NCBI GenBank assembly: GCA_003255745.1
Contig: QKYL01000154.1
Location: 62,001 to 126,000, forward strand
Direction: 5' to 3'
Source of the DNA: Paracoccus saliphilus
Lineage (GTDB): Bacteria; Pseudomonadota; Alphaproteobacteria; Rhodobacterales; Rhodobacteraceae
Length of the DNA stretch: 64,000 bases
Below the pieces are notes generated by a model, which was not told where the DNA came from, made no database searches, and worked only from the letters and a program-made list of their open reading frames with translations. This document shows, piece after piece, positions 1 through 64,000 of this stretch. A program made the position numbers and the translations under genes. Each line of letters begins with the position of its first letter. Position 1 is the stretch's first letter.

Positions 1-1
1 G

Positions 2-517
2 CGCGCCCTCAGCAAGGATGAACAGGATCTGGCCGACCGCGCCCGTCAGCCCGCCTTGGGCGCCCTCAGCGACAAGGAGCTGTCCGACCTGATTCCCCTG
101 CTGCGCGATCGCCGAAACCGTGCACGCGACATCAGCGACCGTCAGGGCCGCGAGGCGCGCGGCAAGGCCGATCCGGCCGGCGCCAACCCAGCGGGCGGCA
201 ACGAAGGCACCCGCAGCAAGGCAGATTACCTGAACGCCGCGCTGGACCGGGCGATGGCCGAACGTGACCGCCGCCAGTCGGGGGGCGACGATCAGGTCAG
301 CCAGGCCGAGCTGTCCCGCAGGGCCATGGAGATGAAGGACGACGCCCAGGACCAGAACCCGATGATGGAAGACGGCGCGCCGCTTCATCCCGATGATCCC
401 GACGCGGACCCCGGCAAGAAGGGCATGGCCCAGACCGAGCGAAACACCGCGCCCTCTGGCGCGCTGGATCACGCGGGCGAAGGTCCGGCCCGCGAACGGT
501 CCCGCATGCGCCGGTGA
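2..517 (+). CDS. Hypothetical charged alphaproteobacterial protein, 5' end outside the window
   Basis: The reading frame is open from base 2, and the upstream residues (RALSKDEQDLADRARQPALG) read like coding sequence, so the true start probably lies before the window and the first in-frame TTG/ATG is not the start. The visible part is about 171 residues, highly charged and rich in Asp, Arg, Glu and Gly, without membrane segments or a recognisable catalytic motif. The repeated ALSKDE/ALSDKE pattern near the N-terminus resembles small hypothetical proteins common in Rhodobacteraceae. The C-terminal half is low-complexity and likely disordered. A strong bidirectional terminator follows. No function is proposed. 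Confidence 0.7.
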   Translation, partial: RALSKDEQDLADRARQPALGALSDKELSDLIPLLRDRRNRARDISDRQGREARGKADPAGANPAGGNEGTRSKADYLNAALDRAMAERDRRQSGGDDQVSQAELSRRAMEMKDDAQDQNPMMEDGAPLHPDDPDADPGKKGMAQTERNTAPSGALDHAGEGPARERSRMRR

Positions 518-535
518 CGCAGTGATGACAAAAAA

Positions 536-561
536 GGCCCGGACAAGCGTCCGGGCCTTTT
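536..561. terminator. Bidirectional intrinsic terminator between the hypothetical gene and trxB
   Basis: A perfect 9-bp stem (GGCCCGGAC at 536-544 with GTCCGGGCC at 549-557) closes an AAGC loop. It is followed by TTTT on the plus strand and preceded by a run of A, so it also carries a T-run on the minus strand. It sits between two convergent genes and can end both transcripts. Confidence 0.9.
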
Positions 562-577
562 CGTTGCGGGCAAAGGA

Positions 578-1561
578 TCAGGCGATACTGGCGACCAGCT
601 GCTCGGGCGCCGTTTCGACTCCATCCTGAGCCGCCAGGAAATGTTCGGCATCCAGCGCCGCCATGCAGCCCATTCCTGCGCTGGTGACGGCCTGGCGATA
701 GACGTGGTCGGTCAGATCGCCCGCCGCGAAAACGCCCGGGATCGAGGTGCGGGTGCTGCCCGGTTCGACCTTCACGTAACCGCCGTTGTGCAGTTCCAGT
801 TGGTCCTTGACCAGTTCGCTGGCCGGCGCATGGCCGATCGCCACAAAGATCCCGTCAGCGGCGACCTGCCGCGTGGACCCGTCCAGCAGGTTGCGCAGGA
901 CCGCACCCGAAACGCCCATCGGCGTCTCGGCGCCCGTGACCTCGGCCAGCTCGTGATTCCAGATCACCTCGACCTTGGGATGGTTCAGCAGGCGGTGCTG
1001 CAAGATCTTTTCGGCCCGCAGACTGTCGCGCCGATGAACCAGCGTCACCTTGCTGGCGAACTTGGTCAGGAAAAGCGCCTCCTCGACCGCGGTGTTCCCG
1101 CCGCCGATCACGATGACCTCGCGGTTGCGATAGAAGAACCCGTCGCAGGTTGCGCAGGCGCTGACGCCAAAACCCTTGTATTTTTCTTCGGACGGCAGGC
1201 CCAACCACCGCGCCTGCGCGCCGGTGGCCAGAATCACTGCATCTGCCCGGACCACCCGACCGCTGTCGCATTCGGCCGTAAAGGGCCGCGACGACAGGTC
1301 CAGCCGCGTGACCATGTCAGTCACGACATCGGCCCCCATCGCAAGGGCGTGGGCCTCCATCTTAACCATCAGCTCGGGACCCTGGATTTCGGTCTCGCCG
1401 GGCCAGTTCTCGACTTCGGTGGTGATGGTCAGCTGCCCGCCAGGCTGCATTCCCTGGATCAGCATCGGCTCCAGCATGGCGCGAGAGGCATAGACAGCGG
1501 CGGTGTAGCCCGCAGGCCCCGATCCGATGATCAAAAGTTTAACGTGGCTGCGTTCGGTCAT
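578..1561 (-). CDS. trxB: Thioredoxin reductase (NADPH)
   Basis: FAD- and NADPH-dependent reductase of thioredoxin in the cytoplasm. The N-terminal dinucleotide-binding motif GSGPAG, the redox-active CATC motif in the NADPH domain, the second nucleotide motif [10 protein letters not shown], and the C-terminal FAD-binding AAGD segment are all present in the order typical of low-Mr bacterial TrxB. The 327-residue length from ATG at 1561 is normal. An in-frame ATG at 1588 would add nine basic residues, but the 1561 start has an AGAGG Shine-Dalgarno at proper spacing and is preferred. The gene is divergent from an Lrp-family regulator 166 bp away and convergent with the upstream hypothetical gene. 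Confidence 0.95.
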
Positions 1562-1727
1562 CTTGCGCCTCTTTGCCGGTTTGTGCATGAGGTAATCGCT
1601 CGCGCGGCCGACTGCAACGTATCAGGCCCCTCCGCCGCGCATGCAAATTTCATGAAATATTGTTGCGCGAGGCGCGGGCACATTGTAGTTTCCGGCAACG
1701 CCAAGACCAAACAAAAGAAAGATCATC

Positions 1728-2228
1728 ATGGCCGGCGCCAAACTCGATGACATTGACCGCAAGATCCTGGCCGAGTTGCAGGCCGATGGCCGAATGACCA
1801 ATGTCGAACTGGCCCGCCGCGTCGGCATCTCGGCGCCGCCCTGCCTGCGCCGGGTCCGTACGCTGGAGGAACTGGGCTATATCCGCGGCTACCACGCCAT
1901 TCTGGACGCCCGCGAACTGGGGTTCGAGGTGCAGGTCTTTGCTATGGTGCGGCTCGCTTCGCAATCCGAACGCGACCTTTCCGCCTTCGAGGCGCTGGTC
2001 CAGGAATGGCCGCTGGTCCGCGAATGCCACATGCTGAACGGCGAAATCGACTTTATCCTGAAATGCGTCTCGCCCGACCTTTCGACGTTCCAGCGGTTCC
2101 TGACCAACAAGCTGACGGCGGCGCCGAACGTAGCCTCGGTCAAGACCTCGCTGGTCATCCGTGGCGCCAAGGACGAACCCGCCGTTCCCTTTGAAATCGT
2201 CGAGGAGCGCGTCCGCGAGGCGGGCTGA
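1728..2228 (+). CDS. Lrp/AsnC family transcriptional regulator
   Basis: A 166-residue protein with an N-terminal winged helix-turn-helix (DDIDRKILAELQADGRM, then NVELARRVGISAPPCLRRV) followed by the RAM ligand-binding/oligomerisation domain, ending with the conserved VxxxxTSLVI strand. Length and layout are those of the feast/famine Lrp-AsnC family, which bind DNA as dimers to octamers and sense amino acids. The gene is divergent from trxB, so the 166-bp spacer probably holds both promoters. The effector and regulon cannot be told from sequence. Confidence 0.92.
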   Translation: MAGAKLDDIDRKILAELQADGRMTNVELARRVGISAPPCLRRVRTLEELGYIRGYHAILDARELGFEVQVFAMVRLASQSERDLSAFEALVQEWPLVRECHMLNGEIDFILKCVSPDLSTFQRFLTNKLTAAPNVASVKTSLVIRGAKDEPAVPFEIVEERVREAG

Positions 2229-2311
2229 CCCGCGCCGATCTTGAAGAAGCGCCCGCAAGCGGTGCACAAGCTGTGTCGCCATCCTGTGCGGCAGGTGCGG
2301 TGACGCGGACC

Positions 2312-3076
2312 CTACAGGGCTATGGCGCTGATCAGGCGTCCGTAATCCGGCTGCCCTTCATGCGTGGCACGGCGATAGCTGAAAAAGCGCTGCGGGTCGG
2401 AATAGGTGCAATGACCGGACCACTCTGCCTCGACCCCGGCCGCGCGGAGCCGCATCAGGCCGAATGCGGGCAGGTCGAACATCGGACGCCCGTTGGGACC
2501 ACCGCTGAAAAACCTCTGAAAATCATGATCCTCTAAAAGAAAGTCGTCCATGAACTCGTCGCCGACCTCGTAGGCCTGTTGGCTGATGGTTGGCCCGATG
2601 ACCGCGCGGATGTCGGTCGCGCCCAGCTTCCGCATTGCGTCCACCGTGGCCTCGATCACGCCGCCAAGTGCCCCGCGCCAACCTGCATGGCAGGCACCCA
2701 CCACCCCCGCCGCAGCATCGGCCAGCAACACCGGCTGACAGTCCGCCGTCAGAACGGCCACAGCCACGTCCCGCCGCGCCGTCACCAGGCCATCTGCCTG
2801 AATTTCCTTGACCTTGTTGATCTCGTCGCCCTTTGAAAGGGTCACCACATCGGCGGAATGGACCTGTTTGACCGTTGCCAGATTCTGCGCAGGAACGCCC
2901 ATCGCATCGGCGACACGGGAACGGTTTACCTGCACCATATCGCTTTGATCGCTGGACCGCCGACCACAGTTCAAGCCCGCAAAAAGGCCCGATGAGGCTC
3001 CACCTTTTCTAGTGAAAAAACCGTGTTTTACGTCGGACAGCAGCGGGTGGGTCAGGATCTCGAGCGTCGTCTGCAT
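2312..3076 (-). CDS. pgeF: Peptidoglycan editing factor PgeF (YfiH / DUF152, laccase-domain fold)
   Basis: A 254-residue YfiH family protein. Signature elements are HGFFTRKGGASSG near the N-terminus, the KQVHSADV motif, TADCQPVLL, and the metal-binding CHAGWRGALGG segment. PgeF proteins correct misincorporated amino acids at position 1 of peptidoglycan stem peptides; the older name is multicopper polyphenol oxidase. ATG at 3076 is chosen because it follows the stop of the upstream methyltransferase by one base with a GGAG in front; ATG at 3094 would overlap that gene. It is the last gene of an lgt-midA-pgeF transcription unit. Confidence 0.9.
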   Translation of the reverse strand: MQTTLEILTHPLLSDVKHGFFTRKGGASSGLFAGLNCGRRSSDQSDMVQVNRSRVADAMGVPAQNLATVKQVHSADVVTLSKGDEINKVKEIQADGLVTARRDVAVAVLTADCQPVLLADAAAGVVGACHAGWRGALGGVIEATVDAMRKLGATDIRAVIGPTISQQAYEVGDEFMDDFLLEDHDFQRFFSGGPNGRPMFDLPAFGLMRLRAAGVEAEWSGHCTYSDPQRFFSYRRATHEGQPDYGRLISAIAL

Positions 3077-3077
3077 G

Positions 3078-4121
3078 CTACTCCAGCGCCGCAAAACCTG
3101 GGACGGCGGGCGCTCCTTTGGGCCAGATGGCGATTGCCTTGAACAGGTGACCCATTTCCGAGGGATGGGTCAAGCGGTGAAGCGCCGCCATCGCGCTTGC
3201 GTCCCCGGCTGCCTCCAACCGGCGGGCGCGCGCCTCGGCCCCCAAGGTTAGCAGCCAATCCCCCTGCCGCACAGGCCGTGACACCGCCGCCCCGCCCCGC
3301 AGGGCGGCCGCCGCAAGCGATGCGAAATCCACATGGGCCGTCAGGTCGGCCTCGCCAGGATGTGCCAGAGGATCTTCGGTTTTGTGGTTGCGCAGCGCTT
3401 GGAAAGTGTCGCCAAAGCCGTTCCAGCCGCCATAATCGATGATGATCGCAGCACCGCCATCAGCCGCAATTCGGCGACTGATGGTTTCGGTAAAAGCCGC
3501 GCCCTCGGCGCAGTCTTCCACAATGTCGCCTGGCCTGCCGTCGCGGGACAGGGGCACGACCTGGCCCAGACCAAGCGTCAGCGCGCCCGCCTCTGACAGG
3601 CCGATCATCCGTTCTCTCCAGCCTTGCCCGGTCATCTGGAACTGCCGGATCGGGAGGGCATCGATAAATTCATTTGCGACCATGAACAATGGCTTGTCCG
3701 GCATATCTTTGACTGCCTCCAAGTGCCGGACATGCCCAAGGCGAGCGGTCTGGACCTGTCTGAGATGCGGCGATGCCTCGATCAGCGCGATCTCCGCCGC
3801 CTTGCGCATCCCCGGCGCGACGCGCAGCGCCCGCAGCAGGTCGGCCATCAGCGTGCCACGTCCGGGGCCGGGTTCAGCCAGGGTGAAAGGCGCAGGACGG
3901 CCTTGGTCCATCCACGCCTGCGCCAGCGCCAAGCCGCAGATCTCACCGAACATCTGGTGAACCTCGGGCGCCGTGACAAAGTCGCCTGCCTGCCCGAAAG
4001 GGTCGCGCGTCGCGTAATATCCGTGCCGGCTGTCCAGCAGGCAAATCTGCATGTAGTCGGCCAGGCTGATCGGCCCCGTGGCGCGGATTCGCGCCGCGAT
4101 GATGCCGGCCAGCGGCGTCAT
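3078..4121 (-). CDS. Class I SAM-dependent methyltransferase, MidA/NDUFAF7 family (DUF185)
   Basis: A 347-residue protein of the MidA/NDUFAF7 family. It shows the N-terminal SLADYMQ...[10 protein letters not shown] pattern, the glycine-rich SAM-binding loop [16 protein letters not shown], and [13 protein letters not shown], which replaces the usual motif IV. In mitochondria the family methylates an arginine of complex I subunit NDUFS2; the bacterial substrate is not established. Its ATG overlaps the lgt stop codon as ATGA, indicating translational coupling. The order lgt, this gene, pgeF recurs in alphaproteobacteria. Confidence 0.88.
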
Positions 4122-5002
4122 GTGGCAGCGACCGCAGGACGCCTGCGGGCGCGCCAGATCAGCAGCAGGCCGATCAGGACCATGGGCAGCGACAGCACCT
4201 GCCCCATCGTCAGCCCGATCACCGGCCCGCCCAGCACATGCCCAAGCGGGTTTTCGGGGGTGATGAACTGGGCATCGGCAACCCGGAACAATTCGACAAA
4301 GATACGGGCAAGTCCATAGCCCGCAAGGAAAGTCCCGAACGCCAGGCCGGGCCTGCGCAGGCCGCCCCCGCGGACCAACGCCAGCAAGACCAGACCCAGA
4401 AGCAGCCCCTCCAGGCCGGCCTCGTAAAGCTGGCTAGGATGACGGGCGCAGGGCCCTTCGACGCCCGCGCAGGCCTGCGCCGCATCGCCGGGAAAGACGA
4501 CGCCCCAGGGCAGGTCAGTCGGCCGTCCCCACAGTTCGGCGTTGATGAAGTTGGCGATGCGACCAAAGAAGATGCCAATCGGGGCCACCACAGCCATCGC
4601 GTCGGCCAGCCGCAGGACCGGCACGCACTGCGCCCGCGCCCAGGCCCAGGTGGCCAAGATGACGCCGGCAAAGCCGCCGTGAAAGCTCATCCCGCCCTGC
4701 CAGACCTTGAGGATCTCGGCCGGGTTCGCCAGGTAATAGGCGGGTTCATAGAACAGCACGAATCCCAGGCGCCCCCCCAGGATCACCCCCAGGATCACCC
4801 AGGTCAGCAGGTCGTCGACCCGGTCCGGGGCCGTGGGCGCCCCGTCCCCCCACAGGCGCGGCCGGCGCATCATGGCGACGATCAGGCGCCAGCCGATGAT
4901 CAGCCCAGCCAGATAGGCAAGGGCATACCAGCGCAGCGACAGCGACAGTCCGCCCAGGTTGATCGTGAAGATCTCGGGCGCGATATCGGGAAAGGGGATC
5001 AT
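4118..5002 (-). CDS. lgt: Prolipoprotein diacylglyceryl transferase
   Basis: Integral inner-membrane enzyme that transfers diacylglycerol from phosphatidylglycerol to the lipobox cysteine of prolipoproteins. The 294-residue product has several hydrophobic segments, an early [17 protein letters not shown] segment, the SFHGGFAG motif, and the family signature [14 protein letters not shown] including the functional Arg and Asn. ATG at 5002 is chosen over ATG at 5137 because it starts the conserved N-terminus and has GAGG at good spacing. It heads the operon lgt-midA-pgeF and is divergent from ubiK. Confidence 0.95.
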
Positions 5003-5129
5003 GGAACCTCGGCTGCAATTCGGCGCGCACGCTAGTGGGCGATGCCGCGGTGTCAACACGGAACGCCGCATTGAACCGGGGCGCGCCGTGAACCATATAG
5101 GAGGCAACCAGGACAAGAGGCCAAGTGAC

Positions 5130-5381
5130 ATGACCACTCAGAACCGCTTTTTCGACGATATCTCGAAACTGATGACCAATGCGATGGGCGTGGCCCACGG
5201 CGCGCGCTCGGAGGCCGAAAACGCGATGAAGGGCTGGGTTGACCGCTGGCTGGCGGACCGGGACTTCGTGACGCGCGAGGAGTTCGAGGCCGTGCGTGAG
5301 ATGGCGATCAAGGCCCGGACGGAAAACGCCAGCCTGAAGGCCCGTCTGGACGCGCTGGAATCGACGCGCAAGGCCGACTGA
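5130..5381 (+). CDS. ubiK: Ubiquinone biosynthesis accessory factor UbiK (BMFP / DUF526)
   Basis: An 83-residue protein with the BMFP pattern: an N-terminal amphipathic helix ([16 protein letters not shown]), a linker, and a C-terminal coiled coil ([20 protein letters not shown]). UbiK helps assemble the soluble Ubi complex for ubiquinone synthesis; in Brucella the homologue was described as a membrane-fusogenic protein. ATG at 5130 follows an AAGAGG. The stop abuts the stop of the convergent DUF6476-like gene with no intergenic base. Confidence 0.88.
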
Positions 5382-5690
5382 TCAGGGCAGCGCGGTCCGG
5401 CTGACCAGCTGGCCCGCGCGGTCGTAAAGCAGCACCTCGCCCGTGTCGCTGACCACCACGATCCAGTCGCGGGCAAAGGTCACGGCCTGAGCCGTGGCAC
5501 CCTGCGGAAGATCAATCCGGTCGGGCAGTTCGGGCAGCACCGGCTGGTTCAGGCGCATCCACAACAGCGCCACCACCGCGATCATCCCCAGACCCATCAC
5601 CAGGGCCAGCCCGCTGACCAGCGCCTTCAGAAAGCGCAGTTCCGGGACGGCTTTCGCTGCAGCCTTCCAGTCGGTATCATCATCCGCCAT
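5382..5690 (-). CDS. Small single-pass membrane protein (DUF6476-like)
   Basis: A 102-residue protein with a soluble N-terminus, one strong transmembrane helix at about residues 23-45 (VSGLALVMGLGMIAVVALLW), and a C-terminal beta-rich tail (WIVVVSDTGEVLLYDRAG) likely in the periplasm. It resembles the short DUF6476 proteins of Rhodobacteraceae; no activity is known. Its ATG (5690-5688) overlaps, on the other strand, the ATG of the RluA gene (5689-5691). Both starts therefore lie in one CATG and each gene's leader is the other's coding sequence. Confidence 0.8.
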   Translation of the reverse strand: MADDDTDWKAAAKAVPELRFLKALVSGLALVMGLGMIAVVALLWMRLNQPVLPELPDRIDLPQGATAQAVTFARDWIVVVSDTGEVLLYDRAGQLVSRTALP

Positions 5691-6711
5691 GTCGAACCTA
5701 TCCGTGACCATCCCGGCGAACCCGCCCGAACGGCTTGATAAGGCGCTTGCGCTGGCGGTGCCAGAGGATGCGGCGCTGTCGCGGTCACGCCTGGCGCGGC
5801 TGATCGCCGAGGGCGCGGTCACCGGCCCGCAGGGTGTCGCACGCGACGGCAAGGCCCGCGTGGCCGAGGGAGAGGAATACCTGATCGCCCTTGCCCCGCC
5901 CGAACCCGTCGAAACCCGGCCCGAAGCCATCCCTCTCAGCATTGCCCACGAAGATGATGACCTTATCGTGATCGACAAGCCGGCGGGGATGGTCGTTCAC
6001 CCTGCCCCCGGCAGTCCGAACGGCACGCTGGTCAATGCGCTGCTGGCGCATTGCGGCGACTCGCTGTCGGGGATCGGCGGGGAAAAGCGGCCCGGCATCG
6101 TGCACCGTATCGACAAGGACACGTCGGGCCTGCTGGTCGTGGCCAAGTCGGACCGCGCCCATCACGGCTTGGCCGCCCAGTTCGAGGCGCATACGGCGCA
6201 GCGGCGTTACTTGGCTCTGGCGCACGGGGTGATCGACGCAGCCGATCCCCGCCTGCGCGGCACGCCCGGGGTGACCTTTGAGGACGGCGGCATCCTTAAG
6301 ATTGCAACCCGCCTGGCGCGCCACGCGACTGACCGTCAGAAGCAGGCGGTCTATTTCGACAAGGGCCGGCACGCCGTCACCCGCGCCGCGCTGCTGGAAC
6401 GTTTTGGTGCGCCGCCATGCGCGATGCTGGTCGAATGTCGGTTGGAAACGGGGCGCACACACCAGATCCGCGTGCACATGGCCCATGCGGGGCTGAGGCT
6501 GATCGGTGATCCGATCTATGGCGGTGCGCGGCGTGCCTCGGCGCGCACTTTGGGTACTGCGGCAGCGGCGGCGACAGCCTTCGCCCGTCAGGCCCTGCAC
6601 GCGGCGCATCTGGGCTTTGTCCATCCCGTCACAGGACAGGCGATGGCCTTTGACAGCCTGCTGCCCGCCGACATGCAGGATCTTCTTGATCTGCTTCGCG
6701 CGGCCTCTTGA
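5689..6711 (+). CDS. RluA family 23S rRNA pseudouridine synthase (RluD-like)
   Basis: A 340-residue RNA-uridine isomerase. An N-terminal S4-like RNA-binding region (PPERLDKALALAVPE) precedes the catalytic domain, whose motif HRIDKDTSGLLVVAKS contains the catalytic Asp. GRTHQIRVHMAH near residue 260 is the second conserved block. Architecture suits RluD, which modifies helix 69 of 23S rRNA, but RluC cannot be excluded. The conserved N-terminus begins directly after ATG 5689, so that start is favoured although it shares two bases with the divergent gene's start codon. It is followed 135 bp later by rpoH. Confidence 0.9.
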   Translation: MSNLSVTIPANPPERLDKALALAVPEDAALSRSRLARLIAEGAVTGPQGVARDGKARVAEGEEYLIALAPPEPVETRPEAIPLSIAHEDDDLIVIDKPAGMVVHPAPGSPNGTLVNALLAHCGDSLSGIGGEKRPGIVHRIDKDTSGLLVVAKSDRAHHGLAAQFEAHTAQRRYLALAHGVIDAADPRLRGTPGVTFEDGGILKIATRLARHATDRQKQAVYFDKGRHAVTRAALLERFGAPPCAMLVECRLETGRTHQIRVHMAHAGLRLIGDPIYGGARRASARTLGTAAAAATAFARQALHAAHLGFVHPVTGQAMAFDSLLPADMQDLLDLLRAAS

Positions 6712-6846
6712 CGGCCGGCAAGCGCGGACACAGGTTACAGATCGGCCGAAAGCGGCAGAACAGGACGCCGCACGACAACCCGATGCGCGCCCGGAACTGG
6801 GCGGCAGCGGGCTGCGTTCGGCTTTCTCTGCGAAAGGGTATCGACC

Positions 6847-7755
6847 ATGGCGACTTACGGAAACCTTCCCGCCCCCAGTCCGGAACAGGGTCTGAATCGC
6901 TATCTGCAAGAGATCCGCAAGTTCCCGCTGCTGGAGCCCGAAGAAGAATACATGCTGGCCAAGGCCTGGGCCGACCACGAGGACAGCGAGGCTGCGCATC
7001 GGCTGGTGACCAGCCACCTGCGTCTGGCCGCCAAGATAGCCATGGGCTATCGCGGTTACGGGCTGCCGCAGGCCGAGGTGATAAGCGAGGCCAACGTGGG
7101 CCTGATGCAGGCGGTCAAGCGCTTCGATCCTGAACGCGGGTTCCGACTGGCGACTTATGCGATGTGGTGGATCCGAGCCTCGATTCAGGAATATATTTTG
7201 CGGTCCTGGTCGCTGGTCAAGATGGGCACCACCAGTGCGCAGAAAAAGCTGTTTTTCAACCTGCGCAAGGCCAAGTCCAAGATCGGCGCGCTGGAAGAAG
7301 GTGATCTGCGTCCCGAAAACGTGGCCCAGATCGCAACCGAATTGAACGTGACCGAAAAAGAGGTCATCGACATGAACCGGCGCCTGTCTGGCGGCGATGC
7401 CTCGCTGAATGCGCAGGTCGGTTCGGGTGACGGGGAATCGGCCGCGCAGTGGCAGGACTGGCTGGAGGACACCGACGCCAACCAGGCCGAAGCCTATGCC
7501 GAGAACGAGGAACTGGACACGCGCCGCCGGATGCTGGTCGATGCGATGGACGTGCTAAACGAACGTGAACGCGACATCCTGATGGAACGGCGGTTGCGCG
7601 ACGACCCGATGACGCTGGAGGATCTTTCCAGCCGCTACAGCGTGTCGCGCGAACGGATTCGCCAGATCGAGGTCCGCGCCTTTGAAAAGCTTCAGGAGCG
7701 GATGCGTGTGCTGGCGCGTGAAAAGGGGATGCGGGTCGCCGACGCAGTCGAATAA
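6847..7755 (+). CDS. rpoH: RNA polymerase heat-shock sigma factor RpoH (sigma-32)
   Basis: A 302-residue group 3 sigma factor. Region 2 is clear (SHLRLAAKIAMGYRGYG; then RFDPERGFRLATYAMWWIRA), the RpoH box QKKLFFNLRKAK is present, and region 4 ends with the helix-turn-helix SRYSVSRERIRQIEVRAFEK. The RpoH box separates it from primary and RpoS-type factors. ATG at 6847 follows an AAAGGG. Rhodobacteraceae often carry two RpoH paralogues; which one this is cannot be decided here. The 135-bp leader presumably carries its promoter. Confidence 0.95.
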   Translation: MATYGNLPAPSPEQGLNRYLQEIRKFPLLEPEEEYMLAKAWADHEDSEAAHRLVTSHLRLAAKIAMGYRGYGLPQAEVISEANVGLMQAVKRFDPERGFRLATYAMWWIRASIQEYILRSWSLVKMGTTSAQKKLFFNLRKAKSKIGALEEGDLRPENVAQIATELNVTEKEVIDMNRRLSGGDASLNAQVGSGDGESAAQWQDWLEDTDANQAEAYAENEELDTRRRMLVDAMDVLNERERDILMERRLRDDPMTLEDLSSRYSVSRERIRQIEVRAFEKLQERMRVLAREKGMRVADAVE

Positions 7756-7846
7756 TCCCCCTTTACCTGTCCCGTGGCGCATTGACGCGATGTGGCGCGG
7801 CGCTATGGTTCTGCGGAACCGACCGGACGATCCCAAGGCCAAAGCC

Positions 7847-8872
7847 ATGACTGCGCTGACTGAATTCCAACGGCTCGAGGCGCAGGGCTCATGGCGCGAG
7901 ACACCCGATGCGCCAATGCGCGAGGTTGTGGTATCGCTTGGGGAAGCCACCCTGACGTTGATGGACCCTAAATCCGACCGGCCGTTGTCGCATTGGTCGC
8001 TGCCGGCGGTGGCGCGGTTGAACCCCGGCCGGATGCCGGCGGTCTATTCTCCCAACTCATCCGAACCCGATGAGATGGTCCAGATCGATGATCCGCTGAT
8101 GATCGAGGCCATCGAGCGGGTGCACCAGGCAATCGCCCGGCATCGTGGAACTCCTCCCCGTCGTCTGCGCGGCGTGGTGACGGGGCTGGCCATTCTGGCG
8201 ATGCTGGCGGCGGGCATTTTCTGGCTGCCTGACGCGCTGATCCGGCACGCGGCCCGGATCGCCCCGCCCGCCCAGGCCCGAACCATCGGCCTGCAGGTCG
8301 TGGATGACCTGGAGCGCGACATGGGTCCGGTCTGTCAGCGCAGAACCGGCCAGCAGGTACTGGACTGGATCACGCCCGGTCTGGTCGGCAGCCAGGCGCT
8401 GGTGCGGGTCCTGCCGGGGCCGCTGAACGGCGCCCTTCGCCTGCCGGGCGATCTGTACGTGCTGGGCAATGACCTGCTGTCGGCAACGCCCAGCCCCGAG
8501 GCTGCGGCCGGGCACCTGATCTCGGCACGGCTGGCGCGGGACGACAAGACGGTGACGTTGGACGCGCTGCGCCATGCAGGCATGCTGGCGTCGCTGCGCC
8601 TCATGACGCTTGGCACCCTGCCCCGCGACGCGATGGCGGGTTATGGGGACAAGCTGCTGGACCAGCCGCTGCCGCGTCCAGACCTGTCGATCCTGCCCGC
8701 GGTCTTTGCCGAACGCGGGCTTTCGACCGAACCTTATGCCCGCAGCATCGATCCGACCGGGGCTGCCGTTCTGCCGTTGATCGAGGCCGACCCCATCCGC
8801 GCGGGCACGATGCAAGCGGTGCTGCTGACCGATCCGCAATGGCTGGCGCTGCAGCAGATCTGCGCCGGGTGA
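7847..8872 (+). CDS. Membrane-anchored protein with a degenerate M48-peptidase-like segment
   Basis: A 341-residue protein. The N-terminal ~100 residues are soluble and begin MTALTEFQRLEAQGSWRE. One transmembrane helix (GVVTGLAILAMLAAGIFWLP) follows, then a C-terminal domain of about 210 residues. That domain contains LPGDLYVLGNDLL...AAAGHLISARLAR, which resembles the strand-loop-helix of M48 zinc peptidases but lacks HExxH; it would therefore be an inactive relative. This is inference from pattern only. Start 7847 is chosen because it starts the conserved part; ATG at 7805 is an alternative. It follows rpoH and is convergent with nadK, four bases apart. Confidence 0.65.
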   Translation: MTALTEFQRLEAQGSWRETPDAPMREVVVSLGEATLTLMDPKSDRPLSHWSLPAVARLNPGRMPAVYSPNSSEPDEMVQIDDPLMIEAIERVHQAIARHRGTPPRRLRGVVTGLAILAMLAAGIFWLPDALIRHAARIAPPAQARTIGLQVVDDLERDMGPVCQRRTGQQVLDWITPGLVGSQALVRVLPGPLNGALRLPGDLYVLGNDLLSATPSPEAAAGHLISARLARDDKTVTLDALRHAGMLASLRLMTLGTLPRDAMAGYGDKLLDQPLPRPDLSILPAVFAERGLSTEPYARSIDPTGAAVLPLIEADPIRAGTMQAVLLTDPQWLALQQICAG

Positions 8873-8875
8873 AAT

Positions 8876-9637
8876 CTAGACGAACTGCTCGCGCAGAAGG
8901 CGCTCCTCCAACCCGTGTCCGCTGTCGAACAGCAGCCGGTGGCGGATGTCGGATGCGCTCTGGATCTGAACGCGGGTGACGTGGCGGACAGAACGGCTGT
9001 CGGCATCCGCCATGACCGGACGGCGCTCGGGGTTCAGCACCTCGACCACGACTTCGGCCGCCTTGGGCAGCAACGCCCCCCGCCAGCGACGCGGGCGGAA
9101 AGGCGCAATGGCCGTCAGGGCCAGCACCTCGGACCCGATGGGCAGGATCGGCCCATGCGCAGAATAGTTGTAGGCGGTCGACCCCGCCGGCGTGGACACC
9201 AGTGCCCCGTCGCAGACCAGTTCCTCCATCCGCATCCGGCCATCGACATGGATGCGCAGCTTGGCCGCCTGCGGCCCCTCGCGCAGCAGGCTCACCTCGT
9301 TGATGGCCAAGGCCTGGTGGCAGGTGCCGTCGGCGCAGGTGGCCCGCATCCGGAGGGGGTTGATGACCGTCTCCTCGGCCGCGTCCAGCCGCGCGGGCAG
9401 GTCGTCGGGACTGTAGTTGTTCATCAGAAACCCGACAGTGCCGCGATTCATCCCGTAGACGGGCAGACCCCGCCCCTGCGTCGCATGCAGGGTCTGCAGC
9501 ATGAAGCCGTCGCCGCCAAGCGCAACCACGACCTGCGCACGGTCAAGGTCGGCATTGCCATAGCGGTGGGCCAGGACCGCCAGGGCTGCGCGGGCGGGCG
9601 CGGCCTCGCTGCCGGTGAAATGTATCTTGGGCGTCAT
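8876..9637 (-). CDS. nadK: NAD kinase
   Basis: A 253-residue ATP-NAD kinase producing NADP+. The catalytic GGDG motif is at residues 41-44 within VVVALGGDGFMLQTLH. The conserved block with NEVSLLRE and DGALVSTPAGSTAYNYSAHGP carries the NAD-binding residues. The length is at the short end of the family, as in other alphaproteobacterial NadK. It is monocistronic here and convergent with the preceding gene. Confidence 0.93.
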   Translation of the reverse strand: MTPKIHFTGSEAAPARAALAVLAHRYGNADLDRAQVVVALGGDGFMLQTLHATQGRGLPVYGMNRGTVGFLMNNYSPDDLPARLDAAEETVINPLRMRATCADGTCHQALAINEVSLLREGPQAAKLRIHVDGRMRMEELVCDGALVSTPAGSTAYNYSAHGPILPIGSEVLALTAIAPFRPRRWRGALLPKAAEVVVEVLNPERRPVMADADSRSVRHVTRVQIQSASDIRHRLLFDSGHGLEERLLREQFV

Positions 9638-9738
9638 CGGCCGTGCGTCCCCCTGAAGTGCCGCGCAGCATCACGCGCCACCCGGGCGATGACAACCCCC
9701 GCCGGGCAGAAGGTCGCAACCGTGCCAAGAGGGTCGTT

Positions 9739-9768
9739 TTGTCACTTTCCGCAAGCAGAACGTTACGT
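9739..9768 (+). promoter_or_regulatory. Possible sigma-70 promoter of glyA
   Basis: TTGTCA at 9739-9744 and TTACGT at 9763-9768 are separated by 18 bases, 48 bp before the glyA start. The -10 match is weak. No riboswitch secondary structure was recognised in the 178-bp leader. Confidence 0.3.
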
Positions 9769-9815
9769 TAGAAGGCGTCAACCCGCAGCCGCCCAGCCAA
9801 AGAAGGACGCGAGAG

Positions 9816-11111
9816 ATGAACGCCCCTACCCGCGACAATGGCTTTTTCACCGAAAGCCTGGCCAGCCGTGACGCCGATATCGCCCAGGCCATTACCCAGG
9901 AACTGGGTCGCCAGCGCGATGAGATCGAGCTGATCGCATCCGAAAACATCGTCAGCCGCGCCGTCATGGAGGCGCAGGGCTCGGTCCTGACCAACAAGTA
10001 CGCCGAAGGTTACCCCGGCAAGCGCTATTACGGCGGCTGCCAGTATGTCGACATTGCCGAGAACCTGGCGATCGAACGTGCCAAGGAACTGTTCGGCTGC
10101 GAATACGCCAACGTGCAGCCCAACAGCGGCAGCCAGATGAACCAGGCCGTGTTCCTGGCGCTGCTGCAGCCGGGCGACACCTTCATGGGCCTGGACCTGA
10201 ACTCGGGCGGGCACCTGACCCACGGATCGCCCGTGAACATGTCGGGCAAGTGGTTCAACGTCGTCAGCTATGGCGTGCGCCAGCAGGATCACCAGCTGGA
10301 CATGGAAGCGGTTGCCGAAAGTGCCCGCAAGAACAAGCCCAAGCTGATCATCGCCGGCGGCACCGCCTATAGCCGGGTCTGGGACTGGGCCGCCTTCCGC
10401 AAGATTGCGGACGAAGTCGGCGCCTATCTGATGGTGGACATGGCCCATATCGCCGGACTGGTCGCCGGTGGCGTGCACCCCTCGCCGCTGCCGCATGCCC
10501 ATGTCGTCACCTCGACCACGCACAAGTCGCTGCGCGGCCCCCGCGGCGGCCTGATCCTGACCAACGACGCCGAGATTGCCAAGAAGATCAACAGCGCGGT
10601 TTTCCCCGGTCTTCAGGGCGGCCCGCTGATGCACGTGATCGCCGCCAAGGCCGTGGCCTTCGGAGAGGCGCTGCGCCCCGAGTTCAAGACCTATGCCGCG
10701 CAGGTGGTCAAGAACGCGGCCGCCATGGCGGATGAGCTGATGAAGGGCGGCGTCGACATCGTGTCCGGCGGCACCGACAACCACCTCTGCCTGGCCGACC
10801 TGCGTCCCAAGGGCGTGACCGGCAAGGCGACCGAGGCCGCGCTTGGCCGTGCCCATATCACCTGCAACAAGAACGGCGTGCCGTTCGACCCCGAAAAGCC
10901 GTTCGTGACCTCGGGCATCCGCCTTGGCGCGCCGGCCGGCACCACCCGCGGCTTTGCCGAGTCGGAGTTCCGCCAGATCGCCCGTTGGATCATCGAGGTC
11001 GTGGATGGCCTGGCCGCCAACGGCGAAGAAGGCAATGCCGAGGTCGAGGCCAAGGTTCGGGCCGAGGTCAAGTCGCTCTGCGACCGTTTCCCGCTGTATT
11101 CGGGCATGTAA
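9816..11111 (+). CDS. glyA: Serine hydroxymethyltransferase
   Basis: PLP enzyme interconverting serine and glycine with tetrahydrofolate, the main source of one-carbon units. The 431-residue protein has the family landmarks: [47 protein letters not shown], and the PLP lysine in [15 protein letters not shown] at 9816 follows GCGAGAG. The gene stands alone and ends at a strong hairpin terminator. In some Rhodobacteraceae GlyA also serves C1 assimilation, but nothing here singles that out. Confidence 0.97.
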
Positions 11112-11132
11112 TCGCCCTTAAGGGGCAGAATG

Positions 11133-11165
11133 GAACCCGCCGCGCCACCGCGCGGCGGGTTCTTT
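11133..11165. terminator. Intrinsic terminator between glyA and the liu operon
   Basis: A perfect 12-bp stem (GAACCCGCCGCG at 11133-11144 with CGCGGCGGGTTC at 11151-11162) closes a 6-nt loop and is followed by TTTC. It lies between convergent genes and probably serves glyA and the end of the liu operon. Confidence 0.88.
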
Positions 11166-11169
11166 CATG

Positions 11170-11952
11170 TCAGGACTGCCAGTGCGGCTTCCGCTTGTCG
11201 AAAAAGGCCGCGATCCCCTCGGGCGCCTCATCGCCCTCCCAGACCTTGACCAGCCGGTCGATGCTGTCCTCGATCACGGCCTCATCGATGCGCGGACCCA
11301 GGGCGCGGCATTGCGCCTTGGCGGCGGCCACGGCTCCCGGCGCGGCCTGCAGGAACGGCGCCACTTCGGCCTCGATCGCGGCGTCCAACTCCTCGGGCGC
11401 CACCACGCGGGCCGCCAAGTTCAGCGCCACAGCCTCCTCCGCGCCGAAGATCCGGGCCGAAAAGAACACCCGTCGCGCGGCAGGCTCGCCCATGCGCGCC
11501 ACGACATAGGGGCCTATGGTCGCGGGGATCAGGCCAAGCCGCACCTCGGTCAGGCCCAACTTGGCAGGCGCCGCGACAATGGCGATGTCGCTGACCGCCA
11601 TCACTCCGATGCCGCCGCCAAAGGCGTTGCCATGTACGCGCGCGATCAGCGGCTTGGGCAGGAGGTTCAGCGCCGACAGCATCCCGGCCAGCGCCCGCGC
11701 CCCCTCGCGCCGCGTCGCCTCGTCGGCCTGCATCTGCTGACGCATCCAGCCCAGATCGCCGCCCGCGCAAAAGCTGTCGCCTTGGCCCGCCAGCACCACG
11801 ACACGCACCGCTGGGTCCGCACCAAGGGTCCCGGCGGCCTCGGTCAGTTCGTCCATCATCTGGCGCGACAGGGCATTGTGCTTGTCGGGCCGGGCCAGCC
11901 ACAGCGTGGCCACGCCGCGCGCGTCCCGGTCGATGCGGATCGTTTCAGGCAT
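11170..11952 (-). CDS. liuC: Enoyl-CoA hydratase/isomerase family protein, probable methylglutaconyl-CoA hydratase
   Basis: A 260-residue crotonase-fold protein with oxyanion-hole motifs SFCAGGDLGWM and HGNAFGGGIGVMAVSD and the conserved GLTEVRLGLIPATIGPY segment that carries the catalytic Glu. Position as last gene of a leucine-degradation operon makes hydration of 3-methylglutaconyl-CoA to HMG-CoA the likely reaction; the fold alone would not tell. Its ATG overlaps the HMG-CoA lyase stop by 8 bases (ATGCCTGA), indicating coupling. Confidence 0.88.
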   Translation of the reverse strand: MPETIRIDRDARGVATLWLARPDKHNALSRQMMDELTEAAGTLGADPAVRVVVLAGQGDSFCAGGDLGWMRQQMQADEATRREGARALAGMLSALNLLPKPLIARVHGNAFGGGIGVMAVSDIAIVAAPAKLGLTEVRLGLIPATIGPYVVARMGEPAARRVFFSARIFGAEEAVALNLAARVVAPEELDAAIEAEVAPFLQAAPGAVAAAKAQCRALGPRIDEAVIEDSIDRLVKVWEGDEAPEGIAAFFDKRKPHWQS

Positions 11953-12808
11953 GGTGCCCCTCCTTCAGGTCGCGGGCCATGACCGCCGCGCGTTCGATCA
12001 CCGCCATGTCCAGCCCGTGACGTAGGCCCAAGGCCGACAAATGCGCGGCCAAGGCTTCGGTCGCGACGTTCCCCGCCGCCCCCGGCGCATAAGGACAGCC
12101 CCCCAGGCCCCCCACCGCCGCGTCAAAAATGCGCAACCCGCGCGCCAGACTGACATCCACGTTCTGCAGGGCCCGCCCGGCCGTGTCATGGAAATGCCCC
12201 GCCAGGCGTTCGGGTGGCAGTTCGTCCAGCACGGCGGCCAGCATGGCATCGACTGCTTCGGGACGGCCCTGCCCGATCGTGTCGCCCAGACTGACCTCGG
12301 CGCAGCCCAGATCCCGCAGGGCGGCCGCGACCCGCGCCACCTGCCCCGGCGCCGTGGACCCGTCAAAGGGGCAGTCGGTCACGACGCTGACATAGCCGCG
12401 CAGAAAGATGCCATCCGCCCGCGCAGCCTCGGCAACCGGCGCCAGACGCTCCAAGCTTTCGGCGACGGAGGCGTTCAGGTTGGCGCGGCTGAAGCCTTCG
12501 GATGCGCTGACGAAGATCGCGACCTCGTCGGCACGGGCGGCGCGCGCGGCCTGATAACCCTTGAGGTTGGGCGTCAGCACCGCATAGCGCAGGCCCGGCA
12601 TGCGGCTGATGCCCGCCATCACCTCGGCCGCATCGGCCATCTGCGGCACCCATCGGGGCGAAACGAAGCTGGTCACCTCGATCCGGCGAAAACCTGCCTG
12701 CGACAGCAGGTCCACCAGCGCGATCTTGTCGGGGGTGGGGATCTGCCGCTTTTCGTTCTGCAGCCCGTCGCGCGGGCCCATTTCGAAGATCTCGACGCGC
12801 TCAGTCAT
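11945..12808 (-). CDS. liuE: Hydroxymethylglutaryl-CoA lyase
   Basis: A 287-residue TIM-barrel lyase that splits HMG-CoA into acetoacetate and acetyl-CoA, the last step of leucine catabolism. It shows the N-terminal EMGPRDGLQNEK signature, SFVSPRWVPQMADA, SLGDTIGQG, and the C-terminal GGLGGCPYAPGAAGNVATE block with the active-site cysteine. It overlaps the upstream carboxylase stop by 8 bases (ATGACTGA). Confidence 0.94.
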   Translation of the reverse strand: MTERVEIFEMGPRDGLQNEKRQIPTPDKIALVDLLSQAGFRRIEVTSFVSPRWVPQMADAAEVMAGISRMPGLRYAVLTPNLKGYQAARAARADEVAIFVSASEGFSRANLNASVAESLERLAPVAEAARADGIFLRGYVSVVTDCPFDGSTAPGQVARVAAALRDLGCAEVSLGDTIGQGRPEAVDAMLAAVLDELPPERLAGHFHDTAGRALQNVDVSLARGLRIFDAAVGGLGGCPYAPGAAGNVATEALAAHLSALGLRHGLDMAVIERAAVMARDLKEGHHA

Positions 12809-14732
12809 CGGCGACCTCGTCCAGCCGGATCAGCGCGGCACCCGCCTCGACCTGGTCCCCGGCTGCCGCCAGAACCTCGGCCACGATGCCGTCGCGCCCG
12901 GCGGTCAGACTGTGCTCCATCTTCATGGCCTCAAGAACCGCCAGCCGATCGCCCGCCCTGACACGCTGGCCCTGCGTCACATGCACCGCCTTGACCAGTC
13001 CCGGCATGGGCGATCGGGTCAGCCCGTCCCCGCCATCATCGGCCCCGGCACGAGCCAGCGGGTCGTGTGGCGCCAGATGCACCGTGTGCCCGCCAAAGAC
13101 GCTGACCCCGGCGGCATGACAGGCGATGCGTTCACGGCACAGGTCGCCGTCGACCCACCAGCGGTCGCCCTGCCAGCGGACTTCGTGCGGCTGGCCGTCC
13201 AGCGTGACACGGGCCGCGCCGGGACCCAGAACCTCCAGAACCGCCTGACCGCCCTCCCATGCGATGGTCCGGCGCAACGGCTGCCACAGGGTCATGCCGC
13301 CGCGCGTCTGCGGGTCGGCCAGCCCGGCAAGCCCCACCACGGCCAGCGCCATGGCCCGCGCATCGGGTGCCGCAGCCGCGACCAGCGCGTCCAGGTCCCG
13401 CGCGATCAGGCCGGTGTCCACCTGCCCAGCCCGGAAGTCGTCGTGGCGGGTCAGGGCAATCAGGAAATCGAGGTTGGTGACCGACCCCGCAACCTCGGTA
13501 TCGACCAGCGCCTGTTCCAGCGCGCGCAGCGCCACCGCCCGGGTGGGGCCGTGGGTGACGACCTTGGCGATCATTGGGTCGTACCAAGGGCTGATCGCAT
13601 CGCCCGCGCGCACGCCGGTCTCGATCCGGGCCGCGTGGGGAAAACGCAGATGCGCCAGGCGTCCGGTGGCGGGCAAAAAGCCCGCAGGAACGTCCTCGGC
13701 GTACAGCCGGGCCTCAAAAGCGTGGCCGCGGATGGTCAGGTCCTGTTGCGCCGCAGGCAGGGGCTCGCCGCTGGCCACACGCAGCTGCCATTCCACCAGA
13801 TCGATGCCGGTAATGGCCTCGGTCACCGGATGCTCGACCTGAAGCCGGGTGTTCATCTCCATGAACCAAAAGCGATCGGGCCGCAGGCCGTCGCTGCCGT
13901 CCACGATGAACTCAATGGTGCCGGCGCCGGAATAGCCGATGGCCTCGGCGGCGCGGACGGCGGCGTCGCCCATGGCCCGACGCATTTCCTGGGTCATGCC
14001 AGGGGCGGGCGCTTCCTCGATCACCTTCTGGTGGCGGCGCTGCAGCGAACAGTCGCGTTCATAGAGGTGCACGGCGCGCGTGCCGTCGCCAAAGACCTGC
14101 ACCTCGATGTGCCGGGGCTGCAGGACGTATTTCTCGATCAGGACGGCGGCATTGCCAAAGGCGTTCTGCGCCTCGGACCGGGCCGAGGCCAGAGCTTCGG
14201 CGAAATCGGCCGGATTGTCGACGCGCCGCATCCCCTTGCCGCCGCCGCCCGCCACGGCCTTGATCAGCACCGGATAGCCGATCCGGTCCGCCGCCTGCGC
14301 CAGCCCGTCCGGGTCCTGGTCGGCCCCGTGATAGCCCGGAACGACCGGCACGCCTGCCTTTTCCATCAGTGCCTTGGCAGCGTCCTTCAGCCCCATCGCA
14401 CGGATCGCGCGGGCGGAGGGGCCGATGAAGACCAAGCCCGCAGCCTCGACCGCCTCGACGAAATCCGGATTCTCGGACAGAAATCCGTAGCCGGGATGGA
14501 TCGCCTGCGCCCCCGTGGCCTGCGCCGCCGCGATGATGGCATCGCCGCGAAGATAGCTGTCGGCCGGCGCAGGGCCGCCCAGATGCACCGCCTGGTCGGC
14601 CATGGCCACATGGCGCGCGGCGCGGTCCGCGTCCGAATAGACGGCGACCGTGGCCACGCCCATGCGGCGACAGGTGTCGATGATCCGACAGGCGATTTCA
14701 CCGCGATTGGCGATCAGGATCTTGTCGAACAT
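12801..14732 (-). CDS. liuD: Methylcrotonyl-CoA carboxylase biotin-containing alpha subunit
   Basis: A 643-residue biotin carboxylase plus biotin carboxyl carrier protein. The N-terminal domain begins FDKILIANRGEIACRI, has the ATP-grasp glycine loop AVAGGGGKGMRRV and the catalytic EMNTRLQVEHPVTE block. The C-terminus carries the biotinylation site EAMKMEH. With the beta subunit two genes' worth upstream in transcription order, it carboxylates 3-methylcrotonyl-CoA. ATG at 14732 is chosen over an upstream in-frame ATG (14903) because it starts the conserved N-terminus and is preceded by AAAGG. A 127-bp spacer separates it from liuB, the longest gap in the operon. Confidence 0.93.
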   Translation of the reverse strand: MFDKILIANRGEIACRIIDTCRRMGVATVAVYSDADRAARHVAMADQAVHLGGPAPADSYLRGDAIIAAAQATGAQAIHPGYGFLSENPDFVEAVEAAGLVFIGPSARAIRAMGLKDAAKALMEKAGVPVVPGYHGADQDPDGLAQAADRIGYPVLIKAVAGGGGKGMRRVDNPADFAEALASARSEAQNAFGNAAVLIEKYVLQPRHIEVQVFGDGTRAVHLYERDCSLQRRHQKVIEEAPAPGMTQEMRRAMGDAAVRAAEAIGYSGAGTIEFIVDGSDGLRPDRFWFMEMNTRLQVEHPVTEAITGIDLVEWQLRVASGEPLPAAQQDLTIRGHAFEARLYAEDVPAGFLPATGRLAHLRFPHAARIETGVRAGDAISPWYDPMIAKVVTHGPTRAVALRALEQALVDTEVAGSVTNLDFLIALTRHDDFRAGQVDTGLIARDLDALVAAAAPDARAMALAVVGLAGLADPQTRGGMTLWQPLRRTIAWEGGQAVLEVLGPGAARVTLDGQPHEVRWQGDRWWVDGDLCRERIACHAAGVSVFGGHTVHLAPHDPLARAGADDGGDGLTRSPMPGLVKAVHVTQGQRVRAGDRLAVLEAMKMEHSLTAGRDGIVAEVLAAAGDQVEAGAALIRLDEVADD

Positions 14733-14859
14733 GGCTGACCTTTCAATTGGCGCCGGGCGTCGCGGGCCATGCGCCCGCAGTCCCGTGCAGAAGATGTTGG
14801 CACGCGGAGGACCGGGGTCCCGCAGCGCGGCCGTGGCGCAGTGCGGGTCATGCCCCCGA

Positions 14860-16464
14860 TCACATCCGGAACAGGCCGAAGCGCGTCGGCTCCAGCGGGG
14901 CATTCAGCGCGGCGCGCAGCGACAGGGCCAGCACCTCGCGCGACTTGCGGGGGTCGATGATCCCGTCGTCCCACAGCCGCGCCGAGGCATAGAGCGGGTG
15001 CGACTGACGCTCGAACATCTCGACCGTGGGGCGCTTGAACTCGGCCTCCTCCTCAGGCAGCCATGTGCCGCCCGCGCGTTCGATCCCCTCGCGGCGCACG
15101 GTGGCCAGAACGCCTGCCGCCTGTTCCCCGCCCATGACACTGATGCGGCTGTTGGGCCAGGTCCACAGAAAGCGGGGCGAATAGGCGCGCCCGGCCATGC
15201 CATAGTTCCCTGCGCCAAAGCTTCCGCCGACCAACATGGTGATCTTGGGGACGTTGGTCGTGGCCACCGCCGTCACCATCTTGGCGCCGTGGCGGGCGAT
15301 GCCCTCGTTCTCGTATTTGCGGCCGACCATGAAGCCGGTGATGTTCTGCAGGAACACCAGCGGGATACCACGCTGCGAACAAAGCTGGATGAAGTGCGCG
15401 CCCTTTTGCGCGGCTTCGGAAAACAGCACGCCGTTGTTGGCGACGATGCCGACGGGGCAGCCCTCGACATGGGCAAAGCCCGTAACCAGAGTGTCCCCAA
15501 AGCGGGCTTTGAACTCGTCAAAGCGGCTGCCGTCGACGATGCGAGCGATCACCTCGCGGATGTCATAGGGGGTGCGCAGGTCGGCGGGCACGACGCCGAA
15601 AATCTCGTCGGGATCATAGGCCGGGGCCTCGGGCGCCTGCCACTGGACCTCGCCCTGCGGGCGGCGGTTCAGGTGCTGGACCGCCTGCCGTGCCAAGGCC
15701 AGGGCATGGGCGTCATCCTCGGCCAGGTAATCGGCAACGCCGGACAGGCGGGTATGGACATCGCCACCGCCCAGATCCTCGGCGGAAACCACCTCTCCGG
15801 TCGCGGCCTTGACCAGCGGCGGGCCCGCCAGAAAGATCGTGCCCTGACCGCGAACGATGATCGTGACGTCGGACATGGCGGGGACATAGGCGCCCCCGGC
15901 GGTGCAAGAGCCCATCACGACGGCGATCTGGGCGATGCCCTTGGCGCTCATCCGGGCCTGGTTGAAGAAGATGCGGCCGAAATGGTCGCGGTCGGGGAAG
16001 ACCTCGTCCTGATTGGGCAGGTTCGCACCGCCGCTGTCGACCAGGTAGAGACAGGGCAGATGGCATTCCTCGGCGATTTCCTGGGCGCGGAGATGCTTTT
16101 TCACCGTCATCGGGTAATAGGTACCGCCCTTGACGGTGGCGTCGTTGGCCACGACCATCACGTCCTGCCCGTGCACGCGACCGATGCCCGCGATCACCCC
16201 TGCCGAGGGGGCCGCGCCCTCATACATGCCATGCGCCGCCGTGGCGCCGATCTCCAGGAAGGGCGATCCAGGGTCCAGAAGGTTCGCCACCCGTTCGCGC
16301 GGGGGCATCTTGCCGCGATTGACGTGACGCTCCATCGCCTTGGATCCGCCACCCTCGGCTGCGGCCTGCGCCGCTTGGCGGGCCGTGTCCAACAGCGCCA
16401 GATGCGCCTTGCGGTTGGCTTGGAACTGCTCGGACGAAGGTAGCGCGGATGAGGTCAGCTTCAT
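14860..16464 (-). CDS. liuB: Methylcrotonyl-CoA carboxylase carboxyltransferase beta subunit
   Basis: A 534-residue carboxyltransferase of the acyl-CoA carboxylase beta family. Notable blocks are [40 protein letters not shown], and [15 protein letters not shown], which form the two crotonase-like halves. Context with the alpha subunit, isovaleryl-CoA dehydrogenase and HMG-CoA lyase assigns methylcrotonyl-CoA as substrate. ATG at 16464 overlaps the stop of the upstream acyl-CoA synthetase as ATGA. Confidence 0.94.
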
Positions 16465-18026
16465 GATGGGGTCTCCGAAGGTCCGGCGTCGATCTCGGCC
16501 TGGGCCAGCTTGCGCAGCTCCCGGCGCATGACCTTGCCGGTCACCGTCATCGGCAAGGCGTCCAGGAAGGCGATCTCTCGCGGGTAGGAATGGGCAGCCG
16601 ACTGCCGGCGTGCATGAGCCTGCAGCTCGGCGGCAAGTTCGGCAGAGGGGGCGCGACCGGGGCGCAGCACCACATAGGCCTTGACGATCTCGGTCCGCAG
16701 CGGGTCGGGCTTGCCGATGACGCCGGCCTGGGCCACGGCGGGATGGCGCAGCAGGCAATCCTCGATCTCGGAGGGGCCAATGCGGTATCCGGCCGAGGTG
16801 ATGACGTCATCGTCGCGCCCGACGAACCGGACATAGCCGTCCTCGATCACGCCCCGATCGCCGGTCACCATCCAGTCACCGCGAAACTTGGCGGCGGTCG
16901 CCTGCGGATTTTGCCAATAGCCCAGCATCATGCTGCCCGCGCCGCGTCGGATGGCAATGTCGCCTTCCCCATCGGTAACCTGCCCGTCGGTGTCCAGGAC
17001 CGCCAGATCAAAGCCGGGGGCGGCTTTCCCGATCGCGCCTGGCCGTACCGGGAACATTGCCCCTGACGACGCCGCGACCATGTTGCATTCCGTCTGGCCA
17101 TAGAATTCGTTGATCGTCAGCCCAAAGGCCCGCCTGCCCCAGTCCAGCATCTCTGTGCCAAGCGGCTCGCCGCCCGAGGCGACGCTGCGCAGGCCCGGCA
17201 GCTCCATGTCGGCGGCCTTCAGCATCTTCAGCGCCGTCGGCGGGAAGAAGATGTTCCGAATGCCGCAGTCCCGGATCAGCGCGGCCACGGCTGCGGGGTC
17301 GAACTTGGGCATCCGCGCCGCCACGACCGGCACGCCAAGCGCCAGCCCAGGCATCGCCACGTCGAAAAGGCCGCCGATCCAGGCCCAGTCCGCCGGTGTC
17401 CAGATGACATCACCGGGCTGGCCCAGCAGGTCGTGGCTCATCTCGACGCCCGGCAGGTGACCGGTCAGAACGCGGTGACCGTGCAGCGCCCCCTTGGGCG
17501 CTCCGGTCGTGCCGGAGGTATAGATGATGATCGCCGGATCGTCGGGACCCGTTTGGCGGGTCTGGAATGGCGCGGCCTCTGGAATCCCGTCTTCGGGAAC
17601 GATCACGCGCAGGTCGGGGAACGGTTCCAGCATGGCACGTCCGTCAGGGTCGGTGATAACGGTGCCGATGCCCGCATCGCGCAGGCGCAGCTCCAGCGCC
17701 TCGGGGCCAAACAACTTGAACAGCGGGACCGAAGTCGCCGCCGATTTCCAGATCGCCAAGTGAGCGGCGGCGGTCCAGGCCGATTGAGTGCGCAGGATGC
17801 CGACGCGGTCGCCCCGGCTAGACTGCAGCGCATGTGCCAACCGGTCCGTCATCGCCTTCAGTTCGCCAAAGCTGACCGGATGTGGGTTGCCGTCATGTTC
17901 GATAATCGCCACCGCCGCCGGATCATGGGCCAGACACTGGTCGGCCATGTTCAGCCGCGCCGAGAACTGCCAGCGGAACTCTGCGCGCAGGCGGTCGTGG
18001 TCGGCATGGGACAAAAGCCGCGACAT
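16461..18026 (-). CDS. AMP-forming acyl-CoA synthetase of the liu operon
   Basis: A 521-residue adenylate-forming enzyme. The P-loop [13 protein letters not shown], the [10 protein letters not shown] motif, the hinge [12 protein letters not shown] with SAGYRIGP, and the C-terminal lysine segment [10 protein letters not shown] are all present. It probably activates a short branched or medium-chain acid feeding the isovaleryl-CoA/leucine pathway; the exact acid is inference from context. ATG 18026 overlaps the preceding stop as TGATG and is preferred over an upstream start within the lprI-like gene. Confidence 0.88.
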
Positions 18027-18472
18027 CAGCCCCCCTCGGCCAGCGAGGCTTCCAGCCGCAGCGTCTGGTCGGCGGTCAGTTCCATCTGGCACTGAAGACG
18101 AACGGTGCTGGCCAAGCTGCCGCCCTCGTATCGCACGGCCTCATAATCACAAGCTGCGTCGCGAAATCTGATCCACCTGCGCTGCATCTCGCGCAGCGCC
18201 TTGGCCCGGACGGGCGTGATCCGGTCCATTCCTGACCGATAGGCGTCGTTCAACCGCGCGTCCCACAGGTCGCGCTCTGCCGCCAAGCACTGGTTCATGC
18301 CAAGCGTCGTTTGCCCGCCCTGACCTTCCATGCAGGCGCGTGCCGCCCTGCCCGCGCAGTCGCGTCCGCCCTCTGCCGTCAGGCAGGTCACCACTGGCGC
18401 GGGGTCGAAAGCTGGCGCCTCTTGGCCGGCGGCAGGCGCGGCGCAAAGCGCCAGCAAGACGACCGCCCGCAT
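18026..18472 (-). CDS. LprI-like (DUF1311) secreted protein inside the liu operon
   Basis: A 148-residue protein with a cleavable signal peptide ([16 protein letters not shown], likely cut after AAG or QE) and a mature domain with the LprI/DUF1311 pattern: C..AERDLWDARLNDAYR, LREMQRRWIRFRDAACDYEA, and a terminal cysteine. Members include the Mycobacterium lysozyme inhibitor LprI; activity in alphaproteobacteria is not shown. It is coupled on both sides by TGATG junctions to isovaleryl-CoA dehydrogenase and the acyl-CoA synthetase, an unexpected place for an envelope protein. Confidence 0.8.
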   Translation of the reverse strand: MRAVVLLALCAAPAAGQEAPAFDPAPVVTCLTAEGGRDCAGRAARACMEGQGGQTTLGMNQCLAAERDLWDARLNDAYRSGMDRITPVRAKALREMQRRWIRFRDAACDYEAVRYEGGSLASTVRLQCQMELTADQTLRLEASLAEGG

Positions 18473-19632
18473 CAGACGAGGCCCATCAGTTCCCGGCCGA
18501 TCAGCATGCGGCGGATCTCGCTGGTGCCGGCGCCGATCTCCATCAGCTTGGCGTCGCGGAACAGGCGGCTGACCACGCTGTCGTTCAGGAAACCCGCCCC
18601 GCCCAAGGCCTGCACCGCCTGATGCGCCTGTACCATCGCCTGTTCGCTGGCATAAAGCACCGCCCCTGCCGCATCCTGGCGCGTGACCTTGCCCGCGTCG
18701 CAGGCGCGTGCAACCTCATAGACATAGGCGCGCGAGGTGTTCAGCGCGACATACATGTCGGCGATCTTGGCCTGCATCAGCTGGAACGACCCGATTGGCT
18801 GGCCGAACTGCTTTCGCTCGGCCACATAAGGCATCACCTGGTCCAGACAGGCCGCCATGATACCGGTGCCGATGCCGGCCAGGACCACCCTCTCGTAGTC
18901 CAGGCCCGACATCAGCACCCGAACGCCCCGGCCCTCCTCGCCCAGGACGTTCTCGAACGGGATCTCGACATTGTCGAAGATCAACTCGCCCGTATTCGAT
19001 CCGCGCATCCCCAGCTTGTCGAAATGCGGGCTGGTCGAAAACCCCGACATGCCGCGTTCAACGATGAAGGCGGTGATGCCCTTTGACCCGGCCTCGGGGT
19101 CGGTCTTGGCATAAACCACCAAGGTCTGCGCATCCGGCGCATTGGTGATCCAGTACTTGCTACCGTTCAGGACATAGCGGTCGTTTCGCTTCTCGGCGCG
19201 CAGCTTCATGCCGACGACGTCGCTGCCCGCGCCCTCTTCGGACATGGCAAGCGCGCCCACGGCCTTGCCGCTGCACAGGTCGGGCAGGTATTTCGCCCGC
19301 TGCGCATCGGTGCCGTTCAGCTTGATCTGGTTCACGCAGAGGTTCGAATGCGCGCCATAGGACAGGCTGACGCTGGCGCTGGCGCGGGCGATTTCCTCGA
19401 CCGCGATCACATGGGCCAGATAGCTCATGCCCGACCCGCCCCATTCCTCGGCGACGGTGATGCCCAGCAGGCCCAGTTCACCCATCTCGGACCACAGCTG
19501 GTTAGGGAAAGCGTTGGTGCGGTCCACCTCGGCGGCGATCGGGGCCACGCGCTCCTGCGCCCACCGATGCACCATGTCGCGCAGCGCGTTCACATCCTCG
19601 CCCAGATCGAATTCCATGCCCCGCGTGAACAT
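18472..19632 (-). CDS. liuA: Isovaleryl-CoA dehydrogenase
   Basis: A 386-residue FAD-dependent acyl-CoA dehydrogenase. The conserved blocks [13 protein letters not shown] and [10 protein letters not shown] line the flavin/substrate site, [13 protein letters not shown] follows, and the C-terminal [22 protein letters not shown] matches isovaleryl-CoA dehydrogenases. The family's catalytic Glu would lie in the [12 protein letters not shown] segment, as in IVD. It is the first gene of the operon; an inverted repeat lies 24 bp upstream of the start. Electrons pass to ETF. Confidence 0.93.
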
Positions 19633-19655
19633 CGCGATCCCCCCTCCCTGGTTAT

Positions 19656-19669
19656 TGAACGCTTGTTCA
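19656..19669. promoter_or_regulatory. Inverted repeat, candidate operator of the liu operon
   Basis: TGAAC-GCTT-GTTCA is a perfect 5-bp inverted repeat centred about 30 bp upstream of the liuA start, within the shortest AT-richer stretch of the spacer. The shape fits a TetR-type operator, a class known to control acyl-CoA and branched-chain amino-acid pathways. No regulator gene adjoins, so the factor is unknown. Confidence 0.4.
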
Positions 19670-19804
19670 TTTCTTTACCGCAGTCGCCCCGCCTGCGTCA
19701 AGCCGAGGCTGCGCCCGGGACAGCCATGCGTCAAGGTGCCGCCGGGACTTGCCCACGCCGCCCCTTCGCGCCAGAGAGGCTGAAGATCCACGAGGAGATG
19801 CCCT

Positions 19805-20347
19805 GTGCGGCTAACCATCCTGCGCCACGCCCCCAGCCTGTCAGGTGGCCTGCTGGCCGGCCGCCGCGACGTGCCGGCCGATTGCGCCGATCAGGCCGGG
19901 CTGTCGCGCATCGCGGCCCGGATCGGGCAGCCGCGTCAGGTCATCGCCAGTCCCGCCCTGCGCTGCCGCCAGACGGCCGCCGCACTAGGACTGACGCCCG
20001 GCCGGCTGGAGCCGGCGCTGTGGGAACAGGACATGGGCCTGTGGGAAGGGCTGCCCCCCGACCGCCTGCCCGATCTGGGGCCGCTGGCGCCGGACCAGCT
20101 GGCGCGTCACAGACCCGACGAAGGTGAAAGCTTTGACGACATGGCCGCACGCGTCATCCCGGTGCTGCAGCAGCTGCGCGACGACTGCCTGATCGTGGCC
20201 CATGCCGGCACGGCGCGCGCCGCCCTGTCGATGGTGGTAGGCCCGGCGGCGCTGTCCTTTTCCGTGGCGCCGCTGTCGCTGACCATCCTGCGGCGCATGG
20301 GCGATGCCTGGGCGGTCGAGGCCGTCAACCTGACCCTGGAAGGATAA
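19805..20347 (+). CDS. cobC: Histidine phosphatase, probable alpha-ribazole phosphatase
   Basis: A 180-residue phosphoglycerate-mutase-like phosphatase. The catalytic N-terminal motif reads TILRHAPS (RHA where many members have RHG), the second histidine lies in IVAHAGTARA, and the acidic EQDMGLWEG segment matches CobC-like members. Translation starts at GTG 19805 behind a GAGGAG. Its direct neighbour is cbiB, three bases downstream, so dephosphorylation of alpha-ribazole-5'-phosphate in cobalamin synthesis is the likely role. Confidence 0.8.
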   Translation: MRLTILRHAPSLSGGLLAGRRDVPADCADQAGLSRIAARIGQPRQVIASPALRCRQTAAALGLTPGRLEPALWEQDMGLWEGLPPDRLPDLGPLAPDQLARHRPDEGESFDDMAARVIPVLQQLRDDCLIVAHAGTARAALSMVVGPAALSFSVAPLSLTILRRMGDAWAVEAVNLTLEG

Positions 20348-20350
20348 GCC

Positions 20351-21262
20351 ATGGCATTGATCGCCGGGGTGGCGCTGATCCTGGATATACTGATCGGTTG
20401 GCCGCAGCCGCTTTATGCCCGGATCGGGCATCCGGTGACCTGGATCGGCAAGTTGATCGCGGGGCTGGACCGGTGGATGAACCGGGGCGGCGCGCGGCGG
20501 GCAAAGGGCGCGCTGGCGGTGCTGCTGGTCGTGGCCGCCGCACTGATCCCGGCGGTGCTGATCCAGATGTGGCTGGGGCCTTGGCTGGCGGCGATCCTGG
20601 CCTGGCCGCTGGTGGCGGCACGGTCGCTGGACGAACATCTGCGCGCGGTCGCGCGCCCCCTGCGGGCCGGGAATCTGGCCGGCGCTCGGGCGGCAACGGC
20701 CATGATCGTAGGCCGCGACGTCAGCCGCGCGGACGAGGCCGCGCTGGCCCGCGCCAGCTTGGAAAGCTTGGCCGAAAATGCCAGCGACGGCGTGATTGCG
20801 CCCTTGTTCTGGGCAGCGGTCGGGGGCCTGCCCGGAATTGCAGCCTACAAGGCGATCAACACGCTTGACTCGATGATCGGCCACCGCACCCCCCGTCACG
20901 AGGCCTTCGGAGCCTTCGCCGCGCGACTGGACGATGTGGCGAACCTGATCCCGGCGCGGGTGACGGCGCTCTTGATTGTGCTTGCCGCCGGGCGCCGCGC
21001 CTCGCCGGCAATGCGTTGCGCGCTGGACGACGCGCCGGGACATCGTTCGCCGAATGCGGGCTGGCCCGAGGGTGCAATGGCGGGCGCACTTGGCGTGCGC
21101 CTGTCCGGACCCCGCGTTTACGGTGACCGGATCGCATACGAGCCTTGGCTGAACGGCACAGCGCCCGATCCTGCGGCGGCAGACCTTGACCGGGGCATCC
21201 GCATCTATCGCAGGGCGGTGGCGCTGTGCGGAGCGGTGCTGCTGGGCTGGGCGCTGTGGTAG
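20351..21262 (+). CDS. cbiB: Adenosylcobinamide-phosphate synthase
   Basis: A 303-residue membrane protein of the CbiB/CobD family that attaches aminopropanol to adenosylcobyric acid. Typical blocks are the N-terminal LILDILIGWPQPLYARIGHPVTW..., RDVSRADEAALARASLESLAENASDG, and YKAINTLDSMIGHRTPRH. Several hydrophobic segments fit the known membrane location. It is co-transcribed with the phosphatase gene in front and convergent with the transglutaminase gene. Confidence 0.92.
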   Translation: MALIAGVALILDILIGWPQPLYARIGHPVTWIGKLIAGLDRWMNRGGARRAKGALAVLLVVAAALIPAVLIQMWLGPWLAAILAWPLVAARSLDEHLRAVARPLRAGNLAGARAATAMIVGRDVSRADEAALARASLESLAENASDGVIAPLFWAAVGGLPGIAAYKAINTLDSMIGHRTPRHEAFGAFAARLDDVANLIPARVTALLIVLAAGRRASPAMRCALDDAPGHRSPNAGWPEGAMAGALGVRLSGPRVYGDRIAYEPWLNGTAPDPAAADLDRGIRIYRRAVALCGAVLLGWALW

Positions 21263-21263
21263 C

Positions 21264-22043
21264 CTAGTCCAGCCGCGTGACCTTGACCGTCTGGACCTGC
21301 AGTTCGGCCGCCGTGCCGGTTGTAAGAAAGGCCACATCGGTTGCGTCCCGGCCAACCGCGACCAACGCCATGCTGTCCGCCCTGGCCATGCCGGTCGGAT
21401 CGACCAGGTGCCAGCCGCCCGACAGATAAACCTGCACCACGGCATGGAAATCCTGCGGCTCGACGTCGGGGGCATAGACGCTGGCGATGCGCGCCGGGAT
21501 CTGTGCCGCGCGGCACAGCGCGATCAGCAGGTGGGCATAGTCGCGGCAGACGCCCCGCCCCTCCAGGAAGGTGTCGGCGGCGGTCGTGTTGCCGTCGCTG
21601 ATCCCGGCGACATACGCCAGATGCGCCTCGACCCAGTCCCGCATGGCCGCAACCTTTGCGCCGCCCTGCACCCCGTCGAAGCGTGAACAGACAAAGTTGG
21701 TGAAACGGTCTGCCTCGCAGTAGCGCGAGGGCAGCAGATAGCGCAGCGCATCGCCCGGCATATGTTCAACCGGAACGACGTCCAGCCGGGACAGATCAAC
21801 GCGGGGGCGGGTCACTTCGACCTCTGCCACATAGCGGCAGGTCAGCCGCTCCTCCAGCCGCATGACGATGCGCTCTCCGATACCCTCTTCTCCGGGGACG
21901 CGCCCCAGATGGGCGGGCCGTCCCAGGTCGATGCTGGTGGACAGCAGGGTCTGCCCTTCCGCGCCCGCTGCCTCGATCACCACGATGGCCGGTCCGGCGG
22001 CGCCAAGACGGTAGTCAAGCACAACATCGATCTTCATCCGCAT
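21264..22043 (-). CDS. Transglutaminase-like cysteine protease family protein
   Basis: A 259-residue protein with the transglutaminase core triad: Cys in GRGVCRDYAHL, His in PQDFHAVVQVY, Asp in HLVDPTGMA. The N-terminal 150 residues form a beta-rich transglut_N-type domain. Bacterial members are mostly peptidases or amide hydrolases; no substrate is known. ATG at 22043 is preceded by AGGAG at 6-base spacing. It lacks a signal peptide, so it is probably cytoplasmic. Confidence 0.88.
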   Translation of the reverse strand: MRMKIDVVLDYRLGAAGPAIVVIEAAGAEGQTLLSTSIDLGRPAHLGRVPGEEGIGERIVMRLEERLTCRYVAEVEVTRPRVDLSRLDVVPVEHMPGDALRYLLPSRYCEADRFTNFVCSRFDGVQGGAKVAAMRDWVEAHLAYVAGISDGNTTAADTFLEGRGVCRDYAHLLIALCRAAQIPARIASVYAPDVEPQDFHAVVQVYLSGGWHLVDPTGMARADSMALVAVGRDATDVAFLTTGTAAELQVQTVKVTRLD

Positions 22044-22141
22044 CGGCGGCTCCTGTCGGTCAGGGGGTGGCAGAGCAGCCGCGCTTGAACCCCGCCGTCC
22101 GGCTTGTCAATCACCAGCGCCGCCCGAAGTTCCCTGACGGC

Positions 22142-23239
22142 TCAGGCCGGGCCGTCCGCGACCGGGTCCAGCCGCAGTTCGACCCGGAACAGCGCCCCGC
22201 CCAGGTCCGATTTTCCGTGCCGGAACTGGCCGTTCATCTGTTCCGCATAAACCTGGCAGATCTGCATGCCGAGACCGGTCCCTTGCGCCACATCGAAACC
22301 CTGGGGCAGCCCCGGACCATCATCCTCGACCGTCAGTCGCATTTGATCGCCCGGAAAGGTCAGCCTGATGCGGATCAGGACCTGGCGGGTGACGCCGCCA
22401 TGCTTGACCGCGTTCCCGATCAGCTCGGCCAGGATCTGACCGATCGCCGCCGCCTGTGCGGGTCTGACAGGAACGGAGTCGGCATCCAGGTCAAGCTGGA
22501 TCAGGCCGTTCAGCGCCTGCCCCAGGTCCAGCGCCAGCACCCGCACATAGTCCAGCAGCGGCAGTTCATTCGCACCGGGATCCAGATGCAGTTGTTCATG
22601 CACCCGCGCAAGGGTCGCGATCCGGTTGGCGGCATCCCCCAGAAGGGCCCCTGCCTCGCCGCTGGAATGGAGGCGGGCCTGCATCCGCAGCAGCGCGATG
22701 ACAGACGCGAAGCTGTTCTTGACCCGGTGATCGATCTCGCCCATCAGAACATTCTGACGGGCGATGGCCGCGTCCTTCAACGCCACCTCCTGCGCCAGGG
22801 TCCGGGCCTGTTCTTCCAGAAGCTTCCGCGCCGTGACACTTTCGGTGATGTCGCGCGAACTGGCCAGAATGCGGTCGACCTGACCGCGCGGTCCCCGTAC
22901 GGGCGAAACCGTGACATGCCACCAGCGTGGCGTTCCCCGAGCCGTCGGGCAGAACGCCTCGAAACTGCAGATGCGGCCTTCGCGCGCACCGGCCATGGCA
23001 TTGTCCAGCAGCCGATGGCTTTCAGCGGGCCAGAGCGACGGCCAGGGCTGATCCTGGATGTCGGCAAAATCGGCGATCTCCATGGCGCACATGCCGTTGC
23101 TGTTCATGAAGCTGACACGGCCGTCCATCTCGATCAGTTTGATGCAGTCGGGAGAGCTGTCAAGGACGGACATGGCAAAGCCGGCCTCCGCCCCGACCAG
23201 CAGGTCAAGGGCGTGCAGATTGGAATCGACTGCGGTCAT
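22142..23239 (-). CDS. Soluble PAS-domain sensor histidine kinase (HisKA_2/HWE type)
   Basis: A 365-residue kinase with a PAS domain at about residues 20-140 (VLDSSPDCIKLIEMDGRVSF), a HisKA_2 phosphoacceptor block (LMGEIDHRVKNSFASVIALL) whose His is the likely phosphorylation site, and a HATPase_c domain (ELIGNAVKHGG, EDDGPGLPQG, GTGLGMQI). No transmembrane segment is present, so it senses a cytoplasmic cue, perhaps light or redox through PAS. No response regulator lies next to it, so it is an orphan. ATG at 23239 is chosen; a TTG at 23263 is an alternative. Confidence 0.88.
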   Translation of the reverse strand: MTAVDSNLHALDLLVGAEAGFAMSVLDSSPDCIKLIEMDGRVSFMNSNGMCAMEIADFADIQDQPWPSLWPAESHRLLDNAMAGAREGRICSFEAFCPTARGTPRWWHVTVSPVRGPRGQVDRILASSRDITESVTARKLLEEQARTLAQEVALKDAAIARQNVLMGEIDHRVKNSFASVIALLRMQARLHSSGEAGALLGDAANRIATLARVHEQLHLDPGANELPLLDYVRVLALDLGQALNGLIQLDLDADSVPVRPAQAAAIGQILAELIGNAVKHGGVTRQVLIRIRLTFPGDQMRLTVEDDGPGLPQGFDVAQGTGLGMQICQVYAEQMNGQFRHGKSDLGGALFRVELRLDPVADGPA

Positions 23240-23359
23240 GGACTGCGGATCTTCATCTGGCAAAATCAGGGCACTCGGCTTTTTCCCGTCGGCGACCGGG
23301 TGCGCCGAAAAGGCAGAAAACGGGATGTTTTGTCAACGAATTAATCGCGTGACGCAGGG

Positions 23360-24613
23360 TCAAGCCGCATCATTCCGCCCAAGGGGTTGGCCTATGCCCA
23401 AATCCTGCCCCTGACGCGACAATCCCCGCGCCAAGGGCAGAAGGTCAGCCTGCAGCGCGTGATAAATGTCGGGCTTGCCGACGAACTGGCTGCCGGACGG
23501 CCCGTCATCTGGGCCAAGTTCCGGGAACCACCCCCCGTGCTGGTGGTCGATCAGCCGCATGCACGCAAAATCCCACAGTTTCCGATACCAGTCCTCGTCC
23601 CCCGGCTGCGGGTCCGCCTTGATCAGCGCAGCGACGGCGCCGATGGCCTCGGTCACCGGCCACCAGTATCGGGCCGGGTTGTCCACTGCGCCGCCGAAGC
23701 GCAGCGTGTAGGCCAGCCCGCCCCGCTGATCGTCCCAGGCATCGGCCAAGGCCCGCTCGGTCAGGGCGCGCGCCTGCGAGGGCGCATCGCCTGCAGGTCG
23801 CCCTGCGAGGTCCCACCACTGCAGCAGCAGGCGCGCCATCTCGAAACTGTGGCCGGGGGTGGTGCCTGCGGGCCGGAACATGGGATTTCCGGCATAGGCG
23901 CGGTCAGGCCGCCAATCCTCGTCGTAATGTTCAGGAATCCGCCAGCCTTCGGAGGCGGCTTGGCCCGCGATGAAAAAATCCAGGATGCGGCCGGCGCGGC
24001 GCAGGTACTCGCCTTCCCCCGTGGCCTCATGCGCGGCCAGCAGCGCCTCGACACCGTGCATGTTGGCGTTCATCCCGCGATAGGTCGAAAAGGGCCGCCA
24101 GTCGCGGGTGAATTCGTCGCGGAACAACCCTGCGGTGTCGTCCCAAAAATGACGGTCCAGCACCTCGGCTATGTCCGACAGCAGCCGGTCGGCATCAGGA
24201 TGCCCCACCATCTTGGCGCTGGAGGCCGCCAGAAGGACGAAAACATGGCCATAGGCCAGCTTGGTCCCATCGGCCACGTCATCGCCCGCCAGCGACCAGA
24301 TGTAACCCCCGTGATTGCGGTCACGATGATGCGACCACAGATAAGCCATGCCCTTGTCGATGATCCCGGCCGCGTCGGGGCGCCCGGCCAGCTGCCCCAA
24401 GGCATAGGAATGTACCAGCCGCGTGGTGGTGTGCAGCTCCTGCACCTGACCGGGCAGCGGGCGCCCGGCCAAGTCCAGAACATGAAATCCGCCCCCCTGC
24501 CGCGGACTGGCGTCAAACAAATCCAGCGCGCGGCGTGCATCGGCTGCCAGGAAGGTGCGATGGGCCGCGTCATGCAGCCAATGTCCTGCGCTGTCTCTGG
24601 GTCCTGCCTGCAT
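23360..24613 (-). CDS. AGE family sugar epimerase/isomerase (mannose isomerase type)
   Basis: A 417-residue alpha/alpha-barrel protein of the N-acylglucosamine 2-epimerase family. Motifs RLVHSYALGQ, HGVEALLAA and TPGHSFEMARLLLQWW carry the conserved catalytic histidines, and RYWWPVTEAIGA matches members acting on free hexoses such as D-mannose isomerases. Substrate is inference. It starts 12 bases after the tex stop with AAAGGACGG in front, so it is probably co-transcribed with tex. Confidence 0.85.
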   Translation of the reverse strand: MQAGPRDSAGHWLHDAAHRTFLAADARRALDLFDASPRQGGGFHVLDLAGRPLPGQVQELHTTTRLVHSYALGQLAGRPDAAGIIDKGMAYLWSHHRDRNHGGYIWSLAGDDVADGTKLAYGHVFVLLAASSAKMVGHPDADRLLSDIAEVLDRHFWDDTAGLFRDEFTRDWRPFSTYRGMNANMHGVEALLAAHEATGEGEYLRRAGRILDFFIAGQAASEGWRIPEHYDEDWRPDRAYAGNPMFRPAGTTPGHSFEMARLLLQWWDLAGRPAGDAPSQARALTERALADAWDDQRGGLAYTLRFGGAVDNPARYWWPVTEAIGAVAALIKADPQPGDEDWYRKLWDFACMRLIDHQHGGWFPELGPDDGPSGSQFVGKPDIYHALQADLLPLARGLSRQGQDLGIGQPLGRNDAA

Positions 24614-24625
24614 CCGTCCGTCCTT

Positions 24626-26947
24626 TCAGCGCTTGCGCATGGCGTCGGCCAGGGCCGAGCCGAAGGCGCCTTGGCTGGGGGCGCCCTTGGGTCCCGCCTG
24701 CCCGCCGCGCGGCTTGCCACCCGCCTTGTCGTCCCGCGCCGCGCGGGGTTCGGCGGCGCTGCCATCCTTGCGCATGGTCAGCCCGATGCGCTTTCGGGAA
24801 ACATCGACCTCGGTCACGCGGACGCGGACCACATCGCCGGCCTTGACGACCTCGTGCGGGTCCTTGACGAAGCGGTCGGCCAGCTGGCTGACATGGACCA
24901 GCCCGTCCTGGTGCACACCGATGTCGACAAAGGCACCAAAGGCCGCGACGTTGGTCACCGTGCCTTCCAGCGACATGCCGGGGCGCAGGTCCTTGATGTC
25001 CTCGACCCCCTCGGCAAAGCTGGCGGTGACAAAGCCGGGGCGCGGGTCGCGGCCAGGCTTTTCCAGTTCGGCCAGGATGTCACGCACGGTCGGCAGGCCA
25101 AAGTCGCCGCTGACAAAATCTTCGGCCCGCAGCCGCTTGAGCGCTGAGGGATCGCCCATCACCGCCCGCAGGTCACGCCCGCAGGCGCCGATGATCTTGC
25201 GCGCCAGGCCATAGGCCTCGGGGTGCACGGCCGAGGCGTCCAGCGGCTCGTCCCCGTCGCGGATGCGCAGAAAACCCGCGCATTGCTCGAATGCGCGCGG
25301 CCCGAGGCCCGCAACCTTCTTCAACGCGGCACGGGACCGAAAGGCGCCACCGGCGTCGCGATGCGCCACGATGGCCTGCGCCAGCGACGGCCCCAGCCCC
25401 GCGACATGCGCCAGAAGCGGGGCCGAGGCGGTGTTCAGGTCCACGCCCACGGCGTTCACGGCATCCTCGACCACCGCCTCCAGCGACTTGGCAAGCTGGC
25501 GTTGGTCCACATCGTGCTGGTATTGGCCGACGCCGATCGATTGGGGGGGCACCTTGACCAACTCGGCCAGCGGGTCCTGAAGCCGTCGCGCGATCGAGAC
25601 CGCACCGCGCAGCGACACGTCCAGGCCCGGAAACTCTTTCGCCGCCAGTTCCGACGCCGAATAGACCGAGGCCCCCGCTTCGGACACGATCACCTTGGTT
25701 GGCGCCTTGGCGGTCTTGGGCAGACGCTTGAGCACATCGGCCACCAGACGCTCGGTCTCTCGGCTGGCGGTGCCGTTGCCGATGGCGACCAGGTCGATGC
25801 CATGCTTGGCGATCAGCGCCAGCAGCATGGCTTCGGCCCCGCGCAGGTCGTTCTTGGGCTGGAACGGATAGATCGTGGCGGTGTCCAACAGTTTTCCCGT
25901 GGCATCCACGACCGCGATCTTGCAGCCGGTGCGGATGCCGGGGTCCAGCCCCAGCGTCGCGCGGGGCCCCGCGGGCGCGGCCAGCAGCAGGTCGCGCAGG
26001 TTGCGGGCAAAGACCTGGATCGCCTCGTCATGCGCGCGTTTGCGCAGTTCGGTCAGCAGGTCGATGTACATTGTGTTCGACAGCCGCACGCGCCAGGCCC
26101 AGCCCGCCACGCCCCGCAGCCAGTCCGCCCCCGCCCCCTGGCCCACCGGTCCCAGAGCCTGCGCCACGATCCCTTCGGCCCGCGCGGCGCCGGTGTCGGG
26201 ATCAGGCGAGATGTCGATGGTCACAACCTCCTCCTTGGCTGCCCGCAGGATGGCCAGGGCGCGGTGGCCGGGAATGCCGGCCCAGGTTTCGCGGTGGTCG
26301 AAATAATCGCTGAACTTGGCCCCGGCCTCCTCCTTGCCGGCCACCACGCGGGCCGAAATCATCGCCTCACGGCGCATGAAGTCGCGAAGCGATCCCAGCA
26401 CACCGGCATTCTCGGACAGCTCCTCAACCAGGATGTCGCGGGCACCCTCCAGCGCAGCCTTGGGCGTCTCGACCGCGCCCTGCACATAGGCCGGGGCCAG
26501 CGCCGCCGGATCGCGGGCCGGATCGGCTTGGATCGCGCGCAGCAGCGGCTCCAGCCCGTTTTCGCGCGCAATCATCGCCTTGGTGCGGCGCTTGGGCTTG
26601 AAGGGCAGATAGATGTCCTCCAGCGCGGCCTTTGTCTCGGCCGCCGCGATGCTGCGGGCCAGGTTGTCGGTCAGCTTGCCCTGGTCGCGGATCGAGCCCA
26701 GGATCGCCGTGCGCCGTGCCTCCATCTCGCGCAGATAGGCCAGCCGCTCGGCCAGGGTGCGCAGCTGCGTGTCGTCCAGGCCGCCCGTCACCTCCTTGCG
26801 ATAGCGCGCAACGAAAGGGACCGTGGCGCCCCCATCCAGCAGCCCGGCGGCGGCGGTCACCTGGGCGGGGGAAGCCGCGATCTCGGCGGCGATCTGGCGG
26901 GCGATGCGCGAAGCGGTGGCAGAGGCGGTAACGGCGGCGGCGTCCAT
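24626..26947 (-). CDS. tex: Tex family RNA-binding transcription accessory protein
   Basis: A 773-residue Tex protein. The N-terminal helical region (ATVPFVARYRKEVTGGLDD), the YqgF-like RNase H fold domain (LGLDPGIRTGCKIAVVD), the helix-hairpin-helix region (VGVDLNTASAPLLAHVAGLG) and the C-terminal S1 RNA-binding domain (GMSLEGTVTNVAAFGAFVDI) come in the family order. A basic Gly/Arg/Lys tail follows. Tex aids RNA polymerase processivity and RNA metabolism. ATG at 26947 is preceded by GAGGG. Confidence 0.94.
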   Translation of the reverse strand: MDAAAVTASATASRIARQIAAEIAASPAQVTAAAGLLDGGATVPFVARYRKEVTGGLDDTQLRTLAERLAYLREMEARRTAILGSIRDQGKLTDNLARSIAAAETKAALEDIYLPFKPKRRTKAMIARENGLEPLLRAIQADPARDPAALAPAYVQGAVETPKAALEGARDILVEELSENAGVLGSLRDFMRREAMISARVVAGKEEAGAKFSDYFDHRETWAGIPGHRALAILRAAKEEVVTIDISPDPDTGAARAEGIVAQALGPVGQGAGADWLRGVAGWAWRVRLSNTMYIDLLTELRKRAHDEAIQVFARNLRDLLLAAPAGPRATLGLDPGIRTGCKIAVVDATGKLLDTATIYPFQPKNDLRGAEAMLLALIAKHGIDLVAIGNGTASRETERLVADVLKRLPKTAKAPTKVIVSEAGASVYSASELAAKEFPGLDVSLRGAVSIARRLQDPLAELVKVPPQSIGVGQYQHDVDQRQLAKSLEAVVEDAVNAVGVDLNTASAPLLAHVAGLGPSLAQAIVAHRDAGGAFRSRAALKKVAGLGPRAFEQCAGFLRIRDGDEPLDASAVHPEAYGLARKIIGACGRDLRAVMGDPSALKRLRAEDFVSGDFGLPTVRDILAELEKPGRDPRPGFVTASFAEGVEDIKDLRPGMSLEGTVTNVAAFGAFVDIGVHQDGLVHVSQLADRFVKDPHEVVKAGDVVRVRVTEVDVSRKRIGLTMRKDGSAAEPRAARDDKAGGKPRGGQAGPKGAPSQGAFGSALADAMRKR

Positions 26948-26982
26948 GCGGAACCCTCGGATCTTGGTGGTGACGCGCCTGT

Positions 26983-29532
26983 CTAGCCCGCCGACTGCTC
27001 CGCGCCAAGCGGGGCGTCAAGTTGCAGCTCGGGCAGGCGCAGCACCTCTCCGGCCGAGGACTTGCCCACGATGCTGTCCCGCACCGCCCGCCGCAGCGCA
27101 GGGGACCGCTTCAGCAACCGCCGAAAGCCTGTCTCGTCCAGCAGCAAAAGGCTGGTGGGCGTGATCGCCCTTACCTCGGCCCGGCGGATGCGGCTGGTCA
27201 GAACACCCATCTGGCCGAACATCTCGCCGCGGCCAAGACGGGTGGTCTGATTGGCAACCTCCTGCTCCACCGCACCCGAGGCCACGAAGAACACCGTGCG
27301 CGCGGGCGTGTCCTTGCGGGTGATCAGATGGCCCGGATTGACATAACGGGTGCGCAATTCGCGGCTGAGACGCTTGAGGTCGGCGTCGTCCAGGTCCGCG
27401 AACAGCGGGAACTGTCGCACCAGGTCGTTCTTGCGCAGCGCCAGGTCCAGCCTGGGGCGCCGTTCGGTCTGCTGGCGGCGCCGGGCGATGTCCAGCATCA
27501 GTTCGGTATGCACTTCCGATCCGATGAGGCCGTCTTCGCGCAGGGCGTTGTATTCCCGCTCTTCCAGGCGCAGGGCCGTTCGGCGGATGAATCGTCGTTC
27601 AAGTTCCTCGGCATAGCCCGGATATTGAAGGCGCAGACCTTCCAGCGCGGTTTCGACCGCCTCGATGCGACGGTTCAGCAGCTCGTGCAGCAGCTCGGCC
27701 ACGCGGCGGCCGTGGATGCGCCGGATCCGGCGGTCAATAAAGCCATGAATATCGCGCAGGATCAGACGCTTGGCCAGCAGCATCTCGAAACGGTCTGCAG
27801 TCATGCGCGCCAGCCCGCCCGGAACGCCAAGGCGGTTGCGCAGGAAGGCCGCAAAGCGGAACGCCGACCCATAGCTGAGGCTGGACCGCGCCGCCCGCTG
27901 ATACCCCGTGCGTCCGCCCGACCGCGCGCCTTCGATCAGGCGATCGGCGTCGAACAGCGCCTGTTCGGACAGCCGGGCCGAAATGGCACGTTCGCGGAAG
28001 CGTTGCAGAATGACCTCGCGCTCATGTGCGGCCAGCGCGATCAGGCCCAGGGTGATGCGGTCGCGGTCCAGAATCTCGGCGTTGTCCTCGGCCTCGGCGC
28101 GCTCGACGGCCTCGTCCAGCCGTGCGGCAAAGCGCTTGGCCTCGCTGCGCACGGTTTCGCGTGTCAGTTCATAGTTTTCGGTGGCCGAGGCCACCCCCTC
28201 GCGCACGCTTTGCAGGGCGACGGCCACGACCTGGTTCGACAGCGCCCGGTCCAGCGGCGACAGCTTGTCCAGGCCCAGCAGGCTGATCACGCCGCGCAGG
28301 GTGGTACCTTGCACGATCAGCGTGAACAGGGTGAAGCCGGTCGCAAGAATGCCGACGACGCGCTTTGTTTCCACCGGGACGCGCAGGCTTTCGGTCACGG
28401 CCAGTGCCAGGGCCAGCGTCACCGCGCCGCGCAAGCCCCCCCACATGATCGCCACGCGATAGGGGCGCTGGATTTGGGGCGACAGGCGCAGCCCCGTCAG
28501 CAGCGGCAGCAGCAGGAACAGGATGATCGCCCGGGCGACGAAGGCCGCCAGGATCACCACGCCCACCAGGGCCAAGTCGGCCAGGCGCACCTCGCCCAGC
28601 AGGCGCGGGATCAGCAGGGCGGCAAGGATGAAGATCAGTGCCCCGGCCCAATGCGCCAATAGGCCCCAGATCTCGCGCAGGTTGACCCAGAATGCAGGCG
28701 CCAGCCGCCCCGGTCCCATGAAGTTCAGCGTCAGCCCGGCAGCCACCACGGCGATCACGCCCGAAGCGCCCAGCAGCTGTTCCGCCCCGATATATGCCAG
28801 ATAGGGCACCGCGACGGAAACCGAGATCTGCGCCGTTTCGAACCGTCCGAACAGGCCCATCAGCATCAGCGCGATCCGCGCCACCAGCCAGCCGGCCAGC
28901 GCACCGCCCACGATAAGCGCCGGAAACTGCGCCAGCGCGTCCCGCAGGGTCGGGTTCGGCACCCCCATCATCACATAGCTCATGAACAGGCCGAAGAGTG
29001 CGATGGCCGCCGCGTCGTTCAGCAGGCTTTCGCCCTCGATGATGCGCGCCAGGCGCCGCGGCGCCGACAGCGACCGGAAGATCGAGACGACGGCCGAAGG
29101 GTCGGTGGTCGAGACGATAGCCCCGATCAGCAGGCCCACCATCAATGGCAGCCCTCCCATCCAGGCCAGCGCATAGCCGATGGTCAGGGTGGCCACGACC
29201 ACGGCCACCACTGCCAGGGTCAGGATCGGCACCCAGTCATCCAGCATCCGGCGGATATTCATCTCCAGCGTCGCCTGGAAGATCAGCGTGGGCAGAAACA
29301 CATACATGAACACGCTGGACCGGATCGGCAGCGACAGGATGCTTTCCGCGATCGGGTTCAGCGTGTCGGTCAGGTCGGTGCGCAGGAAAAAGATCGCGCC
29401 GCCGCCGATCATGATCCCGATCGCGGCCAGCATCACGCTGAAGGGCAGCGACAGCCGGGCCGCCAGCGGCTCGGCCGCGGCGATCAGCAGGAACAGGACG
29501 GCGGTAAAGGTCGTCAGCAGAACGATATCCAT
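26983..29532 (-). CDS. CPA1-type Na+/H+ antiporter with C-terminal cyclic-nucleotide-binding domain
   Basis: An 849-residue protein. The first ~420 residues hold about 12 membrane segments with the CPA1 core (IGAIVSTTDPSAVVSIFRSL and EGESLLNDAAAIALFG, containing the ion-binding Asp). A long charged cytoplasmic region follows (about residues 430-690), then a cNMP-binding domain (LFADLDDADLKRLSREL, LGRGEMFGQMGVL). It resembles NhaP/SOS1-like exchangers whose transport is set by a cytoplasmic regulatory tail. The start ATG has AAAGG directly adjacent, poor spacing, so the exact start is open. It is divergent from the OYE gene. Confidence 0.88.
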   Translation of the reverse strand: MDIVLLTTFTAVLFLLIAAAEPLAARLSLPFSVMLAAIGIMIGGGAIFFLRTDLTDTLNPIAESILSLPIRSSVFMYVFLPTLIFQATLEMNIRRMLDDWVPILTLAVVAVVVATLTIGYALAWMGGLPLMVGLLIGAIVSTTDPSAVVSIFRSLSAPRRLARIIEGESLLNDAAAIALFGLFMSYVMMGVPNPTLRDALAQFPALIVGGALAGWLVARIALMLMGLFGRFETAQISVSVAVPYLAYIGAEQLLGASGVIAVVAAGLTLNFMGPGRLAPAFWVNLREIWGLLAHWAGALIFILAALLIPRLLGEVRLADLALVGVVILAAFVARAIILFLLLPLLTGLRLSPQIQRPYRVAIMWGGLRGAVTLALALAVTESLRVPVETKRVVGILATGFTLFTLIVQGTTLRGVISLLGLDKLSPLDRALSNQVVAVALQSVREGVASATENYELTRETVRSEAKRFAARLDEAVERAEAEDNAEILDRDRITLGLIALAAHEREVILQRFRERAISARLSEQALFDADRLIEGARSGGRTGYQRAARSSLSYGSAFRFAAFLRNRLGVPGGLARMTADRFEMLLAKRLILRDIHGFIDRRIRRIHGRRVAELLHELLNRRIEAVETALEGLRLQYPGYAEELERRFIRRTALRLEEREYNALREDGLIGSEVHTELMLDIARRRQQTERRPRLDLALRKNDLVRQFPLFADLDDADLKRLSRELRTRYVNPGHLITRKDTPARTVFFVASGAVEQEVANQTTRLGRGEMFGQMGVLTSRIRRAEVRAITPTSLLLLDETGFRRLLKRSPALRRAVRDSIVGKSSAGEVLRLPELQLDAPLGAEQSAG

Positions 29533-29719
29533 CCTTTCGGGATAAAGCCATATCTCGTCATTTGGAAGAAGCTCGCCGCCACATCTGGAACGGTTTCGGT
29601 GTGCTGACGCCGATGTGAGGCGCGGTCAGGACATGCCTTGAAATCGGCGTGCGCGATCTACAGGTCGGGTGGGGGGGCCTTTGGTGGCCCCCTTGATCGT
29701 TCAAGGAAAGGAAGACGCG

Positions 29720-30787
29720 ATGTCGTCGATGTTCGAGCCGCTGCCCCTGGGGGCGGTCACCCTGAAGAACCGCATCGTGATGGCCCCGCTGACACGCAGC
29801 CGCGCGGGCGAGGCCCGGGTGCCCAACGACCTGATGGTCGAGTATTACGGCCAGCGCGCCGGCGCCGGGATGATTTTGTCCGAGGCAACCAGTGTCATGC
29901 CGATGGGCGTGGGCTATGAGGCGACGCCGGGCATCTGGAACGACGATCAGGTTGCGGGCTGGTCCGCCGTCACGCAGGCCGTCCACCAGCGCGACGGGCT
30001 GATCTTCCTGCAACTGTGGCATGTCGGCCGGATTTCCGACCCGCAGTTGCTGGACGGGCAGCTGCCTGTGGCACCTTCGGCAATCCAACCCTCGGGTCAT
30101 GTCAGCCTGCTGCGCCCCAAGCGGCCTTATGTGACGCCCCGCGCGCTGGACACGGATGAGATCCCCGGCATCGTCGAGGCCTATAGATTGGCTGCGGCCA
30201 ATGCCCGTCGCGCCGGTTTCGACGGTGTCGAGATTCATGCCGCAAACGGTTATCTGATCGACCAGTTCCTGCAGGACCGCAGCAACACCCGCACCGACCA
30301 GTATGGCGGCTCGATCGAGAACCGGACGCGGCTGCTGGAAGAAATTGCCGATGCGGTAATCGGGGTCTGGGGCGCAGATCGCGTAGGTGTGCACCTGGCG
30401 CCGCGGGGCGACGGGCATGACATGGGCGACAGCGATCCGCGCGCTCTGTTCACGCATGTTGCCCGGCAGATGGGCCGCCGTGGCGTGGCCTTCCTGTGCC
30501 TGCGCGAACGACTGGACGAGGACAGCCTTCTGGATGCGATCCGCGACGCCTTCGGTGGGCCGGTCATCGCCAACGAAGGTCTGACCTTTGAGACGGCACA
30601 GGCGCTGCTGGCCGAAGGCCGGGCCGATGCGGTGGCCTTTGGGCGCGACTTCATCGCGACGCCGGACCTGCCCGAGCGGTTCCGGCGGGGCCTGCCCCTG
30701 AACGACCAGGACCCCTCGACCTTCTACCAGGGCGGCGCGCAAGGTTATGTTGATTATCCGACCGCCACGGGTCTGGCGGCCGAATGA
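29720..30787 (+). CDS. Old Yellow Enzyme family alkene reductase (NemA-like)
   Basis: A 355-residue FMN-dependent oxidoreductase of the OYE family. FMN-binding and active-site blocks are visible: NRIVMAPLTRSRA, LQLWHVGRIS, DGVEIHAANGYLIDQFLQD and SIENRTRLLEEI. Many OYEs have HxxN or HxxH at the substrate site; here it is HAAN. Such enzymes reduce activated C=C bonds and nitro compounds and are often induced by electrophile stress. ATG at 29720 is preceded by AAGGAAAGGAAG. A weak hairpin follows the stop. Confidence 0.9.
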   Translation: MSSMFEPLPLGAVTLKNRIVMAPLTRSRAGEARVPNDLMVEYYGQRAGAGMILSEATSVMPMGVGYEATPGIWNDDQVAGWSAVTQAVHQRDGLIFLQLWHVGRISDPQLLDGQLPVAPSAIQPSGHVSLLRPKRPYVTPRALDTDEIPGIVEAYRLAAANARRAGFDGVEIHAANGYLIDQFLQDRSNTRTDQYGGSIENRTRLLEEIADAVIGVWGADRVGVHLAPRGDGHDMGDSDPRALFTHVARQMGRRGVAFLCLRERLDEDSLLDAIRDAFGGPVIANEGLTFETAQALLAEGRADAVAFGRDFIATPDLPERFRRGLPLNDQDPSTFYQGGAQGYVDYPTATGLAAE

Positions 30788-31064
30788 TCGCAAGTCGACG
30801 GGCCGGGCATGTGCCTGGCCCTTGACGGATCAGCCGTTGTTGCGGCTGGAAAGATCAGCATTCCCCTCGCCCCGCACGGCGGCCACCCGCACGATATCAA
30901 CCGCTGACCAAGCCGCCCCCGCAGCGGTTCTCGGTCAACACCTTCATCAACGATGCGGCAAGTTCTCGACGGTTATCTATTCTGTGAGCGGCAGAAGCGG
31001 CCCTGCGGCGAGACCGGCAGCGGTGCGCCTGCCAATCAATCGTGGCACAGCAACCAGAAAACGA
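30788..31064. other. Intergenic stretch after the OYE gene
   Basis: Apart from a GGGCCGGGCA/TGCCTGGCCC hairpin at 30800-30821 (one wobble, short T-tail; a possible terminator of the OYE gene) and a small CAGCCG/CGGCTG hairpin near 30831-30848, nothing recognisable is present. Reading frames crossing it show no family resemblance. Confidence 0.5.
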
Positions 31065-31092
31065 AAGGGCGGCCACTTGGGCCGCCCTTCTT
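31065..31092 (-). terminator. Intrinsic terminator of glnB-glnA
   Basis: A perfect 10-bp stem (AAGGGCGGCC at 31065-31074 with GGCCGCCCTT at 31080-31089) and 5-nt loop lies 20 bases beyond the glnA stop. On the minus strand it is followed by TTTCGTTTT. Confidence 0.85.
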
Positions 31093-31111
31093 GTCCATAT
31101 TCAGGCCGCGA

Positions 31112-32518
31112 TCAGCAGCTGTAGTACATCGCGTACTCGACGGGGTGCGGCGTGTGCTCGTAGGCGTACACTTCTTCCCATTTCAGGGCGATGTAGGATT
31201 CCAGCTGGTCGCGGGTGAAGACGTCGCCCGCCAGCAGGAAGTCCATGTCCTTGTCAAGCTCCTCCAGCGCCTCGCGCAGGCTGCCGCAGACGGTCGGGAT
31301 CTCGGCCAGCTCCTCGGGCGGCAGGTCGTAGAGATCCTTGTCCGACGCGGGGCCCGGATCGATCTTGTTCTTGATGCCGTCCAGGCCTGCCATCAGCAGG
31401 GCCGCGAAGGCCAGGTAAGGGTTTGCCGCCGGATCGGGGAAGCGGGCTTCGACACGCTTGGCCTTGGGCGACTCCGTCCACGGGATCCGGACGCAGCCCG
31501 ACCGGTTGCGGGCCGAATAGGCGCGCAGGACCGGGGCCTCGAAGCCTGGGATCAGGCGCTTGTAGCTGTTGGTCGAGGGGTTGGTCAGCGCGTTCAGCGC
31601 CTTGGCGTGCTTCAGGATGCCGCCGATGAAATACAGCGCCTCCTGGCTCAGGTCGGCGTATTTGTCGCCGGAGAACAACGGCTTACCGTCTTTCCAGATC
31701 GACATGTTGACGTGCATCCCCGACCCGTTGTCGCCCTTCATGGGCTTGGGCATGAACGTCACCGACTTGCCATAGGCATGGGCGACGTTGTGGATGACGT
31801 ACTTGTATTTCTGGATGTTGTCGGCCTGCTCGACCAGACCGCCAAAGATCAGCCCCAGCTCGTGCTGGCAGGTTGCGACCTCGTGGTGGTGCTTGTCGAC
31901 CTTCATCCCCATGCGCTTCATGGTGGACAGCATCTCGCCCCGGATATCCTGGGCGGTGTCGATCGGGTTCACCGGGAAATAGCCGCCCTTGTGGGCCGCG
32001 CGGTGGGCGGTGTTGCCCATCTCGTATTCGGTATCGGTGTTCCAGGCGGCGTCGGCCGCGTCGATCTGGAACGACACCTTCTGCGGCGTCACCGAATAGC
32101 GCACGTCGTCGAAGATGAAGAATTCGGCTTCCGGGCCGAAATAGGCGGTGTCGCCGATGCCCGACGCCTTCAGATAGGCCTCGGCCTTGGCGGCGGTTCC
32201 GCGCGGGTCGCGGCTATAGGCTTCGCCGGTGTCCGGCTCGACCACATTGCAATGCACGCAAAGGGTCTTTTCAGCATAGAACGGATCGATATAGACCGAC
32301 GCGGGGTCCAGGATCAGTTTCATGTCCGACTGGTCGATCGACTTCCAGCCCGCGATCGAGCTGCCGTCGAACATAAAGCCTTCCTCGAAGAAGTCCTCGT
32401 CGACAAGATCGCGGTCCAGGGTCACGTGCTGAAGCTTGCCCTTGGGGTCGGTGAAGCGCACGTCGACATAGGCGACATCCTCTTCCTCGATCAGCTTCAA
32501 GACATCCTTGATTTCCAT
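31112..32518 (-). CDS. glnA: Glutamine synthetase type I
   Basis: A 468-residue GSI-beta enzyme condensing ammonium and glutamate. Signature blocks include [41 protein letters not shown] and the ATP-site [16 protein letters not shown]. The Tyr of [11 protein letters not shown] is the expected adenylylation site, so activity should be set by GlnE. It follows glnB by 88 bp in the same direction, the usual alphaproteobacterial glnBA unit. Confidence 0.97.
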
Positions 32519-32606
32519 CTCTTCCCTTTCTTCATGGTAGCAACCCGGCGGCCGAGGCGGCCGGGCGCGGGAGTCTGCAGTTTTTCTGCTTGGCCCTTCG
32601 TGTCGA

Positions 32607-33071
<465 letters not shown>

Positions 33072-33100
33072 TCATACTGCGCATAATATAGGCAAAATCC

Positions 33101-34600
33101 ATGCTGCATGGCACCCAGATCCTCGGCAGCGCCCAAATGCGCGCCATCGAATCTGCCGCGATCGCCCAAGGGACGGTCACTGCCGCCACACTGATGGAAC
33201 GTGCGGGCCAAGGCGTCGTGACGGCGATTCTGGACCGCTGGCCGGACCTCGCGCAGGCGCCGGGGCAGGCCGTGGTTCTTTGCGGGCCGGGCAACAACGG
33301 CGGCGACGGCTTTGTCGTGGCCCGGCTGCTGGCGGGGCGCGGCTGGCAGCTGCGGGTCCTGCTGGCGGGTGATCCGGCCGCCCTGCCCGCCGACGCGCGG
33401 CGCAACCATGACCTGTGGCGGGCCTTGGGGCCGGTGGCTCCGCTTTCTGCAGATCCCGCACCCGTCACTGCCGACCTTGCGGTGGACGCGCTTTTCGGCA
33501 TCGGGCTGACGCGGCCGGTTGATGCATTCGCGCCCGCCCTGTCCGCCCTGCGCGCCGCGCCGCGGCTGGTCGCGGTGGATGTGCCAAGCGGCCTTTGCGC
33601 CGACAGCGGGCAGGTGATTGGCGCCGCGCGCCTCGCCCCGGCCGACCTGACCGTCACCTTTCACCGGGCGAAGCCGGGTCATTACCTGTCCCAAGGTCCC
33701 GGCCTGTGCGGCCATGTGGCGCTGGTTGACCTAGGACTGGCCGATGCAGGCCAAGGCCCCCCAACAACGTTGATCGAGGGCGCGGACTTGGCCAAGCCCC
33801 AGGGGCACAAGTTCGATCACGGCCACGTCATGGTTGTCGCGGGCGGTCCGGCGCAGGGCGGCGCAGCGCGCCTGTCCGCGCGGGCGGCGCTGCGCATCGG
33901 CGCCGGGCTGGTGACGCTTTGCCCGCCGCAGGCGGCCTTGGCCGAACATTCCGGCCCGCCCGACGCATTGATGCGGCGCCCCTTGGATGGCTCCGAGGAT
34001 CTGGAGAGGCTGCTTGGTGACGGACGAGTAGCCGCCCTTTGCCTTGGCCCCGGCTGCGGCATCGAACGGGCCGCCAGCCTGCTGCCCCCGCTGATTCGGT
34101 CCGGTCGGGCGGCCGTTCTGGATGCCGACGCCATCACCGCCCTTGCCGCGCAGGCTGATCCATTCCGGGGACTGCACGACCGATGCGTCCTGACGCCCCA
34201 TGCAGGAGAGTTCGGCCGGCTGTTTCCTGACCTTGCGACGCGCTTGGATGAACCTCCGCAGACAGGTCCCGCCTTTTCGCGGCTGGATGCGGCGCGACAG
34301 GCTGCCGCCCGGACGGGCGCGGTGATTTTGCTGAAGGGCCCGGATACGGTGATCGCCGCGCCGGATGGTCGGGCGGCCATTCATTCGGCCACTGACCTGC
34401 CTTGGCTGGCCACGGCAGGGGCGGGCGACGTGCTGGCCGGAATGATCGCCGGACTGCTGGCGCGCGGCTGGCCGGCGCTGGAGGCCGCCTCGGCCGCGAC
34501 CCTTGTCCACGCGCGGGCCGCCCGCCGTTTTGGCCCCGGCCTGATCGCGGATGATCTGCCTGATCAGCTGCCCTTCGTCCTGCGCGACATGGGCGCGTGA
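33101..34600 (+). CDS. nnr: Bifunctional NAD(P)HX epimerase/dehydratase
   Basis: A 499-residue fusion repairing damaged, hydrated NAD(P)H. The N-terminal YjeF_N epimerase domain (CGPGNNGGDGFVVARLL, LAVDALFGIGLTRPV) is followed by the ADP/ATP-dependent dehydratase domain (HGHVMVVAGGPAQGGAAR; LTPHAGEFGRL; TAGAGDVLAGMIAGLLA). The two-domain order is standard in bacteria. It ends 47 bp before the tRNA-Leu gene; an AT-rich ATAATA near 33083-33088 may be part of its promoter. Confidence 0.93.
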   Translation: MLHGTQILGSAQMRAIESAAIAQGTVTAATLMERAGQGVVTAILDRWPDLAQAPGQAVVLCGPGNNGGDGFVVARLLAGRGWQLRVLLAGDPAALPADARRNHDLWRALGPVAPLSADPAPVTADLAVDALFGIGLTRPVDAFAPALSALRAAPRLVAVDVPSGLCADSGQVIGAARLAPADLTVTFHRAKPGHYLSQGPGLCGHVALVDLGLADAGQGPPTTLIEGADLAKPQGHKFDHGHVMVVAGGPAQGGAARLSARAALRIGAGLVTLCPPQAALAEHSGPPDALMRRPLDGSEDLERLLGDGRVAALCLGPGCGIERAASLLPPLIRSGRAAVLDADAITALAAQADPFRGLHDRCVLTPHAGEFGRLFPDLATRLDEPPQTGPAFSRLDAARQAAARTGAVILLKGPDTVIAAPDGRAAIHSATDLPWLATAGAGDVLAGMIAGLLARGWPALEAASAATLVHARAARRFGPGLIADDLPDQLPFVLRDMGA

Positions 34601-34647
34601 TTTTCCCCCTCGCCTCGGTCTGCGGCCTTTGCTATGACGCCGCCGAT

Positions 34648-34732
34648 GCGGGTGTGGCGAAATTGGCAGACGCACCAGATTTAGGTTCTGGCGCCGCAAG
34701 GCGTGGGGGTTCAAGTCCCTCCACCCGCACCA
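34648..34732 (+). tRNA. tRNA-Leu (anticodon TAG), integration site of the island
   Basis: An 85-nt class II tRNA with encoded CCA. The acceptor stem GCGGGTG pairs with CACCCGC, the anticodon stem CCAGA/TCTGG encloses TTTAGGT (anticodon TAG), a short variable arm GGCGCCGCAAGGCGT follows, and the T-arm contains GGTTCAAGTCC. The last 14 bases form the left 15-bp direct repeat of the integrated element, so the island restores an intact gene end. Confidence 0.96.
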
Positions 34733-34733
34733 T
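34719..34733. repeat. Left attachment repeat (attL)
   Basis: CTCCACCCGCACCAT, identical to 53644-53658. It comprises the end of the tRNA-Leu T-arm/acceptor stem, the CCA and one more base, a common core position for tyrosine integrases. Confidence 0.92.
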
Positions 34734-35282
34734 AGCGACAGTATTTTTTATTATAATTCAGCCGGCTACAGGTTTAGAGGCTAGTTTTATCCCCCAATTA
34801 ATCCCCCTGCGTGGTTGTTGATTCTTCGATCTATTGACTTGGTCCTTTTGCAAAACATCAGGGAACCGGGGGTGTATCTTTGCCGAGCCTCTGCGGCATC
34901 ACGAAAAGAATGATCTTCTTGGTATGCTGATAGGTTAGAGATACAGGCTTTTCCAGTACCCCGGGGGGGGGGGGCAGTAGAGGCGCTTCGGGTCCCATCA
35001 GCAGCAAGTCTACCTCCCCGGGTGCCGATTCTGAATGCTTGAAAGCGCGAACGTCTACAGTCCACCCGTCGTTGTCGGCGATCAATCTACAAACGCTGAC
35101 CTCTCAAATTTACTCAATCACAAATTTACTGCAGCGAGCAGTACTCAATTTTCGGTATAGGGTGAGCAGACGAGGCGGTGCCAACCTTCGCCTCGCACTG
35201 CTGCCGTCACCCAGAGTACCAAAGAAATGTAAGAAGCTGAACCGCCGAAAGAGTGATTACTTGAGGTTCTCCAACAGAATTC
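34734..35282. other. Left end of the island, no confident gene; contains a 12-G tract
   Basis: The first bases contribute a TTTTTT run downstream of the tRNA. A minus-strand frame, 34858-35085, opens with TTG and codes a plausible segment (DGWTVDVRAFKHSESAPGEV), but has no good start or ribosome site and may be a gene remnant. A run of 12 G (34963-34974, preceded by CCCC) lies in this frame. The rest, about 35100-35250, is AT-rich (22 of 60 G+C in 35101-35160). No known RNA or repeat was recognised. Confidence 0.5.
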
Positions 35283-35876
35283 TCATTGCTTGATATCAGA
35301 GAAGCGTTCCATCGGACGCGTGGGGTAGCTGATATACGGCTTCGACACTCTATGATCGGGAAAGTGTCTCTGTAAGAATTTCAGCATAGCCGTGGAAACT
35401 GGACCTTCAATCAGAAAAATACCACACCGATCTCGGAATTTAATCCAATGGCTCATGAGAACGCCCTGGCGTCTTGCACTCGGGCAAAGCCAGACCCAGT
35501 CCAGTCGCATTCTTTCATCGCTTGTATGATCGGGACGAAAGCAACTAGCCCCTATTATCCTGTAGTCCGAGTCATAGAAAGCGAATCCTATTGCGCTTGG
35601 ATCAGACCTGCCGTCAATCTCCCATTGCGGTGTGTCGTAACCAAATTCGCGCTGGAATAACTTTGCACGCCAGTAGATCTCTTCGCGAAGCCAGCTAGGG
35701 CCTCCGCGGTCAATCCAAGCGCCTTCCGGGTACTGCTCAAGATAGGGCTCTAGCATCAGACAAGGTGCCGGGGCGATTGATTGAGCGAACTTGTTATGCC
35801 GCTTATCGTGAGCTATTTCAGTATCAAGATATCCCTCAACATACGTGTATCCACATAAACTACATTGTTTTAACAT
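35283..35876 (-). CDS. Zinc-finger protein with Eco1/ESCO-like acetyltransferase layout
   Basis: A 197-residue protein. The N-terminus, CSLCGYTYVEGYLDTEIAHD then KRH, has the CxxC...H...H spacing of the C2H2_3 zinc finger found at the front of eukaryotic cohesin acetyltransferases Eco1/ESCO. The C-terminal half (DYRIIGASCFRP; LDWVWLCPSARRQGVLMSHW) looks like strands 4-5 and the acetyl-CoA pyrophosphate loop of a GNAT fold, with RRQGVL near the usual R/Q-x-x-G-x-G/A. The substrate is unknown. ATG 35876 follows GGAGTGGAAGA. It lies outside the BREX operon in the same direction; its composition is lower in GC than the chromosome. An unrelated fold cannot be excluded. Confidence 0.65.
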   Translation of the reverse strand: MLKQCSLCGYTYVEGYLDTEIAHDKRHNKFAQSIAPAPCLMLEPYLEQYPEGAWIDRGGPSWLREEIYWRAKLFQREFGYDTPQWEIDGRSDPSAIGFAFYDSDYRIIGASCFRPDHTSDERMRLDWVWLCPSARRQGVLMSHWIKFRDRCGIFLIEGPVSTAMLKFLQRHFPDHRVSKPYISYPTRPMERFSDIKQ

Positions 35877-36021
35877 TCTTCCACTCCATAAGTCTACTGC
35901 TCTAAATGGAGCTTACCTTCGATCAAAGAAGATTAACCCCGCAAATCCATGGACATTGCTTCCGATATAGGAACACGACAACCATCCATGTCCGCCAAGG
36001 CGCAGAATCTTTATAAGTAAG

Positions 36022-36044
36022 AAGAGCGGAGCCGTTGCGCTTTT
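36022..36044 (-). terminator. Weak hairpin after brxL
   Basis: AAGAGCG (36022-36028) pairs with CGCTTTT (36038-36044) with one G-T wobble around a 9-nt loop, about 10 bases past the brxL stop. The T-tail on the minus strand is poor, so terminator function is doubtful. Confidence 0.3.
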
Positions 36045-36052
36045 ACCTCCAC

Positions 36053-38101
36053 CTAATCGTGCAGCGCCTTGCGAAGTGCGTCAGGCGCATCGGCGTAGAA
36101 CAGAACCTGGACCTTCGTCGCAACGTCGTCCGAGAGGTCGATCAAGGCCCTGCGGCTGGACACAGGCACGAGCACGGTGGTTGCTCCCTTTTCCATGGCT
36201 AGTTCGACAACGTCGATTGGGTTGTGGATCGGTCCGATGGTACCGCCCAAGGTAATGCCGCCAGCGATAACGAGGCCGCCCCTCAACGGCTTTCCGAGGA
36301 GAGCAGAGCAGAGCGCGATGAGAACGCCGACGCCAAGCTGCTCGCCGCTCTTTGCAGCATCGAAAGCCCGAAGCTGGAGAGCAAATTCGTGCTCGCGCGG
36401 ATTGCGCTCACCGACAAGCTCCCGCGATCTTGCGTAAAGGTTCTGTTCAGCGATGCGCGCGCTTTCCCGGAACGGGCCAGGGGGCGACTGGTTCAGGATA
36501 CGGACGCCGCCGCCGGGGCTTTCCGTCACCTCCATACGGAACAAACCTGTGCTTTCGTCCTGGCCACCAGGGCTGATTGCCCAGACCTGGCCGGACGGTA
36601 GAGGGTCGGAACCGATGCTGTCCTCGCTCTGCAACTCCGGTGTCGAGACGAACTTCTCGACCCCATCCAAGCCCATCACGTAGCTGAATTGCGTGTTGCG
36701 GAACTCGGTCGAGCCGATGCGCTTCTGCTGCTCCTTCACACGTCGGCGCACCTCGAGAGCGAGACGCACCGCCCATTCAAGATCGTCGTCCGGTACCGCG
36801 ACGGTCGGATCGGGATAGAGAAGTTTCAACAGGCCAGAGACGGTCTTGTTGACCGCGTTCTGATCGCGGCCGGAAAGAGCGCCGCCGAAATGGACCCGTC
36901 CCTGGAGGACGTTGACGCGGCTTTGTGAGCGAAGGCGCGAGAAGCACTCGGCGAGGACGTCGCTGACGAGGCCGAAGCGGTCTGTGAAGAGCTCCTTGCT
37001 GACCTTGGGAACATCCCATCCGGGCAGGTAGCAGTGGATGCGGTCCATGAAGGCGGTGTCGTTCCGCATCTCGGGCGGCATCGGCCCAAACAGGTGTCCC
37101 ACCCGCTGCTGATGCTGCACGTCCACGTCGAAATTTCCGACCATGACGATACTGCCTTCGGCGCGGATGCTCTCCCGGCCGCGCGAAAATTCGCCCGACT
37201 CCATGTAGCCCTTCATAATGTTGACGCCGTCCTTCTGGTCGAAGGAAATGCCTGAGACCTCATCGAAGCAGACCACATCGTACTGGCAGACAAGGCCGCG
37301 CTGGCCGTTCGCCATGTTGACGAACATGCGCGCGACCGTTGCCTTGCCTCCGGATACGAGGTGGGCGTAGGGCGAAACCTGTTGGAAGAGGTGGCTCTTG
37401 CCAGTCCCGCGCGGGCCAAGTTCGATCAGATTGTAGTTGCGCTCCACAAAGGGGATCATGCGCAGGAGCGTCGTGTCCTGGGCGCGGGCGCTGAGAGAGG
37501 CGGGCTCCAGGCCGATACTGCGCAGGAGGAGGTCTTTCCACTCGGGCGTGGTCAGTTGGGCACGGCCGGCAGCCATCTTGTCTAGTATGTCGCGCGTGGA
37601 TAGCTGGATTTCACGGAGGCTCAGGACTTCGAACGGCCTGCCGCCCTTCTCCTGTGCGATGCTGGCGTCATAGCCGAGTTCGATCTCGGCATAGAAGCCG
37701 CCGGTGAGCATGCGTTCGTGGTCCAGGACAGTCTTGTCCGCGATGCGCACGTCGTTGAGGCGGAGGCTCGGCAGGGTCGCCAGGTAGCTGTCGGTCTTGG
37801 CGTCGAGCCGGGCGGTGATGATGTCGATGATGCGAACGGAGCCGCGGTCGCGCGCCTTCGACTTGAACAGTTCCTCTTCACCTGCGCGCACCGTCCGGTC
37901 GGAGAGTTGCGACTGCACCATCTGGAGGCCTTCTTCGATCTCCTCGGGCACAGTGCTGGCGCAATAGCGGCCGAGCATGAACTCGACCACATAGGTCGGA
38001 ACGGGGAACTGGCCGCGAAAACGGCGAACCAGATCCTTTCGCACGATGTGTCCGGGGAATGCTTCCGCCGCCTTGCGGTCCAGGTCGTCGAGCTCGATCA
38101 C
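36053..38101 (-). CDS. brxL: BREX protein BrxL (AAA+ with Lon-like C-terminal domain)
   Basis: A 682-residue BrxL. The N-terminal DNA-associated region (residues 1-200) leads to an AAA+ core with Walker A GPRGTGKSH at about 229-237 and Walker B VVCFDEVSGISF. The last ~150 residues resemble the Lon protease domain (KSGEQLGVGVLIALCSALLG, ITLGGTIGPIHNP). In that domain the catalytic Ser of the Lon GPSAG motif is Gln (GEQLG, 586-590) and the Lys position is also absent, so peptidase activity is not expected. BrxL is needed for phage exclusion in type 1 BREX. It starts at GTG 38101 with GGAGG inside the end of pglZ, the last gene of the operon. Confidence 0.93.
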   Translation of the reverse strand: MIELDDLDRKAAEAFPGHIVRKDLVRRFRGQFPVPTYVVEFMLGRYCASTVPEEIEEGLQMVQSQLSDRTVRAGEEELFKSKARDRGSVRIIDIITARLDAKTDSYLATLPSLRLNDVRIADKTVLDHERMLTGGFYAEIELGYDASIAQEKGGRPFEVLSLREIQLSTRDILDKMAAGRAQLTTPEWKDLLLRSIGLEPASLSARAQDTTLLRMIPFVERNYNLIELGPRGTGKSHLFQQVSPYAHLVSGGKATVARMFVNMANGQRGLVCQYDVVCFDEVSGISFDQKDGVNIMKGYMESGEFSRGRESIRAEGSIVMVGNFDVDVQHQQRVGHLFGPMPPEMRNDTAFMDRIHCYLPGWDVPKVSKELFTDRFGLVSDVLAECFSRLRSQSRVNVLQGRVHFGGALSGRDQNAVNKTVSGLLKLLYPDPTVAVPDDDLEWAVRLALEVRRRVKEQQKRIGSTEFRNTQFSYVMGLDGVEKFVSTPELQSEDSIGSDPLPSGQVWAISPGGQDESTGLFRMEVTESPGGGVRILNQSPPGPFRESARIAEQNLYARSRELVGERNPREHEFALQLRAFDAAKSGEQLGVGVLIALCSALLGKPLRGGLVIAGGITLGGTIGPIHNPIDVVELAMEKGATTVLVPVSSRRALIDLSDDVATKVQVLFYADAPDALRKALHD

Positions 38102-38102
38102 A

Positions 38103-40376
38103 TCAGTCCTCCCCGACCGTCAGCGTGCGGTGGACCAATACCCGACCGTCGTCATCCAGTACGACAAGGCAGGTGGCTTCACGCTCATGTTCGTCGCTGA
38201 CCAGGAACGACGTGCGGCCATGCTCGTCGAGAACCCTGCCGCCCTTGATCAGGCTCGGTCCGCTGGTCTCCGAACCGAAGCGTAGATCGACGTGGAGGTC
38301 GGCGCCGCCGGTCACTTCGACGCGCAGACGCAGCCCCTCCCACCTGGTTTGTCCAATGGTGACGGCGCGCTGTGCGCCATCGCTCGCCACCCTCAGGACG
38401 GGCAGGATGCATTCCTGCGGGCTGACGCCGCCATGCGCATACTCGTAGCCTGCATAAAATGACCGCGCGCCCGTTGACGTCGCCACCGAGACCTCGGGGT
38501 TCCAACTCCACGGAACCTGGAGATAGGACGTTTTGGCCTTCGCTTTCACCATAGCGCAACGCGTCCGCTTACCGTTGGGCTCTACGAGGCCAACATCGAG
38601 CACCGCGTGGGGCAGCCCGCCCGGCATCAGCAGCCAACCATGGTCGGTAACGATTTGAACGCTCCGTCCCGAGCGCACCAACTGAAGGATGCGGTCGACG
38701 GCATCGCGGATGCCTGTCGAAAGTCGCTCAGCTAGCCGCGCCCCCAGTGCGTGCCCTTCTTCATCGAACCTGCCGGTCTCCGCCCAGAGCTTCGCGTCGG
38801 GGAGAAGGGCGCTGTCCGTTTCCCAGCCTTGCGCTTCCATCAGCTTGAACAGCACGGGTTTCGTCGCCGGCTTGCCTTCTGGGGACAGTGGCAGAACGTC
38901 GGAGGTGGTCGGCGGGCCGCTTAGTAGGGACGCCACCGGCGAGACCATCGGCTTGCACGTCGCGGTGACGGTGGGGAACCCGGACCACATCCAGCCCAGC
39001 GAGACCTTCACGTCCTCATTCTCCAGGCGGCGGACGAGCTCACGTGCAAGGTCCATGCGCAAGCCGTCCACGAACAAAATCGTGGTGGCGTCGTGACCAG
39101 CCTCGGCCGGCGCGGCGAGCTTTACCTTGCCAACACGGATCAGCTCCTGGAGCGCGAGAGCGCCGTAATCCACCCAGGGCAGATAGATCGCACGCAGCGC
39201 TGCGGCGACGGCCTCGCGGTCGAGTTCGCGCGGCGCGACCGCAAGCCCCCGCATCGCGGCCCAATCCACATCGGCGCCTTTCGCAACGTAGGCTTGGGCC
39301 AGCGCATTGCCGTCATGGCTCGGCAGTGTCTCGGCGGCGGCGATTTTCACGAGGAACGCGAGGGCCTGCGCCAGGGGTGCTTCGCCGCGCCGCGACCAGA
39401 CCGTCTCCCGCCGCCATGCGTGCTTCGCTTCCAACTCACCGATTTTGGCTCTTGCAGCCTCCGGCGAAAGCTCGGTGAGCCCGAGGAGTTGCTGGCGCAG
39501 GTCCTTTTCATCCCGAGCATTCAAGCGTGGGTACGAATCTTGGTGCTCGAACAGCGTTCCAGGCTCTTCGAGGCTAAGATAGGTCACAACCTTCTCGAAG
39601 CCGGTGGAGGCGGCGAAGCGCGACCAGACCTCCGCCCAGCGCCCTTCGCGTTTGGCCAATCGCCGCGTAGCGTCCTGTGGAGACAGTTTGCGCGGATCGA
39701 ACTTCAACTGCTTTGCGGCAATGTTGGCGAAGGCCGCGAACCGCGCGGGGTCGCCCGACTCTGTGAAGGCTCCGTCGATCCAGTCGAGCATGTCGGCGGC
39801 GAGGTCGGGCGCGAGCAGCGCATTAAGTTGATCCGCGTTCCAGCGTTGGCCGCGCAGCTCCTCGACGGGGCGCGTGCAGAAGCGCAGCGCCGCGTGGGAA
39901 AGCGCTGTGCGGGTCGCATTGTCGTCGGTGATGCTTATTTTCAGCAGCCCACGTTCGGAGGTGAGGAAGCCGCGCAGCGTCCAGTCCTTGCCGTTGACGT
40001 GCCCGAACATGGTACCTGCCACCGTGAACCAGACCAGCGGCTGTAGGAGGGCTGGGCAGTCGTCGGCGCCCCTCAGCGTCTCGCGAGCGACGCCGGGCAG
40101 ATAGAGGATGGGCGTGCTCTCCTCCGGGATGACAACGACGGGAACGGCTCCGGCAACGGCCGCGCGCAACCAAACCGCCGGTCCGGTTCGTGTCGCTGCC
40201 TCGAACTCGCCGTAAGTCAGCAGCTCCGGAAGCCGTTCGCGCAGCGCTGGCAGAAGGGGCTCGAACTCCCGATTGACGTCGCACCACACCACCGCTTCCG
40301 GTGGCGCCTCGGCCGCGGCGTTGTAGCTCGCGGCGTCGTGCAGGGCGCTGACGAGGAAATCGAGAGGCGTCGTCAC
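38103..40376 (-). CDS. pglZ: BREX phosphatase/nuclease-fold protein PglZ (type B-like)
   Basis: A 757-residue protein whose C-terminal half is an alkaline-phosphatase-superfamily PglZ domain: LFVDGLRMDLAREL at about 434 and TDHGWLLMPGGLP at about 575 supply metal-binding Asp and His residues. The N-terminal part (VVWCDVNREFEPLLPALRE; RTGPAVWLRAAVAG; TPILYLPGVARE) matches the PglZ form called type B in BREX annotation rather than the classical type 1 PglZ. Translation starts at GTG 40376, overlapping the pglX stop as GTGA. It is essential in characterised BREX systems. Confidence 0.9.
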   Translation of the reverse strand: MTTPLDFLVSALHDAASYNAAAEAPPEAVVWCDVNREFEPLLPALRERLPELLTYGEFEAATRTGPAVWLRAAVAGAVPVVVIPEESTPILYLPGVARETLRGADDCPALLQPLVWFTVAGTMFGHVNGKDWTLRGFLTSERGLLKISITDDNATRTALSHAALRFCTRPVEELRGQRWNADQLNALLAPDLAADMLDWIDGAFTESGDPARFAAFANIAAKQLKFDPRKLSPQDATRRLAKREGRWAEVWSRFAASTGFEKVVTYLSLEEPGTLFEHQDSYPRLNARDEKDLRQQLLGLTELSPEAARAKIGELEAKHAWRRETVWSRRGEAPLAQALAFLVKIAAAETLPSHDGNALAQAYVAKGADVDWAAMRGLAVAPRELDREAVAAALRAIYLPWVDYGALALQELIRVGKVKLAAPAEAGHDATTILFVDGLRMDLARELVRRLENEDVKVSLGWMWSGFPTVTATCKPMVSPVASLLSGPPTTSDVLPLSPEGKPATKPVLFKLMEAQGWETDSALLPDAKLWAETGRFDEEGHALGARLAERLSTGIRDAVDRILQLVRSGRSVQIVTDHGWLLMPGGLPHAVLDVGLVEPNGKRTRCAMVKAKAKTSYLQVPWSWNPEVSVATSTGARSFYAGYEYAHGGVSPQECILPVLRVASDGAQRAVTIGQTRWEGLRLRVEVTGGADLHVDLRFGSETSGPSLIKGGRVLDEHGRTSFLVSDEHEREATCLVVLDDDGRVLVHRTLTVGED

Positions 40377-43300
40377 TTCGCCGCCTCCAATCGTTTCGCA
40401 GCGGCATCAAGCGCGGCGCGCTTCTCGGCCAGGGTGGTGTGGTGGTCGTTACGGCGCTCGCCGTTGAACACGTCGTACCAAGGCGCCGACGGGACGTCGT
40501 TGCCGCGATCCTTGTCCTTCAGGATTTTCGACAGGTCGTGCGTCAGCACGCCCGCCTTTATGAAGGGGCGAATGTTCTGGCGGAGGCCGTCGTCGAGGTC
40601 CGGGTCCCAGCCGAGCGGCTGCTGGGCGAGCGACTTCCAGCGCACGAAGATGTCGAAGGGCTTCTCGCCTTCAAGGATCTTTTCCAGCTTCTGCTGGAGC
40701 TCCCGGCCTTTCTCGTACCGCAGCGTGTTGTTCTCGGCCTTGGCGCGGGCGAGCCAGTCACCAAGCAGGGTGTAGGTCAGCTTGCGCAGGTTGGCCTGGT
40801 CGAAGCGGTGGTAGTGGACAAAGACTGAGAAGCCGTCCTTCAGCCCGTCCGAGATGTGCCAGAGGAAGGGACGCTGACCGAACAGGGCGCAGTGCTGCCG
40901 GAAGGCGCGGTCGCGTACCCAGGCTTCGAGCGAGCCATCGCGACCGACCTTCTTGTCCAGCGCCTCGTCGGCCTCGGCGACGAGGCGGCGCTCCAGGGCA
41001 TCGGACCAATCAGCCCCGAAGGCAACGGCGAGATAGGCGCGCAAGCGGTCTGCAAGAGGCTTTTCACCCGCGACAGATGGGACGCCGAAGAGGCCGTCAT
41101 TGTCTCCGGGCGCCAGTTCCGCGGCCTTTGCAATCCAGGCACGCGCCTCCTCTGAAAGGCCCATGCCCGGATCGGTTTCGGCGGGCCAGCGGTATCCAGC
41201 CAGACGCGCGAGCGCAACCTGCAGCGTAAACGGGCCGGTAGTGTTTCGTGGATGCCCGTGAAAGAGCCATTGGGTTGGATCGTCCGAATAAGGGTCAGGT
41301 ATGCTGCAGGGTGGTGTGTCGTCTTCGGAGTTCATCGACTCAATTGGATCGAAGGGAGCAGAGAGGATTGTTCCAACCTCAACCTTTCTATTTTGATTGA
41401 TTCCCCGGACCTCTTTCGTGAGGCCGCCCGACCAGCAGAATTCCCAAATTGCCGGCAGATCCTTCGGGTCATTCGGGACGATGGCGCAACAGTTCGAGTC
41501 GTAAATCTCGCCAGTATAAATGTTCGCTGGCAAGTCTCCCATCATACTCACTGAAACGCCTGCTTTTCCCCAATTTGGCTTTCCCCTTCGCCAATTCTGA
41601 GCAATATGATTGAGATGCCTCACTGAATCAGCGAATTTAAACAAATCTCCTGATTCATTCTCCCAGCGAATTGCATCGGACATTCCTCCAAAATATTGCG
41701 TAATTGAGGCTGTAGATTGGAAATATGCCCATACCTTTGGAACTGCCCTAAACTCCCAAAACTTTCCAATAAAGCGTGGGGCATCACCTGTTGTTGCACC
41801 CACAAGCACCGTCGCAAAGTCGCCGAGGGTTGTGCGCTTGCCGGATGGAACATCAATATAAATGTATGACTGATCACTTTCTCGGCTGATCCCAATACCG
41901 ATGAAATTTATTTTTTCTGCGATCAACAAACCTTTCTTCGTTTCATGGGGTTTTGACGAGCTCAAATCGAGCCCACAATATTTTCCGTTTTCGAGAGGTT
42001 CTATTCTCTCAATTATGCTTAGTCCAACCAACTCTCCTCCAGCCTGAGGGCTCCAAAATGCGTTTTCGCCCAGCCTACAAAACATGATAGGGCTGTAGTT
42101 TTCGATCAAATATTGGCGAAACTCTTCGTACCTCTTCAGAAACCACCAGCTTTGGGGAGCAACGACCGCTACTGATCCTCCTGGCAAACACAGGTCAAGA
42201 CTGCGGCGTATCATAGCTGTGGCTAGATTTGCCCGTTCGCGAGGAAATCGACGAAGAATATAGTCATTAAGGGTTTCAGTGAACTTCAGCTGCGTAAGAA
42301 ATGGCACGTTGGTTGTCACCAGCGTGAAGCTCTTGCGCAAAGCTGTTGCCGCATCTGCCATTCCTCGTGCCGAAATTGCACCCTCAGCGAGTTCGGGTTC
42401 TGCGAGCCGAGCCTTTTCCAGCAGAGGAGAAAATAGTCGATCAATTTCTGAAAGCCTCTCTAACTCGAAAAGATCTCCTCCAGCTGGTTGGAGCAACGTC
42501 CCAAGGACTGGTGCTTGTGCAAACAAGTCATGAAGTGCGGCTAAGGCGTACTCCAGTTCTGTGTCGCCGTCGGCGAGAGCGACGAATTCTCGCTTTGGTA
42601 GCGGTGGCGGAGCGCCTACCCAAGCCACTTGGGGAAGTGGCAGCGCTTGCCAGCCACCGATGCGCCACGCTGTCAGAGCGACTGCAAATGCGGCGATCTG
42701 CACACATCGCCCGTCTATCTCCAGCCCATGCAGGTTGTCGCGGAGTACCGCCGCGACCGCATCGGGCGGTGACAGATGTTCTTCAGCTTGCCGTAACGCC
42801 GTCAGGATCGCGAGCGCCTCGGTCAAGAAGTGCCCGGACCCACAGCAGGGATCCAGCATAGTGATAGCCCTGGTCTCCTTCGGCCAGCCGGGGAAGGTGC
42901 CCGCCGCTGGCCGCCAAGTGCTGTCCTCGCCCTCACGCACAAAGCGCAGCATGTCGAAGGTGTAATCGGGCAGCGAACAAGCCGCACGCAAGGTATCCTC
43001 ATCGACTGCCGATTGCGCCAGCGCCGGATTGGCCGCCAGCACCTTGCCCGCCCACCAGGCGCCGAGCGTGTTGTGCAGCAGGAAGCGCACCATGTAGGGC
43101 TCGGTGAAAAGCTGCGTGACCGCTGGCAGTTCATCGGCTCCGATCTTCACGCCGGAGTCGTTCACCGCCTGCTTCTCAGCCGCGCGCCAAAACTGGTAGG
43201 TCCAGCCCAGGCTGTCCTCGGCTTGGAAGACCTCAGCATCGAGCCCTGTGACGAGGCGGTGCAATTTCTGCGTATGGACCGGGTCGAGCTCGATCGCCAG

Positions 43301-43759
43301 GACCGGATCGTCGATGCGGAAGACCGCTGGCAGCATCGACGCGGCGTACCGCTCGGCGATCACCCACAGATCGGTCAGCCCCTCAGCTTCGGCGAGATCC
43401 CGGCAGTCCTCTAGCGAGACCGGCACGTCATATTCAGGGTTCCGCAGCAGCCCGCGCTCGGCCAGAAACCGCGCGAAGAGCATGCGGTGCCAATGCGCGT
43501 AGGCCGCCGCTTCGACCAGCCGCTTCGTTTCCTGCGTCTCGTCCGACTTATCGAAAACATCGCCTAGCGCACGGGCGTGGGCGCGCAGCCTACGGCGCAG
43601 TTCCTTCTCGGCATCGTTCAGGTAGGAGGGCGCCTTGCCGGCCGCCACGCCGAGGCGCTGGATTGCATCGCCCGCGCCTTCCTCGGCGATGATGCGGGCG
43701 TCCTTGACCGTCTTTTCGAGGGTGCGGCGTAGCGCGGTGGGGAGGTAGCGGTTCGTCAT
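40373..43759 (-). CDS. pglX: BREX adenine-specific DNA methyltransferase PglX
   Basis: A 1128-residue amino-methyltransferase. SAM motif I is LDPCCGSGHFL at 302-312. The catalytic motif IV reads TNVPF at 483-487, a variant of the usual NPPY/F. The stretch from about residue 476 to 820 contains the expected target-recognition region and is clearly poorer in GC than both flanks. BREX PglX marks host DNA with N6-methyladenine at a non-palindromic site and is also required for defence. It starts 3 bases after the brxC stop at ATG 43759. The gene appears intact. Confidence 0.92.
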   Translation of the reverse strand: MTNRYLPTALRRTLEKTVKDARIIAEEGAGDAIQRLGVAAGKAPSYLNDAEKELRRRLRAHARALGDVFDKSDETQETKRLVEAAAYAHWHRMLFARFLAERGLLRNPEYDVPVSLEDCRDLAEAEGLTDLWVIAERYAASMLPAVFRIDDPVLAIELDPVHTQKLHRLVTGLDAEVFQAEDSLGWTYQFWRAAEKQAVNDSGVKIGADELPAVTQLFTEPYMVRFLLHNTLGAWWAGKVLAANPALAQSAVDEDTLRAACSLPDYTFDMLRFVREGEDSTWRPAAGTFPGWPKETRAITMLDPCCGSGHFLTEALAILTALRQAEEHLSPPDAVAAVLRDNLHGLEIDGRCVQIAAFAVALTAWRIGGWQALPLPQVAWVGAPPPLPKREFVALADGDTELEYALAALHDLFAQAPVLGTLLQPAGGDLFELERLSEIDRLFSPLLEKARLAEPELAEGAISARGMADAATALRKSFTLVTTNVPFLTQLKFTETLNDYILRRFPRERANLATAMIRRSLDLCLPGGSVAVVAPQSWWFLKRYEEFRQYLIENYSPIMFCRLGENAFWSPQAGGELVGLSIIERIEPLENGKYCGLDLSSSKPHETKKGLLIAEKINFIGIGISRESDQSYIYIDVPSGKRTTLGDFATVLVGATTGDAPRFIGKFWEFRAVPKVWAYFQSTASITQYFGGMSDAIRWENESGDLFKFADSVRHLNHIAQNWRRGKPNWGKAGVSVSMMGDLPANIYTGEIYDSNCCAIVPNDPKDLPAIWEFCWSGGLTKEVRGINQNRKVEVGTILSAPFDPIESMNSEDDTPPCSIPDPYSDDPTQWLFHGHPRNTTGPFTLQVALARLAGYRWPAETDPGMGLSEEARAWIAKAAELAPGDNDGLFGVPSVAGEKPLADRLRAYLAVAFGADWSDALERRLVAEADEALDKKVGRDGSLEAWVRDRAFRQHCALFGQRPFLWHISDGLKDGFSVFVHYHRFDQANLRKLTYTLLGDWLARAKAENNTLRYEKGRELQQKLEKILEGEKPFDIFVRWKSLAQQPLGWDPDLDDGLRQNIRPFIKAGVLTHDLSKILKDKDRGNDVPSAPWYDVFNGERRNDHHTTLAEKRAALDAAAKRLEAAK

Positions 43760-43762
43760 GCG

Positions 43763-46700
43763 TCACACCTTCGGGATCACGGGGCCGTCGCCAAGCGACT
43801 TGGCAATCCGGTCACGGACCTTCGCGAGCCAGTCGTCCAGCTCCGCCTCGCTCTTCAGCAGCGCGCCCGGCAGGTTCACGGCGCGCGCCTTGGGCTCCAG
43901 CAAGGCTGCGGTGGCGGCCAGCGCATCCTCGATGCGCGCCGGCAGCGCCTTCACCATGTTCTCCCATTCCGACAGGCCACGCCGCGACAGCGCTTGGGCG
44001 ATCGCCTGCGGCGTGTCCACCGCCGGCTTGTCCACCATCAGCAGCCCGCATTCCTGACGGATGGTGTGCTTCTGTTCCGGGGACAGCTTGGCCCAGGTCG
44101 GATCGTCGGCGAGTCGTTGCTCGCCCTTCTGCCACGCCGCCTCCCAGGCCGCATGAGCAGCATTAAGCTTTGCCCGCAACGTATCTGCCGCTGCCGATAT
44201 TAAGGGCGGCACTGGATCGGGATCGGCGAGCAATCGCCTTCCGTCCCGCAGATCGTCGAGATCGCCCTGTTGTTCCGGGGCGTCCAAGGCGACCAGACGT
44301 TCCGCCAAGCGCCAGTTGGGCAGTCGGTCGCCGATCTTCTGCGCGGCCGCCTTCCATGCCTTCAGCTTGTCGCGCAATGTCGCCGCGTCAGCCGCCAGTG
44401 CGGCAAGCAGGTCGTTGCCCGAGAGGCTCTTGTAGGAGGCGATGTTGGGCACCGTTTCCGGCTCCGGCGCGGGCGGCTCGCCACCGGACTGTCGGACCGC
44501 CGATTCAAGGCGTTCGAGAAGCGCCGTCAGCACCAGATGTTCCTGGTTATTCTCGAATGCGATGCCCGCGTCGGTCAGCAGGCCGCGCACCGGCATGCGC
44601 TGTGCGATGGTGATGATAGTTGTTTCGCCGCGAAAGGTGCAGGTGCCTAGCTTCTGACGTGGCAGATCAGGGAGCGATGCGGTTTTCCCATCATCGCCCG
44701 TGACGCGGACCAGCCCGGCATTGGAGAGCACGATGAGTGCTCCATCGACGGCATCTTGCGACCAGCCATAGGGCGGACTGGTGAACTTCGAGCGCAGGTC
44801 CGAGCCTTTTCGGCCCGGGCCGAGCTCGGCCAGCAGCGCCTTGCACACGGCATGGTTCTCCGGAGCCCCGGCATGGTCGACCGCCTTCATGGCGTCCGGG
44901 TCCTTACGCATCGCCCGGTCGCGCACTTTGTCCCAACCCGAGTGGTCGCCATCGGCGAACTGCGGGTATAGGCGAGCAAGAGCGTTCGTCGCCCCTTCCT
45001 TCACCGCCTCGCCTGGCGCACCGGCAATCAGTTTGCCGCCCGCCTGGTAGACACGGGCCTGCGCCACGGCCTCCCGGACGATCTCCTTGGCCACGGCCTG
45101 CGCCTTGATGGCGCGGGATTGCATGGCGGACTGGGCCTCGCGCCCGGCGTCGGTCTGCGGCACCCCGCGAACTTGCAGGACGTGCTCAGCAGCGCGCCAG
45201 GTCGTAAGCGCGGTCGTCAATTCGTTGTCGCGCGTGGGATGGCGCGGGATAAGCAGATGGACGGAGGGGTCCGATGTCGATGCCGCCGCGATGTCCTTCT
45301 CCACCGCTGCCAGGTCTTCGTTCCACCCGCTCCTAAGCCGCAATGGAATGCCATCCGCCGGAACCTTGTCCTCGGGACGCAACCGGTGGATGCGTCGTTG
45401 CTGGCGGCTGGAGCCATGTGTCACGCTGGCAGCGCTTGCCGAGGCGGTCTCAATGGCTTGGTCGAGCAATTCGCGTCGTGACCGGGTGAGACCCGACTGA
45501 TCGGCCAGGATGGCCTTCTCTTCACTGCGATACGCGAATTCCCAATCGGCGCTCTCTTTCGTCTGCAAGCGCCATTCACTGCCGACGTCGATCACCGCCC
45601 CGTCGACCCGTAGCTCCTGCAACAACTCAGGAACCTTGCGGCGCAGCTCATCCTCGCCCGCAAGATCGACGATGAGGAGGTCGGCGATAGTCTCTGCCTT
45701 TGCGCGGACGCCGTGATGGTCTGCTTCCGGCGCAATCCGGCCGAGCATGTAGACCAGCATGAGGATGCGCGCCTTTAGCAGATCCTTTTCCGGCCCGCCG
45801 CGCAGGACTTCGATACGATTCCGCGTCTCTTCCGGCAGAAGCCCCGCGTTGTACGCCTCCGTGGAGAACCGGCCATAGAGGAAATCAACCGGCACCGCGT
45901 GACCCAGCGGCTTGTCGCCATAGGTGCGCGCCGCATCCAGCGTGGTCCGCAGTTGTCCACGCAGAGTGCCGCCAAGTCCTGTGCGGTCGAGTTCGCGCAA
46001 GATGCGCTCCCAAACACGACGACGGGAGGGAAGCAGCGGCCAGTCGAGCACAGCTTCGTCGTCGTCCTGCACAGAATGCGCCAAGCGGCTGCCACGTAAG
46101 TGTCGACTGATCTCGCCCGCGTTCGTGTTCAGCATGCCCCAAATAGGCGTTTCTGCGCCTGTCTTCTTCCGCAGGACGGTCTTGCGGATAACTGCATCGA
46201 CATCCGCTTCTCCAAGTGCCACTTGCACGGGGAACCGGTCGAGAAGCTTCTGCAGGTCCTGCACGTCGCTTAGCGCCTGTTGACCGGTCGCGACCAACAG
46301 CACGCGACCGTCAAACCGTCCCGCGAGCCGTTCGGCTATGGTCTGTATCTTCAGCGTCATACCAGGATTTTGCCGAATGAACTGCTGAACTTCGTCGAGC
46401 ACGATCAGCGTCAACGGCAACTCGGTTCGACCCAGCATGAGTGCTCGCCGAACCATCGTTTCGAGGAGATCGACAGTGACCGCTGGCGGCTCGGGGAACT
46501 GGGAACGGAGAAGCCCGCTGAGGTCCTTTGGCGAGCTTGCCAGGTCTGGTTTGGCTTTCAGCACTGCGGCACCGAAGCGGGGCGAGAGAATGAAGTTGCG
46601 GATGTCGGTGTCGAAGGTGCTGCCTAGGACGCCACGGACGCTGTCCAATATACCGAGATCGGCTAGCCAGAACGCAACCTGAGCCGCTCGGAAATCGCTT

Positions 46701-47200
46701 GGCAATCCGACTGCCCGTAGCACGATCCCAAGAGTGGCTTCGGCCGGATCGGAGGGGCCTGTTCCAAGTGTATCGCCGGCTGCCACGACGCCGCCCGCCC
46801 GCTTCGCCGCGATGCGAAGCTCTTTCAAGGGGGCGGCCACTTCCGGTGGCAAGTGATGGATCAAACCTTCGGCCGTAGCGCCGTCAGAAAACTCAAGATT
46901 CGTCCACAATGCGGCGAGCATGCTGGCAAGGTGGGACTTGCCAGAGCCGTAGAAGCCGGAAATCCAAACGGCCGGAGCGCTGTTCCCTCGGCCAACAGAG
47001 CCCAGAAATGCTTCCAGGATGCGCGCAAGCCCGTTGGCATAGGCGCCATCGCAAACGAATGTGGTGAGTTCTCCCCGCAACGTTTCCAGAGCTTCTGAAG
47101 TGGGTGGAAACGAAATTGTGGCAATGCCTTGATTGGCCAGTTGGTACCCGGACGGATCGGTGTAAAATGTTTCGCGATTAAGCATGATGCTGCCACTCAT
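43763..47200 (-). CDS. brxC: BREX P-loop ATPase BrxC (PglY-related)
   Basis: A 1145-residue protein. The N-terminal ATPase has Walker A GFYGSGKSH at 82-90 and Walker B LTLIVLDEVQQFI. A region of helical repeats follows (residues ~500-800), then long charged helices likely to be coiled coil near the C-terminus. BrxC is a core BREX component thought to form large assemblies on DNA. ATG 47200 overlaps the brxB stop as ATGA. Confidence 0.93.
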   Translation of the reverse strand: MSGSIMLNRETFYTDPSGYQLANQGIATISFPPTSEALETLRGELTTFVCDGAYANGLARILEAFLGSVGRGNSAPAVWISGFYGSGKSHLASMLAALWTNLEFSDGATAEGLIHHLPPEVAAPLKELRIAAKRAGGVVAAGDTLGTGPSDPAEATLGIVLRAVGLPSDFRAAQVAFWLADLGILDSVRGVLGSTFDTDIRNFILSPRFGAAVLKAKPDLASSPKDLSGLLRSQFPEPPAVTVDLLETMVRRALMLGRTELPLTLIVLDEVQQFIRQNPGMTLKIQTIAERLAGRFDGRVLLVATGQQALSDVQDLQKLLDRFPVQVALGEADVDAVIRKTVLRKKTGAETPIWGMLNTNAGEISRHLRGSRLAHSVQDDDEAVLDWPLLPSRRRVWERILRELDRTGLGGTLRGQLRTTLDAARTYGDKPLGHAVPVDFLYGRFSTEAYNAGLLPEETRNRIEVLRGGPEKDLLKARILMLVYMLGRIAPEADHHGVRAKAETIADLLIVDLAGEDELRRKVPELLQELRVDGAVIDVGSEWRLQTKESADWEFAYRSEEKAILADQSGLTRSRRELLDQAIETASASAASVTHGSSRQQRRIHRLRPEDKVPADGIPLRLRSGWNEDLAAVEKDIAAASTSDPSVHLLIPRHPTRDNELTTALTTWRAAEHVLQVRGVPQTDAGREAQSAMQSRAIKAQAVAKEIVREAVAQARVYQAGGKLIAGAPGEAVKEGATNALARLYPQFADGDHSGWDKVRDRAMRKDPDAMKAVDHAGAPENHAVCKALLAELGPGRKGSDLRSKFTSPPYGWSQDAVDGALIVLSNAGLVRVTGDDGKTASLPDLPRQKLGTCTFRGETTIITIAQRMPVRGLLTDAGIAFENNQEHLVLTALLERLESAVRQSGGEPPAPEPETVPNIASYKSLSGNDLLAALAADAATLRDKLKAWKAAAQKIGDRLPNWRLAERLVALDAPEQQGDLDDLRDGRRLLADPDPVPPLISAAADTLRAKLNAAHAAWEAAWQKGEQRLADDPTWAKLSPEQKHTIRQECGLLMVDKPAVDTPQAIAQALSRRGLSEWENMVKALPARIEDALAATAALLEPKARAVNLPGALLKSEAELDDWLAKVRDRIAKSLGDGPVIPKV

Positions 47201-47742
47201 AATGATTTATCAGTAGGAATTGGAATAGCGTGGTAGTTCCAACCGTCCCGCGCATCGAGCAAACGGTACACGCCAGCTGAATGCTTTCCGGGAAATCCGA
47301 CGAGGAGTCGTCCAGGGATGGATTCTGCAACTCGACTGATCAAAGTCGAAATTCGCACAACACCGAACAGCGCCCCGCAGCCGTCCACTGCCAGGATGTC
47401 ATTCGCAGTACAGGAACGGAGAGCATCTTTGATCTCATTGACCAAACTGTCCTCAATTTCAGGCAGAAGCCCTCGCAGCTCGGCCGGTTGCTCGACCAAT
47501 GGATCGAAGAACTCATGATGGCTGATCCAGGAGCCGAACCACCTAGATAAGGAGACTTGTCGCCAGCCGTGCCCGGCTTTGAGCGTCGCATGCTCGAACT
47601 CCGCAAGGCGGCCTGTGAAACGCCGTTGAAGAGACTTGTCATACCAGACGATCCAGACGCGGCCCGGCGGAGGCACATCTTCTGCCCAGGGAAGCCGGAC
47701 TTGCTTGCTGTATGCGGTGAGGATGTCATCAAACGTGTTCAA
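47197..47742 (-). CDS. brxB: BREX protein BrxB (DUF1788)
   Basis: A 181-residue protein matching BrxB in its hallmark segments: LPWAEDVPPPGRVWIVWYD, FEHATLKAGHGWRQVSL, GALFGVVRISTLI, GRLLVGFPGKHSAGVYRLL and the final ARDGWNYHAIPI. BrxB is conserved in type 1 and related BREX systems; its activity is unknown. It probably starts at TTG 47742 inside the end of the preceding gene, 14 bases overlapping; no better ATG precedes the conserved core. Confidence 0.85.
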   Translation of the reverse strand: MNTFDDILTAYSKQVRLPWAEDVPPPGRVWIVWYDKSLQRRFTGRLAEFEHATLKAGHGWRQVSLSRWFGSWISHHEFFDPLVEQPAELRGLLPEIEDSLVNEIKDALRSCTANDILAVDGCGALFGVVRISTLISRVAESIPGRLLVGFPGKHSAGVYRLLDARDGWNYHAIPIPTDKSL

Positions 47743-48571
47743 GTTCGGGCAACCCTAGAACGGCCGCCATAGGCTGACGGACGGATATCTCGGTCACATC
47801 GCCCGCTGACCGGACGCGGGCTAGCCCGACGGCTTCGGCTCTCCGCAATGCGTCGAGAGCTTGCTCGGGCGAAAGGTCCAGAACCATCATCCAGCCGGAG
47901 CTGAGAATAGACGGTCCGCCAAAACCCGAGGCCGTTGCAATGAGCGCCGCGAAGGCGACGGTCGGCGGAGAGGGTGTTACTCGCTGCCTAATTTTCTTAA
48001 CTGCTCCCTTCAAGTGCCCGCTCTGTGTCCATGATGAAGCACAGTTCTGAGAAAGAGATCGCAGCATCTTTTCGCTGAAGCGTTCGGGACGAGCTGCGAT
48101 TATTGCGTCCTCGAACAATGGCCATTGCAGGCTTTCCCCCACGGAACCCGCGAAGACGACAGGGGCTGTCTCCCGCAGCAACGGGTCACGTGCTAGGGCA
48201 ACGAGTAATGCCTGCAAGCGGCGCCCCTGGATGTCGCTTTTCCAGATCCTCATAAGCGTCTTTGTCAAAGGCGGCTGATCGCCCAGCCCATAGAGCGAGG
48301 CCACGTGCCTGTACGTCAGTCGCCTAGTGTTGCTAGTAGCCTTGCCAATTGCGTTCTCGTCGATGGCGGCTGACCGGAATTCTTCTGGTGTCGACGCGCC
48401 GGTCCCCATCAGGGCTTCAAGCTCACCGAACATCATGGTCTTGGACTGATGCGTTCCTCCCCCGGACAGCTTCATGCCAAACGAGGATAGCCTGGCGACT
48501 TCTGCCCGCACCCCGTGCCAAAGCGCAGTCCTCGATCCAGCGTGGGTGAGTGTTCCGCCGCTGCTCGCCAT
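47729..48571 (-). CDS. brxA: Probable BrxA-like BREX accessory protein
   Basis: A 280-residue protein in the position of brxA. The central part (TRRLTYRHVASLYGLGDQ, LMRIWKSDIQGRRLQALLVA, RPERFSEKMLRSLSQN, SSWTQSGHLKG) has the helix layout of DUF1819/BrxA-type proteins, but similarity to classical BrxA is distant and an extra C-terminal winged-helix-like segment is present. BrxA proteins bind DNA and are small. ATG 48571 follows GAAGGA and lies two bases after the stop of the upstream small gene. The assignment leans on synteny. Confidence 0.65.
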   Translation of the reverse strand: MASSGGTLTHAGSRTALWHGVRAEVARLSSFGMKLSGGGTHQSKTMMFGELEALMGTGASTPEEFRSAAIDENAIGKATSNTRRLTYRHVASLYGLGDQPPLTKTLMRIWKSDIQGRRLQALLVALARDPLLRETAPVVFAGSVGESLQWPLFEDAIIAARPERFSEKMLRSLSQNCASSWTQSGHLKGAVKKIRQRVTPSPPTVAFAALIATASGFGGPSILSSGWMMVLDLSPEQALDALRRAEAVGLARVRSAGDVTEISVRQPMAAVLGLPELEHV

Positions 48572-48572
48572 A

Positions 48573-48779
48573 TCAGTCCTTCTTTGGAGCGCGAGCATGT
48601 AGGATGTCTTCCTTCTTATTGTCGACCGATTTGGCTCGTTCGATAAATTGCCTTACCGCTTGGCGGATCAACCACGAAAGCGACACGTCTCTTGCCACCG
48701 CGAGCTCAGCCAAGGCGTCATGGTCCTGCTCTTCAAGACTAACCGTCAGCCGCGTGGACTTTCGGGGGCGACTGGACAT
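48573..48779 (-). CDS. Ribbon-helix-helix (CopG-like) DNA-binding protein heading the BREX operon
   Basis: A 68-residue protein with the RHH pattern: a basic beta strand (KSTRLTVSLEEQDHDAL) then two helices (ELAVARDVSLSWLIRQAV, RQFIERAK). ATG 48779 has GGAG at six bases; a TTG at 48791 sits directly on that ribosome site and is unlikely. As first gene of the operon, two bases before the BrxA-like gene, it is a good candidate for autoregulation of BREX, a place usually filled by WYL-type regulators. Confidence 0.8.
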   Translation of the reverse strand: MSSRPRKSTRLTVSLEEQDHDALAELAVARDVSLSWLIRQAVRQFIERAKSVDNKKEDILHARAPKKD

Positions 48780-49195
48780 CGCATACTCCAAGCGTCAATC
48801 TGCCTACCACTATTCATGCCCTCATCGCTTCGCAACAGAATGATGCACTTAACATCACAGTTGCGAGCGTTTAACCGTCCCGCTGCTGGTGATCGCGCAC
48901 GAGGCCGGTGCGGCCAGCCTCAAATGCCTACTGCTGCTCTCTGTGCCGCCTGACCAGATACAGCCCGATGTCGCACTTCAACGCATTCTGGCTAACCTCC
49001 CGCAAGAGAGCTTACCACTTCTGTGGGTGTGCGTCGGCGAGAACGCGGTGCGGGCTGGGCCAGAAAGCAACGTCTCCAATAGCGCGGGCGCGACTGCGGG
49101 CATCCCAGCAGATTCCACTGTGGAGGTAGTAGCAGGACGAACTCGGCATCTAATTGGACTAGAATGAGCCCATTCGTTCCTTCCGGGTGGAAACT
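48780..49195. promoter_or_regulatory. Divergent control region between the BREX operon and terS
   Basis: A 416-bp spacer that must hold the BREX promoter on the minus strand and probably one for terS on the plus strand. A 5-bp inverted repeat TGATG-N7-CATCA at 48841-48857 is a possible operator for the ribbon-helix-helix protein. No clear -35/-10 pair was identified. Frames crossing it (for example 48889-49167) have no family resemblance. Confidence 0.4.
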
Positions 49196-49681
49196 ATGGC
49201 AAAAGCTGATTGGATCAAGCGCGAGGCTTTTGCGCGAGCATATGCTGATTGCGGAAATGCCTCCCAAGCAGCGCGACAGGCGGGTGTGCCGGACCAATCC
49301 GCTCACAGCATGGGCTATAAATGGCTGCGCGACCGCCGGGTCGTCGAGATGGTGCGGGACGCCATGAATGATCGCCTCAAGGCGCTTGGGCCGCTGGCCA
49401 TTGGGGTGGTTCGAGACATCATGCTGAGCGACCAGGTGTCAGCGCAGACTCGGCTGCATGCTGCGCGGGACATCCTCGACCGGCTGGGCTGGGTGCCGCC
49501 ACGGCGGGTCATCCATGAGGATCACGCGGAAAAGTCAGTCGAAGAAATGACCCGAGCAGAACTTGAGTATCTGGTTGCTGGTCTGCCCGGCACCAACGCC
49601 GACGATGAAGAAGCCTATCTCCCTGACTGCGAGCGTGACGCTCTGCTAACGCATGACGGCTATCGGCAGGGCGCTAGATGA
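49196..49681 (+). CDS. terS: Phage terminase small subunit
   Basis: A 161-residue protein with the TerS pattern: an N-terminal helix-turn-helix region (REAFARAYADCGNASQAARQAG, shown here in shorter form AYADCGNASQAARQAG) for packaging-site recognition, then oligomerisation helices (SAQTRLHAARDILDRLGW) and an acidic tail. No large subunit accompanies it. Satellite islands use their own TerS to redirect a helper phage's packaging motor. ATG 49196 follows GGTGGAAA. It is convergent with the primase gene. Confidence 0.8.
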   Translation: MAKADWIKREAFARAYADCGNASQAARQAGVPDQSAHSMGYKWLRDRRVVEMVRDAMNDRLKALGPLAIGVVRDIMLSDQVSAQTRLHAARDILDRLGWVPPRRVIHEDHAEKSVEEMTRAELEYLVAGLPGTNADDEEAYLPDCERDALLTHDGYRQGAR

Positions 49682-49725
49682 CCAAATTAAGCAGGGGCCA
49701 TGATCATTCTCGGTCATCCGGAACG

Positions 49726-49765
49726 ACGTACGTTACGCCCCCCTAGTGGGGGGCGTAGCGTACGT
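49726..49765. repeat. 40-bp palindrome and CGTACG repeats, putative replication origin
   Basis: The arms ACGTACG-TT-ACGCCCCCC and GGGGGGCGT-AG-CGTACGT pair over 16 of 18 positions around a TAGT loop. CGTACG occurs at 49727-49732, 49759-49764 and 49819-49824, with a CGTTCG variant near 49793. The stretch lies between the convergent terS and primase genes, next to the replication protein gene as in satellite islands. Without a T-run it is a poor terminator on its own, though it could serve as one. Confidence 0.55.
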
Positions 49766-49842
49766 ATCCTCCCCGGTTTTGACATTCGACGACGTTCGTA
49801 GGTGAAACGTCGCAAAAACGTACGTCGCGTCGGAGTAGCATG

Positions 49843-51969
49843 CTACGGGTTCAGCCAGATTGCGCCGTCAGCTTCGCCAAGTATATTCTGGGCCACGAGG
49901 CTATTAATCGCATCATTAACGTTTCTTGTTTCCAACGTTTTGCCGGAACCATCTAGGGACACACCCTTGAGAGATGAGCGGAATGCCTGACGGTCCACCT
50001 TCCGTACAGTTACCGCACCCTCGTCGGTCTCGATCTGGTGGTCAGTGCTGTTCTTAACGGCATACTCCCGCAAAAGTGCCAGCACCTTTTTCTGCACGGG
50101 ACCACCCGCTAACTTAAGACGCTTGCCTGAGCCAGCACTAACGAACTCAACCCGGCACGATGTCACAGGGTCACCGTCCTCGTCCTCCCCCAACTCCACT
50201 GGGACCAGTTCAAAGCAGTGGTTCCAATCTGTTTCCAAGTCGCGCTGTTTGGTGGCCCGCGCTTGGTTCACTCCCGCTTTATCTGTACGTTTGATCTCGA
50301 TCGTAGTTTCCATGGCTGCATTCAGGGCGCTGCTACCGCGCGCTCCTCGTTCGGCATCTTTGCCAGTGTGGTGAACAATCAGCACCGTCGTATCAAGCGC
50401 TTCCTTCAGAGCTGTAATCCGACCGACGACCTTGTTCATCTCTGAGGCCGCATTTTCATCACCACCCCCAAAGCTACGAGCAAGGGTGTCGATCACGACG
50501 AGAGCGATCTTTTCGCCAGTCTCCGCCATGATATCCTTTCCCAGCGCCAGGATCGCTGACAGGTCGATATCGTTGCTATGCAAATCAATGGCTAGAGGCA
50601 GCACTTTCAGCTTGGGCGAACGCTCCATGCTCAACGCCATGAGGCGATTTCCAATGCTGCCCGTGCCTTCCGCAGAGACGTAGATGACAACACCTTGAAA
50701 AACCTTGTGGCCGTCGAAGGGCCGCCCACCCGCAATGCAGTTTGCCATTGCTAGCGCGTAGAATGTCTTGCCGGTCCCGGATGGCCCGAAGATCATCGCC
50801 ACACTGGAGCGAAGCAGGATACGCTTGATCAGGTAGTTTTGCTGCAAGTTTGCTTTTGCCTTGTCTGCAGCCAAGAGAACATGTCGGAACTGCTCCGCCC
50901 GCCGCATCACGGGATCATCGGGAGCCTTAGTTCCGCCTGCTAGAGCAGGCTTGAAGACCTCTTCAGTTTCCCCCATGTGAGGAACTAGCATGGCCACGTT
51001 GTCCGCGACTTCTGGATCGACTTCCAACCATATGGGTGTGACGTTGGTGAGATCGAGGCCAGCGAAATTCCACTCGCCGCGATCTGCCATCAGTCGTTTC
51101 TGACGGCGGAGCTTTGCGCGTCGGGCGATCTCAGAAACGTCCGCGCCGTTCTCTTTGGCCATCGCTGCCAACGAAGACATTGTCAGGCCTTTATGTCTAT
51201 TGAAGCCGGGCCACTTGCGGTTGATCTCCCCTGGCGTGAACATCTCGCCTTGAGCAGACCAGGCGATGGCAAGATCCATCCCTTGGCCTGAGCCTTGGGT
51301 GGCTCCATGTATTGCCATGAGCACGCTAATCCATTTGTCGTAGGGGACATCAGGGCTGACAAACTTCAGCAGCTCTTGAACTTCCTCATGGTCGGAAACC
51401 TGCTCCGTGGCGAGCGCCAAAGGTGTCGACCGTGAAGAGGACGCCTGCGCCTCCAACCAATCAGGCGCTGGTGCAACGTCTTCCATCGCAATGACGGAAT
51501 ACTGGCCTATCACGGCCGCGCGTTTTGAGTAAGCCTGCGAGGGTGGCGCCATGACATACCCCTTCGATTTGAGATCGACGCCCGGGCAGAGCTTGCCGGG
51601 ATAGACGGCGCCAGGCCTCGCCTTGAAGTAGAAGTGAAGCCCTCCACTGGGGGTCTTCACAGTATAGGTTTTAGGCATGGTCCATCCGTTCATCCGGAGG
51701 CACATTTCGTAAGCAGTCATGTCATCAACATCGACAACTACAAGGCCGCTGAGCTCACAGGCAATCGCGAGTTGATACTTGGCATCCGAGAACCACCAAC
51801 GAATTTGGTCAGCATCTCCAAACGCGCTATGAAAACCGCCTTCAATCGCAGGGCTCTTGTCCATCTTACAGGGCAGAACTTTGGCTCCCATCGCAGCATA
51901 AATGAGTGCCGCGTTGAGAATTTTGTTCTTGGGCGTAGGTTGAGCCTGAGGAAACGCGGAAGCCGACAT
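49843..51969 (-). CDS. Primase-polymerase/RepA-like helicase replication protein
   Basis: A 708-residue fusion. The N-terminal AEP primase-polymerase domain has the DxD motif VVVDVDD (Asp80, Asp82) and SGGLHFYF with His112. A PriCT-type region follows (~200-290), then a RecA/RepA-like AAA domain with Walker A FGPSGTGKT near 393 and Walker B LVVIDTLAR near 488. The C-terminus has a winged-helix look. Such proteins start replication of satellites and plasmids. ATG 51969 overlaps the alpA stop as TGATG, so the two are co-expressed. Confidence 0.9.
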   Translation of the reverse strand: MSASAFPQAQPTPKNKILNAALIYAAMGAKVLPCKMDKSPAIEGGFHSAFGDADQIRWWFSDAKYQLAIACELSGLVVVDVDDMTAYEMCLRMNGWTMPKTYTVKTPSGGLHFYFKARPGAVYPGKLCPGVDLKSKGYVMAPPSQAYSKRAAVIGQYSVIAMEDVAPAPDWLEAQASSSRSTPLALATEQVSDHEEVQELLKFVSPDVPYDKWISVLMAIHGATQGSGQGMDLAIAWSAQGEMFTPGEINRKWPGFNRHKGLTMSSLAAMAKENGADVSEIARRAKLRRQKRLMADRGEWNFAGLDLTNVTPIWLEVDPEVADNVAMLVPHMGETEEVFKPALAGGTKAPDDPVMRRAEQFRHVLLAADKAKANLQQNYLIKRILLRSSVAMIFGPSGTGKTFYALAMANCIAGGRPFDGHKVFQGVVIYVSAEGTGSIGNRLMALSMERSPKLKVLPLAIDLHSNDIDLSAILALGKDIMAETGEKIALVVIDTLARSFGGGDENAASEMNKVVGRITALKEALDTTVLIVHHTGKDAERGARGSSALNAAMETTIEIKRTDKAGVNQARATKQRDLETDWNHCFELVPVELGEDEDGDPVTSCRVEFVSAGSGKRLKLAGGPVQKKVLALLREYAVKNSTDHQIETDEGAVTVRKVDRQAFRSSLKGVSLDGSGKTLETRNVNDAINSLVAQNILGEADGAIWLNP

Positions 51970-52229
51970 CAGCAATGCTCCCCGTTCAGGTTGCTGGAGG
52001 AAGATGGTGCGCCAGTCGCCTCCCTCTTGGCTGACAGTCCAGCGACGAAGCTGCTGACTTCCGAGGCAGGCCAGCGGGAGACGCGACCGATCTTGACGGG
52101 GCGCGGGAAATCGCCGTTGGCAATAGCGCGGTAGACGGTGGCCCGGCTGAGGGCAGTCAGGTGGGTAACCTCATGGAGGTTCAGAAGCCGGTCGATCTGG
52201 TGATCCTGGCGGGAGAAAGCAGCGTTCAT
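51969..52229 (-). CDS. AlpA-type excisionase/regulator
   Basis: An 86-residue winged-helix DNA-binding protein with the AlpA/MerR-like core LLNLHEVTHLTALSRATVYR then FPRPVKIGRVSRWPASEVSS. In phages and PICIs AlpA proteins act as excisionase or activator of the replication genes. It is directly upstream of, and coupled to, the replication gene and divergent in role from the integrase 96 bp away, which lies in the same direction. Confidence 0.88.
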   Translation of the reverse strand: MNAAFSRQDHQIDRLLNLHEVTHLTALSRATVYRAIANGDFPRPVKIGRVSRWPASEVSSFVAGLSAKREATGAPSSSSNLNGEHC

Positions 52230-52325
52230 TGGTGTGTCCTATCATTACGAACACGCCCCAATATTCACATGATTCGCCGCGGGTCGTCCTGGTTGTTCCT
52301 GAGACGACGAATTATTTGAACGTTG

Positions 52326-53498
52326 TTAGTCCGCCGTTGGATATGCTAGCGAAGGCGTCATGCAGTGGCTTGCCCAGCGCTCCAGCAGCACTCGCCGTTG
52401 CTCCAGATAGTCCGTCCGGCGATAGGCCCGCACAACCTTACTACCGTTGACGTGGGCCAGCATCGTCTCGGCCACTTCATGCGGGGCGTCCGTGCATTCT
52501 GCTAGCCAGGTCCGTAGGCTGGAACGGAAGCCGTGGGGACGGGCCTGTAGACCTCTGCGCTCCATCAGGCGGGACATGGTGGCATCGCTGATGACGCTCT
52601 TCCTGGCCACAAATAGATAGCCGTCCCGTTCATGCCTGCGGGCAAGCCGGACGACCTCCTGCGCTTCTCGGGAGAGTGGCACCCGGAAGCTCTCTGTCGC
52701 GCCCGCTGGCCCTTTCATCTTCTCCGCAGGTACGATCCAGGTATCGCCATCAAACTCATCCACATGCGCGAAACGCACGGGGTGGGACCGCATACCCGTT
52801 AGGATAAGCAGCCGTAGCGCCAGGTGGGAAATAGACGGCTCGGAAAGGCTGAGATAGAAGTCTGGCACCTCGGCCCACGGCATGCTGGGGATGGCCTCTG
52901 CACGATGGCGCTGCTTGCCCAGGAGGGCCTTGGCCTTTGCAACAGCTTGAAGGTCAACGTCGATCCCCAGCGCCGCTGCATGCCGAAACACGATGTTGAG
53001 GCGGTCCATGGCCTTCATGGCTGTTGACGCCTTCTCGTGCCAGATGGGCTGAAGCGCATCGCGGATGTCGCGCTGGGTGATCTCGGCAATGGGCGTCTTC
53101 CCAAGCTTAGGCAGAACGTGCAGCTCCAGCGGACTGAACCAGCGGCCCGCCGCACCATCGCGCTTGAGGCTTGCCTTGTGGCTTTCAAAGGCATCGCGGG
53201 CCACAGCTGTAAGTAAGTTCTGGTCGTGTCTCCTCTCAACGCGTTGGCGTTCCCGTGCGTTGATTGGATCAACCTCATTGGCAATCATGGCCCGATACTC
53301 GGCCGCTTTCTCGCGCGCCTGCTTCAGGCTCACAGTGAAGATGCTGCCTAGGCCCATCTCGCGACGCCGACCATGGCAGGTGTAGCGAAAGACCCACTGG
53401 CCGCTGCCATCCTCGCGCTTGACCAGCCGCAGTCCGGCACCGTCTTCGTGCTTACCGGCAGGCAATGACTTCACCGATAGGGCGCTCAACTTGTGCAT
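52326..53498 (-). CDS. int: Tyrosine recombinase integrase
   Basis: A 390-residue integrase with an N-terminal DUF4102 arm-binding domain (KLSALSVKSLPAGKHEDGAG), a SAM-like core-binding domain, and a catalytic domain with Arg237 (TGMRSHPVR), His322/Arg325 (HGFRSSLR), His349 (MLAHVNGSKV) and nucleophile Tyr364. All active-site residues are present, so it should be functional. ATG 53498 is chosen over 53552 because the conserved N-terminus begins there. Its start lies 146 bp from the right attachment repeat, as expected for an integrase acting on the tRNA-Leu site. Confidence 0.94.
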   Translation of the reverse strand: MHKLSALSVKSLPAGKHEDGAGLRLVKREDGSGQWVFRYTCHGRRREMGLGSIFTVSLKQAREKAAEYRAMIANEVDPINARERQRVERRHDQNLLTAVARDAFESHKASLKRDGAAGRWFSPLELHVLPKLGKTPIAEITQRDIRDALQPIWHEKASTAMKAMDRLNIVFRHAAALGIDVDLQAVAKAKALLGKQRHRAEAIPSMPWAEVPDFYLSLSEPSISHLALRLLILTGMRSHPVRFAHVDEFDGDTWIVPAEKMKGPAGATESFRVPLSREAQEVVRLARRHERDGYLFVARKSVISDATMSRLMERRGLQARPHGFRSSLRTWLAECTDAPHEVAETMLAHVNGSKVVRAYRRTDYLEQRRVLLERWASHCMTPSLAYPTAD

Positions 53499-53643
53499 CT
53501 TGATCCCCCAATACATCCCCCAAGCATTATGCGATCTTGAGAGACGCAGCAAGATGCTCTGATCCTTAGGTATCTCATATTGATGAAAAATCTATGCCGG
53601 TTTAGACGCTAGAAGACTACCTGAAATTAAGTGACAATGCGCT

Positions 53644-53658
53644 CCACCCGCACCATCT
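53644..53658. repeat. Right attachment repeat (attR)
   Basis: CTCCACCCGCACCAT, identical to the repeat in the tRNA-Leu end. It is followed by CTTTTTC, probably the original terminator T-run of the tRNA before integration. Confidence 0.92.
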
Positions 53659-53661
53659 TTT

Positions 53662-54531
53662 TCACGGATCCTGCGCCAGAAGCTGCGTCAGCAGCGGGTT
53701 GGGAAAGCGGCGCTGCAGCGTCACGGCGTAGAATGTCTCGGTGATCTGGTCCAGGCGCGCGGCCTCGACCAGGATGCCCGCGTCCAGTTCGTCCCGCACG
53801 ACGATGGGGGGAATCACCGCAAGCCCTGCTCCTTCCCGCGCCAGCAGACGCAGCATCGCCATGTCGTCCGCCTCGGCCGCGATTATGGGAGAAATGCCAA
53901 GCCGCGCCGTCATGGCGTCAAAGGACGCCCGCAACGCCGTCTCCGGCACCGGCAGGATCAGAGCTTCCGTTTGCAGCAGATCGGTCAGCATGCGTCCTTC
54001 GAACCCCGGCAGCCCGATCAGGCTGACCGGCTGCTCGGCCAGGCGATGGATCAGCCAAGGGCTGGCCGCGTCCCGCGCGGGTGCAAGGTTGGTCAGCACC
54101 ACGTCCAGCGACAGCGCCTCCAGACCCCGCAGCAATTCGCGCTGCGATCCCGATCGCAGCACCACCTCGACATCCGGGCGCCCGATCAGAGGGCGCAGGA
54201 AATGCATCTGGAAGTTTCGCGACAGGGTTGCAAGCGCCCCCACCCGCAGGGCGCGCCGGGCGCGGCCTGTTTCGCGCAGGGTTGCCGTCAGATCCTCGGC
54301 CGCGCGAAAAATTGCCTCGGCATGGTCCAGCGCGATCCGGCCAGCCTCCGTCAGGATAAGGCCGCGGCCGCGCCGCTCGAACAGGTCATGCCCAAGCGTC
54401 GCTTCCAGCGCGCGCAGCTGCGTGGAGAGCGCGGATTGGGACAGGTTCAACTGGCGCGCGGCACCGGTCAGGGTGCCATCCAGCGCGACGGCCCGGAACA
54501 GGCGCAGGTGATGCAGGTTCAACAATGCCAT
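53662..54531 (-). CDS. LysR family regulator, probably of the dab operon
   Basis: A 289-residue LysR-type protein: winged helix NLHHLRLFRAVALDGTL then AARQLNLSQSALSTQLRALE, linker helix, and a periplasmic-binding-fold effector domain. The closest general look is the NhaR-like branch. It is divergent from dabB with a 98-bp spacer, the standard layout for a LysR regulator and its target, so control of inorganic-carbon uptake, perhaps by CO2 status, is inferred. ATG 54531 starts the conserved region. Its 3' end lies four bases from the island's right repeat. Confidence 0.9.
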   Translation of the reverse strand: MALLNLHHLRLFRAVALDGTLTGAARQLNLSQSALSTQLRALEATLGHDLFERRGRGLILTEAGRIALDHAEAIFRAAEDLTATLRETGRARRALRVGALATLSRNFQMHFLRPLIGRPDVEVVLRSGSQRELLRGLEALSLDVVLTNLAPARDAASPWLIHRLAEQPVSLIGLPGFEGRMLTDLLQTEALILPVPETALRASFDAMTARLGISPIIAAEADDMAMLRLLAREGAGLAVIPPIVVRDELDAGILVEAARLDQITETFYAVTLQRRFPNPLLTQLLAQDP

Positions 54532-54539
54532 CGTTCTAT

Positions 54540-54582
54540 CAGACAGAATGGTTTCGAAGATAATATGTAATTTTCTGAAACT
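54540..54582. promoter_or_regulatory. Divergent lysR-dabB control region with inverted repeat
   Basis: The AT-rich stretch between the two starts contains GTTTC (54551-54555) and GAAAC (54577-54581), an inverted repeat spaced as for a two-site LysR operator. Promoter elements were not resolved. Confidence 0.4.
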
Positions 54583-54629
54583 GCACCAGACGCTATCTGC
54601 GGCAGGACCGCTGTTTCGGAGCCTGCCCC

Positions 54630-56183
54630 ATGACACAGATCCTGCCCCTGTCCTTCCTTGCCCCCGCGCTGTTGCTGGCTGCCGCACTTGTCGCCACAGC
54701 TTTCCCTCGTCTGGCCGCGCTGCCGCGCCTGGCGGAAGCCACGGCCCTGGCAACCCTGACCCTTGCCGGTGCGGGCGTGGTCCAGCTGACCCTGACCGGG
54801 GCGCAGGTCCTTTCGCTGATGCCGGGGCTGACGCTGCGGCTGGATGCGGTCGGCGCGACAATGGCGCTGCTGGTCGCCTTTGTGGGCTGGATCGTGGTCC
54901 GCTATGCCCGCAGCTATTTGGTGGGCGAGGCTGGCGCGGCCCGGGGCCACGCCGGCATTTTGGCCAGTCTGGCCTTTGTTCTGGTCCTGGTCCAGGCCGG
55001 TGATCTTGTTCTGGTGACGATCAGCTTCCTGGCCATCGGCCTGGTCATGCGCCAGCTGCTGCTGTTCTATCCCGACCGGCCCGAGGCGCGCCGCGCGGCG
55101 GCCAAGTTCAGCCGGGTCTGGGGGGCAGGCGATCTGGCGCTGGCCGTGGCGGCGCTGTCGGCCTGGCAGGCCTTCGGCACGACCGACCTGCAGGCGCTGA
55201 ACGATGCCGCCCGCGCGGCCCCGGTGCTGCCGCTGGCGGCAAAGGTCGCCGTCGCCGCCCTGGTGCTGGCGGCGCTGCTGAAGACCGCATCCTTTCCCCT
55301 GCATGGCTGGCTGACCGAGGTGATGGAGGCGCCGACCCCCTTTTCGGCCCTGCTGCACGCGGGGATCATCAACGGCGGCGGGCTGCTGCTGATCCGCACC
55401 GCCGATCTGGTTCAGGCCAGCCCCGGCGCTATGGCGGCATTGGTCATGCTGGGCGGGCTGACGGCGCTGTTCGGCGCGGCGGTCATGCTGACGCAAAGCG
55501 CCGTCAAGACCGCACTGGCCTGGTCCACCATCGCGCAGATGGGCTTCATGCTGCTGCAATGCGGGCTGGGCCTCTGGGCGCTGGCGCTGCTGCATATCGT
55601 GGCGCATTCGCTCTACAAGGCGCACGGCTTCCTGGCCTCGGGCCAGGCGGTGCAGGCGGTGGCGGCGGCGCGCCGACCGGGTCCGGTCGCAGTGCCCGGC
55701 GTGGGGGCGGTGGCGCGGGCCTTTGCTCTGGCGCTGGTCCTCTATGCCGCGGTGGCCTTCGGATTCTGGGCGATCGGCGGGCCGAAATCGGCACAGGCGC
55801 TGGCGCTTGGGGCGATCCTGATCTTCGGCACCGCCTATCTGGTGGCGCAGGGGCTGGCGGATGCCGCGCCGATGGCGCTGACGCGGCGCACGGCCGTGGC
55901 ATCCTTGGCCGCAGGTGTCGGGTATTTCGGCTTTCACCTGCTGGCGGCGCTGGTCTGGGGTCCGCACCTGCCCAAGCCCCCCGTTCCCGGCGCGCTGGAA
56001 TGGGCGCTGATCGTGCTGGCCCTGACCTCGTTCGGTCTGGTGGCGGTGGCGCAGGCACTGTTCCCGCTCTGGGCGCATCACCCGGCCTCGGCCGCGCTGC
56101 GGGTCCACCTGGCCAACGGCCTTTACCTGAACGCGATCTTCGACCGGCTGATCGGCGGCTTCCGCGCCGTTCGGTCCCACTGA
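54630..56183 (+). CDS. dabB: DabB, proton-channel subunit of the DAB inorganic carbon system
   Basis: A 517-residue polytopic membrane protein of the NuoL/MrpA proton-translocating family, with about 13-14 hydrophobic segments and the conserved charged helices ([32 protein letters not shown] region; lysine in [20 protein letters not shown]). It is shorter than complex I NuoL and sits beside dabA, which identifies it. DabB is thought to energise CO2 hydration by DabA with the cation gradient. ATG 54630 follows GGAG. Confidence 0.9.
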
Positions 56184-56208
56184 TCCCCCTTTGAACCAAG
56201 AGGTTCCC

Positions 56209-58572
56209 ATGTTCCTGAACCACGCCTCGATCACCGCCGACCAGGCCGCCGACCTGCTGGATGCCGCAACCGCCGCCGCCCGCGCCATTCCCCCGGCATT
56301 TCCCCTGTCCGCCACCGTCGCCGTGAACCCCTTTCTGGGCCAGGTGGACCAGGATCTGCCCACCGCCGCCGCGCGCCTGTCGCGGGTAGCAGCCCTGTCG
56401 CTGACACGCCCGCGCCCCGAAATCGCGGCCGAGGTCGCCGCCGGCCGGATCAGCGACGACGACCTAGCCGCCGCCCTGATCAACAGCCCTTCGCCGCTGA
56501 AGCCGTTGGACCTGGCCATGCTGAAGGCGCGGCTGACCTGCCCCGCCGCCACGCCCGAGGCTCTGCCGACGCTGGCCGATCTGGCCGCAGTCGCCACCGG
56601 CACGGACTGGCCCGCGATCATCGCCCGCGCGATCGGGCTGTGGGCCGCCGGCCGGTTCGACCAGGGACAGGCGCTGTGGACACCGGCACCGAACCAGGAT
56701 GCGTTTTCCGCATGGCGGGAATGGGCGACCCATGACCTGACCCCTGAAATCGCGGGCCTTGCCGGCTTTTGCGCCCATGTGGCCGCCTGCCCCGATACGG
56801 CCGAACGGGCGATCCTGCGGGCGGCCGACCGGCTGTCGCTGACGGCTGCCTCGGCCCCGACGGCGTTCCATCGACTGCTGATCGACCTGGGCGGTTGGGC
56901 GCAGCATGCACGTTGGCTTTCCTGGCAGGCAGAGCTGGAGGGCGGCGACGACGCGACGCTGACCGACCTTCTGGCCATCCGGCTGATCTGGGACGAGGCG
57001 CTGCTGGCGCATCTGCCGCAGCTGGCGCAGCCCTGGGCCGAGGTGGTGGCCCGCCATGCGCTGCCGGTCGAACCCTCGGCCGACCAGGTGCTGGACGCCA
57101 TCCTGCAGGACGCGGCCGAACGGGCGCATCAACGGCGGCTGGCCGCACGTCTGGCGGGGCCGCGCTCCCTGCACGGGCGGCCCGCGCTGCAGGCGGCCTT
57201 CTGCATCGACGTGCGGTCAGAAACCTTCCGCCGGGCGCTGGAGGATGTGGCCCCCACCGCCGATACCATCGGCTTTGCAGGGTTCTTTGGCCTGCCCCTG
57301 GCGCATCATCCCCACGCCTCGGATCAGACCGAGGCGCATCTGCCGGTCCTGCTGCGGCCTGGCCTTCGTGCAACCAGCCAGGGCGGCGTGGCGTCCGAAC
57401 AGGACGCGCGCATCGCGGCCCGGGCGGCGCGGGCCTGGGGGCGGTTCCGGCAGGCGGCCGTCTCCTCCTTTGCCTTTGTCGAGGCGGCGGGTCCCCTTTA
57501 CGGCGTCAAGCTGCTGAAGGACGCAATGGGTCATGGCCATGCTGCGGCGCCCGCGCCGGCACCGCGATTGGCAGATGATCTGTCGGCAGAGGCCAAGGGC
57601 GAACTGGCGGCCAAGGTGCTGCGGGCGATGGGCCTGACGCAGGGCCATGCGCGGCTGATCCTGCTGGTTGGTCATGGCGCGCAGGTGACGAACAACCCGC
57701 ACGAAAGCGCCTATCACTGCGGCGCCTGCGGCGGCCGGACGGGCGAGGTTTCGGCCCGCGTGCTGGCGGGCCTGCTGAACGACAACGAAACCCGTGCCGC
57801 GCTGCCCACGCAGGGGATCACGCTGCCCGACGATACGCTGTTCGTGGCCGCGCTGCATGACACCACCACGGACCGTGTGACGCTGTATAAGGACGGTGCC
57901 ACCCGCGATCATGCGGGCGATCTGGCGCAGGCGCAGATCTGGCTGGAGCAGGCAGGCGCGCGGGCGCGGGCCGAACGTGCGCCCCGGCTGCCGGGCGGCA
58001 GCGCCGCCACGCTGGCAGCACGGGCGGCCAACTGGGCCGAGACCCGGCCCGAATGGGGTCTGGCGGGCTGCGCGGCCTTTATCGCCGCGCCGCGCGCCGC
58101 GACCCGCGGTGTCGATCTAGGCGGGCGGGCCTTCCTGCACAGCTATGACCGCGATCTGGACCCCGATTTTGGCGTGCTGGAATTGATCCTGACCGCCCCG
58201 GTCGTCGTGGCCAGCTGGATCAGCCTGCAGTACTACGGCTCGACCGTGGCGCCGCAGGTCTTTGGCGGCGGCAACAAGCTGATCCACAATGTCACCGGCG
58301 GCATCGGCGTGGTTGAAGGGAACGGCGGGCGGCTGCGGCCCGGCCTGCCCTGGCAGGCGGTCCATGACGGCACCCGCGCCAGCCACGAAGCGTTGCGCCT
58401 GACCGTGATGATCGATGCCCCGACCCACGCGATGAGCGACATCCTGGCGCGGCATCCCGGCGTCAAGGCGCTGTTCGACAACGGCTGGCTGCATCTGCTG
58501 GCGCTGGAGGGCGGCAAGGTCGCCGCACGCTATCGCCCCGGCGGCGAATGGCGGGCCGAGACGGCCGCATGA
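56209..58572 (+). CDS. dabA: DabA, carbonic-anhydrase-like subunit of the DAB system (DUF2309)
   Basis: A 787-residue UPF0753/DUF2309 protein. The zinc-site residues of DabA are identifiable: Cys332 and Asp334 in [15 protein letters not shown], His489 in [13 protein letters not shown] and Cys504 in YHCGACGG. The 15-residue spacing of the last two matches the described DabA. It hydrates CO2 to bicarbonate one way, coupled to DabB. ATG 56209 follows AGAGG; an upstream TTG (56191) is less likely. It is co-transcribed with dabB, 25 bp apart. Confidence 0.93.
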
Positions 58573-58580
58573 GCGTCAGT

Positions 58581-58606
58581 TTCCCGTGCCCGATCGGCAC
58601 GGGGAA
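58581..58606 (+). terminator. Hairpin after dabA
   Basis: TTCCCGTGCC (58581-58590) pairs with GGCACGGGGAA (58596-58606, one bulged G) just past the dabA stop. It has little T-run, so termination may be partial. Confidence 0.5.
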
Positions 58607-58898
58607 TTCTGCCCAGCCAAAAGGGGCCAATATCTTTCAAGCGGGGCAGTCCATATAGGCGGACCCAAAACCGGCCGCGCGATGAAGGCGCAGGGCAACC
58701 AAGATGCAGGCATCTGATCTGCAGCGGCCCGATCGCCACCTTTTTGCAGGCTTTGAACGCCGTCCCGCAACCGGCGGCACGGCAGAGGTATGGTGGGCCT
58801 TCAGGACCTTGCAGGGCGCCCCCCATTGCCGTCCAACCCAGCCGCCGATTGATGACGTGCAGCGATGTTTCGCATATGCGGTGTCCGGCCGCGCCCGA
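58607..58898. other. Intergenic stretch without recognised features
   Basis: About 290 bp between the dab terminator hairpin and the end of the convergent ClpP-fold gene. A short TGCAG/CTGCA hairpin lies near 58703-58721. No RNA gene or convincing reading frame was found. Confidence 0.5.
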
Positions 58899-59636
58899 TC
58901 AACCTTGCGGTGCCGGCGTGGTCAGCCGCAACTCCTCCATCAGCGAAGCATCCAACAGGTTGATCTCCTCGGGCGGGGTGCGCAGGGCAAAGGTCATCAG
59001 CCGCAGATCGACCCCCATCTGCGTCAGGTAGTCCATCACCCCCGCCTGCGCCCTTTGCAGGTCGTTGATCGCCATGAAGGCCGGCAGGATCGTGTTTTTG
59101 CCAAAGTAATGCTGATGGACGCCCACAACCCCGCCGGACCCCACCGTCCGCGTCACGCCCCCCGCCAGCATATAGGGACAGGCCGACAGGCAGACCGCCC
59201 CCTCGCCCACCTCGGTCGTGTAGCCTGCCGTGCGGATGGTGCGCCCGATCGCCAGCGCGTCCGACACCGAGCCGCCGGAACTGTCCAGCATCACCCGCAG
59301 GGCCGTTGGACGGTTGCGGTCCAGCCAAGTGGCAAAACGATCAGCATCGCCAGGCGCGATCTGGCCGGTCAGGCGGATCGCATCCGCCTCGGCCGCAAAT
59401 TGCAGCGCATCGGCCATCGGGCGCATCGCCGGGGTGCCGGGTTGCGCAGGATCCGTCGGGCGCAGGTCCGGGCGATAGGGGCGCACGCTTGGCCCCTGCG
59501 CGGGTGGCGCGAAAAGCCCCGGCGCCGCCGTGCCGGGATTGCGCAGCACATCCATTCCCACAATCGCCATCGCCAGCAGCACCTGAGAGATCAGGACCGC
59601 GCGAATCGCCTTTTGCGGGGACGAGAGCCAGTCCAT
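58899..59636 (-). CDS. Membrane-anchored ClpP/crotonase-fold protein (COG3904-like)
   Basis: A 245-residue protein with an N-terminal membrane anchor or uncleaved signal (AVLISQVLLAMAIVGMDVL), a Pro-rich linker, and a ClpP-like domain: LTGQIAPGDADRFATWL, VMLDSSGGSVSDALAIGRTI, and the CLSACPYMLAGG segment whose Ser is the candidate nucleophile. Related proteins are annotated as predicted periplasmic proteins. ATG 59636 is one base after the stop of the upstream membrane-protein gene, so they form an operon. Function unknown; a membrane-linked serine protease is plausible. Confidence 0.8.
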   Translation of the reverse strand: MDWLSSPQKAIRAVLISQVLLAMAIVGMDVLRNPGTAAPGLFAPPAQGPSVRPYRPDLRPTDPAQPGTPAMRPMADALQFAAEADAIRLTGQIAPGDADRFATWLDRNRPTALRVMLDSSGGSVSDALAIGRTIRTAGYTTEVGEGAVCLSACPYMLAGGVTRTVGSGGVVGVHQHYFGKNTILPAFMAINDLQRAQAGVMDYLTQMGVDLRLMTFALRTPPEEINLLDASLMEELRLTTPAPQG

Positions 59637-59637
59637 C

Positions 59638-60975
59638 TTAAGCCCCGCGACCGTTGGGCGCGCCCTGCGGATGGCGCGGGTCGGCCTCGCCAAAGGCTGC
59701 TGCGCCCTGCGGCTGGGGCGGCACGGCGGGCGGCGCCAAGGGTGCACTGCGGTTCAGCGCCTCGACCTGCCGCAGCAAGTCCGAAGCCGCCAGGGCTGCG
59801 CGCAACTCTCCAACCGTCATGCGGTCGTCGCTGTGCCCTTCGCCCCGGCCCATGCGAATCGCGGCCTGCACGACCATGATGATGAAGACCAGCACAGCGG
59901 GCAGCAGGTCGATCGAGATGGCGCCCGCCCAGGCCGGAACAAAGTTCCCGGCATAGACGATCACGGCGTCGGCCGCCGACATGGGCGTATAAAGCGCCTC
60001 GTCGGGCGGGGGCAGCGCCATGACCTCGGCCGCGGCGGTCGCCAAGGTCTGGGCGCGCTGTTCGACCAGGCTCAGGACGGAATTGATGGTGCTGGACTGG
60101 CCGGCGCGGGTGGCGGCGGTGGCTCCGTCCAGTTCCGGCAGCACAACGGCGTCCGACAGGTCCTGCGCCGCCCGGCTGACCAACGGCGCAGGGTTCAGCT
60201 GGCGCAGCTGGGTGATCAGGCCGGCAAGCTCGACCGCGTCTTCGGAAAAGCGCACGGTCCTGTCCTCCAGCACGCCCGGCGCGACCGAGACGCCCCGCAT
60301 CCGCGACAGGATGGTGTTGCCTTGGGCGAATGTTTCCTCGATGGGCGATGCGACCTCGGCCAGCTGGGCTTCCAGCGCCTGCAGCTCGGCCTCCTTCTGG
60401 GTCAGAACACGAAAGACTGCCCCCCGACCCGAAAAACCCGACAGCGTGCCGCCGGCCTCCTGCTCGGACAGGTCCTGAAAGCTTTGGCGCACCCGTGCTA
60501 CGTCGCGTGCCAAGGATTGGCCCGCGACCGCGTTTGAATGCGCCCGTTCCAATGATGTCTGATAGTTCTGCACGGTCGTCGCCATATGCGTTTCGACCGC
60601 CGCGCCACCGGCCAGGGCGGCCGCGTTCAACCAGGACGACATGGCCACGATGGCAACCGACCCAAGGGCCATCGTCAGCAGCAGCCCGACCCGCGAAGCG
60701 GCCGACCGGACGGCCGGCAGCAGCCGCAGCAGATAGGACCAGAAGACGAAGATGCCGACCGAGACGGCAATGGAATAGGCCAGCGCCGCGAAGGTCGTCC
60801 AGATGCCGGGATCATCCAGCAGCGTCCGCACGCCCAGATAGGTGTAGATCCCCGAGGCTGCCGACAGGACGCCAAGCGCGGTCGAGGTGAAGCTGTCCAG
60901 CCAGTCCAGGTGCCGCTCCAGTTCGCGGGCATAGCGATCGCCGGCGCGGTCGGGGGTCGAGATCGGTTCGGACAT
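59638..60975 (-). CDS. Polytopic membrane protein with long coiled-coil region, unknown function
   Basis: A 445-residue protein. Three hydrophobic segments lie in the first 130 residues (LGVLSAASGIYTYLGV, IAVSVGIFVFWSYLLRLLPA, LLTMALGSVAIVAMSSWLNA), then an alanine/glutamate-rich helical region of about 170 residues likely in the periplasm (SLERAHSNAVAGQ; LTQKEAELQALEAQLAEV), one more segment (ISIDLLPAVLVFIIMVVQAA) and a Pro-rich cytoplasmic tail. The layout recalls a helical sensor or scaffold. No catalytic motif is seen. ATG 60975 follows CGGAG. It is coupled to the ClpP-fold gene downstream. Confidence 0.75.
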   Translation of the reverse strand: MSEPISTPDRAGDRYARELERHLDWLDSFTSTALGVLSAASGIYTYLGVRTLLDDPGIWTTFAALAYSIAVSVGIFVFWSYLLRLLPAVRSAASRVGLLLTMALGSVAIVAMSSWLNAAALAGGAAVETHMATTVQNYQTSLERAHSNAVAGQSLARDVARVRQSFQDLSEQEAGGTLSGFSGRGAVFRVLTQKEAELQALEAQLAEVASPIEETFAQGNTILSRMRGVSVAPGVLEDRTVRFSEDAVELAGLITQLRQLNPAPLVSRAAQDLSDAVVLPELDGATAATRAGQSSTINSVLSLVEQRAQTLATAAAEVMALPPPDEALYTPMSAADAVIVYAGNFVPAWAGAISIDLLPAVLVFIIMVVQAAIRMGRGEGHSDDRMTVGELRAALAASDLLRQVEALNRSAPLAPPAVPPQPQGAAAFGEADPRHPQGAPNGRGA

Positions 60976-61059
60976 GCGGTCTCCGGAATGAAAGGGCGCG
61001 TTCTCAACCAGATAAGGCAACCGCGTCCGCTTGTTCATCCCCGCAGGCGCGGACGGAGG

Positions 61060-61920
61060 TCACGCTTGCGGCATCTGGGAAATCGGCTGACGCGTGCCCG
61101 GCGGAACCGTGGCGCGGAAGCGGGCAACAAGCGGCGCCCCCGCCGCAACCGGACCATCGCTGTGCCGAAAGTCGACCAGCCTTTTGCGGTCAAGCACGCG
61201 GATGGTGCCGCGCCCCATCTCGACTATTCCCTCGGCACGCAGCTGCGCCAGGGTCCGGTTGACCGTCTGGCGCGAGCAGCCCGCGAATCCGGCCAGTTCG
61301 TTCTGGCTGATCTGGACCTCGGGCGCGTCCGCTGACGACATCGACAGCAGATGGACCCGGACGCGCTCTGCTGCGTCATAGAACATCGCGACCGAATGCA
61401 TGCTGTTGTCGCGAATCATTCGATTGTGGAAGATACGCGCCAGGTTCCGCAACAACAGTTCGGCCGGCAGGTGCCGGAGGATCAGTGCCGCGTCGAACAA
61501 CAAAAGAACGGCCCCCGGATGGCAGGTGCAGCTGGCGGCGCAGGTAAGACCTGAAAAAAGCTCGGCCTCTCCCAACACTTCGCCAGGGCGGGCCAGGTGG
61601 GCCAGCACGCGGTTGCCGTCAGGATCGGTGAAGGTGACGTCAACCTGCCCCTCAATGACGATGAAGCCGCAGGCCGCAGGTTCGCCCTGGCGCAGGATCT
61701 CCTTGCGGCGGCGCATCCGCCTGACAGTAGCGTGCGACAAAAAGCCGCCCAACTGCGCATCCGAAGCGCCCCGCAGCACATCAGGTTGAAGCGCCTTTAT
61801 GGCGGCGACCAGATCTGCATGGGACGCGTCGCGCTGGCGGCTGACGCCGACCTTTGGACCAGGTTCGGGGTGGTCATAAAGATGCACGGCAAATCCGCCT
61901 TTTGGGCTTTTGCCGACCAT
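61060..61920 (-). CDS. Crp/Fnr family transcriptional regulator
   Basis: A 286-residue regulator: cNMP-binding-type beta barrel (ILRQGEPAACGFIVIEGQV, LARPGEVLGEAELFSG), a dimer helix, and a C-terminal helix-turn-helix (ISQNELAGFAGCSRQTVNRT). The N-terminal FNR iron-sulfur cysteine set is not present; cysteines in SGLTCAASCTCHPGA lie inside the barrel. It is divergent from crtE across a 344-bp spacer, so control of carotenoid genes is possible but unproven. The start is uncertain within the first 30 residues. Confidence 0.88.
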   Translation of the reverse strand: MVGKSPKGGFAVHLYDHPEPGPKVGVSRQRDASHADLVAAIKALQPDVLRGASDAQLGGFLSHATVRRMRRRKEILRQGEPAACGFIVIEGQVDVTFTDPDGNRVLAHLARPGEVLGEAELFSGLTCAASCTCHPGAVLLLFDAALILRHLPAELLLRNLARIFHNRMIRDNSMHSVAMFYDAAERVRVHLLSMSSADAPEVQISQNELAGFAGCSRQTVNRTLAQLRAEGIVEMGRGTIRVLDRKRLVDFRHSDGPVAAGAPLVARFRATVPPGTRQPISQMPQA

Positions 61921-62264
61921 CAATACAGGAAAACCGGTGTCAGTCCAAGGCCCTGCGGCTCATCCTCAAGGGGATGCAGCACGAGAGCGCAAAAAAGGTA
62001 AAGGTTCACTGGGAAACACGCTCCCGGGCTGCCCCTTCCGTTTAGCATGCCCAAAAGCCTGCAAGTGTCGGCTGCGCGACACGGCGCGGTGCTTTGTTGA
62101 CAGGCCGATGCACAACGGGCGGCGGTGCAGTCAATTCTTAAGTCAAGGGCAAGTTGTTCTTCATTTTTCTGAACTAATCGCAGATGAAAGACGTTGGCGC
62201 AGTATGTCGGTCTTTTGCCGGGGGCCGCGCCATTCCCTGTTTGAACCCGAATGCGCAGGCCATG
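61921..62264. promoter_or_regulatory. Divergent crp-type regulator / crtE control region
   Basis: A 344-bp spacer. A TTGACA at 62097-62102 is a good -35 toward crtE but lacks a matching -10. AT-rich sequence lies at 62130-62180. No standard Fnr or Crp palindrome (TTGAT-N4-ATCAA or TGTGA-N6-TCACA) was found. Confidence 0.4.
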
Positions 62265-63152
62265 ATGAGACGAGACGTCAACGCCACACATCGCGACCTG
62301 CTGAACACCCGTCTGATCGAGATTGCCGAAAACTTCAGTGCGGTGTCGGAGCCCTTGGGCGCCGCGATGGGTCATGCGGCGCTGTCGTCCGGCAAACGCT
62401 TTCGCGGTACGTTGCTGTTGCTGGCGGCCGAGGCATCGGGCGGTGTGTGCGAGACGATGGTGGACGCTGCCGCGGCAATCGAGATGGTGCACGCCGCATC
62501 CTTGGTCTTTGACGACCTGCCCTGCATGGACGATGCCAAGATGCGGCGCGGCAAGCCCGCGACCCATGTGGAGCATGGCGAAAGCCGGGCCGTTCTGGCC
62601 GGCATCGCGCTGATCACCGAGGCAATGGCCGTGCTGGCCACGGCGCGCGCCGCCAGTCCTCAGACACGGGCCAGCCTGGTGCGCATCCTGACTGGCGCCC
62701 TTGGGCCGCAAGGGCTGTGTGCGGGGCAGGATCTGGACCTGCATGTTGAAAAGGACCGTGCCGGGATTGAGCGTGAACAGGACCTGAAAACCGGGGTCCT
62801 GTTCGTGGCGGGACTGGAGATGCTGTCCGTCGTCAAAGGGTTCGACGACGAGGATAAGCACCAGATGATCGCCTTTGGCCGCCAGCTGGGGCGGGTGTTC
62901 CAGTCTTATGACGATCTTTTGGACATCATCAGCGACAGCGCCAGCCTTGGGAAGGATGCCGGTCGCGACACGCAGGCGCCGGGACCCAAGCGCGGCCTGC
63001 TTGCCGTCGCGGACATGCAGAATGCCTCGCTGCACTACAGGGCCAACCGCGCGCAGCTGGACCGCATGCTGCGCAGCCGCCGCCTGCAGGCGCCCGAGAT
63101 CGCGGCGCTGCTGGAACGTGTGTTGCCCTATGGCATCAAGGACAGCGCCTGA
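62265..63152 (+). CDS. crtE: Geranylgeranyl diphosphate synthase of carotenoid synthesis
   Basis: A 295-residue trans-isoprenyl diphosphate synthase. The first aspartate-rich motif is DDLPCMDD at 83-90 and the second is QSYDDLLDII. The small residues before the first motif (MVHAASLVF) fit a C20 product. It closely resembles CrtE of marine Paracoccus, whose protein starts MRRDVNA; ATG 62265 is therefore chosen (62262 and 62184 are in-frame alternatives). It is convergent with crtB, three bases apart, the arrangement known from the P. haeundaensis cluster. Confidence 0.93.
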   Translation: MRRDVNATHRDLLNTRLIEIAENFSAVSEPLGAAMGHAALSSGKRFRGTLLLLAAEASGGVCETMVDAAAAIEMVHAASLVFDDLPCMDDAKMRRGKPATHVEHGESRAVLAGIALITEAMAVLATARAASPQTRASLVRILTGALGPQGLCAGQDLDLHVEKDRAGIEREQDLKTGVLFVAGLEMLSVVKGFDDEDKHQMIAFGRQLGRVFQSYDDLLDIISDSASLGKDAGRDTQAPGPKRGLLAVADMQNASLHYRANRAQLDRMLRSRRLQAPEIAALLERVLPYGIKDSA

Positions 63153-63155
63153 GGG

Positions 63156-64000
63156 TCAGTCAGCCCGCGGCCGTGTCCACAGTCCTGCACGCGATGCCTT
63201 GGACCGGGGCAGCCGCGACATGCCCAGATCCAGACCGCCCCGCGCCATCAGCGCGACCTTGACCGGCTTGGACGTGCTGATCCGCTGTTGATAGGCTTCG
63301 GGTCCGCCCCTGCGGATGCGCGTCCCGATGGCGTGATAAATGCGCAATGCTGCGGCAATCGACCAGGCGCAGCGTGGCGGCAAGGACCCCAGCCCAACGC
63401 GCGCCGAGGCGTAGTAGGGGTCGGCCGCATCCAGCAGCCGCAGGATCACTGCATAGACTTGGGGCGACGGGACCGTTCCCTCGACCCGCGCGCCCGCCTG
63501 ATCCAGCCATTCCGAAGGAAGATAGCACCGGCCCAATGTGTGATCGTCCATCACGTCCCGTGCGATATTCGTCAGCTGGAAAGCCAGGCCCAGGTCGCAA
63601 GCCCGGTCAAGGACGTGCGGATCGCGGACACCCATGATGCGGGCCATCATCACCCCCACCACCCCTGCGACGTGATAGGAGTATTCCAGCACATCATCCA
63701 GGCTGTGATAGTGCCGCTGCTCGACATCCATGGCAAAGCCCCGGATCAGGTCCAAGGGCCACTGTTGCGGAAAGTCGTGACGCCGGGCCACGGCCCGCAG
63801 CGCGGCAAAGGGTGGGCTGACAGGATATTCGCCCTGCAGGGCCGCCAGGGTTTCGACCCGCAGCGCATGCAGCCTGGCCTGCGGGTCGGCAACAGGCTGT
63901 GGGCTGTCGCCCAGCACCTGCCCGTCGATCACGTCGTCGGCGTGGCGGCACCATGCATACAGCATCACCGTGTCATCGCGGATGCCCGGCGGCATCAGGC
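63156..64000 (-). CDS. crtB: Phytoene synthase, 5' end beyond the window
   Basis: The visible 281 residues are most of a squalene/phytoene synthase joining two GGPP molecules. The substrate-binding motifs DTVMLYAWCRHADDVID and LAFQLTNIARDVMDD carry the two Asp-rich centres. The reading frame continues to the window edge; by comparison with Paracoccus CrtB about 25 N-terminal residues are missing, and the in-frame Met at 63995 is internal. Upstream genes crtI, crtY, crtZ and crtW are expected beyond the edge. Confidence 0.93.
   Translation of the reverse strand, partial: LMPPGIRDDTVMLYAWCRHADDVIDGQVLGDSPQPVADPQARLHALRVETLAALQGEYPVSPPFAALRAVARRHDFPQQWPLDLIRGFAMDVEQRHYHSLDDVLEYSYHVAGVVGVMMARIMGVRDPHVLDRACDLGLAFQLTNIARDVMDDHTLGRCYLPSEWLDQAGARVEGTVPSPQVYAVILRLLDAADPYYASARVGLGSLPPRCAWSIAAALRIYHAIGTRIRRGGPEAYQQRISTSKPVKVALMARGGLDLGMSRLPRSKASRAGLWTRPRAD

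What the first reader, a model, noticed from the sequence alone, without database searches (positions are those of the whole stretch)
34719..53658. A phage-satellite (PICI-like) island that carries a complete BREX defence operon
The sequence shows an integrase, an AlpA-type regulator, a primase/helicase fusion, a palindromic repeat region and a lone terminase small subunit in the order known for Gram-negative phage-inducible chromosomal islands, bounded by 15-bp repeats at tRNA-Leu. No structural phage genes are present. About 12.7 kb of cargo is a full BREX operon, very large for a satellite of this class. The combination suggests a parasite of phages that protects its host from other phages while using a helper for spread. 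That interpretation is inference.
Basis: partly seen in the sequence, partly recalled or inferred. Interest (0 to 1): 0.87.

Follow-up and report, generated by a model that had tools for sequence, protein, structure and literature searches.

The report
Phage satellite carrying complete BREX operon
An 18.9-kb mobile island in a bacterial chromosome looks like a parasite of phages: it has its own copy of a gene that selects DNA for phage packaging and a DNA site like one that some phages keep beside their packaging genes, and it carries a whole BREX anti-phage defence operon as cargo.

Summary
An 18,938-bp island lies at tRNA-Leu between 15-bp repeats (34719-34733, 53642-53656). It holds integrase, AlpA, Prim-Pol/helicase, a palindromic ori-like gap, a lone terS and a six-gene BREX operon with intact motifs; no virion gene appears among its 11 main ORFs. 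New evidence supports the satellite reading. (1) Four relatives of this TerS lie, in the parts held, beside integrase/AlpA-like/replication genes, defence genes or an unclassified ORF, and not beside virion genes (by eye). (2) Islands whose integrase is 60-62% identical carry other defence genes (HmaABC; type I RM), two of them with a terS. (3) A site, G7-12...GTCCC...TACCTCCCC, lies 231-267 bp from the tRNA in three TerS islands. A pattern built from those three matched 2 of 2.9 million viral contigs; a looser one matched 4; in all 4 the site lies 0.5-2.7 kb upstream of terL. It is probably a cos/pac-type packaging site. BREX lies between this site and terS. Induction, packaging and helper are untested; three family searches of the genome showed no complete helper prophage. 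Best called a PICI-like satellite, a new variant of a known kind. One paper (passages) states that P2/P4-type elements lack BREX.

The parts
34648..34732 (+). tRNA-Leu gene, integration site (3' end restored by the island)
   Evidence: ARAGORN
34719..34733 (+). attL-like 15-bp direct repeat CTCCACCCGCACCAT
34963..35019 (+). packaging-site-like element: G12, GTCCC, TACCTCCCC (cos/pac-like, inferred)
   Evidence: exact pattern, 0 in 100 shuffles; shared with L002, L003 and with 4 viral contigs upstream of terL
35283..35876 (-). GNAT-like acetyltransferase ORF, cargo
   Evidence: Pfam, below curated cut-off (E 0.003)
36053..38101 (-). BrxL
   Evidence: PADLOC E 9e-294; Walker A
38103..40376 (-). 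PglZ
   Evidence: PADLOC E 5e-212, (Pfam PglZ below cut-off)
40373..43759 (-). PglX methyltransferase
   Evidence: PADLOC E 0; DPCCGSG and NVPF motifs
43763..47200 (-). BrxC
   Evidence: PADLOC E 0; Walker A
47197..47742 (-). BrxB
   Evidence: PADLOC E 4e-51
47729..48598 (-). BrxA
   Evidence: PADLOC E 3e-73
48573..48779 (-). 68-aa ribbon-helix-helix protein, overlaps the start of brxA; possible BREX regulator (inference)
   Evidence: Pfam RHH_1 39.8 bits
49187..49681 (+). lone terminase small subunit TerS (conserved start probably 49196)
   Evidence: Pfam Terminase_2 above cut-off; phrog_51; AF2 model, best PDB matches are small terminases; start
49717..49834 (.). inverted and direct repeats, candidate replication origin
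49843..51975 (-). Prim-Pol / PriCT_2 / AAA_25 primase-helicase
   Evidence: Pfam; motifs
51969..52229 (-). AlpA-type regulator
   Evidence: Pfam 45.5 bits
52326..53552 (-). tyrosine integrase
   Evidence: Pfam Arm-DNA-bind_3, Phage_int_M, Phage_integrase; catalytic residues read by eye
53642..53656 (+). attR-like 15-bp direct repeat

Best explanation
The island is an integrated, capsid-less phage satellite of PICI-like design that carries a full type I BREX operon. Shown from sequence: a tRNA-Leu att site with int, AlpA, Prim-Pol helicase, an ori-like palindrome, a lone TerS, a packaging-site-like element near the att end, BREX, and no virion genes among the 11 main ORFs. Inferred: a phage entering the cell leads to AlpA expression; Int and AlpA excise the circle; the primase-helicase replicates it from the palindromic origin into concatemers; the satellite TerS loads them at its own cos/pac-like site onto the helper's TerL and portal, so that the 18.9-kb DNA rides in the helper's capsids. 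Between such events BREX modifies host DNA and blocks unrelated phages. The cargo slot is the stretch between packaging site and terS: 0.15 kb in L003, 1.5 kb in L002, 14.2 kb here.
For: TerS family and phage relatives, fold (moderate model). TerS relatives L004 (helicase, toprim primase, integrase), L002 (AlpA-like ORF) and L092 (defence genes) have no virion genes in the parts held, by eye. Same integrase family with AlpA-type and replication genes and other defence operons; L073 and L074 also with terS. The site shared by three TerS islands, used as a pattern, hit 2 viral contigs, both upstream of terL; a looser pattern hit 4, all upstream of terL. The phage TerS beside the site in L153 and L156 are weak relatives of the island TerS. 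Island edges by repeats and by homology. Palindromes next to the replication gene.
Against: No induction or packaging data. No complete helper prophage was seen in the genome: one phage-like 18-kb element and one GTA-like cluster. The primase is as close to plasmid RepA-type helicases as to phage ones. terS is convergent with the primase, unlike canonical PICIs. None of the 19 same-genus loci fetched gave a TerS hit with the queries used, though several are cut by contig ends. The two pairs of junction-bearing phages have different TerL families (phrog_2 and phrog_38), so the site may be a more general feature than one helper group. L092 has only a variant site and was not found by the pattern. 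TerS is not recognised by family in L154 and L155.
Confidence: 0.75

Rival explanations
1. A non-packaged integrative defence island: the TerS-like protein is a co-opted DNA-binding protein for replication or regulation, and the island moves rarely (natural transformation, generalised transduction or a conjugative helper).
For: The Pfam TerS match covers only residues 11-65; none of 19 same-genus loci with a related integrase or helicase gave a TerS hit; no helper found; terS sits beside the origin-like repeats.
Against: PHROG TerS profiles also cover residues 44-122; the packaging-site-like element lies upstream of terL in 4 of 4 matching viral contigs; the TerS C-terminal tail weakly resembles that of a phage protein between site and terL.
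Confidence: 0.15
2. A decayed prophage that kept int, alpA, replication genes and terS and acquired BREX.
For: Module genes have phage relatives.
Against: Module genes are intact; no terL, portal or capsid among the ORFs scanned; a similar minimal architecture recurs elsewhere with other cargo.
Confidence: 0.05
3. Composite: a satellite and a separately acquired BREX operon that landed inside its borders. This does not exclude the best explanation.
For: BREX is 61.9% G+C and the module 58.1%; of 125 same-genus genomes only the own one has this BrxA at 1e-20.
Against: BREX lies in the interval that holds defence genes in L092 and is short in L002 and L003; the island's repeat occurs only twice and the only recombinase among the 11 main ORFs is the integrase. 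Gain of cargo in this way is normal for satellites.
Confidence: 0.3

Closest known systems
Gram-negative phage-inducible chromosomal islands (PICIs, e.g. EcCICFT073; PMC6092414, passages seen)
   Same: Specific att site, integrase, AlpA, primase-helicase with an origin-like region after it, terS, no virion genes, accessory genes.
   Different: terS convergent with the primase; a 12.5-kb BREX operon between the att end and terS; no comparison with PICI proteins was made here.
PICMI satellites of Vibrionaceae (PMC10803314, passages seen)
   Same: int, alpA, prim core; defence cargo, including type I and II RM; a PICMI is packaged as a concatemer in full-size capsids, which would also solve the size question here.
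   Different: No terS homologue found in PICMI115; small (6.1 kb); integrated at fis.
P4-like satellites with defence hotspots (PMC9122126, passages seen)
   Same: Integrase, AlpA-like regulator and primase-helicase (PMC6092414 passage: distant homology of the P4 proteins to those of PICIs); defence genes.
   Different: P4 uses the helper's terminase; [quoted passage not shown]
BREX type I (six-gene definition recalled)
   Same: brxA-brxB-brxC-pglX-pglZ-brxL in this order.
   Different: Preceded by a 68-aa ribbon-helix-helix gene and carried on a TerS-encoding island.

Membership tests
PICI (Gram-negative) | specific attachment site with direct repeats | tested here: met
PICI (Gram-negative) | integrase plus AlpA-type regulator | tested here: met
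PICI (Gram-negative) | primase/rep followed by a replication origin | tested here: inconclusive
   primase-helicase present; palindromic repeats 3' of it; origin activity not shown
PICI (Gram-negative) | packaging module: terS (present in some PICIs) and a cos/pac site | tested here: inconclusive
   terS met; site inferred from its place upstream of terL in viral contigs, not shown biochemically
PICI (Gram-negative) | no virion genes of its own | tested here: met
   (11 main ORFs; short ORFs not scanned)
PICI (Gram-negative) | canonical gene orientation (terS transcribed with the replication genes) | tested here: not met
   terS is on the opposite strand; order as described in PMC6092414 passages
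PICI (Gram-negative) | genes exclusive to known PICIs | not tested
   no reference PICI set or SatelliteFinder models were used
PICI (Gram-negative) | induction by and packaging in a helper phage | not testable with these tools
   needs experiment
BREX type I | brxA, brxB, brxC, pglX, pglZ, brxL in one operon | tested here: met
capsid-forming PICI | own capsid and head genes | tested here: not met
   none among the ORFs scanned

The most novel reading that the evidence does not exclude
A satellite lineage of Rhodobacterales encodes its own TerS and a matching cos/pac site shared with phages, keeps its cargo slot between that site and terS, and uses it to ship whole BREX-size defence operons in helper capsids. 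The shared site would allow candidate helper phages to be named from sequence alone.
Probability: 0.55. Interest if true: 0.85.

Novelty: new variant of a known kind. Interest (0 to 1): 0.72.

Why it matters
How an operon as large as BREX moves between chromosomes is poorly known (general knowledge, not searched here). An element that phages can package while it carries BREX would make phage satellites vehicles for some of the largest innate defence systems, and raises a direct question: does BREX spare the helper? The site shared with phage terminase regions gives a sequence handle on which phages might mobilise it.

Tried and rejected
Empty site: a 678-bp joined-flank query matched 123 of 125 same-genus genomes (own included), but no listed match runs more than 13 bases past the junction; the list was cut, so later matches were not seen. 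The right-hand block (LysR-type and NuoL-like genes, by eye) is elsewhere in L090 and L091, so no direct empty attB could be shown.

Relatives of this TerS: at 1e-5 only the own genome in 61 (relatives) and in 394 (family) genomes. A 3-sequence profile found weak matches in 4 further genus genomes and in 4 further family genomes. Of these, G420 has two satellite-like elements (L073, L074); L075 and L077 read as prophages by eye; L076 and L078 were not settled; L079-L081 were fetched and not read. The viral-contig scans with the TerS alignment, the primase and the integrase gave no relative. The L073-type TerS has 55 relatives in viral contigs (26-55% in the best segment), so it does not mark satellites by itself; their gene context was not examined.

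Dropped rows: of 16 integrase matches outside the own genome, 15 were fetched at length (G468 was not, because its contig ends just after the gene). Several of the 15 (L048, L050, L051, L057) are cut by contig ends, so absence of TerS there says little.

Helper in the own genome: the only Terminase_2 is the island's. Phage_portal rings twice. TerL (phrog_2) rings at the same two places and at C145, whose ORF reads as a RecD-type helicase by eye. Other portal and TerL families were not searched.

Palindrome control: window 15, L003 16, L004 18, L043 11, L045 12; L073 7, L074 8, L002 9. Control windows (120 at each of 140, 160 and 250 nt from the left flank, which is mostly coding): mean 6.5-7.0, 95th percentile 9, maximum 13. 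So three of eight are above the control maximum, two are above the 95th percentile only, and three do not stand out. The convergent ORF in L003 matched no family and did not align with the window primase at 1e-4; its likeness to the primase C-terminus is by eye only.

Site caveats: the window, L002 and L003 gave the first pattern and L153/L154 helped to set the second, so only L155 and L156 are new there, and conserved letters in 7 of the 8 aligned sequences hold by construction; only L092 was found otherwise. One half of the pattern (G6 with GRGTCCCRY) also matched L076, far from its terS, probably by chance. A Pelagibacter phage with a weak TerS relative was fetched (L161); the site pattern did not match in the 3.5 kb held.

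A bidirectional terminator was considered for the palindrome: the consensus scan found none there. GTA-borne transfer of the whole island was set aside because GTA particles carry about 4 kb (recalled).

The TerS model is moderate (mean pLDDT 67.3, 3 sequences); no PDB match is significant by E-value (best 0.034), though the top 7 are all small terminases.

I corrected counts that included the own genome, the L003 context, the origin of site conservation and the host description.
Full report
WHAT IS THERE. The window is contig C125:62001-126000 of an unnamed 3.75-Mb genome. An island of 18,938 bp lies between two copies of CTCCACCCGCACCAT (34719-34733 and 53642-53656), the first across the 3' end of tRNA-Leu (34648-34732). 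No further copy was found in the 12.0 kb left of the window or in the last 14.6 kb of the contig. G+C is 59.9% inside against 67.2% outside. Homology of the right flank to two related genomes starts 10 and 19 bases into that flank, and left-flank homology ends at the tRNA, so both edges are supported without the repeats.

GENES. From the right: integrase, AlpA and Prim-Pol/PriCT_2/AAA_25 primase-helicase, all on the minus strand; a 161-nt gap with an 18-nt inverted repeat (94% complementary) and further repeats; terS on the plus strand; a 68-aa ribbon-helix-helix gene that overlaps brxA; brxA, brxB, brxC, pglX, pglZ, brxL; a GNAT-like ORF below the Pfam cut-off; then 0.55 kb with only short ORFs (75-92 aa) to the tRNA. 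Motifs of BrxC, PglX, BrxL and the primase are intact, and those of PglZ and the integrase read as intact by eye. No virion gene appears among the 11 main ORFs scanned.

IS THE TerS REAL? Pfam Terminase_2 is above its cut-off (34.9 against 26.1 bits). PHROG terminase small subunit profiles cover residues 11-65 and, separately, 44-122. In the phage collection 73 of 50,697 records match at E up to 0.01, all under 60% identity; the lowest E-value is a Pelagibacter phage (26%, 6e-9, no gene annotated there), and 11 of the 20 listed records are annotated terminase small subunit. No record of 72,556 plasmids matches. The AF2 model is moderate (pLDDT 67.3). Its seven best PDB matches are small terminases (NV1, PaP3, SF6, SPP1-like), none significant by E-value; of the ten best viral matches seven have names, all terminase small subunit.

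RELATIVES OF TerS. One genome-contig scan gave 3 relatives from 41 pattern matches. L004 (54% over 56 residues, N-terminus lost) lies beside a DUF3987 helicase, a toprim primase, a small ORF that I read as AlpA-like (no Pfam match) and a tyrosine integrase, in the window's order. L003 (54%) lies 0.47 kb from tRNA-Thr and converges on an ORF of no known family that is cut by the contig end. L002 (59%) lies 1.8 kb from tRNA-Lys, next to an ORF 38% identical to the L004 AlpA-like protein. One of four viral contigs matches was a relative, L092 (43%); its upstream genes include Vsr, a type II methyltransferase and a large protein with a weak restriction-enzyme match. By eye no virion genes lie in the parts held.

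RELATIVES OF THE MODULE. 15 of 125 same-genus genomes, the own one included, have a relative of the integrase at E 1e-60 or better. G457 (L043) has a 16-bp repeat at tRNA-Thr and about 0.1 kb before int, 18.7 kb apart; it holds int (62%), an HTH_17/AlpA-type gene (AlpA below cut-off), a toprim primase, a DUF3987 helicase and HmaA, HmaB, HmaC. L046 has int (60%), the same AlpA-type gene and type I restriction genes. In another genus of the family, G420 holds two elements, L073 and L074, with int 61-62% identical to the window's, an AlpA-like ORF (no Pfam match), helicase, toprim primase and a terS (97.6 bits to Terminase_2 in L073) that overlaps the primase stop. L073 continues into a type I methyltransferase (HsdM), and L074 has a type I restriction match further on. 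So the integrase/AlpA/replication chassis carries exchangeable defence genes, with terS in some. Against this, none of the 19 same-genus loci L043-L061 gave a TerS hit with the five TerS queries used. At 1e-20 this BrxA is in the own genome only, of 125.

A PACKAGING-SITE-LIKE ELEMENT. In 1.7 Mb of window and loci the only runs of nine or more G or C were two 12-G runs, one in the window (34963) and one in L003 (9804). Aligned with L002 they share G7-12, GTCCC and TACCTCCCC in the same orientation, starting 231, 267 and 255 bp from the tRNA end. The pattern GGGGGGGN{15,25}GTCCCN{9,16}TACCTCCCC matched only L002 and L003 of 152 loci, and the window (0 in 100 shuffles). Built from these three alone, it matched 2 viral contigs in IMG/VR. 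In both the site lies upstream of a terminase large subunit gene: 0.95 kb in L153, where it overlaps the 3' end of a terS-like ORF, and 0.52 kb in L154. A looser pattern, informed by those two as well, matched 4 contigs in all: in L155 the site is 0.93 kb upstream of terL; in L156 it overlaps the end of a Terminase_2 gene and lies 2.7 kb upstream of terL. TerS is recognised by family in L156 (above the Pfam cut-off) and weakly in L153 (below it), and not in L154 or L155, where only position and, for L155, a weak C-terminal likeness to the island TerS suggest it. The L153 and L156 TerS are weak relatives of the island TerS (30% over 82 residues, E 8e-4 in the record; pairwise E 2e-6 and 1e-5); no match was found in the L154 record. 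Two control patterns (block order swapped; complemented blocks) matched 0 times in 162 sequences. L092, found by its TerS and not by the pattern, has a variant (G8, GGGTCCCAT, ACCTCCC) about 0.3 kb upstream of its terS. GTCCC and ACCTCCC are invariant in the 8-sequence alignment, for seven of them by construction. Phages keep cos or pac sites at or near terS (recalled), so I infer that this is a packaging site; that step is not shown by experiment. In the window BREX and the GNAT-like ORF lie between this site and terS.

REPLICATION SIGNAL. Inverted repeats 3' of the replication gene score 15 in the window, 16 in L003, 18 in L004, 11 in L043 and 12 in L045, against a control 95th percentile of 9 and maximum of 13; L073, L074 and L002 (taken 3' of terS) score 7, 8 and 9. 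The sequences differ while the position is kept, as expected of replicon-specific origins (inference).

HELPER. The own genome has one GTA-like cluster (C54, by eye) and one 18-kb phage-like element on C1 with portal, protease-capsid, connectors, Terminase_4, TerL, tape measure and integrase. Neither looks like a complete helper. The helper may be a phage not resident in this genome; the PICMI helper is a virulent phage (PMC10803314, passages). The closest TerS folds (NV1, PaP3) and the P22-like portal gene after terL in L156 point to podovirus-like helpers; this is a lead only.

LITERATURE. PMC6092414 (passages) defines PICIs by att sites, exclusive genes, induction, origin, interference and packaging. 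[quoted passage not shown] PMC10803314 (passages) reports type I and II RM on PICMIs. PMC12824646 (passages) reports BREX_I in ICE/IME-type and unclassified regions of Vibrio europaeus, and two satellites without known cargo. PMC10121019 (passages) finds BREX in 49 E. coli islands at two hotspots, #1 and #37, where P4-like satellites also integrate, without saying, in what I saw, that BREX lies in a satellite; BREX on a satellite may exist there unnoticed. PMC8791490, PMC9966839, PMC11389934 and PMC13376191 were seen as passages and did not describe one. Searches: 'phage satellite' with BREX (19 papers listed; passages seen in 5 of them), 'PICI, BREX, satellite' (5, all seen as passages), 'phage satellites' with Rhodobacterales (0), 'phage-inducible chromosomal island' with Rhodobacter (10 listed, none opened), the site string with terminase (0). 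None of what I saw reports a BREX-carrying PICI-like satellite; most subscription papers are not in the library.

VERDICT. Family membership is not claimed: the orientation differs, and induction and packaging are untested.

Noticed in passing
own genome C1, L071:12794 to L072:10550: About 18-kb phage-like element with portal, fused protease-capsid, connectors, Terminase_4 TerS, TerL, tape measure, tail chaperone and integrase but few other recognised genes; a truncated prophage or something like a capsid-forming satellite.
   Followed up: partly
own genome C54, L070: Gene-transfer-agent-like cluster (recognised by eye; portal and TerL matches).
   Followed up: no
L043:802-19508: 18.7-kb sibling island at tRNA-Thr with an HmaABC defence operon and the same integrase family.
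   Followed up: partly
L073, L074: Two TerS-encoding islands in one genome of another genus, with integrase 61-62% identical to the window's and type I RM genes.
   Followed up: partly
L052:12418-19171: 6.7-kb island at tRNA-Leu(GAG) with 16-bp repeats and a related integrase (48%).
   Followed up: no
window 53657-59600: The block right of the island (LysR-type and NuoL-like genes, by eye) lies elsewhere in related genomes, not next to this tRNA-Leu; a rearrangement or second insertion.
   Followed up: partly
L155:876-3545: The terminase large subunit of this viral contig appears to contain an intein.
   Followed up: no
upstream of terS in window, L002, L003: A shared AGCCCA stretch a few tens of bases before the terS start; possible promoter or operator (seen by eye).
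   Followed up: no
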